Origin: Microbacterium sp. 10M-3C3
Lineage (GTDB): Bacteria; Actinomycetota; Actinomycetes; Actinomycetales; Microbacteriaceae
Reading direction: 5' to 3'
Assembly (NCBI RefSeq): GCF_003931875.1
Contig: NZ_CP034245.1
Span: forward strand, 1,612,001-1,676,000
Length of the DNA: 64,000 nucleotides
The notes beneath the pieces are model-generated. The model was not told where the DNA came from and searched no databases. It saw nothing but the letters and a program-made list of their open reading frames with translations. How positions within the stretch are numbered: position 1 is the first letter of the stretch; the number at the start of each line of letters is the position of its first letter. Shown in pieces: positions 1 through 64,000 of this stretch. A program made the position numbers and the translations under genes.

Positions 1-623
1 ACCCTCGACCAGTTGCGCGCGGATGTCGCCGGCGACATCCTCGTCGACGGGCAGGTCGCGGCGTATCCGGAGCACGCGCGCGGGATCGCCGCGACCGTCA
101 CGGTCACCGTGCCCGCTCTCGCCCTCCTGGACGACGCGTACGCCGACCCGGCCGCACCGCCGGTCGTCGAGGGCGTCGGACCGATCCCGCTGTCGCGGGC
201 GCGGGAGCTGTGCGGGGCGGCGGCCAGCTGGATGCGGGTGCTCACCCACCCGAGACCGGGATCGTGCTCTCCGTCGGCCGCGACACCTACCGTCCCCCGG
301 CCGATCTGCGCCGCCTCATCCGGTGGCGTGCGCAACGCTGCCAAGCCCCCGGATGCGGCATGCCCGCGCACCGCTGCCACATCGACCATCAAGCGCCCTG
401 GTCAAACGGCGGCCGCACCGACCTCGACAACCTCGCCCCGTTGTGCACGAACCATCACATCGTGAAACACCACGGCGGCTGGACCGTGCGTCACCTGCCC
501 GGCGGCACCCTCGAATGGACCTCGCCCCTCGGCCGCCGCTACCTCGTCCGCCCCACCCGCCCCGTCTTCGCCCCCACCCCCCACGCCCCACCCCAGCCCA
601 CACCCGACCCACCACCCTTCTGA
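1..623 (+). pseudogene. DUF222/13E12-type HNH endonuclease, 3' part, one frameshift
   Basis: Only the C-terminal part lies in the window; the gene starts to the left. Frame 1 encodes the end of the DUF222 region (GPIPLSRARELCGAA). Reading then has to move to frame 3 near 250, where a base is missing in the CACCC|GAGACC stretch, to give ETGIVLSVGRDTYRPP. The HNH nuclease domain follows, with CQAPGC, the HIDH histidine-aspartate pair, the asparagine of DNLAPLC and the final NHH. The tail is a low-complexity Pro/Thr-rich stretch. These multicopy actinobacterial proteins resemble HNH nucleases of mobile introns and inteins, but their job is unknown. The break is probably a sequence error, since the reading on both sides is fully conserved. 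Confidence 0.8.
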
Positions 624-660
624 CGCTGCGCGCCGAGACGCGCATGTCGGCGCCCGGGTC

Positions 661-673
661 TACCGTGACGGTC
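661..673 (+). promoter_or_regulatory. Leaderless promoter -10 for the RibD/DHFR-like gene
   Basis: TACCGT at 661-666 is followed by seven bases and then the ATG at 674. This TANNNT-N6/7-start arrangement is typical of leaderless transcripts in Actinobacteria and recurs before at least eleven other genes in the window. No ribosome binding site is present. Confidence 0.45.
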
Positions 674-1235
674 ATGCCCGGACGATCTTCCACACCGCCG
701 TCACACTCAACGGATTCCTCGCGACGACTACGACGGCCTCGACTGGCTGTTCGCCGTTCCGGGCGTGCCGAGGCGGAGAAACGACTTCGCCGCGTTTCCT
801 GGCGACGGTCGGGTCGTTCGTCATAGGCGCGGCGACCTACGAGTGGGTGCTGCGCCACGAGCGCGAGACTCAACCCGGCATGTGGCGGGAGAGCTACGGG
901 GCCACGCCGTGCTTCGTCGTGACGCATCGCGAACTCGAGACCATCGACGGTGCCGTCGTCCGGTTCGTCCGCGGGCACGTGGACGCATGGTGGCCGCATG
1001 TCGTGGCCGCCGCCGGTGACGGCGACATCTGGCTCGTCGGCGGTGGTGACCTCGTCGGCAGGTCGACGACGCCGGTCACCTCGACGAGGTGCGGGTCTCG
1101 ATCGCTCCGGCACTGCTCTCCTCCGGCAAGCCGCTCCTCCCCCGCCGCATCGGCCCCGACCGGCTCGAGCTGACAGCCGCCGCCCGCGCGGGCCAGTTCA
1201 TCGAGGCCACCTACCGGGTCGGTCCGCGAGCGTAG
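674..1235 (+). pseudogene. Dihydrofolate reductase-like (RibD C-terminal domain) protein, several frameshifts
   Basis: Stitching frames gives a protein of roughly 188 residues: FHTAVTLNGFLADDYDG near the start, GSFVIGAATYEWVL, then PCFVVTHRELETIDGAVVRFV, GDIWLVGGGDLVG and a C-terminus reading APALLSSGKPLLPRR. This is the layout of the RibD_C/DHFR-like family, an NADPH-dependent reductase fold, where GGGDLV lies in the nucleotide-binding region. Members are usually annotated only as dihydrofolate reductase family proteins, with unknown substrate. At least five single-base shifts are needed (near 686, 725, 770, 800 and 1062-1068). The intact conserved blocks in every frame argue for sequence errors more than decay. 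Confidence 0.75.
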
Positions 1236-1244
1236 GATCGGTCG
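1233..1244 (+). promoter_or_regulatory. Leaderless promoter -10 overlapping a TAG stop codon
   Basis: TAGGAT at 1233-1238 lies six bases before GTG 1245. Its first three bases are the stop codon of the preceding reductase gene. Confidence 0.4.
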
Positions 1245-1911
1245 GTGCCACGACGAAGGATGTCCGCGCCCGACGCCGGCTGCTGTCGTGGCTGCCCACG
1301 ACGCTCGTGGCGCTCGTGTGCATCGGCTTCGTCGTCGCAGCCATCGCGATGCAGAACTCGTGGTGGAGCAGGCCGACGGGAACGCCGGCCGCCGACCAGC
1401 AGGCATCCGACGGCGCCTCCCGCTTCGATCAAGCGGGGAATCGACTACTTCACGCGCGACGGCAGCGTGCGCGTGAAGCTCCGCGACGACGCGGAATCCG
1501 CCACGGCGCTGGGTCTGTCGGCCGACGGCCGCGAAGACGATCGAGCCGCTCGTTCCCCTGAGTGTCGTCGGTGCTCGGTGCGGACGGCCGGTCGTCGTGA
1601 AGAGCGCGACCTCCTTCACCGTGACGACGGCGGGAGACCGGATCGTCCGTCTGGACGTCACGCCAGACCTGCTTCCGTCGTGGCAGAGCGTCGAGTCCGA
1701 CATCGACGCGAACGCCGCCAGATGGGGCTGGTCGTCTGCCGACCTGCAGCAGCTCACCGACGACCTGGCCGGCGGCGTCGGCAGGCGTCGGACGGCGGGT
1801 CGTACGGCGCCCGCCTTCCCGCGATCGACCACGAAGGCGTTCGGATCGACGCCCGAGGTGACGATCGCCGGAGGCGCGAGCGTCGTCTACGGTTTCTCGC
1901 TGCCCGACTGA
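1245..1911 (+). pseudogene. Single-pass membrane protein of unknown function, frameshifted
   Basis: I do not recognise the family. The GTG at 1245 is chosen because a -10 element sits six bases upstream. After a short basic N-terminus the sequence moves to another frame and shows a clear transmembrane helix (TTLVALVCIGFVVAAIAM) followed by QNSWW and a polar, probably extracytoplasmic domain. That domain continues in a third frame (RGIDYFTRDGSVRVKLRDDA) and a fourth segment (VKSATSFTVTTAGDRIVRLDVTP) to the stop at 1911. About 220 residues in total. At least three shifts are needed, again within G/C-rich runs. Function cannot be inferred from its neighbours. Confidence 0.6.
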
Positions 1912-1923
1912 CGCTGCCCCGGG

Positions 1924-2694
1924 TCAGTCCCGGCGGGCGTCCGGAGGTGTGACCGTGACCCAGTCGGCGAACTGGCGGAGCGCCCGTCGCCGGACGAGGT
2001 GCCGGTGAGTCGGCGGCGCACCCACGGTCCGACGTGGCGACGGTAGTAGGCCAGACCGCCGAGGCGGTCGGACGCACCTTCGGGCAGCGACCACCAGCCC
2101 TCCGGCACCCGCTCCCCAGTGCCTCGACGACGCGTGCGGCCACCCGATGGTGCCCGCGCGCGTTCATGTGGAGACGGTCCGCCGACCAGTACGGCGGTCG
2201 CGAGAGTTCGCGGTCCGGCCAGTTGAGCGCGCGCACGACGTCCGGGCCGATCGGCGACGCGCGAGACGACGCTCCGACAGCAGGTCACCGCGACGCTGCA
2301 CGAGGCGCCCGAACGGCAGCTGCGCGGACGGGTTGGCACCCGACAGGAGCACAAGCCGTCACGCCCTCCTCGTCGCAGCGGCGCAAGACCTGGGAGAACG
2401 CGTCGGCGATCCGCGCGATGTCCGCGCGGGGGCGCCAGCATGTCGTTGCCGCCGCGTTGAACGACAGGTGCGTCGGATGCAGGGCCAGGGCCGGCTCGAG
2501 CTGCTCCTCCACGATCGGCCAACGAGCTTGCCCCGGATCGCGAGGTTCGCGTTACTGGATCGGCTCTCCCCGTGAGGCCGCCCACGCCTGCGCGGTCAGA
2601 TCGGCCCAGCCCCGCACCGACCCGTCGGGCAGCTCGTCGCCCGACGCCCTCCGAGAACGAGTCGCCGGATCGACACGAAGCGCACGGATGCCAT
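1924..2694 (-). pseudogene. SGNH/GDSL-family hydrolase, frameshifted
   Basis: Piecing frames together gives about 257 residues. It starts at ATG 2694 with ASVRFVSIGDSFSEGVGDEL, whose GDSFSEG is GDSL block I with the nucleophilic serine. HPTHLSFNAAGNDML (block III, Gly-Asn-Asp) follows, then ADRLHMNARGHHRVA near the C-terminus, equivalent to the catalytic Asp-x-x-His block V. It ends with VGPWVRRRLTGTSSGDG and FADWVTVTPPDARRD. Members are serine esterases or lipases, and this actinobacterial type is often next to transporters. Several single-base shifts (about 2030-2110, 2330 and 2450-2600) interrupt the frame. The order of intact motifs suggests a functional gene in the real genome. Confidence 0.75.
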
Positions 2695-2730
2695 CGGATC
2701 AGCTACGACCGCCGCGCCGCGACCGCGTGC

Positions 2731-4058
2731 TCAGCGATCGTCGAGGGCCCGTCCGCGGCGATCGGCGAGCCCCCCACGTCGCCACGACAGCGACGACGAA
2801 GAACGCCGCGAAGACGACGAACACCGTGGGAGCCCCGCCGGCGGCGATGAGCGGCGGCACCGACAGCGGCGCGAGATCGACGCGATCCGGCGACTCCGGC
2901 GGCCCAGCCCCGACCCGGTCGCGCGCATCGAGGTCGGATATGTTCGGGCGTCACGGCGTACAGCGCGCCCCACGCGCCGAGGTTGGAGAACGACAGCGCC
3001 ATCCCGCGGCGATGACGAAGCTTCACCGCTCGCCGGTGCGAACAGGAGGGCGGAGACCCGAGGAGCGGCAGGAAGACGGGCCGAGGGGTCGTCCGGCGGC
3101 CCCACACCTCGATGAGCCACGCGGCGACGGCGTAAGCCGGGCAGCTGCGCGAGCGTGATGACGAGCGTGAATCCGAACGAGGCCACCAGGTCGTAGCCCT
3201 GCGACACGAGGATCGACGGAATCCAGATGAAGGCGCCGTAGTACGAGAAGTTCACACAGAAACACACCACCCACAGGCTGGCCGTCCGTCGGCGGAACTC
3301 CGCCGACCACAACGCGCCGACCCGCTCCGACGCGCGCGGCCGCGACGGTCGGAGTGCCAGCGTCGCGGTGGCCACGGGCGCGGAGCCACCGGCCTCGCGC
3401 TCGAACGACGCGACGATCCCTCGGCGGCCGACGTCCGCCCCCGCCGTTCGAGCCATCGCGGCGACTCGGGAAGCGCCCAGCGGACCACCACCGCGTAGAT
3501 CGCGGCACCGCGCCGAGCGCGAACGCCCAGCGCCAGCGTCCGCGGACGCGGGGATCACGAAGTAGCCGATGAGGGCCGCCGCCCGTCCAGCCGACCCGCC
3601 CAGAACGCCTCGAGGATCACGATGAGCGACCCCGGATCCGCGCCGGTGCGAACTCGCTCACATACGTCGAGGCGACGGGAAGTCCGCCCGAGACCGAGTC
3701 GACGAAGAAAGCGAGCGCGATCAGGATGCGAGGCGCCCGCAGCGCGCTCGCGCCGGTCCGCGAGGCCGTAGACGAGGAGAGTCACGGCGAACACCTGACG
3801 CGGCCGAACCGGTCGGCGAGGAGGCCTCCGAGGCTCGCGCCACGGCCATGCGGCGAAGCCCGCCGACGCGATCCACGCCGTCTCCCCCGGCTGCAGCGAC
3901 CACTGCTGCCGAGGGCGGCGATGACGAACGAGATGAGACCGACGTCCATCGCGTCCAGCGCCCACCCGATCCCCGACCCACCGAGGATGCGGCGTGTCCG
4001 CGGGAGAAGCGAGACGGTCGAGACGCTCGGAGACGGTGCGACGCACGGGGGCGCTCAT
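2731..4058 (-). pseudogene. MFS transporter (sugar-porter-like), frameshifted
   Basis: The reconstructed protein is about 440 residues with the twelve-helix pattern of major facilitator superfamily carriers. It begins MSAPVRRTVSERLDRL. Loop 2-3 shows a Gly-Arg-Arg motif before QVFAVTLLVYGLA. The central loop holds WALPESPRWLERRG, the PESPRW signature that sugar porters carry after helix 6. The second half includes SLWVVCFCVNFSYYGAFIWIPSILV and the C-terminal PTSMRATGSG, typical of the sugar-porter/niacin-type branch. The substrate is unknown. Many shifts (for example near 3990, 3870, 3590, 3470, 3130 and 2900) break the frame. The -10 box for this gene overlaps the stop codon of the oxidoreductase gene upstream. 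Confidence 0.75.
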
Positions 4059-4070
4059 CCGTTCAGCCTA
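4059..4070 (-). promoter_or_regulatory. Leaderless promoter -10 of the MFS transporter gene
   Basis: On the minus strand TAGGCT (4070-4065) is followed by six bases and the ATG at 4058. The first three bases are also the TAG stop of the neighbouring oxidoreductase gene. Confidence 0.45.
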
Positions 4071-5114
4071 CGGCTGCGGCTGCGGGCTGAGCATGTCCTG
4101 CACGAGCGGCACGACCTGCGTGCCGTACAGCTCGATGCTGCTCATGAGCCGGCTGTGGGCGATCGAGCCGCTGGCGAACTTCATGTCGAACCGCTGGATG
4201 CCGAGGGTGCGCACCGTGTCGGCGATCTTCCGCGCGACCGTCTCAGGAGACCCGACGTACAGCGCGCCCTCCGGTCCGACGTCGTGCTGGAAACGCAGAC
4301 GGTTGTAGGCGGCCATCCGCGCTCGCGCCCGATCGTGTTGTTGAGCTCCGCGACCCCCTCGTACGCTTCCTCCCACGCCTGCTGGTCGGTGGCCGCCACG
4401 TGCCCCGGAGAGTGCACGCCGATCGGCAGCTGCGGCGTGCCGAGCTGCTCGAGCGACCGTCGTACAGCTGCGCGAACGGCTGGAAGCGGTGGGCGGGACC
4501 ACCGATGATCGCCAGCATCAGGCCGTAGCCGTAGCGGGCGGCGCGCACGACCGACTCTGGCGACCCGCCGACGCCGACCCAGGCCTTCAGGCCGTTCTCG
4601 TCCTGGGGTACACGTCCGCATCGGTGAGCGACGCACGCAGGCGTCCCTGCCACGTGACCGGCTTCTCATCGAGGAGCAGGGAGAACAGCTCGAGCTTCTC
4701 CTCGAACAGCTCCTCGTAGTCCTTGAGGTCGTACCCGAACAGCGGGAAGGACTCGATGAAGGAGCCGCGACCCAGGATCACCTCGGCGCGTCCGTTCGAG
4801 ACGGCGTCGAGCGTCGCGAAGCGCTCGTACACGCGCACCGGGTCGTCGGAGGAGAGCACCGTGACGGCGGTGCCGAGGTGGATGCTGCGCGTCCGTGAGG
4901 CGGCGGCGGCGAGCACGATCTCGGGGCTCGTGACGGCGAACTCCTTGCGGTGGTGCTCCCCCACCCCGAAGAACGACAAGCCGACCTGATCGGCCAGCTC
5001 CGCCTGATCCACGACGTTGCGGATGGTCTGTGCGTCGCTTTGCAGTGCGCCCTCGTCGTCGCGCGAGATGTCGCCGAACGTGTCGAGTCCGAGCTCGATG
5101 GCCTGATCACTCAT
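4068..5114 (-). pseudogene. LLM-class flavin-dependent oxidoreductase, frameshifted
   Basis: About 348 residues, starting MSDQAIELGLDTFGD behind an AAGGAG ribosome binding site. The N-terminal TIM-barrel half is intact: VVDQAELADQVGLSFFGVGEHH, IHLGTAVTVLSSDDPVRVYE and RAEVILGRGSF are typical of luciferase-like monooxygenases using FMN or F420. The frame then breaks near 4605, where a C is missing from a run so that YPQDENGLKAWVGVGG becomes unreadable. It breaks again near 4455 and near 4325. The C-terminal part (GALYVGSPETVARKIADTV, FDMKFASGSIAHSRLMSSIELYGTQVVP) is well conserved, so sequence error is the likely cause. The substrate cannot be assigned. Confidence 0.8.
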
Positions 5115-5204
5115 TGCGTCTCCTTCGTATTCACCTGCATGAAACGCACGGGCGGCGCGCACATTCCCGAGCGGTGGGCCGTGCGTCGCGCGGCCCACCG
5201 GGTG

Positions 5205-6875
5205 TCAGGACGGCAGCAGGGCGCTGCGCAGGGTGTCGAGGCCGACGCCGCCGATGTCGAGGGCGCGCTTGTGGAACGCCTTGATGTCGAAAGCGTCGCC
5301 TTCCTTCTCGGCGACCTCGTCGCGTAACTGCTCCCAGATGCGCTGCCCGACCTTGTACGAGGGCGCCTGGCCTGGCCAGCCGAGGTAGCGGTTGACCGAA
5401 GCGCACGAACTCCTCCGACATGTTGACGTTGCGGAGCATGAACTGCAGCGCGTAGTCGTGGTCCCACGTCCCCTCGCCGTCGAGGCGCGGCTTCTCCAGG
5501 TGCACGCCGATGTCGAGCACGACGCGGGCCGCACGCATGCGCTGGCCGTCGAGCATCCCCAGGCGGTCGGCCGGGTCGTCGAGGAAGCCGAGCGACTCCA
5601 TGAGGCGCTCCGCGTACAGCGCCCATCCCTCCGCATGACCCGACGTGCCGCCGAGCAGCCGACGCCATGCGTTCAGCTCGCGGCGGTTGTACACCGCCTG
5701 GGCGATCTGGAGGTGGTGGCCCGGCACGCCTTCGTGGTAGACCGTCGTGAGCTCGCGCCACGTGTCGAAGTCCTCGACGCCCTCGGGCACCGACCACCAC
5801 ATGCGGCCCGGGCGCGAGAAGTCGTCGGTGGGGCCGGTGTAGTAGATCCCGCCCTCCTTCGTCGGCGCGATCATGCACTCCAGCCGCCGGATCGGGTCGG
5901 GGATGTCGAAGTGCGTGCGGCCGAGCTCCTCGATCGCGCGGTCGCTCGTCTCCTGCATCCACTTCTGCAGCGCCGCCGTGCCGTGCAGCTTGCGCGTCGG
6001 GTCGGCCTCGAGGAAGGCCACCGCCTCCTCGACGCTCGCGCCGGCCTTGATCTCGTTCGCGATCGACTCCTGCTCGGCGACCATGCGGGCGAGCTCCTCG
6101 ATCCCCCACTCGTACGTCTCGTCGATGTCGATCGTCGCGCCAAGGAAGCGGCGCGAGTGCATCGCGTACAGCTCACGACCCACGGCGTCCTTCTCAGACG
6201 CGGCGGGGGCGAGCTCGCGCGCGAGGAAGTCCGACAGCTCGCCGTACGCGACGCGCGCGGCGTTGGCGTTGTCGGCGAGCTCCCGCGCGAGGGAGGCCGG
6301 CAGCTGGCCGTCGCGGGGCGGCATCGGCGGCGAACTCGACGAAGTAGCCGTTGTCGGCGGTGTAGCGGCCGATCTGGGTCACGACCTCGTGCACCTGGCG
6401 GCGGGGGCACGAGACCGCGCGAGAGCCCCTCGCGCAGGGTCTCGATGTAGCCGTCGACGGCCGCCGGCAGCGCCTTGAGGCGGCGCGCGATGACCGCCCA
6501 GTCATCGGTGGTGTCGGTCGACATCAGGTCGAAGACCTGCCGGAGGTCCTGCGCGGGAGACGCGATGACGTTCAGGTCGCGCAGATGCCACTGCGCGTCG
6601 TGCAGATCGACGGCGAGCTGCAGCTCCCGCGACAGATCCTCCTTCGTGACGGCGTCGATCGCGTCGACCGGCTCGGCCGCCTCGAGATCGCGCAGCGTCG
6701 CGCGCGCAGCATCCGCGAGCTGATCGTGGCCCGCCGGCGACATGTCGCCGAAGCGGTCGTTGTGCTCGGTGCGGCCGATGTACGTCGCGAGCGTCGGCTC
6801 GAGCTCCGCCAGGGTGTCCACCCACGCGTCGGCGATCGTGTCGATCGGCGTGGGCTGCCGTGTTGCATCAGTCAT
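5205..6875 (-). pseudogene. DUF885 domain protein (peptidase-like), frameshifted
   Basis: Roughly 557 residues from ATG 6875 (MTDATRQPTPIDTIADAWVD) to DTLRSALLPS. DUF885 proteins are predicted zinc metallopeptidase-like proteins. The HEGVPGHHLQ block at about residue 377 fits an HExxxxH-type metal site, with ESIANEIKAGASVEEAVAFLEADP and GGTSGHAEGWALYAERLM as further family blocks. Three frame changes are needed: near 6400 (GLVPPRRQVHEVV), near 6325 (FAADA / RDGQLPASL) and near 5395 (EFVR / VNRYLGWPGQAP). Each sits in a G/C-rich run. It stands alone, with its own leaderless promoter. The peptide substrate is unknown. Confidence 0.8.
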
Positions 6876-6888
6876 GCGACCGAGCCTA
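6876..6888 (-). promoter_or_regulatory. Leaderless promoter -10 of the DUF885 gene
   Basis: TAGGCT (6888-6883, minus strand) followed by seven bases and ATG 6875. There is no Shine-Dalgarno sequence. Confidence 0.45.
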
Positions 6889-6896
6889 CGACCAGA

Positions 6897-9531
6897 TCAG
6901 TGGCCGGCTTCGTTCCAGTCGCCGCCTCGCCCGATCTGCACGTCGAGGGGCACGCTCAGCTCGGCGGCGTCGCCCATGCGCGTCTGCACGATGCGCTCCG
7001 CCTCGTTCCACTCCCCCGGGGCGACCTCGACCACGAGCTCGTCGTGGATCTGCAGCAGGACGCGCGAGCGCATGCCGGCGGCGGCGAGGTCGTCGTGGAT
7101 GTGGAAGAGCGCGATCTTCATGATGTCGGCCGCACTCCCCTGGATCGGGGCGTTCAGCGCCGCGCGCTCGGCGTTCTCGCGGAGCACGCGGTTCATGCTC
7201 GTGAGATCCGGGAAGGGGCGACGACGTCCGAAGATCGTCTCCGTGTAGCCGTCGACGCGGGCCTTCTCGACCGACGTGCGCAGGTAGTCGCGCACCGCGC
7301 CGAAGCGGGCGAAGTACTCGAGCATCAGCTCGCGCGCCTCGGTCTGCTCGATGCGCAGCTGCTTGGACAGGCCGAACGCCGACAGGCCGTACACGAGGCC
7401 GTACGACATGGCCTTCACCTTCGTGCGCATCGCGGGCGTCACGTCCTCGGGGGCGACGCCGAACACGCGCGCGCCGACGAAGCGGTGCAGGTCCTCCCCG
7501 AGTTGAACGCCTCCACCAGCCCGGGGTCACCGGACAGATGCGCCATGATGCGCATCTCGATCTGCGAGTAGTCCGCCGTCAGCAGCGTCTCGTACCCGGC
7601 GCCGACCTCGAACGCCGCGCGGATGCGGCTGCTCTCCTCGTTGCGGATCGGGATGTTCTGCAGGTTGGGGTCGGTGCTCGAGAGCCGCCCGGTCTGGCTG
7701 CCGGTCTGCAGGTAGGTCGTGTGGATGCGGCCGCCGTCGTCGATCGCGACGTCGAGCGATTCGATGATCTGCCGCAGCTTGGTCGCCTCGCGGTGCTGCA
7801 GGAGGAGGGCGAGGAACGGATGCGGGTGTTCTCCTGCAGGTCGGCCAGAGCCGCCGCATCCGTCGAGTAGCCCGACTTCGTCTTGCGGGTCTTGGGGAGT
7901 CCTAGCTCGTCGAAGAGCACCTCCTGGAGCTGCTTGGGCGAGCCGAGGTTCACTTCACGGCCGATCGCGGCGTACGCCTCCTGCGCGAGCGCATCGGCGC
8001 GGGCCGCGAGCTCGCCGGAGAACGTCGAGAGCTTCTCATGCGAGACGGCCACGCCCGCCAGCTCCATCGCGGCGAGGGCCCGCAGCGTCGGCAGCTCGAT
8101 GTCGGTGAGCACCGCCGCGACGGGCTCCGGCAGCTCGGCCCGCACGGCCTCGGCCACGCGCAGCAGGAACCACGAGATCTGCCCCGGCGTCGCGCCCTCG
8201 GTCTCGGGGACGAGCTGCGTGGGGTCGGCCTCGGGGAGCTTCTCGCCCAGGTAGCGGGCGACGAGGTCGGCGAGGTACTTGTCGGGGAGGCTCGGGCGCA
8301 GCAGCCACCCCGCGAGCACGACGTCGAACGCGAGCCCCGACACCTCGAGCCCGTCGCGCAGCAGCGCCTTGACCTGTGGCTTCGCGTCGGCGAACACCTT
8401 CGGCGCGTCGGAGGCGAACCACGCGGCGACCGCGTCGCGCACTGCCGGCGACCACGTCGCCTCGACGGCCTCGCCGCCGGCGGACAGGCCGATGCGGTCG
8501 GGGCGGCCGCCGGCCACCTCGACCGTGACGCCGACGTCGCCCGATGCGGCGTCGAGCCACGCGCCGAGCGCGGCGGCGTCGACCTCGCGCGCGGCCGGGG
8601 CGGTGGCGACGGGGATCGACGCGTCGGAGCCCGTCGCATCCGCCCCCGCCACCTCGAACACGCGCGGCAGCAGCGTGCGGAACTCCAGCCGCGCGAAGAT
8701 GTCGCGCACGGCCTGCGCGTCGATCGGCTGCGTCGCGAGGTCGGCCGGCCCGATGGGCAGCTCGACGTCGCGGACGAGCCGGTTGAGCGTGCGGTTGCGT
8801 CGTACGTCGTCGAGGTGCTCGCGCAGGTTGTTCCCCACGACGCCCGTGACCTTGTCGGCGTTCTCGAGCAGCGCGTCGAGCGAGCCGTACTGCGTGAGCC
8901 ACTTGACGGCGGTCTTCTCCCCCACCTTCGGCACGCCCGGCAGGTTGTCGCTCGTCTCGCCGACGAGCGCGGCGATGTCGGGGTACTGCGCGGGCGGCAG
9001 GCCGTACTTCTCGACGACGGCGGCCGGGTCGTAGCGCTTGAGCTGCGAGACGCCCTGTACGTTCGGGTAGAGCAGGGTCACGTCGTCGTCGACGAGCTGG
9101 ATCGTGTCGCGGTCGCCCGAGCACACGAGCACACGGAAGCCCTCCTCCTCGCCGCGCGTGGCGAGGGTGGCGAGGATGTCGTCGGCCTCGACCCCCTCCT
9201 TCTGCAGCACCGGCACGTTCATCGCGGCCAAGCACTCCTGCAGGAGCGGGATCTGGCCCTTGAACTCCGGGGGCGTCTCGGAGCGGTTCGCCTTGTACTC
9301 GGCGTACGCCTCGGTGCGGAACGAGTGGCGCGACGTGTCGAAGGCCACCGCGACGTGCGTCGGGCGCTCGGCCTTCAGGAGGTTCACGAACATCGACAGG
9401 AATCCGTAGATGCCGTTGGTGTGCTGGCCGTCCTTGGTCGAGAAGTTGTCGACGGGCAGCGCATAGAAGGCGCGGTACGCGAGCGAATGGCCGTCGACGA
9501 CCAGAAGGGTAGGCTTTGCGGAGTCCGTCAC
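6897..9531 (-). CDS. polA: DNA polymerase I (two apparent 1-base deletions in this sequence)
   Basis: About 878 residues when repaired; replicative gap-filling and repair polymerase. The GTG start at 9531 has a -10 box six bases upstream. The N-terminal 5'-nuclease domain is complete (VDGHSLAYRAFY, VAFDTSRHSFRTEAY, VEADDILATLA, SGDRDTIQLV). The middle 3'-5' exonuclease-like domain (about 310-480) lacks the Asp-x-Glu metal ligands, reading VTVEVAGGRPD instead, so proofreading is probably absent, as in other actinobacterial PolA. The polymerase domain shows motif A (ADYSQIEMRIMAHLSGD), the finger motif (KAMSYGLVYGLSAFGL) and motif C (QIHDELVVEV). The frame breaks near 7822 (C missing before HPFLALLLQHRE) and near 7502 (G missing in FNSGEDLH). 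PolA is usually essential or nearly so, which is why I treat these as sequence errors. Confidence 0.93.
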
Positions 9532-9543
9532 CCGTCAAGCCTA
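9532..9543 (-). promoter_or_regulatory. Leaderless promoter -10 of polA
   Basis: TAGGCT at 9543-9538 on the minus strand, six bases, then GTG 9531. It fixes the polA start. Confidence 0.5.
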
Positions 9544-9587
9544 ACGACGGCCGCGGACATCCCTCGGCCCCTCCAGCGAAGGCGACG

Positions 9588-10019
9588 ATGACTGCGAGCA
9601 CCCCCGGAACCGTGGACGGCATCGACTGGGCGCGGCAGCGCGGCATGGGCGCCCTCGCCGACAAGATGGGCATCGAGTGGGTCGAGTTCACCGTCGAGCG
9701 GGCGGTCGCGACGATGCCCGTCGAGGGCAACACGCAGCCCGTCGGCCTGCTGCACGGCGGCGCGTACGTCGTGCTCGGTGAATCGCTCGGATCGATGGCC
9801 GCGAACCTCTACGCAGGCCCCGGCCGGCTCGCCGTCGGTGTCGACATCAACGCGACGCACACGCGCTCGGCCACGAGCGGGCTCGTGACGGGGGTGTGCA
9901 CGCCGATCCACCTCGGGCGCTCGCTGACCGTGCACGAGATCGTCGTGACGGACGATCAGGGGCGCCGGTGCTCGACCGTGCGGATCACGAACCACATCAA
10001 GGACATGCCCGCGGGCTGA
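9588..10019 (+). CDS. PaaI-family hotdog thioesterase
   Basis: 143 residues, within the usual size of single-hotdog-domain acyl-CoA thioesterases. The diagnostic segment is QPVGLLHGGAYVVLGESLGSMAANL: HGG lies at the active-site helix and the glutamate/serine of ESLGS matches the 4HBT/PaaI-type nucleophile position. The second strand region VGVDINATHTRSATSGLVTG is also typical. The ATG at 9588 is preceded by a GAAGG ribosome binding site. Likely role is hydrolysis of aromatic or medium-chain acyl-CoA thioesters (a 1,4-dihydroxy-2-naphthoyl-CoA thioesterase role in menaquinone synthesis is possible). The exact substrate is not determinable here. It is divergent from polA and convergent with pdtaR. 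Confidence 0.85.
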   Translation: MTASTPGTVDGIDWARQRGMGALADKMGIEWVEFTVERAVATMPVEGNTQPVGLLHGGAYVVLGESLGSMAANLYAGPGRLAVGVDINATHTRSATSGLVTGVCTPIHLGRSLTVHEIVVTDDQGRRCSTVRITNHIKDMPAG

Positions 10020-10030
10020 GCGGCGGCCGC

Positions 10031-10063
10031 GGCGGTCACGCCTCGGACGAGGCGGTCACGCCT
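10031..10063. repeat. 13-bp direct repeat at the 3' end of pdtaR
   Basis: GGCGGTCACGCCT occurs at 10031-10043 and again at 10051-10063. The second copy contains the pdtaR stop codon. The 20-bp offset means a 3'-end duplication of about one unit immediately past the gene. Confidence 0.6.
10039..10054. terminator. Hairpin between convergent genes (possible bidirectional terminator)
   Basis: CGCCTC (10039-10044) and GAGGCG (10049-10054) form a 6-bp stem with a GGAC loop between the ends of the thioesterase gene and pdtaR. There is no T tract, so termination is only suggested by the convergent position. Confidence 0.4.
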
Positions 10064-10667
10064 TCTTGGGCGCGAGCTGCTCGATGATCGCCTTGGCGAC
10101 GTCCTGCATGGTCAGACGGCGGTCCATCGACGCCTTCTGGATCCAGCGGAACGCCTCGGGCTCGGTGAGGCCCATCTTCTCGTTCAGCAGGCCCTTCGCG
10201 CGGTCGACGAGCTTGCGGGTCTCGAAGCGCTCGACCATGTCGGCGACCTCGGCCTCGAGCGTGATGATCTGCTCGTAGCGGGCGAGGGCGATCTCGATCG
10301 CCGGCAGGAGGTCGTTCGGGGTGAAGGGCTTGACGACGTAGGCGAGGGCGCCCGCCTCGCTCGCGCGCTCGACGAGCTCCTTCTGGCTGAAGGCGGTCAG
10401 CAGCACGACCGGCGCGATGTGGTTCTTGCTCAGGCGCTCGGCGGCGCTGATGCCGTCCAGCTGCGGCATCTTCACATCCATGATGACGAGGTCGGGGCGC
10501 AGCTCCGTCGCCAGCTGGACAGCGGTCTCGCCGTCACCGGCCTCGCCGACCACGTCGTACCCGTTGTCGCGGAGGATCTCCACGATGTCGAGGCGGATGA
10601 GCGACTCGTCCTCGGCCACGACGACGCGGCGGGGGGTGGATGCGGAGGGAGACTCTTGCTCGGTCAC
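10056..10667 (-). CDS. pdtaR: ANTAR-domain response regulator (PdtaR-like antiterminator)
   Basis: 203 residues. The N-terminal receiver domain has the acidic pair in VVVAEDESLIRLD, the phospho-acceptor aspartate in LVIMDVKMPQLDG, the switch threonine in VLLTAFSQ and the lysine in YVVKPF. The C-terminal ANTAR RNA-binding domain (about 140-200) reads LVDRAKGLLNEKMGLTEPEAFRWIQKASMDRR. Phosphorylated ANTAR regulators bind paired hairpins in mRNA leaders and block terminators. In Mycobacterium PdtaR works with the sensor kinase PdtaS, usually encoded elsewhere, as here. The GTG start at 10667 follows a leaderless -10 box. Confidence 0.9.
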   Translation of the reverse strand: MTEQESPSASTPRRVVVAEDESLIRLDIVEILRDNGYDVVGEAGDGETAVQLATELRPDLVIMDVKMPQLDGISAAERLSKNHIAPVVLLTAFSQKELVERASEAGALAYVVKPFTPNDLLPAIEIALARYEQIITLEAEVADMVERFETRKLVDRAKGLLNEKMGLTEPEAFRWIQKASMDRRLTMQDVAKAIIEQLAPKKA

Positions 10668-10679
10668 ACATCCATCCTA
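10668..10679 (-). promoter_or_regulatory. Leaderless promoter -10 of pdtaR
   Basis: TAGGAT (10679-10674, minus strand), six bases, then GTG 10667. Confidence 0.45.
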
Positions 10680-10695
10680 GAGCGGGTCGTCCTCA

Positions 10696-10756
10696 CGCGA
10701 GAACGCGCGGATGCACGGCCCGTGCGGGCGAAAGCGTGCATCCGCGCGTTCTCGCG
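10696..10756. repeat. Perfect 22-bp inverted repeat between tRNA-Leu and pdtaR
   Basis: The arm at 10696-10717 (begins CGCGAGAACGCGCGGATGCA) is the exact reverse complement of 10735-10756, with a 17-base loop. The loop itself contains GCCCGTGCGGGC. The stem lies just past the 3' end of the tRNA and upstream of the pdtaR promoter. It could end tRNA transcription or be a copy of a dispersed intergenic repeat. There is no T tract. Confidence 0.65.
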
Positions 10757-10770
10757 GGGTCGATTCTCGT

Positions 10771-10852
10771 GCCGGTGGTGGGATTCGAACCCACACGCCC
10801 TTTCGGACAGAGCATTTTGAGTGCCCCGCGTCTGCCGTTCCGCCACACCGGC
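10771..10852 (-). tRNA. tRNA-Leu (anticodon CAA)
   Basis: An 82-base tRNA read on the minus strand. The acceptor stem is GCCGGTG pairing with CACCGGC, and the T arm reads GGGTTCGAATCCC. The anticodon loop CTCAAAA carries CAA at positions 34-36, which decodes UUG. The long variable arm (about CTGTCCGAAAGGGCG region) is typical of a class II leucine tRNA. CCA is not encoded. A TAGGGT -10-like element lies at 10874-10869. Confidence 0.93.
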
Positions 10853-10868
10853 TCGCACGTCGGCATCG

Positions 10869-10874
10869 ACCCTA
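10869..10874 (-). promoter_or_regulatory. Possible -10 element of tRNA-Leu
   Basis: TAGGGT on the minus strand, 16 bases before the first base of the tRNA. No good -35 box was found at 16-18 bases. Confidence 0.3.
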
Positions 10875-10885
10875 GCGCAGACGTC

Positions 10886-10912
10886 GGGGGCGGACCGGAG
10901 TGGTCCGCCCCC
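10886..10912 (-). terminator. Strong hairpin downstream of pyk
   Basis: GGGGGCGGACC and GGTCCGCCCCC form a perfect 11-bp stem with a 5-base loop, about ten bases past the pyk stop codon. There is no T tract, but GC-rich hairpins like this are common actinobacterial terminators. Confidence 0.7.
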
Positions 10913-10921
10913 AACGACGCG

Positions 10922-12370
10922 TCAGCGGTCGGCCTGATAGATCGGCGCGGCGCCGTGCACGGCGTCGCCCACGCGGTGCACGCGCAGGTCGTTCGTCGAC
11001 CCGGCGATGCCGGGAGGGGAACCGGAGATCACGACGACCTTGTCGCCGACCTCGGCCAGCTTGTTCGTCAGGAGGTAGTCGTCCACCTGCAGGAACATCA
11101 GGTCGGTGTGCGCGACGTGCTCGACGAGGTTCGCCTTCACGCCCCACGTGAGCGCGAGGCGGCGGCGGATCCCGGGCTCCGGCGTGAACGCGAGCATCGG
11201 GATCATCGAGCGCAGCCGCGACAGGCGGCGGGCGGAGTCGCCCGACTCGGTGAACACGCACAGGTACTTCGCCTCGACGAAGTCGGCGACCTCGACGGCA
11301 GCGAGCGTGATCGCGCCGCCCTGCGTGCGCGGCTTGTTGGTCAGCGGCAGGATGCGCTCGAGGCCGTGCTCCTCCGTCGACTCGACGATGCGGGCCATGG
11401 TCTCGACGACGACCACCGGGTATGCGCCCACGCTCGTCTCGCCCGAGAGCATGACGGCGTCCGCGCCGTCGAGGACCGCGTTGGCCACGTCGCTCGTCTC
11501 GGCGCGCGTGGGGACGGGGCTCGAGATCATCGACTCGAGCATCTGCGTGGCGACGATGACGGGCTTGGCCATGCGGCGCGACAGCTCGACCGCGCGCTTC
11601 TGCACAATCGGCACCGCCTCCAGCGGCAGCTCGACGCCGAGGTCGCCGCGGGCGACCATGATGCCGTCGAAGGCGTCGACGATCTCCTCGAGGTTGTCGA
11701 CGGCCTGGGGCTTCTCGATCTTGGCGATGATCGGGATCTGGCGCCCCTCTTCGGCCATGATCTCGTGCGCGCGCTCCACGTCCTTCGCGCTGCGCACGAA
11801 CGACAGCGCGATGAGGTCGGCGCCGGTGCGCAGGCCCCAGCGGAGGTCCGCCTCGTCCTTCTCGCTCAGCGCCGGCACGTTCACCGCGACGCCGGGCAGG
11901 TTGATGCCCTTGTTGTTGGAGACCGGGCCGCCCACGACCACTTCGGTGGTCACGGTGGTGTCGTCGGCCTCCACGACGCGCACACGCACCTTGCCGTCGT
12001 CGATGAGGAGGAAATCGCCCGGGCGGACGTCCTGCGGCAGGCCCTTGAACGTCGTCGAGACGAGGTCCTTCGTGCCGGGCACGTCGTCGATCGTAATGCG
12101 GAAGATGTCGCCGGGCGCGAGATCGTGCGGGCCGTCGGCGAAGCGGCCGAGGCGGATCTTCGGGCCCTGCAGGTCGACGAGCACCGCGACGGCGCGCCCT
12201 GCGTCATCGGCCGCCTTGCGGACGTTGGCGAAGTTGGCGTCGTGCACGGAGTAGTCGCCGTGACTGAGGTTCAGGCGGGCGACGTCGACGCCGGCGTCGA
12301 TGATGGCGCGGACCGCCTCATACGTCGACGTGGCGGGACCCAGGGTGGCGACGATCTTGGCGCGTCTCAT
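10922..12370 (-). CDS. pyk: Pyruvate kinase
   Basis: 482 residues, the normal bacterial length. It converts phosphoenolpyruvate and ADP to pyruvate and ATP. Sequence hallmarks are MRRAKIVATLGPAT at the N-terminus, LNLSHGDY, the catalytic lysine block IPIIAKIEKPQAV, the metal-binding MVARGDLGVE, and ATQMLESMI with TRAE. The C-terminal effector domain (about 345-482) is present. The gene is last in a minus-strand run after gltB-gltD and is followed by a strong hairpin and tRNA-Leu. A position downstream of lgt near pyk is conserved in other Actinobacteria. Confidence 0.97.
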   Translation of the reverse strand: MRRAKIVATLGPATSTYEAVRAIIDAGVDVARLNLSHGDYSVHDANFANVRKAADDAGRAVAVLVDLQGPKIRLGRFADGPHDLAPGDIFRITIDDVPGTKDLVSTTFKGLPQDVRPGDFLLIDDGKVRVRVVEADDTTVTTEVVVGGPVSNNKGINLPGVAVNVPALSEKDEADLRWGLRTGADLIALSFVRSAKDVERAHEIMAEEGRQIPIIAKIEKPQAVDNLEEIVDAFDGIMVARGDLGVELPLEAVPIVQKRAVELSRRMAKPVIVATQMLESMISSPVPTRAETSDVANAVLDGADAVMLSGETSVGAYPVVVVETMARIVESTEEHGLERILPLTNKPRTQGGAITLAAVEVADFVEAKYLCVFTESGDSARRLSRLRSMIPMLAFTPEPGIRRRLALTWGVKANLVEHVAHTDLMFLQVDDYLLTNKLAEVGDKVVVISGSPPGIAGSTNDLRVHRVGDAVHGAAPIYQADR

Positions 12371-12430
12371 CCGTGTGTGATCTCCGTGAGAGGGAAGGGT
12401 GGGGTGCTGGGCCGAAGGGCCTCGGCCAGC

Positions 12431-18476
<6,046 letters not shown>

Positions 18477-18527
18477 ACCTACCGTCCTCAGTTGATACTC
18501 AAGATGGGACGACGTCGGCCCAGATGT

Positions 18528-19556
18528 CTACTTCGTGGCTGTGTGCGTTGTGACGGTGGTGCTTGTGGCGGCGCCGACGCGATCCTCCGTCGCGGGCGGT
18601 TCGCTCACGTCGACGAAGTCGTTGGGGTTCCGTGATTCTACCCCGGCTTTGCCCTTGGCCTCGCGTCCGGGCTGATACGGCGAGGGCTCGTACCCCGGGT
18701 GGCGGCGCTTCTGGACGAAGAACACGACGATGCCGAGGAGGACCGCGGCGATGGCCGCCCATACGTTCGTGCGGATGCCGAAGTAGATCTCGCTCGGGTC
18801 GATGCGGATGGATTCCCACACGATGCGCCCGGCGCCGTACCAGATGAGGTAGAGCGCGAACAGGCGTCCCCACTGCAGGCGGAAGCGGTGACCCACCCAC
18901 AGCAGCACCGCGGCGCCGAGGAGGTTCCACAGGACCTCGTACAGGAACGTGGGGTGAAAAAGCGTTCCCGGGGCCAGGCCCGCAGGGAAGGCGGGGTTGG
19001 TGCTCTCGATCTCGAGCCCCCACGGCAGGTCGGTGGGAAGGCCGAACAGCTCGTGGTTGAACCAGTTGCCGAAGCGTCCGAGCGCCTGCGCGATGAGCAG
19101 ACCGGGCGCGAGCGCGTCGGCGAACGACGTGAAGCGGATGCCGGTCCACCGGCAGCCGAGCCACGCCCCGATGCCGCCGCCGATGAGGGCGCCGAAGATC
19201 GCGATGCCGCCCTCCCAGATCGCCCACACCGAGCCGGGCTGGAACGGGTTCCACGGGTTGGAGCCCGGCCCGAAGTAGAAGCCCGGGTGGGTGAGCACGT
19301 GGAAGATGCGCGCCCCGATGATGGCCAGCGGGACCGCGAGCAGCGCGATGTCGATCACGACCCAGCGCTCGGCGCCGCGACGCGAGAGACGGTGGTTCGT
19401 CAGGAGCACCGCGACGATGATCCCCGCGATGATGCACAGCGCGTAGAAGTGGATGCGCAGCGAGAACGAGAAGATCGGCACGTCGATGTAGCTGACGGGC
19501 GGGCTCGGGATGCTGGCGAGCACGGCGGATCCCGCGCTCGTGAGGGCGAACGACAT
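18528..19556 (-). CDS. lgt: Prolipoprotein diacylglyceryl transferase
   Basis: 342 residues. This integral membrane enzyme attaches diacylglycerol from phosphatidylglycerol to the lipobox cysteine of prolipoproteins. The family signature is LGRFGNWFNHELFGLPTDLPWGL at about residue 155. HFYALCIIAGIIVAVLL is an early transmembrane helix and WESIRIDP lies near the C-terminal end of the core. A charged cytosolic tail of about 60 residues follows the last helix, common in actinobacterial Lgt. The ATG at 19556 is supported by a -10 box seven bases upstream; an upstream in-frame extension has no family similarity. Confidence 0.96.
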   Translation of the reverse strand: MSFALTSAGSAVLASIPSPPVSYIDVPIFSFSLRIHFYALCIIAGIIVAVLLTNHRLSRRGAERWVVIDIALLAVPLAIIGARIFHVLTHPGFYFGPGSNPWNPFQPGSVWAIWEGGIAIFGALIGGGIGAWLGCRWTGIRFTSFADALAPGLLIAQALGRFGNWFNHELFGLPTDLPWGLEIESTNPAFPAGLAPGTLFHPTFLYEVLWNLLGAAVLLWVGHRFRLQWGRLFALYLIWYGAGRIVWESIRIDPSEIYFGIRTNVWAAIAAVLLGIVVFFVQKRRHPGYEPSPYQPGREAKGKAGVESRNPNDFVDVSEPPATEDRVGAATSTTVTTHTATK

Positions 19557-19569
19557 GGGTTCGAGTCTA
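19557..19569 (-). promoter_or_regulatory. Leaderless promoter -10 of lgt, overlapping the trpA stop
   Basis: TAGACT (19569-19564) includes the TAG stop codon of trpA and is followed by seven bases and the lgt ATG. lgt can therefore be transcribed independently of the trp genes. Confidence 0.5.
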
Positions 19570-20358
19570 AGCGGGGCGGGCCGTGCCCGCCGACAGCTCC
19601 CGCGCCGAGGCCGCGAGGCCCTCGACGCCGCCGTCGCGGAGCGCGCGCACGAGCGCCGTGCCGACGATCGCGCCGTCGGCGTACTCCATGACGCCCGCGA
19701 CCTGCGCGGCGTTGGAGATGCCGATGCCGACGCACGCGCGCTCGGCGCGGCGCTCACGCAGGCGCGTCACGAGCCCGCGGGCGGCGGCGTCCAGCTGCGC
19801 CCGCTCCCCCGTGATGCCCATCGTGGAGACGGTGTAGACGAACCCGGTGGAGGCCGCGACGATCATGTCGAGCCGCTCGTCGGTGGAGGTCGGCGCGGCG
19901 AGGAAGACGCGGTCGAGGCCGGTCCGCTCGGAGGCGGCGATCCACTCCGCGGCGGCGTCGGGGGTGATGTCGGGCGTGATGAGACCCGCCCCGCCGGCGG
20001 CGAGCAGCGCATCGGCGTATCGATCGACGCCGTACTGCACGACGGGATTCCAGTACGTCATGACGAGCACGGGCACATCGACCTGCCGCGTGATCTCCGC
20101 AATCGTCGGGAAGAGGTCGCGCAGGCGGAACCCGGCGGCCAGCGCCGTCTGCGTCGCCTCCTGGATGACGGGGCCGTCCATGACGGGGTCGCTGTAGGGC
20201 GGGCCGATCTCCAGCACGTCGGCGCCGTTCTCGGCGAGGGCCACCGCGGCGGCGATGCTCGTGTCGATGTCGGGGAACCCGGCCGGCAGGTACCCGACGA
20301 GCGCGCCGCGCCCCTCGGCGTGCGCGGCGTCGATCGCCGCAGCCACGCGGGAGGTCAC
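19567..20358 (-). CDS. trpA: Tryptophan synthase alpha subunit
   Basis: 263 residues. It cleaves indole-3-glycerol phosphate to indole and glyceraldehyde 3-phosphate inside the alpha2-beta2 complex. The TIM barrel carries [13 protein letters not shown]. The catalytic glutamate is in [21 protein letters not shown], which also holds the catalytic aspartate of SDP. The phosphate loop lies near the C-terminus ([24 protein letters not shown]). The start overlaps the trpB stop by 4 bases (ATGA), matching the need for equimolar subunits. Confidence 0.97.
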
Positions 20359-21620
20359 AGCTTGGTCCCGACGCCGTGCGCCGCGTCGACGTCGGCGGCG
20401 GCCGCGGCGAGGGCCTCGGCGGGGTCGCGGTCGTACAGCTCGAAGTAACGGGCGGCGGTGTCCATGTCCTTGTCACCGCGTCCGGACAGGCAGATGGCGA
20501 GCACCGCGTCGGGGCCGAGCTCGCGTCCGATCCGGAGCGCGCCGGCCAGCGCGTGCGCCGATTCGATCGCGGGGATGATGCCCTCGGTCTCGCTGAGCAG
20601 GCGCAGCGCCTGCATCGCCTCGTCGTCGGTGGCGGGGATGTACTCGGCCCGTCCGATCGCGGCCAGCCACGCGTGCTCGGGGCCGACGCCCGGATAGTCC
20701 AGGCCCGCGGAGATGGAGTGCGACTCGACGGTCTGACCGTCCTCGTCCTGGAGGACGAACGTGCGGGCCCCGTGGAGCACGCCCGCGCGGCCGCGCTCGA
20801 TAGAGGCGGCGTGGCGCGGGGTGTCGACGCCGTCGCCGGCCGCTTCGACGCCGTACAGCTTGACGTCGGCGTCGTCGAGGAACGCGTCGAACATGCCGAT
20901 CGCGTTCGACCCGCCGCCCACGCACGCGAAGACCGCGTCGGGAAGGCGGCCGACCTCGTCGAGGAGCTGCTGCCGCGCCTCCTCGCCGATGATCTTCTGG
21001 AAGTCGCGCACCATCGCCGGGAACGGGTGCGGGCCGGCCGCGGTGCCGAAGATGTAGTTCGTCGTCTCGACGCTCGCGACCCAGTCGCGGTAGGCCTCGT
21101 TGATCGCGTCCTTGAGCGTGCGCGAGCCCGTGCGCACCGGAATGACCTCGGCGCCGAGGAGCCGCATCCGCGCGACGTTCAGCGCCTGCCGCTCGGTGTC
21201 GACCTCGCCCATGTAGATCGTGCAGTCGAAGCCGAACAGCGCGGCGGCGGTCGCGGTGGCCACCCCGTGCTGGCCGGCGCCGGTCTCGGCGATCACGCGC
21301 GTCTTGCCGAGGCGCTGGGTGAGGAGCGCCTGGCCGAGCACGTTGTTGATCTTGTGCGATCCGGTGTGGTTGAGGTCTTCGCGCTTCAGGAAGACGCGGG
21401 CGCCGCCGGCGTGGGCGGCGAAGCGCGGCACCTCCGTGAGGACGGACGGGCGTCCCGCGTAGCTGTGCAGCAGGCCGCGCAGCTCGTCGAGGAAGGCCGG
21501 ATCGGCCATCGCCGCCTCGTAGACGGCGGTCAGCTCGTCGATGGCGGCGATGAGCGACTCGGGCATGTACCGGCCGCCGAAGTCGCCGAAGAACGGACCG
21601 GGCTGGTCGCGCAGGCTCAT
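20355..21620 (-). CDS. trpB: Tryptophan synthase beta subunit
   Basis: 421 residues. A PLP enzyme that condenses indole with serine. The PLP lysine lies in [15 protein letters not shown], followed by the phosphate-binding [12 protein letters not shown] and the C-terminal [21 protein letters not shown] at the N-terminus is the standard TrpB opening. Both ends overlap neighbours by 4 bases (trpC stop and trpA start), so the trpCBA block is one translational unit. Confidence 0.97.
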
Positions 21621-22426
21621 GAGGGGTGCACCTCCTGGGTGTCGCGGATGCCGCGGAACGCGCGGAGCGTCGCGACGGGATCGCCCGTCACGAGCGCCTC
21701 GCCCACGAGGACGACGTCGGCGCCCGCGGCACGGTAGTGCGCGACGTCCTCGGGCGTGCGCACGGCGGATTCGGCGATCTTGACGGCGTCGGCGGGGATG
21801 CGCTCGACGAGCCGCCCGAACAGATCGCGGTCGAGTTCGAAGGTCGAGAGGTCGCGGGCGTTGACGCCGATGAGGCTCGCGCCCAGGTCGGCGGCGCGCT
21901 CGACCTCGTCGAGGGAGTGGGTCTCGACGAGCGGGGTCATGCCCAGCTCGAGGACGAGCGCGTGCAGCTGCGTCAGCACCCGCGGCTCGAGGCCCGCGAC
22001 GATGAGGAGGACGATGTCGGCGCCCGCGGCACGGGCTTCGAACACCTGGTAGGGCGTCGCGATGAAGTCCTTGCGCAGCATCGGCAGCGACACTGCGGCG
22101 CGGACGGCCTCGAGGTCGGCGAGGCTTCCCTTGAACCGGCGCTGCTCCGTCAGGACGGAGATGGCAGTTGCACCGCCCTCCTCGTACCGCGACGCCTGGA
22201 GCGCCGGGTCGGGGATCGCGGCCAGGTCGCCGCGCGACGGGCTCGCGCGCTTGACCTCGGCGATGATCTTGACGATGTCGGCCGGCGCAAGCGCGGCGCG
22301 GGCGTCGAGGGCCGGGGGCGCCGCCGCGGCGGCGCGCTCGACGTCGGCGAGCGGCCGTGTCGCGGCCCGCGCCTCGGCGTCTTCGACCGCTCCCGCGGTG
22401 AGCTCGGCGAGCAGATTCGTGGTCAT
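21617..22426 (-). CDS. trpC: Indole-3-glycerol phosphate synthase
   Basis: 269 residues. Stand-alone TrpC ring-closure enzyme, not fused to TrpF. Motifs in order are [15 protein letters not shown] (catalytic lysine), [37 protein letters not shown] and [13 protein letters not shown], then [11 protein letters not shown]. The ATG at 22426 sits behind GAGGAG; possible upstream starts lack similarity. It forms trpCBA with its downstream partners. The first-step gene trpE, normally a short way upstream in this cluster, is absent here. Confidence 0.96.
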
Positions 22427-22485
22427 GGGCTGTCGCTCCTCGATGATCCGGTGGTGGTGTCCGCCCCCACCCTGGCGACAGGACG

Positions 22486-22716
22486 TCAGTGCTGCTTGGA
22501 GGCGACCTTCGCGCCGCCGACGCCGTAGCCGGCGCGCGCCATGACCCAGCCCACGATGAGCCCGACCACCACGAGCGCCGCCGACGCCCACACGAGCCAC
22601 GGCACGTTGAAGAAGAACGCGGTCGTGCCGATCGCGATCGCGACGAGCATGATGATGACGGCCGTCCACGCAGCCGGCGAGTGTCCGTGACCGGGGTCGC
22701 CGATGTGGTTGCTCAT
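22486..22716 (-). CDS. HGxxPAAW-family small membrane protein
   Basis: 76 residues with two predicted transmembrane helices ([21 protein letters not shown] and [20 protein letters not shown]). The N-terminal GHGHSPAAW matches the HGxxPAAW signature that names this actinobacterial family, which is regularly found next to trpC. Function is unknown. The ATG at 22716 has a GGAGA ribosome binding site. A TAGACT -10 box lies 44 bases upstream, so a promoter for this gene and trpCBA may start here. Confidence 0.8.
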
Positions 22717-22759
22717 GGGTCTCCTTCGCGTGCCGGCGCGCACGGGCGCGCACCCCTTC

Positions 22760-22765
22760 AGTCTA
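22760..22765 (-). promoter_or_regulatory. Possible -10 element upstream of the HGxxPAAW-trpCBA block
   Basis: TAGACT on the minus strand. The 43-base leader contains the self-complementary GCGCGC-CCGT-GCGCGC hairpin. No leader peptide with tryptophan codons is visible. Confidence 0.35.
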
Positions 22766-22789
22766 CCGGTGCCGCGCGGCGCCCGTTGG

Positions 22790-23398
22790 TCAGGGCGCCT
22801 GCTCGTCGCGCGTGGGGTCCTGCCCGCGCGACAGGTCGTCCCAGGAGTCGATCGCATCGTGCGGTCGCGACGCTCCGCGCGCCCCGTCGGCGGCGACGGC
22901 GTCGTAGCGGCGGGACGCCCCCGACCGCCACGCGCGCGCGGTCGCGAGCGTCCAGACGGCGCCGGCCAGCAGGAGCACCTGCGCCGCGGTCGTGACGGCC
23001 GGCCACGGGGTCGCCGAGATGGATGCGACGAGGCCGGAGACGCCCTCGAGTCCCGCGATGCCCGTCGCACCGGTCACCGTCGACGCCGCGGCCGACACCG
23101 GGGCGGTGACGGCGATCGTGCCCGCGAGCGCGCCGAGGACGAGCGCGACGACCGCCCCGAGAACGCCGAACACGTACCGCAGCACGGTTCCGACGATCGA
23201 CAGCGCCGCGCCGAGGGCGAGGACGGCGAGCCCGAGCGGCGTGAGAACCGGCAGGGCTGCGGATCCGGCCACCTCGAGGGCCTGTGCGGAGCCGTCGTCC
23301 AGAGTGACGACGAGCCACGTCTGCGTCGCCGCGATGACGCTCAGCGCCCCCGCGGCGAGCATCGCCACGACGCCGAGCAGCCGCGCGCGTCGCGTCAC
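22790..23398 (-). CDS. Tryptophan-operon-associated membrane protein
   Basis: 202 residues, four predicted transmembrane segments ([72 protein letters not shown]) and the QTWLVV motif in the first loop. This is the Trp_oprn_chp family, found with trp genes in Actinobacteria (Rv1610 in M. tuberculosis). Biochemical role is unknown. The GTG start overlaps the hisI stop by 4 bases (GTGA), whereas in relatives trpE usually comes just before this gene. Confidence 0.85.
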
Positions 23399-23754
23399 GG
23401 CAGGGCGTCCGTCACGGGCTGCAGGTCGTCGGCGTCGAAGCACGTCCGCGTGCCGGTGTGGCAGGCGGGGCCGACCTGCTCCACCTGGATGAGCAGCGCG
23501 TCGCCGTCGCAATCGAGGCGCGCACCGCGCACGAGCTGGATGTGTCCCGAGGTGTCGCCCTTGCGCCAGTACTCCTGGCGCGAGCGCGACCAGAAGGTGA
23601 CGCGACCGGACGTGAGCGTGCGGCGCAGCGCCTCCGCATCCATCCACCCGAGCATGAGCACCTCGCCGGTGTCGTGCTGCTGGATGATCGCCGGGGCCAG
23701 GCCCGCCTCGGTGAAGGCGACGCGGGCGATGCGCTCCTCGATCGTGTCGGTCAT
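23395..23754 (-). CDS. hisI: Phosphoribosyl-AMP cyclohydrolase
   Basis: 119 residues. Third step of histidine synthesis, opening the adenine ring of PR-AMP. Family motifs are [33 protein letters not shown] and the zinc/magnesium site with CDGDALL and CHTGTRTCF. It is the monofunctional form, consistent with a separate hisE in this window. Its start overlaps hisF by 4 bases. Confidence 0.96.
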
Positions 23755-24515
23755 GCCCGCACCTCGATCCCTTCGGTCGCAAGAGCCTGCTTGACCTCGC
23801 CGACGGTCAGCATGCCGCTGTGGAACACGGATGCGGCGAGCACGGCGTCCGCTCCGGCGTGGACGGCCGGCGCGAAGTGGTCCAGGGCGCCGGCGCCGCC
23901 GGAGGCGATGACCGGGACGCTCGAGACCTCGCGCATGAGCGTGACCAGCTCGAGGTCGAAGCCGTTCTTCGTGCCGTCGGCGTCGATGGAGTTCACCAGC
24001 AGCTCGCCGGCGCCGCGCTCGGTGGCCTCGCGCGCCCACTCCAAGGCGTCGAGCGTCGTCTCGGTACGACCGCCGTGCGTCGTCACGACGAAGCCGGACG
24101 GCGTCGACGGAGAGCGCTTGACGTCGAGCGAGAGCACGAGCACCTGCGCGCCGAAGCGGTCGGCGATCTCGTCGAGAAGGCCCGGCCGGGCGATCGCGGC
24201 GGAGTTGACGCCGATCTTGTCGGCTCCGACCGACAGCAGCCGTGCGACGTCGTCGACGGTGCGCACTCCCCCGCCGACGGTGAGCGGGATGAAGACCTGC
24301 TCGGCCGTACGGCGCACGACGTCGTACGTCGTGGCGCGCTCGTCGACCGTCGCGGTGACGTCCAGGAACGTGATCTCATCGGCGCCCTGCGCGAAGTACA
24401 GCGCCGCGAGCTCGACGGGATCCCCCATGTCGCGCAGGTTCTCGAAGTTCACGCCCTTGACCACGCGCCCGGCGGCGACGTCCAGGCACGGGATGACGCG
24501 GCGGGCCAGCGACAT
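23751..24515 (-). CDS. hisF: Imidazole glycerol phosphate synthase cyclase subunit
   Basis: 254 residues. With HisH it makes imidazole glycerol phosphate and AICAR from PRFAR. The catalytic aspartates are in [18 protein letters not shown] (Asp11) and VLSLDVK (about Asp130). Phosphate-binding loops are TVGGGVRT and IASGGAG. hisH and hisA are not in the window. The gene lies between hisG (16-base gap) and hisI (4-base overlap). Confidence 0.97.
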
Positions 24516-24531
24516 CAGCGGCGACCTCCGT

Positions 24532-25374
24532 TCACAGGCGTGCGGCGTGGATCTCGGTCACGAGGATCGCGCGCGCGCCGATGGCGTGTAGCGCGTCCAT
24601 GACCTGGTTGACGCCGCGGCGCGGGCTCATGACGCGCACCGCGACCCACTCGGGATCGCGCAGCGGCGAGATCGTCGGCGACTCGATGCCGGGGGCGACG
24701 GCCACCGCCTCCTCGACGAGGCGCGCCGGCAGATCGTAGTCGATGAGCACGTAGCGGCGGGCGACCAGGACGCCGCGCAGGCGCCGCAGCAGCGTGTCGG
24801 TGCCGGGGGCGTCCTGCGGGCCGGCGATGAGGACCGCCTCCGACTCCAGGAGCGCGGGTCCGAAGATCTCCAGGCCCGCCTGACGCAGGGTCGTGCCGGT
24901 GGAGACGACGTCGGCCACGGCGTCGGCGACGCCGAGCTGCACGGCGGATTCGACGGCGCCGTCCAGGGGCACGAGGTCGACGGCGATCCCCCGCTCGTCG
25001 AGGAACCGGTCGACGAGCCCCGGGTACGCCGTGGCGACGCGGACGCCCTGGAGGTCCTCGAGCTGTGTGAAGCGGCCCGGACGCCCCGCGAAGCGGAACG
25101 TCGAGTCGCCGAACCCGAGCGCCTCGATCTCGCGGGCGCCGGGCATGCGCGCGTCCAGCAGGAGGTCGCGTCCCGTGATGCCGACGTCGAGCGCGCCGGA
25201 TCCGACGTACGTCGCGATATCACGCGGGCGGAGGTAGAAGAACTCGACCTCGTTGACGGGGTCGGCGACATACAGGTCTTTCGGGTCTCGACGGCCGGTG
25301 TATCCGGCTTCGGCGAGCATCTCGGAGGCGGTCTCGGCGAGCGAGCCCTTGTTCGGCACGGCGATGCGCAGCAT
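24532..25374 (-). CDS. hisG: ATP phosphoribosyltransferase
   Basis: 280 residues, the long HisG form that carries its own C-terminal ACT-like domain for histidine feedback inhibition ([35 protein letters not shown]). The N-terminal half has [10 protein letters not shown] and the PRPP-binding region [18 protein letters not shown]. First step of histidine synthesis. ATG 25374 is chosen because [10 protein letters not shown] is the conserved opening; an upstream in-frame start adds an unconserved tail. Confidence 0.96.
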
Positions 25375-25412
25375 GGGGTTCCTGGGTCGAAGGCGAGCGG
25401 TCGGGCGGGCGC

Positions 25413-25676
25413 TCACAGATGTCGGTAGACGTCCTCGAGCGTGAGGCCCTTCGCGAGCATGAGCACCTGGAGGTGGTACAGCAGCTGCGAGATCTCCTCG
25501 GCGGCCGCTGCATCCGACTCGTATTCGGCCGCCATCCAGACCTCGGCGGCCTCCTCGACGATCTTCTTGCCGATCGTGTGCACGCCCGCGTCCAGCTCCG
25601 CCACAGTGCCGGATCCGGCGGGGCGGTCGGCCGCCTTCGCGGCGAGCTCCGCGAACAGGGCGTCGAACGTCTTCAC
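25413..25676 (-). CDS. hisE: Phosphoribosyl-ATP diphosphatase
   Basis: 87 residues of the MazG-like fold. It hydrolyses PR-ATP to PR-AMP. Motifs: [14 protein letters not shown], then [15 protein letters not shown] whose glutamates bind magnesium, and [17 protein letters not shown]. The GTG at 25676 is fixed by a leaderless -10 box, so hisE is probably the first gene of hisE-hisG-hisF-hisI and the membrane protein. Confidence 0.94.
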
Positions 25677-25688
25677 CGTCTCAGGGTA
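25677..25688 (-). promoter_or_regulatory. Leaderless promoter -10 of the hisEGFI operon
   Basis: TACCCT (25688-25683, minus strand), six bases, then the hisE GTG. Confidence 0.45.
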
Positions 25689-25711
25689 TCGAACGCGCGG
25701 AGGGGTCCGGT

Positions 25712-26395
25712 TCAGTGCGCGTGGCGCTGAGCCTGCGCGCGCAGCGCGCGGATCGCGGCATCCGGGTCGTCGGCACCGAAGACGGCCGAGCCGGCCACGA
25801 ACGTGTCGGCGCCCGCCTCGGCGGCCTGGTCGATGGTCGACGCCGAGATGCCGCCGTCGACCTGCAGCCACACCGCCGATCCGCGGCGGCGCGCCTCGTC
25901 GGCGAGGGCCCGGAGCTTCGGCATCGTCTCGGCGCGGAACGACTGGCCGCCGAACCCCGGCTCGACCGTCATCACGAGGATCTGGTCGAACTCGTCGAGG
26001 ACGTCGTACAGGCCCTCGGCGGGAGTGTCGGGCTTGATCGCCACGCCGGCGCGCGCGCCGATCGCGCGCAGGCGACGAGCGAGGGTCACCGGCTCGGCGG
26101 CGGCCTCGAGGTGGAACGTGACCGACGCGGCGCCGAGCTCGGCGTAGCCGGGCGCCCACCGGTCGGGCGCGTCGATCATGAGGTGCACGTCCAGCGGCAC
26201 GGGGCTCGTCTCCTGGATGCGGCCGACCATCTGCGGCCCGAACGTGAGGTTGGGTACGAAGTGGTTGTCCATGACGTCCACGTGGACGAAGTCGGCGCCG
26301 GCGATCCGGGCGAGCTCGGCCTGCATGTTCACGAAGTCGGCAGCGAGGATGCTGGGGTTGATCCGGATGTCGTCGGATCCGCGGCGGGGCGTCAC
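25712..26395 (-). CDS. rpe: Ribulose-phosphate 3-epimerase
   Basis: 227 residues. Interconverts ribulose 5-phosphate and xylulose 5-phosphate in the pentose phosphate pathway. TIM-barrel motifs: [12 protein letters not shown], the metal-binding [37 protein letters not shown] and QVDGGIS. The GTG at 26395 is supported by GATAAT six bases upstream. Its place after rsmB is conserved in Actinobacteria. Confidence 0.96.
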
Positions 26396-26407
26396 CGGTC
26401 CATTATC
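26396..26407 (-). promoter_or_regulatory. Leaderless promoter -10 of rpe
   Basis: GATAAT (26407-26402, minus strand), six bases, then GTG 26395. This is one of the best -10 matches in the window. Confidence 0.5.
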
Positions 26408-26437
26408 CCGGCCCGTACGTCGGCGTGTCGGAAGCCG

Positions 26438-26545
26438 CTAGGCCTGCTTGTGCAGGAGCGCGATCGACATGGCGGCGCTGTTCAGTCGAGGGCGTCGGCC
26501 GTGACGCGCTTGCGCAGCAGCGCGATCGACATGGCGTCGGTCCCA
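26438..26545 (-). repeat. Duplicated 3' end of rsmB
   Basis: The codons for MSIALLRK at the end of rsmB (ATG at 26532) recur 62 bases downstream as MSIALLHKQA-stop (ATG at 26470, TAG at 26440-26438). About 33 bases match with only a few changes. Since 62 is not a multiple of three, the second copy is in another frame and is not translated with rsmB. It looks like a tandem duplication of the gene tail. Confidence 0.7.
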
Positions 26546-27870
26546 TGTCGGTGCGGCCACAGCTGCGCGCGCCCAGAGCCGTCGGACTGGTCCGGCAGGT
26601 CGATCGCGGTGCGCGAGATGCCGCGCACGACCGCCCGCGCATCGAGCTCCTCCACCGCGTCGCCGAGCTCGCGACGCACGTCGGCGAGTACGCCCGCGGT
26701 CTCGGCGAGGTGCGGCGAGCACGTGACGTACGCCACGATCCCGCCCGGGCGCAGCGCCGTCACGGCCGCGAGGAGGAGCTCGCGCTGCAGCTCGGCGAGC
26801 CCCGGCACATCCGCGGGGGTCTTTCGCCACCGCGCCTCGGGGCGACGGCGGAGCGCGCCGATGCCGGTGCACGGCGCATCGACGAGGACGCGATCGTACG
26901 CCCCCGGCTCGCGGGCGGCGCGCGTGCGGCCGTCCTCCTCGCTCACCTCCACCGGGAGCGGCACGGCGGCGACCGCGCGCCGCACGAGCTCGGCCCGCGC
27001 GGGCGCGATCTCGTTCGCGTCCAGATGTGCTCCCGCGGCGAGGGCCTCGGCTGCCAGGAGGGCCGTTTTCCCGCCCGGCCCTGCGCACAGGTCGAGCCAC
27101 CGCTCCCCCGGCCGCACCGGCTCGGCGCGGCTGAGGGCGAGGGCGGCCAGCTGGGAACCCTCGTCCTGGACGCGGATGCGCCCGTCGCTGCCGCGCACGA
27201 TCGCCTCCGGATCGCCGCCGGGCGACGGGAAGGCGAACGGCGACCAGTGCGCGCGAGGTGCGTCGGCGGGCGGGGTCGCGAGCCCCGGGAGCGCGGCGAG
27301 GGTCACGCGCGGAGCGGCGTTGTCGGCGGCCAGGAGCGCGTCGAGCTCGTCGGCCCGCCCCTCGGCGGCGAGGGCCCGGCGGAAGGCGCGCACGATCCAC
27401 ACCGGATGCGACGACAGCGTGCCGATGCGCTCGTCGTCGGAACGTGCGCTCTCGGCGATGCGGGAGATCCACTGCCCGGGGGTGTCGCGCGCTACCCGTC
27501 GGAGGACAGCGTTCGCGAAGCCGACGGCACCCCGGCCGCCCTCGCGGCGCACGAGCTCGACCGATTCGTTCACCGCGGCGTGTGACGCGACGCGCGTCGA
27601 CAGGATCTGATGCACTCCCAACCGCAGTGCGTCGCGCACCGACGGGTCGATGTCGGCGACGGGGCGGTCGGCGGCCAACGCGATCACTGCGTCGTACGTG
27701 CCGCGACGCCGGAGGGTGCCGTAGGTGAGCTCCGTCGCCAGCGCCGCGTCCTGCGTCGTCAGACCCGCCCGCTCGACGGCGTGCGGCAGCAGCAGGTTCG
27801 CATACGCGTCGGCGTCGTCCACGGCGCGCAGCACCTCGTACGCGACACGGCGCGCTGCCTGCACGCTCAC
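26482..27870 (-). CDS. rsmB: 16S rRNA m5C methyltransferase, RsmB/Fmu family
   Basis: 462 residues. An N-terminal NusB-like RNA-binding domain (about 1-140, RRVAYEVLRAV, ELTYGTLRRRGTYDAVI) precedes the SAM-dependent methyltransferase domain. That domain has DLCAGPGGKTALLAAEA for SAM, DAPCTGIGALRRRPEARWRK, and the catalytic cysteine in VAYVTCSPHLAETAGV. The expected product methylates cytosine 967 of 16S rRNA. The GTG start overlaps the fmt stop by 4 bases. The C-terminus (RKRVTADALD) replaces what looks like the original tail, now found as a second copy just downstream. Confidence 0.93.
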   Translation of the reverse strand: MSVQAARRVAYEVLRAVDDADAYANLLLPHAVERAGLTTQDAALATELTYGTLRRRGTYDAVIALAADRPVADIDPSVRDALRLGVHQILSTRVASHAAVNESVELVRREGGRGAVGFANAVLRRVARDTPGQWISRIAESARSDDERIGTLSSHPVWIVRAFRRALAAEGRADELDALLAADNAAPRVTLAALPGLATPPADAPRAHWSPFAFPSPGGDPEAIVRGSDGRIRVQDEGSQLAALALSRAEPVRPGERWLDLCAGPGGKTALLAAEALAAGAHLDANEIAPARAELVRRAVAAVPLPVEVSEEDGRTRAAREPGAYDRVLVDAPCTGIGALRRRPEARWRKTPADVPGLAELQRELLLAAVTALRPGGIVAYVTCSPHLAETAGVLADVRRELGDAVEELDARAVVRGISRTAIDLPDQSDGSGRAQLWPHRHGTDAMSIALLRKRVTADALD

Positions 27871-28784
27871 GAACCGAGCACCACGTCGTCGCGGCGGAGC
27901 CCCCGCCACCAGTCGGCCGCGGCCATCGCGCTCTTTCCGGCCGGCTGCACGGTGCGCAGCTCGATCGCGCCGTCGGCCGCACCGACGAGCACGCGCCGGC
28001 CGGCGAGCACAACGCGGCCCGGCGCGGGGGCGCCGTCGTCGTCCGCGACGGCGGCGTCGACGATCTTCACGCGCGCGCCGTCGAGGGTCGTGTGGGCCCC
28101 GGGCTCGGGCGTCGTGCCGCGGATGCGCGCGAGGAGGGCCGCCGCATCCGTCGACCACGACAGCTCGCCGTCGGCGAGGGACAGCTTGGGCGCGAAGGTC
28201 GGTTCGCCCCGCTGCGGCGCGGCGACGGCGGTGCCGGCCGCGATCGCGTCGACCGTCTTGGCGAGGAGTTCGGCGCCGAGCGCCGCAAGCGCGCCGAGAG
28301 CGGCGCCGGCGGTCAGATCCCCCGCCGGCATCACGCGCTCGGCGAAGACGGGGCCGGCGTCGAGCTCGGGCACGAGCTGAAACACGCTCGCACCGAGGTC
28401 GCGGTCACCGGCGATGAGCGCGTGCTGGACGGGCGCGGCGCCGCGCCACCGCGGCAGCAGCGAGAAGTGCAGGTTGATCCAGCCGTGGCGGGGTGTCGAC
28501 AGCAGCGGCTCGCGCACGAGCGCCCCGTAGGCGACGATGACGCCGAGGTCGGGGCGGATGCCGGCGACCTCGGCGGTCGCGTCCGCGTCGAGCCGGCCGG
28601 TCTTGCGCGCGCGAAGCCCGAGCTCCTCCGCCGCGGCGGCGACGGGCGACGGGGTGAGCACCCGCTTGCGTCCGAGCGGTGCGTCCTCGCGGGTGATCAC
28701 CAGGGCGATCTCGTGCGGACCGGCGGCCAGGGCGCGCAGCGACGGGACGGCGGCCGCGGGTGTGCCGGCGAACACGAGGCGCAT
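27867..28784 (-). CDS. fmt: Methionyl-tRNA formyltransferase
   Basis: 305 residues. Formylates initiator Met-tRNA using 10-formyltetrahydrofolate. It opens MRLVFAGTPAAAVPSLRAL. The catalytic block is INLHFSLLPRWRGAAPVQHAL (Asn, His) with the partner aspartate region LDAGPVFAERVM. A C-terminal tRNA-binding OB-like domain starts near 205. It sits between priA (15-base gap) and rsmB (overlap), the usual actinobacterial order. Confidence 0.97.
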   Translation of the reverse strand: MRLVFAGTPAAAVPSLRALAAGPHEIALVITREDAPLGRKRVLTPSPVAAAAEELGLRARKTGRLDADATAEVAGIRPDLGVIVAYGALVREPLLSTPRHGWINLHFSLLPRWRGAAPVQHALIAGDRDLGASVFQLVPELDAGPVFAERVMPAGDLTAGAALGALAALGAELLAKTVDAIAAGTAVAAPQRGEPTFAPKLSLADGELSWSTDAAALLARIRGTTPEPGAHTTLDGARVKIVDAAVADDDGAPAPGRVVLAGRRVLVGAADGAIELRTVQPAGKSAMAAADWWRGLRRDDVVLGS

Positions 28785-28799
28785 GGTTCTCCTCGGATG

Positions 28800-30770
28800 T
28801 CAGAGATCGGGCTCGGGGATGTCGAGCCGAACCTTGAGTGTATTGCGCACGCCGGTGCCCGATCGGCGGGCGGCCGCGCGGCCGCGCACGGCCTCGGCGA
28901 CGACCGCGGCGCGCAGCGACTCCGCCACCGGGCGCCCGATGCCGTACTCGAAGCGCACGAGAGCGCGCGCGGCGGGCGGCCCGGGGTCGGCGCGCACGGG
29001 CACGGGCCCGAGGACGGCGTCCTCGGGAAGGGTCGGCACGTCCTCGCGCAGGCTCGCGACCGCGCCGTCGACGGCCGCTGCGGTGCCCTCGATCGCGGCG
29101 AGTCGCACCGCGGGCGGCATGTGCAGGGGCGCGCGCACCCCGAGCTCGGTCCGCGCGTACGACGCGTGCGTCCACGTCGCGAGCGTCCGCGCGACGGGGC
29201 CGGCGACGCCGACGAGATGCACCGGAGCGCCGGGCGCGGCCAGGGCCGCGGCATCCGACCACCAGCGCAGGCAGTCCTCGCCGATGCGCAGCGACTCGGA
29301 CATGAGCATCCGCTCCCCGTCCAGGAGCACGACGGCGGCGTAGCCGCCCGGCGCGAACGGCTCCGCGCCCCGCGTCGCGATGACCAGCGCCGGCTTGCGA
29401 TCGACCTCGGTGACCGGGTGCGCACCGTCGGAGACGATCACCCGCACGCCCGGGAACGCACGACCCAGCTCGTCGGCTGTGCGCTCGCTGCCCGAGGAGG
29501 CCATCCGCACGCTGTGCGCATCGCAGTGCGGGCACCGCCACCCCACCGACGAGCGCCCGCACCAGCCGCACACCGGCATCGCGCCCGGGCGGGCGGCGCG
29601 CAGCGGCCCGGCGCAGTGGGCGCAGCGCGCCGGGCGACGGCATTGCGCGCACACGAGCGACGGCGCGTAGCCCGGACGGGAGACCTGGACGAGGACGGGG
29701 CCGCGCGCGGCCGCCTCCCGGGCGGCCTGGAAGGCGGCCGACGGCACCCGCGCGCCCCGCTCGCCCTCGCGCGTCGCGCTGAGCACGACCCGCGGCGACA
29801 CGCGTCGTGCCGCGGGCAGGTCGCGCACCCAGCCGAGTTCGACGAGGCGCTGCACGTCGGTCGTGCGCGTGTGCCCCGCGAAGACGAGCGCCGAGCCCTC
29901 CAGCTCCTGCCGCACGAGTGCGGCGTCGCGCGCGTGGACGCCGGGGCTCAGCGGCTCGGACAGGAGCGGGTCGCCGTCGTTCCACACCGCGACCAGACCC
30001 GCCCGCGCCGGCGTGTAGACGGCGGAGCGGCGGCCGATGACGACGCACGGAGCGTCGTCGAGCGTGCGCAGGAACTGCGCGTAGCGCGCCGGCCCGGACT
30101 GATCGGCGTCGTCGCGCACGACCGCCTCGGCGGGCACGAACGCGGCCAGCGCCCGCTCCAGCTGAGCCTGATCGCGGTAATCGGGCACCACCAGCACGGT
30201 GCTGCGCCCGTCGGCGAGGGTGCGTGCGGCGGCGGCGGCCAGCAGCTGCGCCCACGCTCCCACGGCGAGATCGGCCGCTGGATGCGGCGCCGCATCCAGC
30301 GCGACGCGCTCCCCCGCGGCCAGAGCCGCCGCCAAGCCCGGATACGCGGCGAGCACGGCGTCCGCACGCGCGAGAGCGTCGGCTGCCGGCACCGGCACGG
30401 CAGGGGCGGGCGTGGCGAGCCACGCCTTCTCGGCCCGCACCATCCGCTTGGGGACGGCCAGGCGCAGCACGTCGGCCGCGGAGCCGGCCGCACGGTCGGC
30501 CACCCGCCGCACGAGGGCGTGCAGACGCTCGGGCAGGACGCGCACGGGTGAGACGACACCGTCGATCTCCGACAGCGGCCGCTCGCCGTCGGTCTCCGTT
30601 CCGATTTCGACCACGAAGCCGTCGACGACACGGCCGGCCGTGCGCAGCGGCACGCGCACCCGAACGCCGGGCTCGATCGCCGCGCCCTCGGGAACGGCGT
30701 AGTCGAACAGGCGGTCCAGCTGCGGCAGCGGCGAGTCCAGCAGCACGCGGGCGACCGTGCGGGTCGTCAC
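28800..30770 (-). CDS. priA: Probable primosomal protein N' (PriA) lacking a helicase ATP site
   Basis: 656 residues. The N-terminal 3'-end DNA-binding domain is present (LLDSPLPQLDRLFDYAVPEGAAIEPGVRVRVPL). The zinc-binding insert is complete with paired cysteines (CAQCRRPARCAHC, CGWCGRSSVGWRCPHC). The Walker A lysine motif expected near residue 200 is missing (DGRSTVLVVPDYRDQAQLE), and no DEAD/DEAH box follows. Actinobacterial PriA is known for this loss, so a structural replication-restart role is more likely than helicase activity. The GTG start at 30770 is 17 bases after metK. The coding region contains a perfect 22-bp palindrome at 30278-30299. Confidence 0.92.
   Translation of the reverse strand: MTTRTVARVLLDSPLPQLDRLFDYAVPEGAAIEPGVRVRVPLRTAGRVVDGFVVEIGTETDGERPLSEIDGVVSPVRVLPERLHALVRRVADRAAGSAADVLRLAVPKRMVRAEKAWLATPAPAVPVPAADALARADAVLAAYPGLAAALAAGERVALDAAPHPAADLAVGAWAQLLAAAAARTLADGRSTVLVVPDYRDQAQLERALAAFVPAEAVVRDDADQSGPARYAQFLRTLDDAPCVVIGRRSAVYTPARAGLVAVWNDGDPLLSEPLSPGVHARDAALVRQELEGSALVFAGHTRTTDVQRLVELGWVRDLPAARRVSPRVVLSATREGERGARVPSAAFQAAREAAARGPVLVQVSRPGYAPSLVCAQCRRPARCAHCAGPLRAARPGAMPVCGWCGRSSVGWRCPHCDAHSVRMASSGSERTADELGRAFPGVRVIVSDGAHPVTEVDRKPALVIATRGAEPFAPGGYAAVVLLDGERMLMSESLRIGEDCLRWWSDAAALAAPGAPVHLVGVAGPVARTLATWTHASYARTELGVRAPLHMPPAVRLAAIEGTAAAVDGAVASLREDVPTLPEDAVLGPVPVRADPGPPAARALVRFEYGIGRPVAESLRAAVVAEAVRGRAAARRSGTGVRNTLKVRLDIPEPDL
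30278..30299. repeat. Perfect 22-bp palindrome made of two facing GGATGCGGC words
   Basis: CTGGATGCGGC (30278-30288) is followed directly by its reverse complement (30289-30299). It lies inside priA, encoding LDAAPHPA. It joins two copies of the 9-mer that is over-represented through the window. Confidence 0.85.
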
Positions 30771-30787
30771 CGGATGCTCCGCCCCGC

Positions 30788-31981
30788 TCAGAGGCCGGCG
30801 GCGGCGCGCAGCGCCTCGACGCGGTCGGTGCGCTCCCACGTGAAGTCGGGCAGCTCGCGCCCGAAGTGCCCGTACGCCGCCGTCTGCGCGTAGATGGGGC
30901 GCAGGAGGTCGAGGCTGTCGATGATCGCCTTCGGCCGTAGGTCGAACACGTCGAGGATCGCCCGCGTGATGCTGTCGTCGTCCACGCGGCCGGTGCCGAA
31001 ACTCTCGACGTACAGGCCGACGGGGCTCGCCTTGCCGATCGCGTAGGCGACCTGCACCTCGAGACGGTCGGCGAGACCCGCCGCGACGGCGTTCTTCGCG
31101 ACCCACCGCATCGCGTAGGCGGCGGAGCGGTCGACCTTGGACGGGTCCTTGCCGCTGAAGGCGCCGCCGCCGTGGCGAGCGGCCCCGCCGTAGGTGTCGA
31201 TGATGATCTTGCGCCCGGTCAGGCCCGCGTCGCCCTTGGGCCCGCCCACGACGAAGGGCCCGGCCGGGTTGATGTAGTACTTCACGTCGGGCAGGTCGAG
31301 CCCGGTCGCCTCGAGCACCGGGTCGATGACCTCGGCGCGCACGAGCGCGCGCAGCTCGTCCTGCGCGATGTCGGGGTGGTGCTGCGTGGAGAGCACGACC
31401 GACTCGACGGTCTTCGGCGTGTGCCCGTCGTAGCCGAGGGTCACCTGCGTCTTGCCGTCGGGGCGCAGGAACGGCAGGCGGCCGTCGCGGCGCACGGCCG
31501 CGAGCCGCTCGGCCATCCGATGCGCCGTCCAGCTCGCCATCGGCATGAGCTGGGGCGTCTCACGGGTGGCGAAGCCGAACATGATGCCCTGGTCGCCGGC
31601 GCCCTGCTCGTCGCGCGGGTCGATCGAGCCGCGCTCGCGCTGCTCGAACGCCTTGTTGACGCCCGCGGCGATGTCGGAGGACTGCGCGCCGATCGACACG
31701 CTCACGCCGCACGACTCGCCGTCGAAGCCGGTGTCGCTGGAGGTGTAGCCGATGCGGTTGACGACGTCGCGCACGATCGCGGGGATCTCGACGTACGCGC
31801 GCGTGGACACCTCACCCGCGACGTGCACGAGGCCCGTCGTCACGAGCGTCTCGACCGCGACCCGGCCGATCGGATCCTCGGTGAGGATCGCATCCAGGAT
31901 GCTGTCGGAGATCTGGTCGCAGATCTTGTCGGGGTGTCCCTCCGTGACGGACTCGGAGGTGAACAGCCGCAGGTCGCTCAT
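30788..31981 (-). CDS. metK: S-adenosylmethionine synthetase
   Basis: 397 residues. Makes SAM from methionine and ATP. Signatures: [17 protein letters not shown] at the N-terminus, [13 protein letters not shown] (first PROSITE pattern) and [19 protein letters not shown] (second). GAGGAG lies eight bases before the ATG. The upstream neighbour is rpoZ with only a 102-base structured spacer. The coaBC gene usually found there is missing. Confidence 0.98.
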
Positions 31982-32018
31982 GCGTGGCTCCTCGGGCGGG
32001 GTCGGCGGACAGAAGTAT

Positions 32019-32067
32019 GCCCCGGCCGGCGGACACCCGTCGCGAGACGGGCGGCGCCGACCGGGGC
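32019..32067 (-). terminator. Strong stem-loop between rpoZ and metK
   Basis: GCCCCGG...CCGGGGC and CGGCG...CGCCG form a two-part outer stem. It encloses CCCGTC-GCGA-GACGGG, a perfect 6-bp hairpin with a GNRA-type tetraloop. It starts 16 bases past the rpoZ stop. It may terminate or attenuate transcription into metK. Confidence 0.5.
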
Positions 32068-32083
32068 GATCACCGCGGCGGGA

Positions 32084-32338
32084 TCAGTCGAGGCTGCGCA
32101 GGCGCAGCTTGTCCTCGTGGATCTCGTGCAGCGCGATGGTGAGCGGCTTGTCCTCGACGGTCGAGTCGACGAGCGGCCCGACGTTGTCGAAGAGGTTCCC
32201 CTCGTGGAGGTCGGAGTAGTAGTCGTTGATCTGGCGCGCGCGCTTGGCGGCGTAGATCACGAGCTGGTACTTCGAGTCGACCTTCTCCAGAAGGCTGTCG
32301 ATGGGGGGCTCGATGATGCCCTGGTTCGTTCCGGCCAT
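32084..32338 (-). CDS. rpoZ: RNA polymerase omega subunit
   Basis: 84 residues, typical for actinobacterial omega, which stabilises beta-prime. It reads [35 protein letters not shown], where the [12 protein letters not shown] stretch is the family core. The ATG has AGGAGG six bases upstream. It follows gmk by 186 bases and has a possible -10 of its own at 32421-32416. Confidence 0.95.
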
Positions 32339-32415
32339 GGGGAACCTCCTGGTTCGCGCGGATGTCGGGTGAGGCGGAGTCTCGGGCGGACGGCAGAGCG
32401 CGCCCGCATCCGATC

Positions 32416-32421
32416 ATTCTA
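32416..32421 (-). promoter_or_regulatory. Possible -10 element for rpoZ
   Basis: TAGAAT on the minus strand in the gmk-rpoZ spacer, about 78 bases before the rpoZ ATG. No convincing -35 box. The rest of the 186-base spacer holds nothing else I can identify. Confidence 0.35.
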
Positions 32422-32524
32422 CAGGCCGGCGCGGCGGCGGAGCGGTTGCCGCTTCGAACGGACCGCACCGGTGACGCCCGGCACGCTTCGTGCCGCCCCG
32501 CGCGCGAGACCTCGGGACGACGGG

Positions 32525-33421
32525 TCAGCCCGCGAGGGCGGCGATCTCGTCGGCGGCGCGGGCGACGTCGTCGTTGACCACGCGGTAGTCGAACTCGTTC
32601 TGGGCGGCGAGCTCCACGCGCGCCGTGCGCAGGCGCCGCGCCCGCTCCTCGGCGTCCTCCGTGCCGCGTCCGACCAGCCGGCTGACCAGCTCGTCCCAGC
32701 TCGGGGGCAGCAGGAACACGAGGGTCGCGTCGGGGGCCGCCTCGCGCACCTGGCGCGCGCCCTGCAGGTCGATCTCCAGCAGCACGGTACGTCCCGCCTT
32801 CAGCGCCGCGTCGATCGGCTCGCGCGGCGTGCCGTACCGGTACTTGTTGTGCACCGTCGCGTGCTCGAGGAGCGCACCCGTCTCGATCAGGCGGTCGAAC
32901 GCCGCATCGTCGACGAAGTAGTAGTGCTCGCCGTCGACCTCGCCCGGTCGCGGCGGACGCGTCGTGGCCGACACCGAGAGGTGGATCTCGGGATGGTGGT
33001 CGCGGACGTACGCGGCCACGGTGCCCTTGCCCACTGCCGTCGGACCGGCCAGCACGAGCAGCCGGCTGCGATTCGGGCGCGGGGACGGCTCGGGCCAGCG
33101 CCGGTCGAGGAACTCTCGCAGCTCGCGGCGCTGGCGGGCGCCCAGGCCGCCTAGGCGCTTGACCGGCGCGATCGCGAGGTCGGCGAGGATGCGGTCGCGC
33201 TTGCCCTCGCCGATGGCCGGGATCGCCGTGAGGAACTCCGGCACGCGCATGGCGCCGGCGGGGGACGCCGGGTCGGCCTGCGCGCGGCGCAGCAGCTCCT
33301 GCGGCGTGATGACGCGCGTGGAGACGTCGCGCTTGAGCGCCGCGCGTTCGCGGCGGGCGGCGACAGCGCGGCGGGACGCCGCGACGCGATCGACCTCGGG
33401 CGGGCGTCGGCTCTCAGCCAT
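32525..33421 (-). CDS. gmk: Guanylate kinase with fused N-terminal mIHF-like DNA-binding domain
   Basis: 298 residues, about 100 longer than a plain guanylate kinase. The kinase starts near residue 118: P-loop LAGPTAVGKGTV, then SVSATTRPPRPGEVDGEHYYFV for GMP binding, and LLEIDLQGARQV. Residues about 10-110 match mycobacterial integration host factor, best seen in AMRVPEFLTAIPAIGEGKRDRILADL and APVKRLGGLG, a helix-two-turn-helix DNA-binding region. In Mycobacterium mihF and gmk are separate adjacent genes in this operon; here they read as one frame with no internal stop. Whether one polypeptide or an internal start operates is unknown. The start overlaps the pyrF stop by 8 bases. Confidence 0.92.
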   Translation of the reverse strand: MAESRRPPEVDRVAASRRAVAARRERAALKRDVSTRVITPQELLRRAQADPASPAGAMRVPEFLTAIPAIGEGKRDRILADLAIAPVKRLGGLGARQRRELREFLDRRWPEPSPRPNRSRLLVLAGPTAVGKGTVAAYVRDHHPEIHLSVSATTRPPRPGEVDGEHYYFVDDAAFDRLIETGALLEHATVHNKYRYGTPREPIDAALKAGRTVLLEIDLQGARQVREAAPDATLVFLLPPSWDELVSRLVGRGTEDAEERARRLRTARVELAAQNEFDYRVVNDDVARAADEIAALAG

Positions 33422-34265
33422 GCAGGACCTCCCGGTACAGCGTCGCGCGCTCGGCTATGCGCGCGGCGAGAGTATCCGGACCCGCCGACAGCACGCTGCG
33501 GCTCTCGCTCGCGACCACCTGCGACGCGACGTATCCGAACCGACGCAGATCGGCCGGCTCCGCCCCCTGCGCCCCGAAGCCCGGCGCGAGGATCGGCGCG
33601 CCCGCGAGGGCCAGATCGGTCAGGCCGAACTCCGCGCGCTCCACCGTCGCCCCGACGACGACGCCCACCGACCCGAGCGCGCCGGGGAGGCCGAGGTTCA
33701 GCCACGCGACATCCCGCAGCACACGCGCGGCGACGCGCTCGCCCTCGTCCGCGGCGGCGTCGTCGACGAGCGCACGCTGGACCACGGCCGCCTCCGGGTT
33801 GCTCGTGGCCGCGAGGACGAAAGCGCCCTTGCCGTGTCGCAGGGCCGTCTTGAGCGTCGCGGTGAGCGACTCCGCTCCAAGGTAGGGGCTCACGGTGACG
33901 GCGTCGGCCTCCAGCGGCGATCCCCGATGCAGCCACGCGGCCGCGTAGCCGTCCATCGTCGTGCCGATGTCGCCGCGCTTGGCGTCGGCGATCACCACGA
34001 GACCTGCCTCGCGGGCCGCCGCCATCGTGTCTTCGAGGGCGGCGAAGCCGCGCGAGCCGAAGCGCTCGAAGAAGGCCACCTGCGGTTTGACGACCCCGAC
34101 GCGCCCCGACGCCGCCTCGACGACCCGGAGGCCGAACTCGCGGACGCCGTCGGCGGAGACCGGCAGCCCCCACGCCGTCAGGAGCGCTTCGTGCGGATCG
34201 ATGCCCACGCACAGGGGCCCGTGCTCGGAGAGCGCGGCTCCCAGGCGCTGGCCGAACGTCGTCAC
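33414..34265 (-). CDS. pyrF: Orotidine 5'-phosphate decarboxylase
   Basis: 283 residues, the long type 2 form found in Actinobacteria. Last step of UMP synthesis. The catalytic Lys/Asp network is in [19 protein letters not shown], with CVGIDPH near the N-terminus and [17 protein letters not shown] near the C-terminus. GTG start at 34265 overlaps the carB stop (GTGA). Confidence 0.96.
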
Positions 34266-37200
34266 CGGCGCGCCGCCCGGTCGACCGCGTACTCCTGCAG
34301 GCTGCGCACCTCGAAGCCCTCGCGGAGCACGGGGAGCGCGCTCACCGCAGCCCCGAGCACGGCCATCGTCGTGAACAGGGCCTTGTCGGCGGCGACCGCC
34401 GCCGCGCGGATCTCGTAGCCGTCGGCGCGGGCGAGCCCGCCGCTGGGCGTGTTCACGATCATGTCGATCTCGCCCGCGTTGATGAGGTCGACGATGTTCG
34501 TCTCGCCCGAGGTCTGCGTCTCGGAGTACTTGCCGACCACGCGCACGCCGATGCCGTTGCGCGCGAGGATCTCGGCCGTGCCCTCGGTGGCCACGAGCGA
34601 GAAGCCCAGCTCGTGGAGGCGGTGGGCGGGCAGGATCACGGCGCGCTTGTCGGCGTCGGCGACGGAGATGAACACGGTGCCCTCGAGCGGCATCCCGCCG
34701 TATGCTGCCTCCTGGCTCTTGGCGAACGCGGTCGGGAAGTCGCGGTCGATGCCCATGACCTCGCCGGTCGAGCGCATCTCGGGGCCGAGCACCGAGTCGA
34801 CCGTCTGGCCGTCGGCGGTGCGGAACCGCTTGAAGGGCAGCACGGCCTCCTTGACGGCGACCGGCGCGTCCAGCGGCACCCGCGATCCGTCCTCGGCGGG
34901 CAGGAGCCCCTCCGCGACGAGCGCGGCGATCGTGTCGCCCGACATGATGCGCGCGGCGGCCTTCGCCAGCGGGATGCCCAGCGCCTTCGACACGAACGGC
35001 ACCGTGCGGCTCGCGCGCGGGTTCGCCTCGATCACGTACAGGACGCCGGCGGAGATCGCGAACTGCACGTTCAGCAGACCCCGCACGCCGACGCCTTCGG
35101 CGATCGCCGCGGTCGCCGCGCGCACGCGGTCGATGTCGGAGCGGCCGAGCGAGACCGGCGGCAGCGTGCAGCTGGAATCGCCGGAGTGGATGCCGGCCTC
35201 CTCGAGGTGCTCCATGACGCCGCCGATGTAGAGGTCGGTGCCGTCGTAGAGCGCGTCGACGTCGAGCTCGATCGCGTCGTCGAGGAAGCGGTCCACGAGC
35301 AGCGGCAGGCCGGGGCCGATGATGGCCTGATCGGCGATGCGCACGAAGTAGTCGCGCAGCGCGTCGGTCGAGTACACGATCTCCATGCCGCGACCGCCGA
35401 GCACGAAGCTCGGACGCACCAGGACGGGGTAACCGATCTCCTCGGCGACGGTGACGGCCCCCTCGACGTCGATCGCGGTGCCGTTGCGCGGGGCGACGAG
35501 GCCCGCCCGGTCGAGCAGGCGCGAGAACAGCTCCCGCTCCTCGGCGAGGTCGATCGCCTCCGGGCTCGTGCCGAGGATGCGGTAGCCGGCCGCCTCGATG
35601 CCCTTGGCGAGCCCGAGCGGCGTCTGGCCGCCGAGCTGGCAGATGACGCCGAGGATCTCGCCCGACGCCGACTCGGCGTGGAGGATCTCCAGGACGTCCT
35701 CGAGCGTCAGCGGCTCGAAGTACAGCCGGTCGGACGTGTCGTAGTCGGTCGAGACGGTCTCGGGGTTGCAGTTGACCATGATCGTCTCGTAGCCCGCGTC
35801 CGACAGCGCGAACGAAGCGTGTACACAGGAGTAGTCGAACTCGACGCCCTGGCCGATGCGGTTCGGGCCCGAGCCGATGATGACGACCTTCGTGCGCTGC
35901 GAGGGCTCGACCTCGGTCTCGGCGTCGTAGCTGGAGTAGTGGTAGGGCGTGAGCGCCGGGAACTCCCCCGCGCACGTGTCGACGGTCTTGTAGACCGGGC
36001 GGATGTCGAGGCCGTGCCGGATGCCGCGGGCTTCGGTCTCGGAGATGCCGCGCAGCTGCGCGATCTGGGCGTCGCTGAAGCCGTGCTCCTTCGCGAGGCG
36101 CAGCGTCGCCGCATCCAGCTCGTCCGCGTGGCGCACGAGGTCGGCGACCTCGTTGATGAGCGCGATCTGGTCGAGGAACCACGGGTCGATCGCGGTCGCC
36201 TCGAAGGCCTGCTCGGGCGTCGCGCCCTTGCGCATCGCCTGCTGCAGGACGACGATCCGTCCGTCGGTGGGCGTCTGGGCGATCTCCAGCAGCTCCTCGA
36301 CCGAGCGGTCCTCGTCGCCCCAGTGGAAGCTCGACCCGCGCTTCTCGAGCGAGCGGAGTGCCTTCTGCAGCGCCGTGGTGAAGTTGCGGCCGATCGCCAT
36401 CGCCTCGCCGACCGACTTCATGGTGGTCGTGAGGGTCGTGTCGGCGGCGGGGAACTTCTCGAAGTTGAAGCGCGGCACCTTCACGACGATGTAGTCGAGC
36501 GTCGGCTCGAAGCTCGCCGGCGTCACCTTCGTGATGTCGTTGGGGATCTCGTCGAGGCGGTAGCCGATCGCGAGCTTGGCCGCGATCTTGGCGATCGGGA
36601 AGCCGGTCGCCTTCGACGCGAGCGCCGACGAGCGCGACACGCGCGGGTTCATCTCGATCACGATGATGCGGCCCGAGACCGGGTCGACGGCGAACTGGAT
36701 GTTGCAGCCGCCGGTGTCCACTCCCACGGCGCGGATGATGTCGATGCCGATGTCGCGGAGGCGCTGGTACTCGCGGTCGGTGAGGGTCAGGGCCGGCGCG
36801 ACCGTGATCGAGTCGCCGGTGTGCACGCCCACGGGGTCGACGTTCTCGATCGAGCACACCACGACGGTGTTGTCGGCCGTATCGCGCATGAGCTCGAGCT
36901 CGTACTCCTTCCAGCCGAGGATCGACTCCTCCAGGAGCACCTCGTGCGTGGGCGAGTCGTGCAGGCCGGCGCCGCCGATGCGGCGCAGGTCGTTCTCGTC
37001 GAACGCGAAGCCCGAGCCGAGGCCGCCCATCGTGAACGAGGGGCGCACGACGAGCGGGTAGCCGAGCTTCTCCGCCCCGGCGAGGAGGTCGTCCATCGAG
37101 TGGCAGATGACGGATGCGGCGACATCCGCGCCGGCCTCGATCACGAGCTCCTTGAAGACCTGGCGGTCCTCGCCCTTGCGGATCGCGTCGACCTTCGCGC

Positions 37201-37549
37201 CGATGAGCTCGACGCCGTGACGCTCGAGGATGCCCTGGTCGTGGAGGGCCATCGCCGCGTTCAGCGCCGTCTGGCCGCCCAGGGTCGGCAGGATCGCGTC
37301 CGGACGCTCCTTGACGATGATCGTCTCCAGGACCGCGGGGGTGATCGGCTCGATGTAGGTCGCGTCGGCGAAGTCGGGGTCGGTCATGATCGTCGCGGGG
37401 TTCGGGTTCACGAGGATGACGCGCACGCCCTCCTCGCGAAGCACGCGGCAGGCCTGCGTGCCGGAGTAGTCGAACTCGGCGGCCTGGCCGATGACGATCG
37501 GGCCGGACCCGATGACGAGGACGCTCGTGATGTCGTCGCGCTTGGGCAT
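34262..37549 (-). CDS. carB: Carbamoyl-phosphate synthase large subunit
   Basis: 1095 residues. Two homologous ATP-grasp halves are visible, each opening with a nucleotide-binding segment: [26 protein letters not shown] near residue 10 and [25 protein letters not shown] near 560. The C-terminal MGS-like allosteric domain (about 945-1095, [30 protein letters not shown]) senses nucleotides. Makes carbamoyl phosphate for both pyrimidines and arginine. Start and carA stop share one base (TGATG). Confidence 0.98.
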
Positions 37550-38706
37550 CAGTGGTTGTCCTTCTTGCTCTGCTCGGCGAGCACCATGTCGCGGAAGCGG
37601 TCGAAGAGATAGTTGGCGTCGTGGGGGCCGGCCGCGGCCTCGGGGTGGTACTGCACCGAGAACGCGGGGATGTCGAGGGCGCGCAGTCCCTCGACGACGC
37701 GGTCGTTGAGGCCGATGTGGCTGACCTCGACGCGGCCATAGCCGGCGGGGCTGTCGACCTCGCCCTCGAGCGGCGCGTCGACGGCGAACCCGTGGTTGTG
37801 CGCCGTGATCTCGACGCGGCCGGTGGTCTTGTCGAGCACGGGCTGGTTGATGCCGCGGTGGCCGAACGGAAGCTTGTACGTGCCGAAGCCGAGGGCGCGG
37901 CCGAGGAGCTGGTTGCCGAAGCAGATGCCGAAGAACGGCAGCCGCTCGTCGAGCACGGCCCGCAGCAGCTCCACGTGGTCGCCCGAGGCCGCCGGGTCGC
38001 CCGGCCCGTTCGAATAGAAGACGGCGACGGGGTCGATCGCGCGGATGTCGTCGATCGTCACGTCCTGGGGCAGCACGTGCACGTCGAACCCGCGCGCGGC
38101 GAGGTTCTCGATCGTGGCCTGCTTGACGCCGAGGTCGAGCACCGCGAGGGCGCCGATGCGCTCCCCCGTCGCGGGCGTCACCTGCGCCGCGGCGACCGAC
38201 ACCTCGGCGGAGAGGTTGCGCCCCGCCATCTCGGGCGCCGCGCGCACGATCCGCAGCTGCTCGTCGGCGTCCAGGCCCGCAGCCTCGCCGGAGAAGACGC
38301 CGCCGCGCATGCTGCCGGACGAGCGGATGCGGCGCGTGACGGCGCGCGTGTCGATGCCGCTGATGCCCACGATGCCGTCGGCGACGAGGGCGTCGTCGAG
38401 CGACTCGTCGGCGCGCCAGTTCGAGACGATGCGCGAGGGGTCGCGGACGATGTAGCCGGCGACCCAGATGCGACGCGACTCCGGGTCTTCGCCGTTCATG
38501 CCGGTGTTGCCGATGTGCGGTGCGGTCTGCAGGACGATCTGGCCCGCGTACGAGGGGTCGGTGAGCGTCTCCTGGTAGCCGGTCATGCCGGTGGCGAAGA
38601 CGACCTCGCCGAGCGTCGTGCCGCGGGCGCCGTAGGCGCGCCCGGGGTAGCGGGAGCCGTCCTCGAGGACGAGCACGGCGGGATCGAGGGACAGTCGGGC
38701 GGTCAT
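37549..38706 (-). CDS. carA: Carbamoyl-phosphate synthase small subunit
   Basis: 385 residues. Glutaminase subunit of CPSase. The C-terminal class I amidotransferase domain has the nucleophilic cysteine in [18 protein letters not shown] and the His-Glu pair in [13 protein letters not shown]. The N-terminal domain begins [38 protein letters not shown] 38706 overlaps the stop of the upstream membrane protein gene by 4 bases. Confidence 0.97.
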
Positions 38707-39203
38707 GCGGCGTCTCCTGTCGGGAGGATGGGGCGGATGGCGTCCACGAGGGCGCGCGCGGAGGCGCCCTGCGGACGGAGATACGTGTCGACGACGGTGC
38801 CGTCGTCGGTGCGCCACGACACGCGCGCGAGGCCGTCGCGCTCGACGACGCGGTCGATCGCGACGCTCGCCTGCCCGATGTCGACGAGGCGGTCGGCGGG
38901 CAGCAGCATGCGCGGTTGACCGGGCAGGTCGAGCACGACGCCGGCGTCGGTGACGCGGACCTCGGCGCGCGAGCGGAACGCGAGCCCGCGGATCGCGAGC
39001 CGCTCGAGCGGCTCGTCGTGCCGCGTCGTGGCGACGTACAGGCCCGAGAACGCCGCGAGCTCGCGCGCGCCGGCGGGGACATCGCCGATCGGGGTCGACA
39101 GGCCCGCGTCGCGGCGGGTGCGCCGCATCCACGCCCACACGAGCGCGCCGAGCAGGGCCACCGCGACCACGATCATCACGACGAGGGCGCCTTCGCGGCT
39201 CAC
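38703..39203 (-). CDS. Membrane-anchored PH-like protein of the pyr operon
   Basis: 166 residues: one N-terminal transmembrane helix ([21 protein letters not shown]), then a soluble domain with a beta-rich pattern ending [22 protein letters not shown] small membrane protein sits at exactly this place, between pyrC and carA, in other Actinobacteria (Rv1382 in M. tuberculosis). Its role in pyrimidine synthesis is not known to me. The GTG start overlaps the pyrC stop (GTGA), and its own stop overlaps carA, so it is translationally embedded in the operon. Confidence 0.8.
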
Positions 39204-40510
39204 GCGAGCACCCCCGGCGCCTCGAGCAGCCGGCCCTCGGCGACGGTCGGGATACCGGCGGCGAACGTCCAGAGGACCTCTCCCGGGAGTTCCCGGCCGA
39301 GATACGGCGAGTTGCGGCTGCGACCGCGCAGATCGTCGGTCGAGAAGGTGCGCGCCGGGCGCGGGTCGTACAGCGTGAGCGACGCGGGCTGTCCGGCGGT
39401 CAGCGGGGTGCCCGCCGCCGCGAGGCGGCCGATTCGCGCGGGAGTGCGCGACATGACGCGGGCGACATCGGCCCACGTCAGCATGCCGGTGTCGACGACC
39501 GCCTGCTGCACGACGCGCACCGCGCTCTCCAGGCCCACCATGCCGTTCGCCGCCGCGGGCCACTCGCACGCCTTCGCCTCGAGCGGGTGCGGCGCGTGGT
39601 CGGTGGCCACGATGTCGATCGTGCCGTCGGCGAGCCCTTCGCGCACCGCGAGGACGTCCTCGTCGCGGCGCAGAGGCGGGTTGACCTTGTACCGGGCGTC
39701 ATAGCCGCGCACGAGCTCGTCCGTGAGGAGCAGGTGGTGCGGCGTCACCTCGGCGGTCACGTCGATGCCGCGGCGCTTGGCCCAGCGGATGATGTCGACC
39801 GAGCCGGCCGTGGAGAGGTGGCACACGTGCAGGCGCGAGCCGACGTGCTCGGCGAGGAGGACGTCGCGCGCGATGATCGACTCCTCCGCGACGGCGGGCC
39901 ATCCGGCGAGCCCGAGCTCGGCGGACACGGCGCCCTCGTTCATCTGGGCGCCCTCGGTGAGCCGCGGATCCTGTGCGTGCTGCGCGATGACGCCGTCGAA
40001 CGCCTTCACGTACTCGAGGGCGCGGCGCATGATGAGCGGATCCCACACGCAGAAGCCGTCGTCGCTGAAGACGCGCACGCGGGCGCGCGAGTCGGCCATC
40101 GCACCGAGCTCGGCGAGCCGCTCGCCCTTCTGCCCGACGGTGACGGCGCCGATCGGCTGCACGTGGACGTAGCCGGCTGCCTCGCCGAGGGCGAGCTCCT
40201 GCTCGACGACGCCGGCCGTGTCTGCGACCGGCGACGTGTTCGGCATCGCGAACACCGTCGTGTAGCCCCCCGCCGCTGCCGCCCGCGAGCCCGTCAGCAC
40301 CGTCTCCGACGCCTCGAAGCCGGGTTCGCGCAGGTGCGTGTGGAGGTCGACGAGACCCGGCAGGGCGATGAGGCCGTCGGCGTCGACGACGCGCGCGCCG
40401 GCGCGGCTGAGACCCGCGCCCACTTCGGCGATGACGCCGTCGGCGACGACCAGGTCGACGTTCGGGCCGCCCTCGAGGCGCGCTCCTCGGAGCAGGAAGG
40501 TCTCGCTCAT
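39200..40510 (-). CDS. pyrC: Dihydroorotase
   Basis: 436 residues, class I dihydroorotase. Zinc ligands lie in [30 protein letters not shown] (His-x-His), [12 protein letters not shown], and [13 protein letters not shown] (metal aspartate). The metal-bridging lysine position reads [17 protein letters not shown] could not confirm a carboxylated lysine by eye. It cyclises carbamoyl aspartate. Start overlaps pyrB stop by 4 bases. Confidence 0.96.
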
Positions 40511-41472
40511 CGGGGGTCCTCGCTCTCGCTCGCGCGCTCCCCCGCGAGCAGCAGGTACAGCACGGCCATCCGCACGGACACGCCGTTCGCGACCTGCTCG
40601 AGCACCGTCGAGCGGGCGGAATCGGCGGCTTCGGCGGAAATCTCCAGTCCCCGGTTCATGGGTCCGGGGTGCAGAACGATGCTACCGTCCGCGAGCGCGC
40701 CGGCGCGGCCCGCGTCCAGCCCCCAGCGCCGGGAATACTCCCGCTCAGTGGGGAAATACGCGGCGTTCATGCGTTCGAGCTGGATCCGCAGCATCATGAG
40801 CGCGTCGGGTTGCTCGGCGATCGCCTCGTCGAGGTCGTAACGCACCGTGACCGGCCATGCCGTGACGTCCTGCGGCACGAGCGTGGGCGGCGCGACGAGG
40901 GTAACCTCGGCGCCGAGCGTGTGCAGCAGCCACACGTTCGAGCGGGCGACGCGGGAGTGCAGGATGTCGCCGACGATCGTCACCCGGACGCCCGCGAGAT
41001 CCCGCCCGCGGCTGTCGTCGCCGAAGCGGCGCTTGCGGATCGTGAAGGCGTCGAGGAGCGCCTGCGTGGGGTGCTCGTGCGTGCCGTCGCCGGCGTTGAC
41101 GACCCCGGCGCTGATCCAGCCGCTGGTGGCGAGCGTGCGCGGCGCGCCCGACGCGCCGTGACGGATGACCACCGCATCGGCGCCCATCGCCTGAAGGGTC
41201 TGCGCGGTGTCCTGCAGCGACTCGCCCTTGGAGACGCTCGAGCCTTTCGCGGAGAAGTTGATGACGTCGGCCGACAGGCGCTTGGCCGCGGCCTCGAACG
41301 AGATGCGCGTGCGCGTGGAGTCCTCGAAGAAGAGGTTCACGACGGTCTTGCCGCGCAGCGTCGGAAGCTTCTTCACCTCGCGGCGCTGCGTGTCGGCCAT
41401 GTCTTCGGCGACGTCGAGGATCCGCAGCGCCTCGGCGCGGCTCAGGCTCTGGGTGTCGAGGAGATGCTGCAT
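40507..41472 (-). CDS. pyrB: Aspartate carbamoyltransferase catalytic subunit
   Basis: 321 residues. Condenses carbamoyl phosphate with aspartate. Carbamoyl-phosphate site [19 protein letters not shown], the lysine loop [18 protein letters not shown], and [18 protein letters not shown]. No pyrI regulatory subunit gene is nearby, as in other Gram-positive operons, so control should fall on PyrR. Four bases separate it from pyrR. Confidence 0.97.
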
Positions 41473-41476
41473 CCGG

Positions 41477-42025
41477 TCACCGCCCCTCGATCGTGACGGC
41501 CTCGTCGCCGTCGACCTCGGCGAGACGCACGAACACGCGCTCGTCGCGCGCGCTCGGGAGGTTCTTGCCGACGAAGTCGGGGCGGATCGGCAGTTCGCGG
41601 TGGCCGCGGTCGATGAGGGTGGCGAGGCGCACGACCGCGGGGCGTCCGATGTCCTGCAGCGCGTCGAGGGCGGCGCGGATGCTGCGACCCGAGAAGAGCA
41701 CGTCGTCGACGAGCACCACCGTCTTGCCGTCGATGCCGCCGCGCGGGATCTGGGTCGGACGCGGCGCGCGCGTGGGCTGGCGGTGCAGGTCGTCGCGGTA
41801 CATGGTCACGTCGAGGGCGCCGACGGGCACGGACGCGCCGCCGAACTCGCCCACGAGGGATCCGATGCGCTCGGCGAGGGTGACACCCCGTGTCGGGATG
41901 CCGAGGAGGACGAGTCCGTCCGGTCCGCGATTGGACTCGAGGATCTCGTGTGCGATGCGGGTCAGCGCACGGGCGATGTCGGCGCTGTGCAGGACGATGC
42001 GGGGCTGCCCGGTGGGCGTGCTCAT
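41477..42025 (-). CDS. pyrR: Bifunctional pyr operon regulator / uracil phosphoribosyltransferase
   Basis: 182 residues. PRTase fold with the PRPP loop [22 protein letters not shown] and the PyrR-specific [17 protein letters not shown]. First gene of pyrR-pyrB-pyrC-orf-carA-carB-pyrF. In Mycobacterium PyrR represses translation by binding its own leader RNA; the leader here carries the matching signal. ATG 42025 has GGGAG six bases upstream; a start 24 bases further up lacks an appropriate site. Confidence 0.96.
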
Positions 42026-42034
42026 CCGCCGCTC

Positions 42035-42088
42035 CCTTCTCCGCCTCACAGGACGGGGTTAAAGGTTGCTGGGGTTTCCCCCACCTTA
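42035..42088 (-). promoter_or_regulatory. pyr operon leader with PyrR-binding hairpin and -10 box
   Basis: On the minus strand a TAAGGT -10-like box (42088-42083) is followed by a GGGG-AAA-CCCC hairpin. After it comes CCGTCCTGTGAGGCGG (42057-42042), which fits the PyrR loop consensus TCCNGNGAGG and folds as CCGTC/GGCGG around the loop. Flanking CCC and GGG could extend the stem into GGGAG, the pyrR Shine-Dalgarno. UMP-bound PyrR would then block translation. No terminator with a T tract is seen. Confidence 0.7.
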
Positions 42089-42101
42089 CCGGAACCGAGG
42101 G

Positions 42102-43664
42102 TCAGGCCGCGGGCTCGGCGGCGGGCTCCTCGGCACGGGCCGAGCGGATGGGGTGGCCCTGGCTCGTGAGGCACCGACCGGAGGCGAGGTCCCACTTCCA
42201 GTCGTGCAGGCTGCACGTGAGGACGCCGTCCTCGATCTTGCCGGTCTTGGTGAGGTCGGCCCGCAGGTGCGGGCAGCGCCGCTGCACGACCCAGTCGTCC
42301 AGCTGCACGTCCTCCGTCTGGTCCGTCTGCTCCGCGTACCAGTTCTCGACGTACTCGATGCGGTCGCGCGACAGGCACTTGAGGAAGGTCGTGAGGAACT
42401 CGTTGAACTTGCCCGAGCGCCCGACCGAGAACTGCATCGACAGGAAGATCGAGTTCGACCAGTCGATCTCGTGATCGCGGATGTTCGTCGAGACGAGATC
42501 GGCCGGGATCGTGTACCAGTAGATGCACTCCTCCCCCGCGTACTCCCGCAGCTTCGCCTTGGGGAAGTCGACGACCATGTCGAGCTCGCCGATGCGGAAG
42601 CGCACGTTGCCGCCGACGCCGTTGCGGATCGTCCGCGCCCGGCGCAGCAGCGGCTCCCACCACTCCTTGAGCGCCGCAAGCATCTCGGCGGGCGGGATGA
42701 TCTCGGCACGGGTGGCGATCTCGGCGCGGATCTCGTCCTGACGCGTGTCGCGCTGCTCGGCGAGGTAGGACCACTTGTCGTCGAACACGCGCGCCAGCTC
42801 GGCCTCGTCGTAGAGCGTCTGGGTGACGGTCAGCCGGCCGCCCTCGATGTCGACCTGCGTGCCCGGCACGAACAGGTAGCCCTTCTGCTGCGGTCGCACC
42901 TCCGCCATGTGGGCGAGGAACTGCGCCTGGTCGGTGAAGATCGAGTCGTCGTGTTCGCCGGTGCCGTTGTAGCGGAACAGCTCTTCGCGCAGGAACATGG
43001 GGGGCCCGGCCATCGGGAAGACGTGCTCGGCGTCGACCTTCTCGATGTAGTACATCGCCCGCTTGTTCTGCGCGTCGCGCTTGAGCTTCGCGAAGTTCTG
43101 CTTCGCGTCCTCGGGCAGGTCGTACACCATCGGCCACCAGATGGCGCCCGACACCTGTGTGAAGTACGCCTCGGGCTTGGAGAACGCCATCAGCGCGTCG
43201 AGGTCGAGCGGGTGCGAGTCGTTCTGGTTGAGGATGCTCGCGGTGCCGTCGTCGACGCTCAGCGACGAGTCGCCGATCGGCCCGTCGCTCGGGGCGCGCA
43301 GCGGCGTCACCATGAGCTTCAGGTCGCCGAACTCCAGCGGCACACCCGCCTGCGTGTAGACGACGTTGTCGTAGCCGGCGGCGCGGAGGTCGCGCTCGAG
43401 GTCGTCGGTGGGGTACTCCGGCAGCAGCACGCGAATGTCCTTCGGCACGTAGCGCTCGAGCAGCGCGGTGTCGAAGTGGTCGCGGTGGCGGTGCGAGATG
43501 TACAGGAAGTCGGCCGTGCCGAACCGCTCCCAGTCGAGCCCCCGGTTGTCGGGGAACGGGAACCACGAGCCGAAGAAGCTCGGACCGATCACCGGGTCGC
43601 ACAGGATGCTCCCGCCCGCCGTCTCGATGAACATCCCGGCGTGTCCGAGGCCCGTGATCCGCAT
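42102..43664 (-). CDS. Fused metallo-beta-lactamase fold / Rieske 2Fe-2S protein
   Basis: 520 residues. The N-terminal half (about 1-230) is a metallo-beta-lactamase fold with the HRHRDHFD metal motif at about residue 58. The C-terminal Rieske centre has Cys464-x-His466 (CPHL) and Cys484-x2-His487 (CSLH), the correct spacing for a 2Fe-2S cluster. The middle part (EWWEPLLRRARTIRNGVGGNVRF, CIYWYTIPADLVSTNIRDHEIDWSNSIFLSMQF) is shared with CMP-N-acetylneuraminate hydroxylase-like proteins, which also combine MBL and Rieske domains. The substrate is unknown and no sialic acid genes are near. It lies between the SNF2 helicase gene and pyrR; 76 bases to pyrR. Confidence 0.85.
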   Translation of the reverse strand: MRITGLGHAGMFIETAGGSILCDPVIGPSFFGSWFPFPDNRGLDWERFGTADFLYISHRHRDHFDTALLERYVPKDIRVLLPEYPTDDLERDLRAAGYDNVVYTQAGVPLEFGDLKLMVTPLRAPSDGPIGDSSLSVDDGTASILNQNDSHPLDLDALMAFSKPEAYFTQVSGAIWWPMVYDLPEDAKQNFAKLKRDAQNKRAMYYIEKVDAEHVFPMAGPPMFLREELFRYNGTGEHDDSIFTDQAQFLAHMAEVRPQQKGYLFVPGTQVDIEGGRLTVTQTLYDEAELARVFDDKWSYLAEQRDTRQDEIRAEIATRAEIIPPAEMLAALKEWWEPLLRRARTIRNGVGGNVRFRIGELDMVVDFPKAKLREYAGEECIYWYTIPADLVSTNIRDHEIDWSNSIFLSMQFSVGRSGKFNEFLTTFLKCLSRDRIEYVENWYAEQTDQTEDVQLDDWVVQRRCPHLRADLTKTGKIEDGVLTCSLHDWKWDLASGRCLTSQGHPIRSARAEEPAAEPAA

Positions 43665-43692
43665 GTCGCTCCGTCCGTCGCTGAACCCCGAA

Positions 43693-43698
43693 AGTCTA
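43693..43698 (-). promoter_or_regulatory. Possible -10 element of the MBL-Rieske gene
   Basis: TAGACT on the minus strand, 28 bases before the ATG. GGAG sits six bases before the start codon. Confidence 0.35.
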
Positions 43699-43731
43699 CG
43701 CGGCCCCGCCGGGGAGCTCCGGGGCGACGCG

Positions 43732-46728
43732 TCAGGGTTCGAACAGGCCGCGCAGGTCGTCGGCGTCCAGCGCGCTCGCGAACGGCTCGCCGTCGTCGAG
43801 CACGGCGCGGAAGAGCTCGGCCTTGCGCCGCTGCAGGGCGGCCACCTTCTGCTCGATGGTGTCGGCGGCGAGCATGCGGTACACGAACACGGGCCGCGTC
43901 TGCCCGATGCGGTGCACGCGATCGATCGCCTGGTCCTCGGCGGCCGGGTTCCACCACGGGTCGAGGAGGAACACGTAGTCCGCCTCGGTGAGGGTGAGGC
44001 CGAAGCCGCCGGCCTTGAGGCTGATGAGGAACACCGGTGCGTCGGAGTCGCGGAAGCCCTCCACGACCGCGTCGCGACCGGTCGTCGACCCGTCGAGCCA
44101 CGCGAACGGCAGCCCCGCGGCGTCGAGGCGCTCCGCGGCCAGGCGCAGGAACGACGTGAACTGGCTGAACACGAGCGCGCGGTGCCCCTCGGCGGCGACC
44201 TCCGTGAGGCGCTCCAGCAGCGCGTCGAGCTTGGCCGAGCCCAGCGCTGCATCCCGTTCGTCCAGGAGGGCGGGGGCCAGGCTCAGCATCCGCAGGAGCG
44301 TCAGCGAGCGGAACACGATGAAGCGATTGCGGTCGAGGTCGTCGAGGAGGCCCAGCACCTTCTGGCGTTCGCGTTGCAGCACGGCGTCGTAGCGCGCGCG
44401 GTGACCCGGTGCCAGCTCGACCACGAGCTCCTGCTCCTGCTTGGGCGGCAGGTCTGCGGCGACGAGGTCCTTCGTGCGACGCAGCACGAACGGGCGGATG
44501 CGGCGCCGCAGCCGCGCGAGGACGCGGGCCCGCTCGGCGGCCGAGGCCGCGCGCGACAGGTCGGTGTTGGCCGCGGCCGGGGCTCCCTCGACGGGGCGCA
44601 CGTACTCCTCGCGGAAGCGCCGGGCCGAGGGGAACAGGCCGGGGTCGGTGAGCGAGAGGAGCGCCCACAGCTCGGTGAGGCTGTTCTCCAGGGGCGTGCC
44701 GGTGAGCGCGTAGACCGCGGCGGCGCGCAGCCCCCGCACAGTTTGGTGGACGCGCGTGGCGGGGTTCTTCACGAACTGCGCCTCGTCGAGCACGACCCCT
44801 GCCCATTCGACCGCCTGGAAGGCGTCGGCGTCCCGCCGCAGCACGGCGTAGGACACCACCACGACGTCGGCCGCGTCGGCGAGCTCAGCGACGCGCACGC
44901 CGCTGCGCGCCTGGGTCGCCGCGGCCGTGCGCACCGCGAGGTCGGGCGCGAAACGCTCGGCCTCGCGGCGCCACGTGCCCAGCAGCGATGTCGGGGCGAC
45001 GACGAGGAAGGGGCGAGCGCCCCGCTCGCGCGCGCGCAGGACCAGCGCGAGGGTCTGCAGGGTCTTCCCGAGCCCCATGTCGTCGGCGAGGATGCCGCCG
45101 AGCCGGTGCGCCCACAGGAACGCCAGCCACGCGAAGCCGTCGCGCTGATACGGGCGCAGCTCTGCGGTGAGCCCCGCCGGCGGCTCCGGCGCCGGCACAT
45201 CCGTCGTATCACGCAGGCCCGCGACGAGCTCACGCCATGCGCGAGCGGGCTCGGCCGCGTCGGCGAGGTCGACGAAGTCCTCCCACAGCGACAGGGCCTC
45301 ACGCGGCAGCCGCGGGCCGCTCTCCCACTCGTCGAGCTCGGCCGCTTCGTCCAGGAGCTCCTTCAGGCGCTGCAGCGCGGGGTGCGCGAGCGAGAAGTAG
45401 GCCCCGTCCGACAGCAGCAGGCGCCGACGTCCGCGCGAGAGCGCGCGGAATAACGTCCCGAACGGAATCGTCCGGCCGTCGATCGTGACGATGACCCCGA
45501 GTCCGAACCAGTCCCGGTCGGGGCCTTCGACGGTGGAGACGCGGATCGCGGGGTCGCCCGTGAGCTCGCGGTATGCCGGCCGCTCGCCCGACACGTCGAT
45601 GCGCACGTCGGGCAGGCTCTCCAGCGCCGGGAGCGCCCGGGCGGCGAACTCCGCGGCGACGACGCCTTCCAGCTCGCTGCGCGGCGCGAACGGCACGGAC
45701 GACGCGCTTGCCCATCGCTCGGCCACGCGGTCGAGGATGCCGGCCTCCGCCGCGTCCTGACGGAAGGGCGCCGGGCTGCCGCCGGCGTCGATCGCCACGG
45801 GCTCCCGACCCGCGTAGGTCCACTCCAGTCGGAAGCGGACGACGTGGCGCGGGGCGAATTCCACCGAGATCCGCAGGGTCGGCCGGTCCAGGGCCGGGAG
45901 CGGCACGGCGCGCTCCGCGCTCACACGGGCGCTGCGCGCGATCACCGGGTACGCGTCGGCGAGGAACTCGGCCGCCTCCGCGGGGGGAACCGGGATCGGC
46001 GAGCCGCGGAGCAGGGCTGGGAGCGGATCGGGCAGCGCCACGGGGGCGAGCACGACGGGGATCGGGTCGCGGTCGAGCCCGAAAGCGAAGACGCCCGCGC
46101 GGCCGAGAGGCCTCACCGTGCCGACGGGCGCCTCCACCCCGTCGATCGTCGCGCGCGCCGTCACCGTGAGCCCGTCGGTGGGAGAGCCTGCGATCCGCAC
46201 GTCGACCTCCGCTGCATCCGCCATGCGCACGTCCTGCTGCGGATGCGTTGCGACGATCGCGATGCCCCGCGCCGCCGCCTCGCGCAGGTGCGGCCACAGG
46301 TGCGCGGAGTCGACGGTGTCGAGCACGAGCCACTCGGCGACGACCGCGAACGGCCCGGTCGGCCGCGGGGCGGCGGCGATGCCGTGCAGCTCCGTGAACC
46401 ATGCCGCGTGCTCGGGCCGGAAGCGTTCGGGATGACGGCGCACGAGGTCCCACGACACGTCGCCTTTGATCCACCCCCGTGCGCCGCGCACGAGCGGGCG
46501 CACCGCGAGCATCAGCTCGTCCTGCCGGCGGGCGAGCTCGCGCGGGGTGGCGGCGCTCACGCCGCGCGGGTCCCAGCGCGCCGCGTCGTAGGCGTCGCGC
46601 TGGCGCAGCTCGACGCCGAGGGCCAGGGGCTCGCGCGCGCCGGCGTCGCCGGCCGGCAGCAGCGATCGCCACGACGTCGCGGCGCGATTGCGGTCGGAGG
46701 ATCCGCCCCGCCCCGCGAGCGTCGTCAT
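43732..46728 (-). CDS. SNF2-family DEAD/DEAH-box ATPase (Swi2/Snf2 helicase)
   Basis: 998 residues. RecA-like domain 1 from about residue 530: YQRDGFAWLAFL, Walker A ILADDMGLGKTLQTLAL, the DEAQ box in VVLDEAQFVKNP, then ALTGTPLENSLTELWALLS. Domain 2: ALVFSQFTSFLRLAAERL, WLDGSTTGRD, GFGLTLTEADYVFLLDPWWNPAAEDQAIDRVHRIGQTRP. The N-terminal ~500 residues are not a recognised enzyme domain; the SWIM zinc finger that many bacterial relatives carry is absent. Likely a DNA translocase acting on protein-DNA complexes. Begins 16 bases after nusB without a clear ribosome binding site, so the start may be wrong. Confidence 0.9.
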   Translation of the reverse strand: MTTLAGRGGSSDRNRAATSWRSLLPAGDAGAREPLALGVELRQRDAYDAARWDPRGVSAATPRELARRQDELMLAVRPLVRGARGWIKGDVSWDLVRRHPERFRPEHAAWFTELHGIAAAPRPTGPFAVVAEWLVLDTVDSAHLWPHLREAAARGIAIVATHPQQDVRMADAAEVDVRIAGSPTDGLTVTARATIDGVEAPVGTVRPLGRAGVFAFGLDRDPIPVVLAPVALPDPLPALLRGSPIPVPPAEAAEFLADAYPVIARSARVSAERAVPLPALDRPTLRISVEFAPRHVVRFRLEWTYAGREPVAIDAGGSPAPFRQDAAEAGILDRVAERWASASSVPFAPRSELEGVVAAEFAARALPALESLPDVRIDVSGERPAYRELTGDPAIRVSTVEGPDRDWFGLGVIVTIDGRTIPFGTLFRALSRGRRRLLLSDGAYFSLAHPALQRLKELLDEAAELDEWESGPRLPREALSLWEDFVDLADAAEPARAWRELVAGLRDTTDVPAPEPPAGLTAELRPYQRDGFAWLAFLWAHRLGGILADDMGLGKTLQTLALVLRARERGARPFLVVAPTSLLGTWRREAERFAPDLAVRTAAATQARSGVRVAELADAADVVVVSYAVLRRDADAFQAVEWAGVVLDEAQFVKNPATRVHQTVRGLRAAAVYALTGTPLENSLTELWALLSLTDPGLFPSARRFREEYVRPVEGAPAAANTDLSRAASAAERARVLARLRRRIRPFVLRRTKDLVAADLPPKQEQELVVELAPGHRARYDAVLQRERQKVLGLLDDLDRNRFIVFRSLTLLRMLSLAPALLDERDAALGSAKLDALLERLTEVAAEGHRALVFSQFTSFLRLAAERLDAAGLPFAWLDGSTTGRDAVVEGFRDSDAPVFLISLKAGGFGLTLTEADYVFLLDPWWNPAAEDQAIDRVHRIGQTRPVFVYRMLAADTIEQKVAALQRRKAELFRAVLDDGEPFASALDADDLRGLFEP

Positions 46729-46744
46729 GCGCGTGGTCGCGGCA

Positions 46745-47155
46745 TCAGGACGCGCGCGAGATCCGCCCGAGCACGCCGTGGACGAAGGCGCCGGAGTCGT
46801 CCGTGGAGAACTCCTTCGCGAGCTCCACCGCCTCGTCGATCGCGACGGCCGCGGGCACCTCGTCGTTGTAGAGGATCTCCCACGTGCCGATGCGCAGCAG
46901 CGCCCGGTCGACCGCGGGCATGCGCGCGAGCGTCCAGTCCTTCGCGAACGTCGTGATCTGCTCGTCGATCGCCTCGCGATTGTCGATCACGCCGTCGACG
47001 ATCTCGCGCGCGTACAGCCACGACGCCTCGCGCGCGGGCTCGTTCGCGGCGCGGCGCGCCTCGGCGGCCAGCACGGCGCCGACCTCCTCACCGCGGACGT
47101 CGGCGGAGAACAGGATGTCGAGGGCGCGCTTGCGCGCCTTCGTGCGGGCACTCAT
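46745..47155 (-). CDS. nusB: Transcription antitermination factor NusB
   Basis: 136 residues, all-helical NusB. It starts SARTKARKRALDILFSADVRG, where the basic ARKRALDILF helix binds boxA RNA with NusE. The C-terminal EILYNDEVPAAVAIDEAVELAKEFSTDDSGAFVHGVLGRI is the family signature. Acts in rRNA transcription. It follows efp by 18 bases, as in most Actinobacteria. Confidence 0.96.
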   Translation of the reverse strand: MSARTKARKRALDILFSADVRGEEVGAVLAAEARRAANEPAREASWLYAREIVDGVIDNREAIDEQITTFAKDWTLARMPAVDRALLRIGTWEILYNDEVPAAVAIDEAVELAKEFSTDDSGAFVHGVLGRISRAS

Positions 47156-47173
47156 CGATGCTGGCCCCGCGCG

Positions 47174-47734
47174 TCAGTTGACGCGGCCGAGGTAATCGCC
47201 CGTGCGCGTGTCGACCTTGACCTTCGTGCCGGTCTCCAGGAACAGCGGCACCTGGATCTCGTACCCGGTCTCGACGGTGGCCGGCTTCGTGCCCGCCGAC
47301 GAGCGGTCGCCCTGCAGGCCGGGCTCGGTGTAGGTGATCTCGAGCACGACCGAGGCCGGAAGGTCGATGTACAGCGGGTTGCCGTTGTTCGTGGCGATCG
47401 TGACCTGCTGGTTCTCCAGGAGGAAGTTCGCCGCGTCGCCCACGACGGCGGCGGGGACGTTGATCTGGTCGTAGTCGCTCGTGTCCATGAACACGAAGCT
47501 GTCGCCGTCGCTGTACAGGTACGTGAAGTCGCGGCGGTCGACGTTCTCGATGTCGATCTTCGCGCCGGCGTTGTACGTCTTGTCGACGACCTTGCCGGTG
47601 ACGACGTTCTTCAGCTTGGTGCGCACGAACGCCCCGCCCTTGCCGGGCTTGACGTGCTGGAACTCCACGACGCTCCACAGCTGTCCGTCGATGTTCAGCA
47701 CGACGCCGTTCTTGATGTCTGCGGTGGAGGCCAT
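47174..47734 (-). CDS. efp: Elongation factor P
   Basis: 186 residues, three beta-barrel domains. The domain I loop that enters the peptidyl transferase centre reads [17 protein letters not shown], with the conserved lysine in GKGG. The EF-P signature occurs near the C-terminus ([33 protein letters not shown]). Relieves stalling at polyproline. No epmA/epmB-type modification genes are visible nearby. ATG 47734. Confidence 0.97.
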
Positions 47735-47804
47735 GGGTCGAGAGGTCCGTTTCGTCAGGGAATGGGGTGGGTGGGCGCCACGTCAGGGCGCGACCCAGCG
47801 CATC

Positions 47805-47810
47805 AGTCTA
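47805..47810 (-). promoter_or_regulatory. Possible -10 element of efp
   Basis: TAGACT on the minus strand about 70 bases before the efp ATG, between aroQ and efp. A leader of this size would carry the efp ribosome binding site. Confidence 0.35.
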
Positions 47811-47839
47811 CGGGATGCACCGGACGCGGCCCCGGGCGC

Positions 47840-48295
47840 TCAGCCGTCGGCGCGCCCGGTGATGACGTCGATGAGGAGCGCGACCGCCCGCGCGTAGCCG
47901 GCGACGCCCTCTCCCACGACGTGCACGGCGGCGACATCGGCGATGTACGAGTGCTGCCGGAAGTCCTCGCGCGCCGACAGGTCGGAGATGTGCACCTCGG
48001 CGACCGGCAGCGCGATCGCGCTCAGCGCGTCCCGCAGCGCGATCGAGGTGTGCGTGTACCCGCCCGCGTTGATGACGATGCCCGCGCAGTCCTCGCGCGC
48101 GTCCTGAATCGCGTCGATGAGCACGCCCTCGTGGTTGCTCTGCACGGCGCGCACCTCGAACCCGCGGGCGGCCGCCGCATCCGTCGTCAGCTTCTCGACG
48201 TCGGCGAGCGTCGCCGTGCCGTAGATCCCCGGCTCGCGCGTGCCGAGCAGGTTGAGGTTCGGGCCGTTGACGAGGAGGAGGCGGCGATCGGTCAC
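47840..48295 (-). CDS. aroQ: Type II 3-dehydroquinate dehydratase
   Basis: 151 residues from the chosen GTG at 48295. Dodecameric type II enzyme of the shikimate pathway. Motifs: LLLVNGPNLNLLGTREPGIYG (catalytic tyrosine), INAGGYTHTSIALRDAL, and EVHISDLSAREDFRQHSYI with the catalytic histidine. A GTG nine bases further upstream (48304) is also in frame, but TACCGT ends seven bases before 48295 and overlaps the upstream GTG, which favours a leaderless start at 48295. It is separated from aroB by the molybdenum gene island. Confidence 0.93.
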   Translation of the reverse strand: MTDRRLLLVNGPNLNLLGTREPGIYGTATLADVEKLTTDAAAARGFEVRAVQSNHEGVLIDAIQDAREDCAGIVINAGGYTHTSIALRDALSAIALPVAEVHISDLSAREDFRQHSYIADVAAVHVVGEGVAGYARAVALLIDVITGRADG

Positions 48296-48308
48296 GATCG
48301 TCACGGTA
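48296..48308 (-). promoter_or_regulatory. Leaderless promoter -10 of aroQ
   Basis: TACCGT (48308-48303, minus strand), seven bases, then GTG 48295. It decides between two in-frame starts. Confidence 0.45.
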
Positions 48309-49193
48309 TCAGCGCACGGCGGCCGGAACGGCGGCCTCGGTCGCCGCGGCGGCGGGCGCCGACGCGTCGATGCGCTCCGCGCCCGCGTAGACGTTGAGCG
48401 AGGCGCCGCGGGAGAAGCCGACGAGGGTGAGGCCGCGCGCGGCCGCGAGATCGACGGCCAGGGACGACGGCGCCGACACAGCGGCGAGCATCGGGATCCC
48501 CGCCATCGCCGCCTTCTGGACGAGCTCGAAGCTCGCCCGGCCCGACACCTGGAGCACGACGCCGCGCAGCGGCAGGCGGTCGTTCAGGGCCGCCCACCCG
48601 ACGACCTTGTCGACGGCGTTGTGCCGGCCCACGTCCTCCCGCACGACGAGCGCTTCGCCCGTGGCCGCGTCGAAGAGCCCGGCGGCGTGCAGGCCCCCGG
48701 TCTTGTCGAACACGGCCTGCTCAGCGCGCAGCCGGTCGGGCAGGGTGGCGAGATCCTCGAGCGCGATACGCATCGCGTCCTCCGACACGTCGTATGCCGA
48801 CACCGTCTCGACCGCCTCGATCGACGCCTTGCCGCACACGCCGCACGAGCTGGTCGTGTAGAACGTCCGCGCCACCTCCGGCGCGGGCGGGGCCACCCCC
48901 GCCGCGAGCGTGAGGTCGAGCACGTTGTAGGTGTTGCCCTCGCCGCCGGTCCCCGGCCCGCCGCAGTGGATGGCACCGGCGAACTGGTCGCCGCGCGAGA
49001 GGACGCCCTCCGACACGAGGAACCCGACCGCGAGTTCGACGTCGTGGCCCGGGGTGCGCATCGTGACGGCGAGCGGACGGCCGCCCACGCGGATCTCCAG
49101 CGGCTCCTCGACGGCGAGCGTGTCGGGGCGCCGGCGTTCGGTGCCGTCGGTGCGCAGCGTCAGGACGGGCTTGCGGGCGGTGATGCGACCCAT
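48309..49193 (-). CDS. fdhD: Formate dehydrogenase accessory sulfurtransferase FdhD
   Basis: 294 residues. FdhD passes sulfur from IscS to the molybdenum cofactor of formate dehydrogenase-type enzymes. The persulfide-carrying cysteines are in [18 protein letters not shown]. Another conserved block is [20 protein letters not shown]. The ATG at 49193 has GGAGG six bases upstream. It is divergent from mobA and lies beside the FdhF/YdeP-type molybdoenzyme, the expected client. Confidence 0.95.
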
Positions 49194-49238
49194 GTTCGCC
49201 TCCGGAATGCGTGGCGTCGGACGGACGTGCCTCCTCCG

Positions 49239-49280
49239 ATGCTAGGCGGCCTGTGCGCGGGTGGCGCGGACGGATAGCGT
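49239..49280. promoter_or_regulatory. Divergent promoter region fdhD / mobA
   Basis: For mobA, TAGCGT at 49275-49280 stands six bases before ATG 49287, a leaderless layout. For fdhD, TAGCAT reads on the minus strand at 49244-49239 and gives a leader of about 40 bases with a Shine-Dalgarno sequence. Confidence 0.4.
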
Positions 49281-49286
49281 GGGGCG

Positions 49287-49874
49287 ATGCCGCTCCCCCG
49301 CGATCTCGTCGCCGTGATCGTCGCGGGCGGCCGGGGCGCACGCATGGGCGGGGTGCACAAGCCGGCACTGCAGCTGGCCGGACGGAGCCTCCTGCACCGC
49401 GTCGTCACGGCGGCAGCCCGCGTCGCGTCCGCGCCGGCGATCGTGGTCGGGCCGGCGGTCGAGGGCGTCGAAGGAGTGCGCTGGGTGCGTGAGGACCCGC
49501 CCTTCGGCGGCCCCGCGGCGGCGATCGCGGCTGCGCTGCCGCACGTGACGGCGGAGTGGATGCTGCTCCTCGCCGCGGACCTCGCCCGCCCCGACGACGT
49601 GGTCGATCTGCTCGCGTCGGCGACGCCCGGGCCCGATGGCGTGCACTTGCGTGACGCCGACGCCCGCGACCAGTGGCTCGCGGGCGTGTACCGCGTCGAC
49701 GCCGTGCGCGACCGGGTCGGGACGGGAGCCCGGGCGGCGGGGTCATCGATGCGCGACATCGTCGCCGGGCTCGAGCAGGCCGTCCTGGCGGCCCCGTCCG
49801 CCGTGACCGCCGATGTCGACACGTGGGACGATCTGGAACGGGCCCGCACGGGCTCCGAGGAGGGACGACGATGA
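49287..49874 (+). CDS. mobA: Molybdenum cofactor guanylyltransferase
   Basis: 195 residues. Attaches GMP to molybdopterin, giving the bis-MGD cofactor needed by FdhF-type enzymes. The nucleotide-binding opening reads AVIVAGGRGARMGGVHKPAL (LAGGxxxRMGxxK type), followed by VREDPPFGGPAAAIAAAL and LLLAADLARPDD, whose aspartate binds magnesium. Its stop overlaps the next gene by 4 bases (ATGA). It is one of few plus-strand genes here. Confidence 0.9.
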   Translation: MPLPRDLVAVIVAGGRGARMGGVHKPALQLAGRSLLHRVVTAAARVASAPAIVVGPAVEGVEGVRWVREDPPFGGPAAAIAAALPHVTAEWMLLLAADLARPDDVVDLLASATPGPDGVHLRDADARDQWLAGVYRVDAVRDRVGTGARAAGSSMRDIVAGLEQAVLAAPSAVTADVDTWDDLERARTGSEEGRR

Positions 49875-50161
49875 CCGCTGCGCACGCACCGCTGCCGCCG
49901 GAGGCGCTCGACGGCTGGGCCGACGCCCTGCGCGAGCACTTCCAGCTGGGCGCCGACGACATCCCCATCGCTGCCGTGCTGGACCTCGCGCGCGACGTGG
50001 CGAACGGCGTCGCCCGCCCCGCGGCGCCCCTCAGCGCGTTCGTCGCGGGGCTGGCGGCCGGCCGCGCGGGCGGCAGCCCCGCCGACGCCCGTGCCGCGAT
50101 CGACGCCGTGGTGGCGCTGGCGCACGAGTGGCCCGTGCGCGGGGACGCCGCATCCGGCTGA
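49871..50161 (+). CDS. DUF6457-like small protein
   Basis: 96 residues, mostly helical, reading LPPEALDGWADALREHFQLGADDIPIAAVLDLARDVANGVARPAAPLSAFVAGLAAG. Proteins like this follow mobA in many Actinobacteria and are annotated only as a domain of unknown function (DUF6457). Translational coupling to mobA (ATGA) suggests a role with molybdenum cofactor or its client enzyme; no catalytic motif is visible. Convergent with the molybdoenzyme gene, three bases apart. Confidence 0.7.
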   Translation: MTAAHAPLPPEALDGWADALREHFQLGADDIPIAAVLDLARDVANGVARPAAPLSAFVAGLAAGRAGGSPADARAAIDAVVALAHEWPVRGDAASG

Positions 50162-50164
50162 CGG

Positions 50165-52486
50165 TCAGGGGGCGTGCGGTTCGAGCCGCACGATGATCGA
50201 CTTCGAGGTGGGCGTGCCGCTGCCGTCGGCGATCGACTCCAACGGCACGAGCACGTTCGTCTCGGGGTAATAGGCGGCGGCGTTGCGGCGCGGCGTGTCG
50301 TACGCGACAGTGCGGAAGGCTCGCGCGACGCGCTCCTCGACCGTGCCGTCGGGCGCCGTCCACTCCGACACCAGATCGACGATGTCGCCGTCCTGCAGCC
50401 CCCGCTCGGCCAGATCGTCCGCGTGCGCGAACACGACCCGGCGGCCGTTGTAGACCCCGCGGTACCGGTCGTCGGTGCCGTAGATCGTGGTGTTGTACTG
50501 ATCGTGCGAGCGCAGAGTCTGCAGCAGCAGCCGCCCCTCCGGGATGTGCGGGTACTCCAGCGGGTTGGCCGTGAAGTGGGCGAGTCCGTCGGGGGTCGCG
50601 AAGGTCCGGTCGTCGCGCGGGCCGTTGGGGAGGACGAACGTGCGCCCGCCGGCGATGCGCTCCTCGAAGTCGTCGAAGCCGGGTACGACGTGGGAGATGT
50701 GCCGGCGGATCTGCGAGTAGTCCTCGGCGAGGGCCGCCCAGTCGGCGCGCGGCACGTTCGGGGAGTCCTCGCGGCCCGCGAAGACCAGCTCCGCGATCCG
50801 CGCGATGATCGTCGGCTCCGACGGCAGGTCGTCGGCCGGCGGCCGCAGCCGCCCGCGTGACGCGTGCACAGCCGACATGGAATCCTCGACGGTGACGCGC
50901 TGCTCGCCGCCGCGCCGGCGGTCGCGGTCGGTGCGCCCGAGAGTCGGGAGGATGAGCGCGCGCTCCCCCGTGACGACGTGCGAGCGGTTGAGCTTCGTCG
51001 ACACCTGGACCGTCAGCCCCACGCGGCGCAGGGCCGCCTCGGTGACCTCGGTGTCGGGGGTAGCGCTGACGAAGTTCCCACCCATCGCCATGAAGAACCG
51101 GGCGCGGCCGTCGCGCATCGCGCGGATGGCCTGCACGGTGTCGTAGCCGTGCTCGCGCGGGGCGTAGAAGTCGAACTCGGCGTCGAGCGCGGCGAGGAAG
51201 CCCTCGTGCGGCTTCTCGTAGATGCCCATCGTGCGGTCGCCCTGCACGTTCGAGTGGCCGCGCACGGGGCACAGTCCCGCTCCCGCGCGCCCGAGGTTCC
51301 CTTGCAGCAGCAGGACGTTCACGACGTCGCGGAGCGTCGCGACCGCGTGCTTGTGCTGCGTGAGACCCATCGCCCAGCACACGATCGTGCGCGGCGACTC
51401 GCGCACGAGATCGGCGATGCGGCGCAGCTCGGCCTGCGCGATGCCGCTCGCGCGCTCGAGCTCCTCCCAGCCGACGGATGCCACGGCGCGGCGGTACTCG
51501 TCGAGGCCGCTCGTGTGCCGGGTGATGAAGTCCGTGTCGAGCACTCCGCCGTCGCGCTCCTCGCACTCGAGCAGGTGCTTGCCGATGGCCTGGAACAGGG
51601 CCTGATCGCCGCCCGAGCGGATCTGCACGAACTCGTCGGCGATCCGCGTGCCGCCCAGGATGACCCCGCGCGGGGTCTGCGGGTTCTCGAAGCGGATGAG
51701 ACCGGCCTCGGGGAGCGGGTTCACCGCGACGATGGTCGCACCGTTCTGCTTGGCCTTCTCCAGGGCGCTCAGCATGCGCGGATGGTTCGTGCCGGGGTTC
51801 TGGCCCGCGACGATCAGGAGCGACGCCTCGTGGACGTCGTCGAGCGACACCGTCCCCTTGCCGATGCCGATCGTCTCCACGAGCGCCGTGCCGCTGGATT
51901 CGTGGCACATGTTGGAGCAGTCGGGCAAGTTGTTGGTCCCGAGGCCGCGGACGAGCAGCTGGTACAGGAAGGCCGCCTCGTTGGAGGTCCGGCCCGACGT
52001 GTAGAAGATCGCCTCGTCGGGGTCGTCGAGCGCGACGAGGGCATCGGCGACGATCCGGTAGGCGTCGTCCCACGAGATCGGGCGGTAGTGCGTGTCGCCG
52101 GCGTCGAGCATCATCGGCGTCGTCAGCCGTCCCTGCTGTCCGAGCCAGTAGTCGTCGTGCGCGGCGAGCTCGGCCACCGGGTGCGCCGCGAAGAAGTCGG
52201 GGCCGACCCGGCGGATCGTGGCCTCCTCGGCGACGGCCTTCGCGCCGTTCTCGCAGAACTCGGCGATGTGGCGCTTGTCGGCCTCGGGCCACGCGCAGCC
52301 GGGGCAGTCGAAGCCGTCCTTCTGGTTGACGCGGCTGAGCGTGCGGGCCGTACGCGCGACGCCCATCTGGTCCACCGAGATCTGAAGGGCGTGGGCGACC
52401 GCCGGGACGCCCACGGCCACGCGCTTGCGGGCGCCGACCCGCACGCGATTCTCGTCGATGTCATCCCTCGGGGGCTTCTTCGCCAT
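50165..52486 (-). CDS. FdhF/YdeP-family molybdopterin oxidoreductase
   Basis: 773 residues. Bis-MGD enzyme related to formate dehydrogenase H and E. coli YdeP. The YdeP-type N-terminal block FDCPGCAWPEADKRHIAEFCENGAK has a Cys-x2-Cys pair but not the full four-cysteine ferredoxin-like motif. LPDCSNMCHESSGTALVETIGIGKGTV is the active-site region, with cysteine where FdhF has selenocysteine. Further blocks are LIVAGQNPGTNHPRMLSAL and the C-terminal MGD-binding LRSHDQYNTTIYG, QDGDIVDLVSEW. No electron-transfer subunits are encoded nearby. Substrate is unknown; formate or acid/oxidative stress roles are possible. A leaderless promoter and palindrome lie upstream. Confidence 0.9.
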   Translation of the reverse strand: MAKKPPRDDIDENRVRVGARKRVAVGVPAVAHALQISVDQMGVARTARTLSRVNQKDGFDCPGCAWPEADKRHIAEFCENGAKAVAEEATIRRVGPDFFAAHPVAELAAHDDYWLGQQGRLTTPMMLDAGDTHYRPISWDDAYRIVADALVALDDPDEAIFYTSGRTSNEAAFLYQLLVRGLGTNNLPDCSNMCHESSGTALVETIGIGKGTVSLDDVHEASLLIVAGQNPGTNHPRMLSALEKAKQNGATIVAVNPLPEAGLIRFENPQTPRGVILGGTRIADEFVQIRSGGDQALFQAIGKHLLECEERDGGVLDTDFITRHTSGLDEYRRAVASVGWEELERASGIAQAELRRIADLVRESPRTIVCWAMGLTQHKHAVATLRDVVNVLLLQGNLGRAGAGLCPVRGHSNVQGDRTMGIYEKPHEGFLAALDAEFDFYAPREHGYDTVQAIRAMRDGRARFFMAMGGNFVSATPDTEVTEAALRRVGLTVQVSTKLNRSHVVTGERALILPTLGRTDRDRRRGGEQRVTVEDSMSAVHASRGRLRPPADDLPSEPTIIARIAELVFAGREDSPNVPRADWAALAEDYSQIRRHISHVVPGFDDFEERIAGGRTFVLPNGPRDDRTFATPDGLAHFTANPLEYPHIPEGRLLLQTLRSHDQYNTTIYGTDDRYRGVYNGRRVVFAHADDLAERGLQDGDIVDLVSEWTAPDGTVEERVARAFRTVAYDTPRRNAAAYYPETNVLVPLESIADGSGTPTSKSIIVRLEPHAP

Positions 52487-52498
52487 GGGGCGAGCCTA
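52487..52498 (-). promoter_or_regulatory. Leaderless promoter -10 of the FdhF/YdeP gene
   Basis: TAGGCT (52498-52493, minus strand), six bases, then ATG 52486. Confidence 0.5.
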
Positions 52499-52501
52499 AG
52501 C

Positions 52502-52515
52502 GATTGTCGACAATC
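52502..52515. promoter_or_regulatory. 14-bp perfect palindrome, likely operator
   Basis: GATTGTCGACAATC is fully palindromic and ends three bases from the -10 box of the molybdoenzyme gene, so a bound dimer would cover the -35/spacer region. The TTGT-N2-ACAA core resembles operators of GntR-family (FCD-type) repressors. It is also AT-richer than its surroundings. No regulator gene is adjacent. Confidence 0.7.
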
Positions 52516-52531
52516 TGGGCGCGATCGCACG

Positions 52532-53050
52532 TCAGGCGCCGGCGGGCGTCTCCTGCGCGAAGACGAGTTCGAGCCCGTTCGGACCGGTGAACGCGGCACC
52601 CGTCGGCACGAACCCCGCGCGGCGGTATGCGCGCTGGGCCCGGGTGTTCGACGCGTGCACGGTCAGCTGCACGCGATCGTGGCCGATCGAGCGGGCCCAC
52701 GCGATCGCCGCCGCCAGGAGCGCGTCGATCGTGCCCGATCCGCGGTGCTCGGGACGCACGTACACCGCGACGATGTCGGCGTGCGCCGGCACGTCGCCCT
52801 CCGCCGGCCGGCTGAGCACCGTCGCCGAGCCCACCCACTCGTCGTCGACGACCGCCACGAACTGCGCGTCCGCGTCGCCGGCGGCGGTGCGCTCGGCCCG
52901 GCGTCGCCAGAAGTCGTCCGGCTGCACCGACGCGCGATCGAGCGAGCCGTAGAACGCGATCCCTGCGTCGGGGTCGCCCAGGGCCGCGAGGCGGAGCTCA
53001 CGGACGCGCTCCCACTCGTCCGCGTGCACGCGCCGCACGGCGAGGCTCAC
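52532..53050 (-). CDS. GNAT-family N-acetyltransferase
   Basis: 172 residues. The acetyl-CoA-binding motif A appears as [27 protein letters not shown] (V.P..RG.G.), followed by [25 protein letters not shown], the motif B with asparagine and tyrosine. Substrate is unknown. GTG start overlaps the aroB stop by 4 bases (GTGA), so it is translated with the shikimate genes although no link to that pathway is known. Confidence 0.88.
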
Positions 53051-54120
53051 CCCGCGACCTCCTGATAGGCCGCGAACAGCAGCGACTCGTCGGGGGCCTG
53101 CAGCACCGTGGGCCGGGCGATGTCGTCGAGGACGATGAAGCGCAGCATCCCGCCGCGGCTCTTCTTGTCGCGCTGCATGGTGGCCAGCAGCTGCGGCCAC
53201 GCGCCCGCGCGGTAGGTCAGGGGAAGTCCCAGCGCACCGAGGACGTCGCGATGGCGCTGCACCGCCGCATCCGGGAGCCGGCCGGCCAGGCGCGACAGCT
53301 CGGCGGCGAAGACCATGCCGATCGAGATGGCGGCGCCGTGACGCCACCGGTAGCGCTCGGCGTGCTCGATCGCGTGGCCGAGCGTGTGCCCGTAGTTCAG
53401 CACTTCGCGCAATCCGGCCTCGCGCAGGTCGTCGCCGACGACGCGGGCCTTCATGTCGATCGCGAGCTCGATCGCCCGGCGGAACGGCTCGCTGCGCGGA
53501 TCGACCACGGCCACGGGGTCTGCCTCGATGAGGTCGAGGATCTCGGCGTGCCAGATGAACCCCGCCTTGACGACCTCCGCGAAGCCCGCGACGCGCTCGT
53601 TGGGGGACAGCCCGTCGAGGAGGTCGAGGTCGCACACGACGGCGCGCGGCGGCCAGAACGCGCCCACGAGGTTCTTTCCCTCGGCGGTGTTGATGCCGGT
53701 CTTGCCGCCCACGGCGGCGTCGACCATGCCGAGCACCGTCGTCGGCACCTGCACGACGGCGATGCCGCGCAGCCACGTCGCGGCGACGAATCCGGCGAGG
53801 TCGGTCACGGCGCCGCCGCCGAAGCCGACGATCGCGTCGGTGCGGGTGAAGTCGGACTGCCCGAGGATCTGCCAGCAGAACGCGGCGACCTCGACGCGCT
53901 TGCCCTGCTCCGCATCCGGGATCTCGGCGAGGAGCACCTCGCGATCGCCGAGCAGCGACTGACGCAGCGCCGCCGCCTGTTCGGCGAGGGTGGGCGGGTG
54001 GATCACGAGCACCTTCCGGGCCGCATCCGGCAGGACCTCGCCGAGCGTGTCGAGCACACCGCGACCGATCGTGACGTCGTACGGGGCGTCGCCGGCAACG
54101 GTGATGACGGTGGTGCTCAT
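53047..54120 (-). CDS. aroB: 3-dehydroquinate synthase
   Basis: 357 residues. Second step of the shikimate pathway, NAD- and zinc-dependent. NAD and substrate motifs: [45 protein letters not shown] and [12 protein letters not shown]. Zinc ligands lie in [11 protein letters not shown] and [13 protein letters not shown]. The ATG at 54120 overlaps the aroK stop by 4 bases. Confidence 0.97.
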
Positions 54121-54638
54121 GTGTGACTCGTTCCGGTCGGGGCGATGCGCCACCAGCGCACCACGGCGTCGACGACCGCCTGCAGCGGCCCGTGTGAGGT
54201 GTCGAAGGTCGCGTCGGCGACCTCCTCGTAGAGGGGGCGGCGCTGCGCGTAGATCTCCTGCCATCGCGCGACCAGGTCGTCGCCAGCGACGAGGGGGCGA
54301 TGTCCGCCGCGGATGCGCCCGCCGACGATCTCGGGGGCGACCGTGAGGAAGGCGACGCGGTGGGCGCCGAGGTCTTCCCGCGTCTGCGGATCCAGCACCG
54401 CCCCGCCGCCGAGCGACACCACGCCGCCCGACGCGAGCGCCGCGGCCACGGCGTCCCGCTCGAGCCGCCGGAACTCCGCCTCGCCGCGTTCGGCGAAGAG
54501 GACGGGGATCGGGCCGTGCTCGCGCACGACCGCCGCATCCGTGTCGGTGAAGGGCAGGCCGATCGCGCGCGCCACGCGGCGGCCGATGCTCGTCTTGCCG
54601 GCGCCCATCGGGCCGATCAGGACGAGCGCGTCAGGCAC
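54117..54638 (-). CDS. aroK: Shikimate kinase
   Basis: 173 residues. P-loop [17 protein letters not shown], the shikimate-binding DTDAAV and [11 protein letters not shown] blocks, and the lid arginine in [11 protein letters not shown]. Phosphorylates shikimate. The GTG at 54638 is chosen as it directly precedes [14 protein letters not shown] and overlaps aroC by 8 bases; longer in-frame versions are unconserved. The gene contains one of the GGATGCGGC words in the Asp-Ala-Ala codons. Confidence 0.94.
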
Positions 54639-55860
54639 TGCCGTCGGACGCGGCCAGGGTGGCGTCGGTGGTCGCGGTCGTGCGCAGCTGGCGGTCGATC
54701 GCGTCGAGGTAGCCGAGCAGGTTGCGACGCGTCTCGCCGACACTGTCGCCGCCGAACTTCTCCAGCACCGCCTCGGCCAGGACGATCGCGGTCATCGCCT
54801 CGGCGACGACGCCCGCGGCCGGCACCGCGCACACGTCGGAGCGCTGGTGGTGCGCGGATGCGGCCTCGCCCGTGGCGACGTCGATCGTGCGCAGGGCGTG
54901 GGGAACGGTCGCGATCGGCTTCATGCCCGCGCGGACACGCAGCACGGTGCCCGTCGACATGCCGCCCTCGGTGCCGCCGGCCCGGTCGGTCGCGCGCGCG
55001 ATGCCGTCGGCCGTGGCGAAGAGCTCGTCGTGCGCCTGCGATCCGCGACGCGTCGTGGTGAGGAAGCCGTCACCGACCTCGACGCCCTTGATCGCCTGGA
55101 TGCTCATGAGCGCCTGCGCGAGCTTGCCGTCAAGGCGGCGGTCCCAGTGCACGTGCGAGCCGAGCCCCGGCGGCAGACCATACGCGAGCACCTCCACGAC
55201 GCCACCGAGGGTGTCGCCGTCTTTGCGGGCCGCGTCGACCTCGGCGACCATGCGCTCGCTCGTGGCGGCGTCGAAGCAGCGCAGCGGATCCGCGTCGAGC
55301 GCGTCGACGTCGTCGGGGGTGGGCAGCGCCGCGTCCTCCGGGACGCGCACGGGACCGATCGAGAGCGTGTGGCTGACGAGGCGGATGCCGAGCTCGCCCA
55401 GGAACGCACGCGCGAGGGCGCCGAGCGCGACGCGCGCGGCGGTCTCTCGGGCGCTCGCGCGCTCGAGGACGGGGCGCGCCTCGTCGAAGTCGTACTTCTG
55501 CATGCCCACGAGGTCGGCGTGCCCGGGGCGGGGGCGCGTGAGCGCCGCACCGCGTCCGCGCGAGCGGTCGGTCAGCTCGACGGGCTCGGGGCTCATCACC
55601 TCGACCCACTTCGGCCATTCGGTGTTGGTGATGCGCAGGGCGATGGGGCTCCCGAGCGACACGCCGTGCACGACGCCGGACGAGATCGTCAGCTCGTCCT
55701 CTTCGAACTTCATGCGCGAACCGCGACCGTAGCCGAGCTTGCGGCGGGCGAGATCAGCGCGGATGGCCGACGACGCGATGGGGACGCCCGAGGGCAGTCC
55801 CTCCATGATGGCGACGAGTTCGGGGCCGTGCGATTCGCCGGCCGTGAGCACGCGGAGCAT
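54631..55860 (-). CDS. aroC: Chorismate synthase
   Basis: 409 residues. Final shikimate pathway step; needs reduced FMN. Family blocks: [34 protein letters not shown] segment (here [18 protein letters not shown]), [19 protein letters not shown], and the C-terminal [17 protein letters not shown]. Met 55860 ([12 protein letters not shown]) is the conserved start; an in-frame codon 24 bases upstream lacks support. Four bases separate it from aroE. Confidence 0.97.
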
Positions 55861-55864
55861 TCCC

Positions 55865-56698
55865 CTAGTCTCCCACGAGCGCACGGCGCATCGCCGCGAG
55901 GACGGCAGGCTCCGACTGCACCGGCCGGGCGGGATCGCCCGCCACGAACACGCGCACCTGGAGGAGCGCCTGGTGCAGCAGCATCGGCAGACCGGACACG
56001 GCGGCGGACCCGGCGGCCACCCACGCCTCGGCCAGCGCGGTGGGCCATCCGCCGTACACGACGTCGACGAGGAGCCCGCCGTGCTGGGCGAGGGGCGCGG
56101 CCGCTGCGCCGAGATCGGTGCCGCCGGGAAGGGTCGACACGGTCACGTCGACGCGGGCGGCAGGCGTGCTGCCGAAGCGTGCCGCGGTCACCTCGATGTC
56201 GAGCGCCGACCCGAGCGCTGCGAGCGGGGCGACCGCCTCGGTCCGCCGCGCCACGACCTCCACGTCGCGGGCACCGAGGTCGGCGAGGGCGACAAGGGCG
56301 GAGGTGGCGGTCGCTCCCGCGCCGAGAATCCGCGCCCGCTCCACGCGCTCGACGCCCTGCTCGTGGAGGGCGCGGACGAGACCGCCGACGTCGGTGTTGA
56401 AGCCCCGCGGTCCCTCGGCGGTGAGCACGAGGGTGTTCACAGCACCGGTGCGCTCGGCCGCCGCATCCAGGGTCACGGCGGTGCGCGCGGCGATGGATTT
56501 GAGGGGCATCGTGAGCGACAGGCCGCGCCAGGACGCGTCCAGCGCCGCGAGCGCTGCCGGGAACGCCGCCTCGTCGACCCGCGCGCGCCCGTACTCCCAG
56601 TCGACCTCGAGCACGCGATAGGCGGCCGTGTGCAGCGCGGGCGACAGGCTGTGCGCGATGGGATCGCCCCACACCGCGAGGCGCGTGCCGGTCAGCAT
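55865..56698 (-). CDS. aroE: Shikimate 5-dehydrogenase
   Basis: 277 residues. Reduces 3-dehydroshikimate with NADPH. Substrate-binding [20 protein letters not shown], catalytic lysine in [12 protein letters not shown], the Asn-Thr-Asp in [12 protein letters not shown], and a Rossmann glycine loop [15 protein letters not shown]. The C-terminal [12 protein letters not shown] is also typical. Overlaps the mltG stop by 7 bases. Its sequence is the more divergent actinobacterial AroE type, but all key residues are present. Confidence 0.94.
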
Positions 56699-58140
56699 CC
56701 CGAGTCGGGGTGGTCCTTGCACCACGCGATCCACTGGTTCACCGCGGCCTGGTGCTCGTCGGCCGTCACGCTGAACACGGTCTCGCCGGTGTCGAGGTTC
56801 ACCGTCACGAAGAACAGCCACGGGCCGTCGGCCGGCTTCATCGCCGCGTCGATCGCCAGGTCGCCGGGGTTGGAGATCGGCCCCTTCGGCAGCCCGTCGA
56901 TGACGTACGTGTTCCACGGGTTGTCGTCGAACTGCGCCTCGCTGGAGGTGCTCGCCGAGCCCTCGTACAGCTCGCCGTAGCCGTACTGCGCGGTCGAGTC
57001 CATCTGCAGCTTCATGCCCTGGTCGAGGCGGTTCTGGATGACGCGCGACACCTTGTAGAAGTCGGCTTCGAAGCGGGCCTCGCGCTGGATGATCGACGCG
57101 ATCGTGAGGATCCGCTCGCGCTGGTCCGCGGGCACACCCGCCGTGTCGAGCGACTGCACCGTGCGATCCACCATGCGCTGAAGGACCTGTGCGGCCGTGA
57201 CGCCCGCGTCGAACTGGTAGGTCGCGGGGAACAGCCAGCCCTCGAGGCTCTCTGCGGCAACGCCGTAGGCCGCCGGTCCGGCGTCGACGGCCGCGCGGAC
57301 CTGGTCGAGCGGGATCGCCATCTGGTCCGAGATGCGCTGCACGGTCTGCGCGACCGTCAGGCCCTCGGGCAGCTGCACGCGGTTCTCGAGCTTGTTCTGC
57401 GGGTCTTTGAGGGCCGCCAGCACTGCCTCGGACGTCATCTTCTGCTGCAGCTTGTAGACGCCCGGCTGGAAGGTGAAGACGACGTTGTTCTCGACCATGT
57501 AGTCGTACAGCGACGTCGGCGTTTTCACGACGCCCGCGTCGTACAGCTTCTGCGAGACCGGGCCACCGGTGTCGCCCGATGCGATCGTCACCTGCGCCTC
57601 GCCCGTGGCCTCACCGGCCGCGTAGTCATCGACCGTGGTCCCGGCGAAGAACTCCTGCACGCGCGTGCCGAAGGTGTTCCAGGCCCACAGGCCACCGCCG
57701 GCGACGCCGGCGATGAGGACGACGACGATGCCGATGGCGATCCAGCCGCCGGTGCGATTGCGCCGGCGCTGCGTGCGGGGGGGCGGCGCGCCGACCTGAT
57801 CCGTCGTCGTGCGGCCGGTGAACAGGTCGTCGAGCGTGCCCGGTGTCGGAGCGGGCGCGGATGCCGTGCGGCGCCGAGGCGCACGCGCCGTCGCGGCGAC
57901 CGGCTCCGCAGCCGCGGGCTCGACGGCGGGCGACTTCGCGGGGGCGGGCTCGGGCGCCGCCGGGCGCGCCGCGACGGGCTCCGCCGGACGCTCCGGCGCT
58001 GCGGCGTGCTCTTCCTGCGCGCGGGCCTGTCGCGCCGCGCGGCGTGACGTGGGTGCGCCGGTGTCCGCCGACCGCGCGTCGGGCAGCTTGCCGTACAGAT
58101 CGGCGAACGGATCGTCGAAGGGCGACGGGCTGTCGGGCAT
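56692..58140 (-). CDS. mltG: Endolytic transglycosylase MltG
   Basis: 482 residues. Cytoplasmic N-terminus of about 145 residues rich in Ala, Pro and Arg, one transmembrane helix (GGWIAIGIVVVLIAGVAGGGLWAW), then the YceG domain outside. The catalytic glutamate is in LTIASIIQREARFEADFYKVSRVIQNRL, and the second family block is WNTYVIDGLPKGPISNPGDLAIDAAMKP. Cuts nascent peptidoglycan strands. The long disordered N-terminus is normal in actinobacteria. Placed between ruvX and aroE, as in M. tuberculosis. Confidence 0.95.
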   Translation of the reverse strand: MPDSPSPFDDPFADLYGKLPDARSADTGAPTSRRAARQARAQEEHAAAPERPAEPVAARPAAPEPAPAKSPAVEPAAAEPVAATARAPRRRTASAPAPTPGTLDDLFTGRTTTDQVGAPPPRTQRRRNRTGGWIAIGIVVVLIAGVAGGGLWAWNTFGTRVQEFFAGTTVDDYAAGEATGEAQVTIASGDTGGPVSQKLYDAGVVKTPTSLYDYMVENNVVFTFQPGVYKLQQKMTSEAVLAALKDPQNKLENRVQLPEGLTVAQTVQRISDQMAIPLDQVRAAVDAGPAAYGVAAESLEGWLFPATYQFDAGVTAAQVLQRMVDRTVQSLDTAGVPADQRERILTIASIIQREARFEADFYKVSRVIQNRLDQGMKLQMDSTAQYGYGELYEGSASTSSEAQFDDNPWNTYVIDGLPKGPISNPGDLAIDAAMKPADGPWLFFVTVNLDTGETVFSVTADEHQAAVNQWIAWCKDHPDSGC

Positions 58141-58141
58141 G

Positions 58142-58615
58142 TCAGGCGGACTCCTGTCCCGGATTCACGGCTTCTCCGGCCGGGTTGCCGGAGCGCTTCT
58201 CGACGTCGAGCGCCTGCTGGAGGAGGACGACGGCGGCGACCTGATCCACCATGCTACGAGACCGACGCTGCGAACGCCCCGACGCGCGCAGCGCATCATG
58301 CGCGGTGACGGTGCTGAGGCGCTCGTCGACGAGGCGCACGGGCAGCTCGCCGGCAGCCGCGACGGCGGCCGCGAACGAGCGCGCGTCGCGCGTGGAGGCC
58401 GTGTCCTCACCACGCAGATTCGTGGGCAGGCCGACGACGATCTCGAACGCGTCATAATCGCGCGCGAGGTCAACGATCCGCGCGACCGCCTGGTCGGTGC
58501 GGGGCACGGTCTCCACCGGCACGGCCAGGAGGCCGTCGGGGTCGCTGCGGGCGACGCCGACGCGGGCGGTGCCCACGTCGACGCCGAGCCGGATGCCGCG
58601 ACGGATGGCCGTCAC
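58142..58615 (-). CDS. ruvX: Holliday junction resolvase-like protein RuvX/YqgF
   Basis: 157 residues, RNase H-like fold. The first acidic residue is in IRLGVDVGTARVGVARSD, the second in FEIVVGLPTNLRGEDT, and the third in VDQVAAVVLLQQALD. VRLVDERLSTVTAHDAL is the family signature. Proposed role in pre-16S rRNA 5' end processing and possibly recombination. GTG start overlaps the alaS stop (GTGA). Confidence 0.95.
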   Translation of the reverse strand: MTAIRRGIRLGVDVGTARVGVARSDPDGLLAVPVETVPRTDQAVARIVDLARDYDAFEIVVGLPTNLRGEDTASTRDARSFAAAVAAAGELPVRLVDERLSTVTAHDALRASGRSQRRSRSMVDQVAAVVLLQQALDVEKRSGNPAGEAVNPGQESA

Positions 58616-61278
58616 TCCCCCGTGTCGGTGAGCCCGGACACGACGGCGTGGAGCGCCGCCGGCAGCGCCGCCGCATCCGTCCCGCCGCCCTGGGCGACGT
58701 CGTCGCGTCCACCGCCGCCCCCGCCGAGCGCGGCCGCCGCGACCTTCGCGAGCACGCCCGCCTTCGCGCCCGCGGCGCGCGCGGCCTCGGTCGTGGCGAC
58801 CACGACGGTCACTCGCTCGCCCAGCTGGGCAGCCAGCGCCACGACCGCCGACGCGTCCCCGAGGCGATCGCGCACCTGGAGCGCCAGCGTGCGCACGTCG
58901 TCGGCCGATCCGGCCGTACCGATCGACTCCGCCACCACGCGGAAGCGGCCCGCTTCGCGCGCGGACTGCGCGAGCTGCGGCGCACGATCGCCCAGTGCGC
59001 GCGCCTCGAACTGCGCGATGCGCTTCTCGGCGGCCTTCAGATTCGCGGCGAGCTCGGCGATGCGGGCGGGCAGCTGGTCGCGCGGGGTCTTCAGCGACGT
59101 GGACAGCTGCGACACGATCGCGCGCTCGGCCGCGAGGTCGCGGAACGCGTCCAGTCCGACGAGCGCCTCGACGCGGCGGTTCGACGCCCCCACCGACGAC
59201 TCGCCGACGAGGTTGATCAGGCCGATCTCGGCGCTGGAGCCGACGTGCGTGCCCGCACACAGCTCGCGCGACCACGGGCCGCCGATGTCGACCATGCGGA
59301 CGGTGTCGCCGTACTTCTCGCCGAACAGCGCCATCGCGCCGAGCTCGCGCGCCTGATCCAGGGGCAGCACGCGCGTGGTGACCTCGAGGTTGTCGCGGAC
59401 GGCGTTGTTGGCGATCTCCTCGATCTCCGTGCGCGTCTCGGGCGACAGCGCCGAGCTCCACGAGAAGTCGAAGCGCAGGTAGCCGGCGCGGTTGAGCGAT
59501 CCGGCCTGGGTCGCCGAGCTGCCGAGCGTGTCGCGCAGGGCCGCGTGCACGAGGTGGGTCGCGGAGTGCGCCTGGCGCGCGGCACGGCGGTTCGCCGCAT
59601 CCACGACCGAGGTCGCCGGCTCCCCCACCGCGACCTCGCCGGTCGTCACCTGGACGGTGTGGCTCACCAGGCCCGGAACGGGCTTCTGCACGTCGAGCAC
59701 CTCGAGCTCGTAGCCGGGGCCGATGATGACGCCCTTGTCGGCGACCTGGCCGCCCGACTCGGCGTACAGCGCCGTCTCGGCGAGGATCACCTCGGCGATC
59801 TGCCCGACCGACGCCCGGTCGACCGACACGCCGTCGACGAGCACGCCAAGCACGCGCGACTCGGTCTCGAGGTCGGTGTAGCCGGTGAAGACGGTCTCCC
59901 CGAGCGCGCGGAAGTCGCGGTACACGCTGTGGTCGGCGATCGCGCGCTTGCGCGACTTCGCGTCAGCCTTCGCGCGCTGGCGCTGCTCCTGCATGAGCGT
60001 GTCGAAGGCCGAGCGGTCGACCGACAGCCCCGCCTCCTCCGCGATCTCGAGCGTCAGGTCGATCGGGAACCCGTACGTGTCGTGCAGCAGGAACGCCTCC
60101 GACCCGGAGATCTCCGAGCCGCCCGAGCGCTTGGTGTCCTCGACGGCGAGGTCGAGGATCGTCGAGCCCGCCGCGAGCGTACGCAGGAACGTCTCCTCCT
60201 CCGCGAACGCGTACTGCGAGATGCGCTGCCAGTCCTTCTCCACGACCGGGTAGGCGTCCTTCATCGCGTCGCGCGACGCCGAGAACAGCTCGGGGAAGGT
60301 CGCGCCGTCGACGCCCAGCAGGCGCATCGCGCGGATGCTGCGGCGCATGAGGCGGCGCAGGATGTAGCCGCGCCCGTCGTTGGACGGCGTGACGCCGTCG
60401 GAGAGCAGCATCAGCGACGAGCGCACGTGGTCGGCGATGACGCGGAAGCGCACGTCGTCCTCGTGCGCGGCGCCGTAGCGGCGGCCGGACAGCTCGACGG
60501 CGCGGTCGAGGACGGGGCGCACCTGGTCGGTCTCGTACATGTTGTCGACGCCCTGCTTGATGAAGGCGACGCGCTCGAGGCCCATCCCGGTGTCGATGTT
60601 CTTCGCCGGCAGGTCGCCGACGATGTCGAAATCGATCTTGGAGCGGACGTTCGTGATCGCGTACTGCATGAACACGAGGTTCCAGATCTCGGTGAAGCGG
60701 TTGTCGTCGACCGCCGGACCGCCGTCGCGCCCGTACGCCGGACCGCGGTCGAAGTAGATCTCCGAGCACGGGCCTGCGGGACCGGGCTGGCCGGTCGACC
60801 AGTAGTTGTCCTCGCGGCCGAGCCGCTGGATGCGATCGGCCGGCAGGCCCGCGATCCTCCGCCAGAGGTCGGCCGCCTCGTCGTCGTCCTGATAGACGGT
60901 GACCCACAGGTCCTTCTCCGCGAAGCCGAGGCCGCCGTCGCGCTCGGGCGTGGTGAGCAGCTCCCACGCGTAGGAGATCGCTCCCTCCTTGAAGTAGTCG
61001 CCGAACGACCAGTTGCCGAGCATCTGGAAGAACGTGCCGTGGCGGGCGGTGTGGCCGACCTCCTCGATGTCGTTCGTGCGGATGCACTTCTGCACGTCGG
61101 CCGCCCGCGGATACGGCGCCGGCACCACCCCGGTGAGATACGGGATGAAGGGGACCATGCCGGCCACGGTGAACAGCAGCGACGGGTCGTCGGTCACGAG
61201 CGAGGCCGACGGGACGATGGTGTGGTCGTTCTTCTCGAAGTAGTCGAGGTAGCGCTGGGCGATCTCAGCGGTCTTCAT
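58612..61278 (-). CDS. alaS: Alanyl-tRNA synthetase
   Basis: 888 residues. Class II catalytic core: RHGTFFQMLGNWSFGDYFKE (motif 2 region), FDRGPAYG, EIWNLVFMQY, NIDTGMGLERVA (motif 3). The editing domain has the zinc motif split between HSATHLVHAALRDTL and LCAGTHV. The C-terminal C-Ala domain ends with the glycine-rich GGGGGGRDD. Met 61278 is the conserved MKTAEIAQRYLDYFE start. It heads the alaS-ruvX-mltG-aroE-aroC-aroK-aroB-GNAT operon. Confidence 0.98.
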   Translation of the reverse strand: MKTAEIAQRYLDYFEKNDHTIVPSASLVTDDPSLLFTVAGMVPFIPYLTGVVPAPYPRAADVQKCIRTNDIEEVGHTARHGTFFQMLGNWSFGDYFKEGAISYAWELLTTPERDGGLGFAEKDLWVTVYQDDDEAADLWRRIAGLPADRIQRLGREDNYWSTGQPGPAGPCSEIYFDRGPAYGRDGGPAVDDNRFTEIWNLVFMQYAITNVRSKIDFDIVGDLPAKNIDTGMGLERVAFIKQGVDNMYETDQVRPVLDRAVELSGRRYGAAHEDDVRFRVIADHVRSSLMLLSDGVTPSNDGRGYILRRLMRRSIRAMRLLGVDGATFPELFSASRDAMKDAYPVVEKDWQRISQYAFAEEETFLRTLAAGSTILDLAVEDTKRSGGSEISGSEAFLLHDTYGFPIDLTLEIAEEAGLSVDRSAFDTLMQEQRQRAKADAKSRKRAIADHSVYRDFRALGETVFTGYTDLETESRVLGVLVDGVSVDRASVGQIAEVILAETALYAESGGQVADKGVIIGPGYELEVLDVQKPVPGLVSHTVQVTTGEVAVGEPATSVVDAANRRAARQAHSATHLVHAALRDTLGSSATQAGSLNRAGYLRFDFSWSSALSPETRTEIEEIANNAVRDNLEVTTRVLPLDQARELGAMALFGEKYGDTVRMVDIGGPWSRELCAGTHVGSSAEIGLINLVGESSVGASNRRVEALVGLDAFRDLAAERAIVSQLSTSLKTPRDQLPARIAELAANLKAAEKRIAQFEARALGDRAPQLAQSAREAGRFRVVAESIGTAGSADDVRTLALQVRDRLGDASAVVALAAQLGERVTVVVATTEAARAAGAKAGVLAKVAAAALGGGGGGRDDVAQGGGTDAAALPAALHAVVSGLTDTGE

Positions 61279-61351
61279 GGGCGGTTCTTTCGCGTGGCGC
61301 GGTGGCCGGCCGGTGTGCCGGTCGGCGCGGAGGCTCGGGGGCGGGCGGGTG

Positions 61352-61588
61352 TCAGGCGGAGGGGGCGGCGGCCGGGTCGGCGCCGGGTGCGGCGGCGTCG
61401 CGACGCTCGGCGGGCTCGGTGATGCGCGCCTCCTGCTCGTGATACGCGGCCGTGATCCGGTCGGTGAACTCGCCGATGCGGGCATCGACCTGCGCGAGGA
61501 GGTCGTGTCCGCGCGGATCCTTGTCGACGAGATGGGCGAGCACGAAGCCGCCGGCCACGCCGAACACGAACCAGACGAAGGTCTTCAC
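61352..61588 (-). CDS. Small membrane protein upstream of alaS
   Basis: 78 residues. One N-terminal transmembrane segment (VWFVFGVAGGFVLAHLV), then a helical HDLLAQVDARIGEFTDRITAAYHEQEARI region and an Ala/Pro tail. The GTG at 61588 is chosen as GAGGAG lies eight bases before it. Similar short proteins between rpsD and alaS are common in Microbacteriaceae; function is unknown. Confidence 0.75.
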   Translation of the reverse strand: MKTFVWFVFGVAGGFVLAHLVDKDPRGHDLLAQVDARIGEFTDRITAAYHEQEARITEPAERRDAAAPGADPAAAPSA

Positions 61589-61705
61589 GGGCACCACTCC
61601 TCGTTCGGGCCGCGGACGCGGCATCCCTTCATCGTAGACAGAATGCGCGGAAGGGCGCCGGGGAGACCCCGACGCCCTTCCGATGAGCGAACGCTGAGAC
61701 TCAGC

Positions 61706-61837
61706 GCGCCGCTTAGCGCGCCGCGTAACAGCGCCGACGGCCGCTGCGCGGCTGTACTCCGCGCCGCTTAACGCGCCGCGTAACAGAGCCGACGGCCGCT
61801 GCGCGGCTGTACTCCGCGCCGCTTAGCGCGCCGCGTA
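61706..61837. repeat. 55-bp tandem repeat, about 2.4 copies, ending inside rpsD
   Basis: GCGCCGCTTARCGCGCCGCG begins at 61706, 61761 and 61816, exactly 55 bases apart. The first two units are full and nearly identical (single-base differences). The third is the true 3' end of rpsD including its TAA codon. Each full unit also carries a GCCGC-GCA-GCGGC hairpin. The unit length is not a multiple of three, so the copies are untranslated. Lies between rpsD and the small membrane protein gene. Confidence 0.9.
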
Positions 61838-62452
61838 GTACTCGACGACGAGCTGCACGTCACACGTGACCGGCACCTCGGCACGCTTGGGGCGACGCAC
61901 GAGACGCGCCTGCAGCGTGGAGAGGTCGACCTCGAGGTAGCCGGGGACGGGGGGCAGCACCTCGGCGTGCCCGCCGGCGGCGGCGACCTGGAAGGGCTCG
62001 AGACCCTCGCTCTTCTGCTTGACGTGGATGAGCTGGCCCGGCTTCACGCGGAACGACGGGCGGTCGACGAGCTGGCCGTCCACGAGGATGTGGCGGTGCA
62101 CGACGAGCTGGCGCGCCTGCGCCGTGGTGCGGGCGAAGCCCGAGCGGAGCACGAGGGCGTCCAGGCGCATCTCGAGCAGCTCGACGAGGTTCTCACCCGT
62201 CAGGCCGTCGGTGCGACGGGCCTCGTTGAACGCGATGCGCAGCTGCTTCTCGCGGATGCCGTACTGCTCGCGCAGACGCTGCTTCTCACGCAGACGGACG
62301 GCGTAGTCGCTGTCGGCCTTGCGCTTGGTGCGGCCGTGCTCGCCCGGAGCGTAGGGACGCTTCTCGAGGTAGCGGGCGGCCTTCGGGGTCAGCGCGACGC
62401 CGAGCGCGCGCGACAGACGGACCTTGCGGCGGTCCTGGGACTTCGTAGCCAC
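61823..62452 (-). CDS. rpsD: 30S ribosomal protein S4
   Basis: 209 residues. It starts ATKSQDRRKVRLSRALGVALTPKAARYLEKRPYAPGEHGR and has an S4 RNA-binding domain (about 98-160, MRLDALVLRSGFARTTAQARQLVVHRHILVDGQLV). The N-terminal zinc cysteines of the C+ type are absent, making this a zinc-independent (C-) S4. Nucleates 30S assembly. GTG start at 62452, with GGAAGG eight bases upstream. The leader can pair with that site, and the 3' end is tandemly repeated downstream. Confidence 0.97.
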   Translation of the reverse strand: MATKSQDRRKVRLSRALGVALTPKAARYLEKRPYAPGEHGRTKRKADSDYAVRLREKQRLREQYGIREKQLRIAFNEARRTDGLTGENLVELLEMRLDALVLRSGFARTTAQARQLVVHRHILVDGQLVDRPSFRVKPGQLIHVKQKSEGLEPFQVAAAGGHAEVLPPVPGYLEVDLSTLQARLVRRPKRAEVPVTCDVQLVVEYYAAR

Positions 62453-62607
62453 GAAGTGTTCCTTCCGATGACGCGGCCGTGTCTCTCACGGCTCGCGGAC
62501 GTATCCCCCGCTCTTCGCCCTCCTGGACTGCACGCCGGAGCACGCCAGGAGGTCTTGGTCGGAAGAGGGAGATGCCCGAAAACCCGGTTTCGGGCCGATC
62601 AAGCCTA
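62453..62607 (-). promoter_or_regulatory. Structured rpsD leader with possible Shine-Dalgarno sequestration
   Basis: TAGGCT (62607-62602) is a likely -10. The transcript would begin near 62595 with a 7-bp CCCGAAA/TTTCGGG hairpin (62594-62575). CCTCCTGG/CCAGGAGG (62552-62519) forms a second stem. CTTCCGA (62565-62559) is complementary to TCGGAAG (62468-62462), which contains the rpsD Shine-Dalgarno sequence. This fits autoregulation by S4 but has not been shown for this group to my knowledge. Confidence 0.5.
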
Positions 62608-62683
62608 TCAGAGCTGCGCCCGCCCGCACGGATCCGCCCCTTCGGCGGGCGCGGAGGGGCCGGGCGGTGCGAGCGAAGGGCCG

Positions 62684-64000
62684 TCAGTCGCCGTCGAGGA
62701 TGCGACGGATCTTCTCCACCCGCGCGGCGATGTCGCGCTCGACGCCGCGGTTCGTGGGGGCGTAGTAACGGCGCCCCTGAAGCTCGTCGGGAAGGTACTG
62801 CTGCGTCGCGACGCCGACGTCCAGGTCGTGCGGATAGACGTATCCCTTGCCGTGACCGAGGCGCTTGGCACCGGGATAGTGGGCGTCGCGCAGGTGCACG
62901 GGGACGCGGCCGAAGCCGCCCGCGCGCACGTCGGCGATCGCCGCGTCGATGGCCGTGTAGACCGCGTTCGACTTGGCGGTCGTCGCGAGATAGGCGGTCG
63001 CCTCGGCGAGCGGGATGCGCCCCTCGGGCATGCCGATGAAGGCGACCGCGTCGGCGGCGGCCACTGCGATCTGCAGAGCCTGCGGATCCGCCAGTCCGAT
63101 GTCCTCCGCCGCGGAGATCACGAGGCGCCGCGCGATGAAGCGCGGATCCTCGCCGGCCTCGATCATGCGGGCGAGGTAGTGCATCGCCGCATCCACGTCG
63201 GAGCCCCGGATCGACTTGATGAACGCGCTGGTCACGTCGTAGTGCTCGTCGCCCTGCCGGTCGTAGCGCAGCAGCGCGCGGTCGACGGCCTGGGCGATGT
63301 GCGCGGCGGTGATCGTGGGCGTCTGGCCGTCGGAGGCGTCATCGGCCGCGACGGATGCGGCCGCCTCGAGGGCCGTCAGGGCGCGCCGCGCGTCACCCGA
63401 CGCCAGCCGGACGAGTGCGGCGCGCGCCTCGGGTTCGAGCACGACCGCGCCGTCGAGCCCGCGCGGGTCGCTCACGGCCCGGTCGACGAGCAGCCCGAGA
63501 TCGTCGTCGCCGAGGGGCTTCAGCGTCAGCAGCAGCGAGCGGGACAGCAGCGGCGAGATCACCGAGAACGACGGGTTCTCCGTCGTCGCGGCGATGAGCA
63601 CGACCCAGCCGTTCTCGACGCCCGGCAGCAGCGCATCCTGCTGCGCCTTCGTGAAGCGGTGGATCTCGTCGAGGAAGAGGATCGTCGACTGCCCGTAGAG
63701 GTCGCGCTGGTTCAGCGCCTCCTGCATCACCTCGCGCACGTCCTTGACACCCGCCGTGATCGCCGACAGCTCGACGAACCGGCGCCCGGACGAGCGAGCG
63801 ATCGCCTGGGCCAACGTCGTCTTGCCGGTTCCGGGCGGACCCCACAGGATCACCGACACCGACGCGCTCGTGGGGGTCGTGTCGGCGGACGCGAGCGCGA
63901 CCAGCGGCGACCCGCGGCTCAGCAGGTGGCCCTGCCCGGCGACCTCGTCGAGGGAGGTCGGCCGCATCCGCACGGCGAGCGGCGTCGAGCCCTGGAAGAG
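62684..64000 (-). CDS. rarA: Replication-associated recombination protein A (RarA/MgsA), 5' end beyond the window
   Basis: At least 438 residues. AAA+ ATPase of the clamp-loader type acting at stalled forks. Walker A is [17 protein letters not shown], Walker [21 protein letters not shown], sensor 1 [13 protein letters not shown], and the C-terminal tetramerisation part has [13 protein letters not shown] and GKGYVYPHD. The reading frame stays open to position 64000 through [20 protein letters not shown], so the real start lies to the right; the ATG at 63973 is internal. Order rarA-rpsD-alaS is usual. Confidence 0.95.

Follow-up and report, generated by a model that had tools for sequence, protein, structure and literature searches.

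The window, the whole 64-kb stretch of Microbacterium DNA that was analysed, carries polA, alaS and a coding sequence (CDS 34262-37549) named carB in a preliminary description of this DNA, and the 9-mer GGATGCGGC recurs along its length. Counting both strands, 28 exact copies are present (Table 1), whereas 100 dinucleotide shuffles of the window contained a mean of 2.29 (sd 1.53, largest 6). The preliminary description had listed 22 copies, and every one of its starts is an exact match; however, six further copies had been overlooked. It had also noted an excess on the minus strand, which is correct for its own list (15 of 22) but disappears in the full set: since 16 of 28 copies lie on the minus strand (binomial p 0.57), GGATGCGGC has no strand bias in the window.

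Table 1. Copies of GGATGCGGC in the window, located as exact matches on both strands; the context refers to called CDS, and "new" marks copies absent from the preliminary description.
Positions	Strand	Extended form	Context or remark
351..359	+		outside called CDS
3985..3993	+		outside called CDS
7621..7629	+		antisense in polA; new
7723..7731	+		antisense in polA; new
7853..7861	-	full CGGATGCGGCG	in polA
21161..21169	-		exact match
23829..23837	+	full 11-mer	antisense in CDS 23751-24515
26215..26223	+		new
28141..28149	-	full 11-mer	exact match
30280..30288	+		left half of abutting inverted pair within CDS
30289..30297	-		right half of the same inverted pair
36108..36116	-	TGGATGCGGCG	in CDS 34262-37549
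37112..37120	+	full 11-mer	antisense in CDS 34262-37549
38325..38333	+	full 11-mer	new
39122..39130	-	TGGATGCGGCG	new
44496..44504	+	full 11-mer	new
48174..48182	-	full 11-mer	exact match
50147..50155	-	full 11-mer	antisense in CDS 49871-50161
53264..53272	-	full 11-mer	exact match
54020..54028	-		exact match
54532..54540	-	full 11-mer	in CDS 54117-54638
54856..54864	+		antisense in CDS 54631-55860
56460..56468	-	TGGATGCGGCG	exact match
58670..58678	-	full 11-mer	in alaS
59594..59602	-	TGGATGCGGCG	in alaS
63186..63194	-	TGGATGCGGCG	exact match
63353..63361	+		antisense in CDS 62684-64000
63961..63969	-		exact match

Excess of the word across the genome

The word extends far beyond the window, with 1,658 copies in the whole genome (820 forward, 838 reverse) compared to 98 (52 and 46) of the reversed word used as a control. 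A set of 405 sites from 864 kb, a quarter of the genome, was analysed in detail. Base frequencies at these sites bear out the longer consensus proposed earlier, YGGATGCGGCG: position -1 is C in 0.76 and T in 0.13 of the sites and position +9 is G in 0.83, while G at +10 is only faintly preferred (0.48) and little is conserved further out. A mobile repeat was ruled out, as the flanks of the 405 sites show no conservation.

As had been suggested, the word is used in several reading frames; among 353 coding sites, 162 encode Asp-Ala-Ala and 122 Ala-Ala-Ser, and 69 fall into the four remaining frames. That two frames hold most of the coding sites is what might be expected if the word were a side effect of codon usage, of motifs in proteins or of a mutational bias. 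However, in the sampled quarter the 353 coding copies of the 9-mer stand against 55.2 (sd 6.8) in synonymous shuffles that preserve the proteins, a six-fold excess, and the 238 coding copies of the 11-mer against 14.9 (sd 2.9), a 16-fold excess. The density is similar between and within genes, with 50 intergenic copies of the 9-mer (6.3-8.7 expected) and 34 of the 11-mer (1.3-2.1 expected). Furthermore, the word is missing from some congeners of similar GC content, such as G314, in which 100 kb contain no copy against 5.7 expected. The synonymous shuffles and the intergenic counts contradict an origin in codons or proteins and support the earlier proposal of selection on the DNA itself, and the by-product explanation is highly improbable. 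The word is scarcer in low-GC stretches: 11 sites were found in the five stretches below 69% GC (4.6 expected) and 394 in the remaining 36 (71 expected).

Orientation, spacing and paired sites

The preliminary description had named KOPS-like and Chi-like words as examples of what GGATGCGGC might be. KOPS require a strong strand skew, and in the sampled quarter of this one genome 206 sites are oriented with the leading and 199 with the lagging strand (p 0.77), which rules out this reading. A Chi sequence read by RecBCD is likewise excluded, because the RecC domain PF04257 was found in none of 40 genomes of the genus, while the E. coli control was positive.

The spacing between sites is close to Poisson (cv 1.14), and no clustering in any single region was detected in the sampled stretches. 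Close inverted pairs such as the one in Table 1 are not enriched, with 8 gaps below 30 bp in any orientation compared to 6.1 expected, and a role of the word in termination is thus unsupported. Near-Poisson spacing on both strands, in genes and between them, would suit a protein of the nucleoid, or one that organises the chromosome, which binds the word and evolves together with the sites it binds. The sites show neither the strand pattern nor the regional concentration of the KOPS, matS and parS systems, however, and each change of the word between species would require thousands of sites to be rewritten, which seems hard for an essential architecture protein; a change of dialect would be easier if sites spread by recombination. 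We consider a nucleoid protein quite unlikely.

Related words in other Microbacterium species

The relatives of the window's AlaS place this DNA in the genus Microbacterium. Other Microbacterium species have fewer copies of GGATGCGGC but carry related words, often in more than 1,000 copies. These are CGGATGCC[A/G], which is the commonest, the palindrome CGGATCCG, and CGGAACCA. Among 361 genomes of the genus, CGGATGCCR reaches a maximum of 3,369 copies compared to 141 of its control. For CGGATCCG and CGGAACCA the counts cover 70 genomes, and because these were mostly picked for low CGGATGCCR, the frequencies do not represent the genus: CGGATCCG has 729-3,091 sites in 24 genomes, 472-566 in three and 50-375 in 43, and CGGAACCA has 2,372-2,917 sites in three genomes and 34-213 in 67. 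About 23 of the 70 have low counts for each of the four words, three of these genomes being less than 70% complete (G039, G267, G308); two others of this kind, G223 (100 kb sampled) and G332 (40 kb sampled), yielded no clear word. In a cross-table of 23 sampled genomes, 21 mainly prefer one word. Some genomes look mixed, for instance G120, G366 and G217.

The dialects follow a ComEC tree, on which their labels require 5 changes compared to 14.0 when shuffled, and none of 200 shuffles was as low. The reading frames for this tree were picked by BLAST against the ComEC of G000, and we assigned the labels ourselves (15 CGG, 5 GCCR, 3 CGGATCCG, 3 CGGAACCA, 4 other), with four of the 15 CGG-labelled genomes (G120, G121, G343, G366) being rich in CGGATGCCR as well. 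Outside Microbacterium, CGGATGCGG occurs at 8-13 times its control in several other genera. Summed over 80 AlaS loci of 22 kb each, CGGATGCCR was counted 993 times compared to 96 for the reversed control and CGGATGCGG 122 times compared to 57, the counts per named species being too small for species typing. Microbacterium phages were sought as a foreign-DNA control, and none was present among 60 listed of 677 records.

The dialects bear on two further explanations. In one, a DNA methyltransferase, perhaps together with methyl-linked mismatch repair, makes and maintains the word in the manner of the cyanobacterial HIP sequences, and dialects follow changes of the methyltransferase. HIP words reach a similar or higher density and are swapped for others in some species, one of them being GGGATCCC, as described in PMC4390886, and the dialect CGGATCCG is palindromic. 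CGGATGCGGCG and CGGATGCCR, however, are not palindromic, unlike the HIPs described there, a feature that CGGATCCG alone shares. In addition, all core positions are specified, and a one-base repair bias could therefore hardly build the core. This explanation appears unlikely. The other is a Chi-like recombination signal for the actinobacterial helicase-nuclease AdnAB (or AddAB). The word is genome-wide, GC-rich and scarcer in low-GC stretches, and Chi words differ among distant taxa. On the other hand, the word has no orientation bias between the replichores, and at 11 bases it is longer than the known Chi words. A strand-specific Chi of any nuclease is disfavoured because one dialect is palindromic and the word changes between species of the same genus, and the AdnAB explanation is rather unlikely.

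A possible role in DNA uptake

The data are best suited by the DNA-uptake words DUS and USS, which the preliminary description had not named. GGATGCGGC is probably (at roughly 0.6) the dialect in which this Microbacterium carries an uptake word for self-recognition that is shared across the family, comparable in its action to Neisseriaceae DUS and Pasteurellaceae USS. The organism would then be competent, and a DNA-binding protein at its surface would recognise the word in double-stranded DNA, giving preference to fragments bearing it. The binder might plausibly be a minor pilin or a partner of the Tad/Flp pilus, which would pass the DNA to ComEA and ComEC. As imported fragments recombine, mutations that create the word would spread through the population. 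Copies would build up in all frames, on either strand and also in intergenic DNA, with fewer in DNA imported a short time ago. Where the specificity of the receptor drifts, the word of the genome would follow, thereby giving rise to dialects. We see about an even chance that the Microbacteriaceae as a whole perform sequence-specific uptake via Tad/Flp pili. In this scenario, a single genus would have at least four dialects sharing a CGGA...C core, a palindrome would have replaced the earlier word in one lineage, and the dialects would act as sexual barriers between Microbacterium species.

Genes for such a pathway are present. G000 encodes both ComEA and ComEC, as well as a Tad cluster with T2SSE, T2SSF, DUF4244 (Flp-like) and TadE. 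ComEC was found in all 40 genomes tested from the genus and, within the family, in each of 20 word-rich genomes and in 28 of 30 that are word-poor, the two without a match being 82% and 91% complete. T2SSE/TadA occurs in 26 of 26 tested genomes, including G223 and G332. Because ComEC and T2SSE/TadA are also found in word-poor genomes, having these genes does not go along with having the word, and among ComEC, RecC, classical pilins and T2SSE/TadA, each compared with the word, no tracking gene emerged. ComEA reading frames were recovered for 4 of 30 genomes, too few to compare ComEA by dialect. No receptor for the word was found; Tad minor pilins are candidates. In Micrococcus luteus, transformation requires a Tad-type cluster (PMC6370729), and in activated sludge a Microbacterium (one passage names M. 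oxydans) was reported, on the basis of Hi-C links, to have been transformed by a free plasmid (PMC10257627). That plasmid was foreign and synthetic, and its uptake may therefore not have needed a word.

A search of listings and abstracts of the open-access literature, preprints excluded, returned no paper on such words in this group. DNA uptake in Gram-positive bacteria is usually held to be non-selective, and an uptake tag, if confirmed experimentally, would be a first among these bacteria. An actinobacterial genus of hundreds of species with dialects of its own would suggest an independent origin of self-selective uptake. If the word does serve uptake, it offers a natural experiment on the joint change of a receptor and thousands of sites, and a practical route to transforming Microbacteriaceae; if it does not, a process that rewrites thousands of sites between congeners equally needs explaining.

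To our knowledge, DUS and USS have been described from two families, both Gram-negative, and the known systems work through type IV pili. Microbacterium is actinobacterial, and of 21 genomes searched for classical type IV pilins with a short model of limited reach, one gave a signal. Neisseria has an excess of inverted DUS pairs at terminators, which Microbacterium does not share. USS occur once per 1-2 kb in all frames and have AT-rich flanking segments, unlike the 405 Microbacterium sites, which have no such flanks. Chi and KOPS words are also over-represented genome-wide, but they are oriented with replication. HIP1 and the alternative HIPs resemble the Microbacterium words in density and replacement but are palindromic (PMC4390886), which GGATGCGGC is not. 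The USS of Pasteurellaceae, AAGTGCGGT, is likewise a 9-10 base core over-represented throughout the genome (PMC1939737). The DUS of Neisseriaceae is similar in being a short word with dialects that share a common core and follow phylogeny; the core is CTG in place of CGGA...C, and no dialect is described as palindromic in the relevant passages of PMC3630211. One genome there has two dialects and some family members have no word, and at 943-5,918 copies per genome the DUS dialects are matched by the copy numbers of the Microbacterium words (PMC3630211).

Abundance and form of the word

The exact word GGATGCGGC occurs 28 times in the window (12 plus, 16 minus), compared with 2.29 copies (sd 1.53) in 100 shuffles of the same DNA; all 22 copies listed in the preliminary description are among them, and six further copies were added. 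The word is not confined to the window (positions 1,612,001-1,676,000), as the single contig of the genome (G000, 3,387,846 bases) carries 820 + 838 copies, versus 52 + 46 copies of the reversed word used as a control. This amounts to around one copy per 2 kb along the whole chromosome, or about 17 times the control. In a sample of 40 evenly spaced 20-kb stretches plus the window (864 kb, 25.5% of the genome), CGGATGCGGCG was found 272 times and CGGATGCGGCGG 137 times, with 17.0 and 4.7 copies expected under an order-4 Markov model.

A simple purpose-made gene caller assigned 810 genes to this sample (89% coding), and the 9-mer lies 353 times within genes, 50 times between them and twice on a border, so that coding DNA has one copy per 2.2 kb and non-coding DNA one per 1.8 kb. 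Thirty synonymous shuffles within each gene, which alter neither the proteins nor the codon usage of any gene, left 55.2 genic copies of the 9-mer (sd 6.8, largest 71) and 14.9 of its 11-mer form (sd 2.9, largest 22), of which 238 were observed. Between genes, 6.3-8.7 copies of the 9-mer were expected, and the 11-mer was found 34 times versus 1.3-2.1. Codon usage as the source of the word is ruled out by both excesses, and the over-representation noticed in the window thus exceeds a codon-preserving expectation in the sampled quarter of the genome.

Around 405 sites, just two flanking positions are informative, -1 (C, 0.76) and +9 (G, 0.83), apart from a weak preference for G at +10; the element is therefore a short word, and the same profile rules out a mobile repeat as its source. 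One-mismatch neighbours of the 11-mer (433 versus 207 when pooled) owe their excess chiefly to changes of the eighth base (A 9.3x, T 6.5x, C 2.9x) and to T at the first base (6.3x); the remaining neighbours range from 0 to 3.9x.

Several other elements were seen in G000. A weaker excess of AGGCGCT/AGCGCCT (458 versus 177 in the sample) extends to GAGGCGCT and AGGCGCTC. REP-like elements centred on GCCTGAATTC are represented by 21 copies of GCCTGAATT in the 864 kb, always between called genes and often as inverted pairs and short arrays. The interruption of polA may be either real damage or an assembly error, and the split flavin-oxidoreductase-like gene perhaps has the same cause.

Coordinates of features observed beside the word
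Feature	Location	Observation
Flavin-oxidoreductase-like gene (named by eye)	window 4068-5114	gene calls in separate pieces
polA	window 6889-9534	reading frame interrupted
polA piece	window 6897-7466	called in another frame
Stop of upstream polA frame	window 7579-7581	
REP-like intergenic elements around GCCTGAATTC	L038, genome 1195444-1195799	also in sampled stretches L032, L034, L037, L049, L050, L058, L067
Type IV pilin-like matches, G225	C3:136418-141868 and C1:498483	three matches; the 20 further genomes examined had none

Orientation, spacing and base composition

The G000 contig starts with what we take, by eye from its first proteins, to be dnaA, dnaN, recF, gyrB and gyrA, and replichores were defined with the origin at position 1 and the terminus at the midpoint. 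The sampled word sites show no skew relative to this origin (206 leading, 199 lagging, p 0.77); called genes favour the leading strand (484:326). A Chi site of another nuclease is an improbable reading of the word, and the site of a nucleoid protein is slightly less probable still. Spacing in the sample is near Poisson (cv 1.14 over 365 gaps) without an excess of neighbours closer than 30 bp (8 versus 6.1 expected). Word density rises with GC content across the stretches (rho 0.58, p 8e-5): enrichment is 2.4x in the five below 69% GC (11 words, 4.6 expected) and 5.5x in the remaining 36 (394 words, 71 expected). The four low-GC stretches that were inspected may be imported DNA, since a transposase-like gene, transport genes and other accessory-looking genes were recognised by eye in them.

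Dialects among relatives

With AlaS of the window as query, 75 of the 80 kept named relatives were Microbacterium, which was therefore taken as the genus. In G000 and 97 relatives, 98 genomes altogether, a few members of the genus reach extreme counts of the 9-mer (G000 1,658, G035 1,991, G054 1,497, G050 682); the 39 genomes from other families of the order hold 46-197 copies. The 11-mer ranges from 6 to 1,101 copies over 366 genus genomes.

Sampling of 12 genomes at 100 kb and 10 low-word genomes at 40 kb each revealed related words: GGATGCC[G/A] in G314, G390, G389, G394, G393 and G341, the palindrome CGGATCCG in G133, G165, G225 and G057, and CGGAACCA in G305 and G186; no word was found in the sampled stretches of G223 and G332. 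CGGATGCGG, CGGATGCCR, CGGATCCG and CGGAACCA share CGGA, followed by C at once or two or three bases on. When 23 samples were tabulated against these four words, enrichment of the own word over the order-4 expectation was 3.3-6.8x in nine CGGATGCGG genomes, 2.5-4.8x in six CGGATGCCR genomes, 2.1-4.9x in four CGGATCCG genomes and 4.5-5.0x in two CGGAACCA genomes. Other words mostly reached 0-2x; exceptions were small counts (e.g., 8 versus 2.5), apart from CGGATGCCR in G176 (32 versus 15.1). Two samples contain further excesses: runs of at least eight G in G133 (GGGGGGGGG 31 versus 0.5 in 100 kb), and GGAGAAATCA in G225 (8 times in 40 kb, almost none expected), which is likely a regulatory or repeat element.

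Whole-genome counts agree with the sampled dialects. CGGATGCCR peaks in G102 (3,369 versus 141 control) and G339 (3,256 versus 138), falls below 500 in 56 of 361 genus genomes in our reading of the table, and reaches 619 versus 90 in G000; the window's species is thus the speaker of a minority dialect. In 70 genomes picked mostly for low CGGATGCCR, CGGATCCG has 729-3,091 sites in 24 (with 77-472 CGGATGCCR), 472-566 in three and 50-375 in 43; the latter are the better baseline, because the reversed control is a palindrome containing CTAG and a poor yardstick. CGGAACCA stands out in G186 (2,917), G305 (2,517) and G374 (2,372), with 34-213 in the remaining 67, and 23 of these mostly preselected 70 genomes are low in all four words. 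G120, G366 and G217 look mixed, with both CGGATGCGGCG and CGGATGCCR high, and may be switching from one dialect to another.

An unrooted ComEC tree (30 proteins) with dialect labels assigned by us requires five dialect changes, compared with a mean of 14.0 for shuffled labels (as low in 0 of 200); the three CGGAACCA genomes and the three CGGATCCG genomes each stay together at one end of a supported branch. Across 199 genomes from 85 genera of the family, CGGATGCGG reaches 8-13x its reversed control in several genera (G538 1,356 versus 141, G582 1,190 versus 93, G433 1,088 versus 83, G425 966 versus 78, G430 1,122 versus 135) and is near or below it in others. In genus g81, it is perhaps avoided, as counts lie well under the control (G455 10 versus 64, G524 19 versus 58).

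Competence genes and a putative uptake word

In G000, ComEA (HHH_3, SLBB) adjoins ComEC (Competence, Lactamase_B) at locus L042, and Tad-type clusters lie in L294 and L063. The L294 cluster encodes T2SSE, T2SSF, DUF4244 and TadE proteins and sits between genes recognised by eye as acs-like and topA-like; a Tad cluster is found next to these genes in G314, G394 and G133 as well. The DUF4244 protein reads ATAEYAI, whereas Flp of Micrococcus luteus, reported as the pilin of a system that this species needs in order to be transformed, reads ITAEYGI (PMC6370729). Of 21 genomes, one shows signals of classical type IV pilins; in G225, a PilB-like ATPase match is much stronger than in any other genome. 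Competence and Tad machinery is also present in word-poor genomes, so gene presence is no proof of a link between word and uptake. A further study reports uptake of a free synthetic plasmid by a Microbacterium population in activated sludge (PMC10257627), an argument for competence of the genus, not for selectivity.

The simplest reader of the word would be a factor of drifting specificity that recognises the word in duplex DNA whichever way it points; we infer the duplex reading from the palindromic dialect. A HIP-like or methyltransferase word is unlikely, if the least so of the alternatives. We consider a putative DNA uptake word the probable reading (roughly 60%): among known systems, uptake words would give the best match to copies in the thousands, a lack of preferred orientation, dialects that differ between related species and a low density in imported DNA. 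No description of such words in this group was found in listings and abstracts of the open-access literature, preprints being outside the scope. In the Neisseriaceae, eight DUS dialects with 943-5,918 copies and a common CTG core are described, whose distribution matches the phylogeny and which form barriers (PMC3630211).
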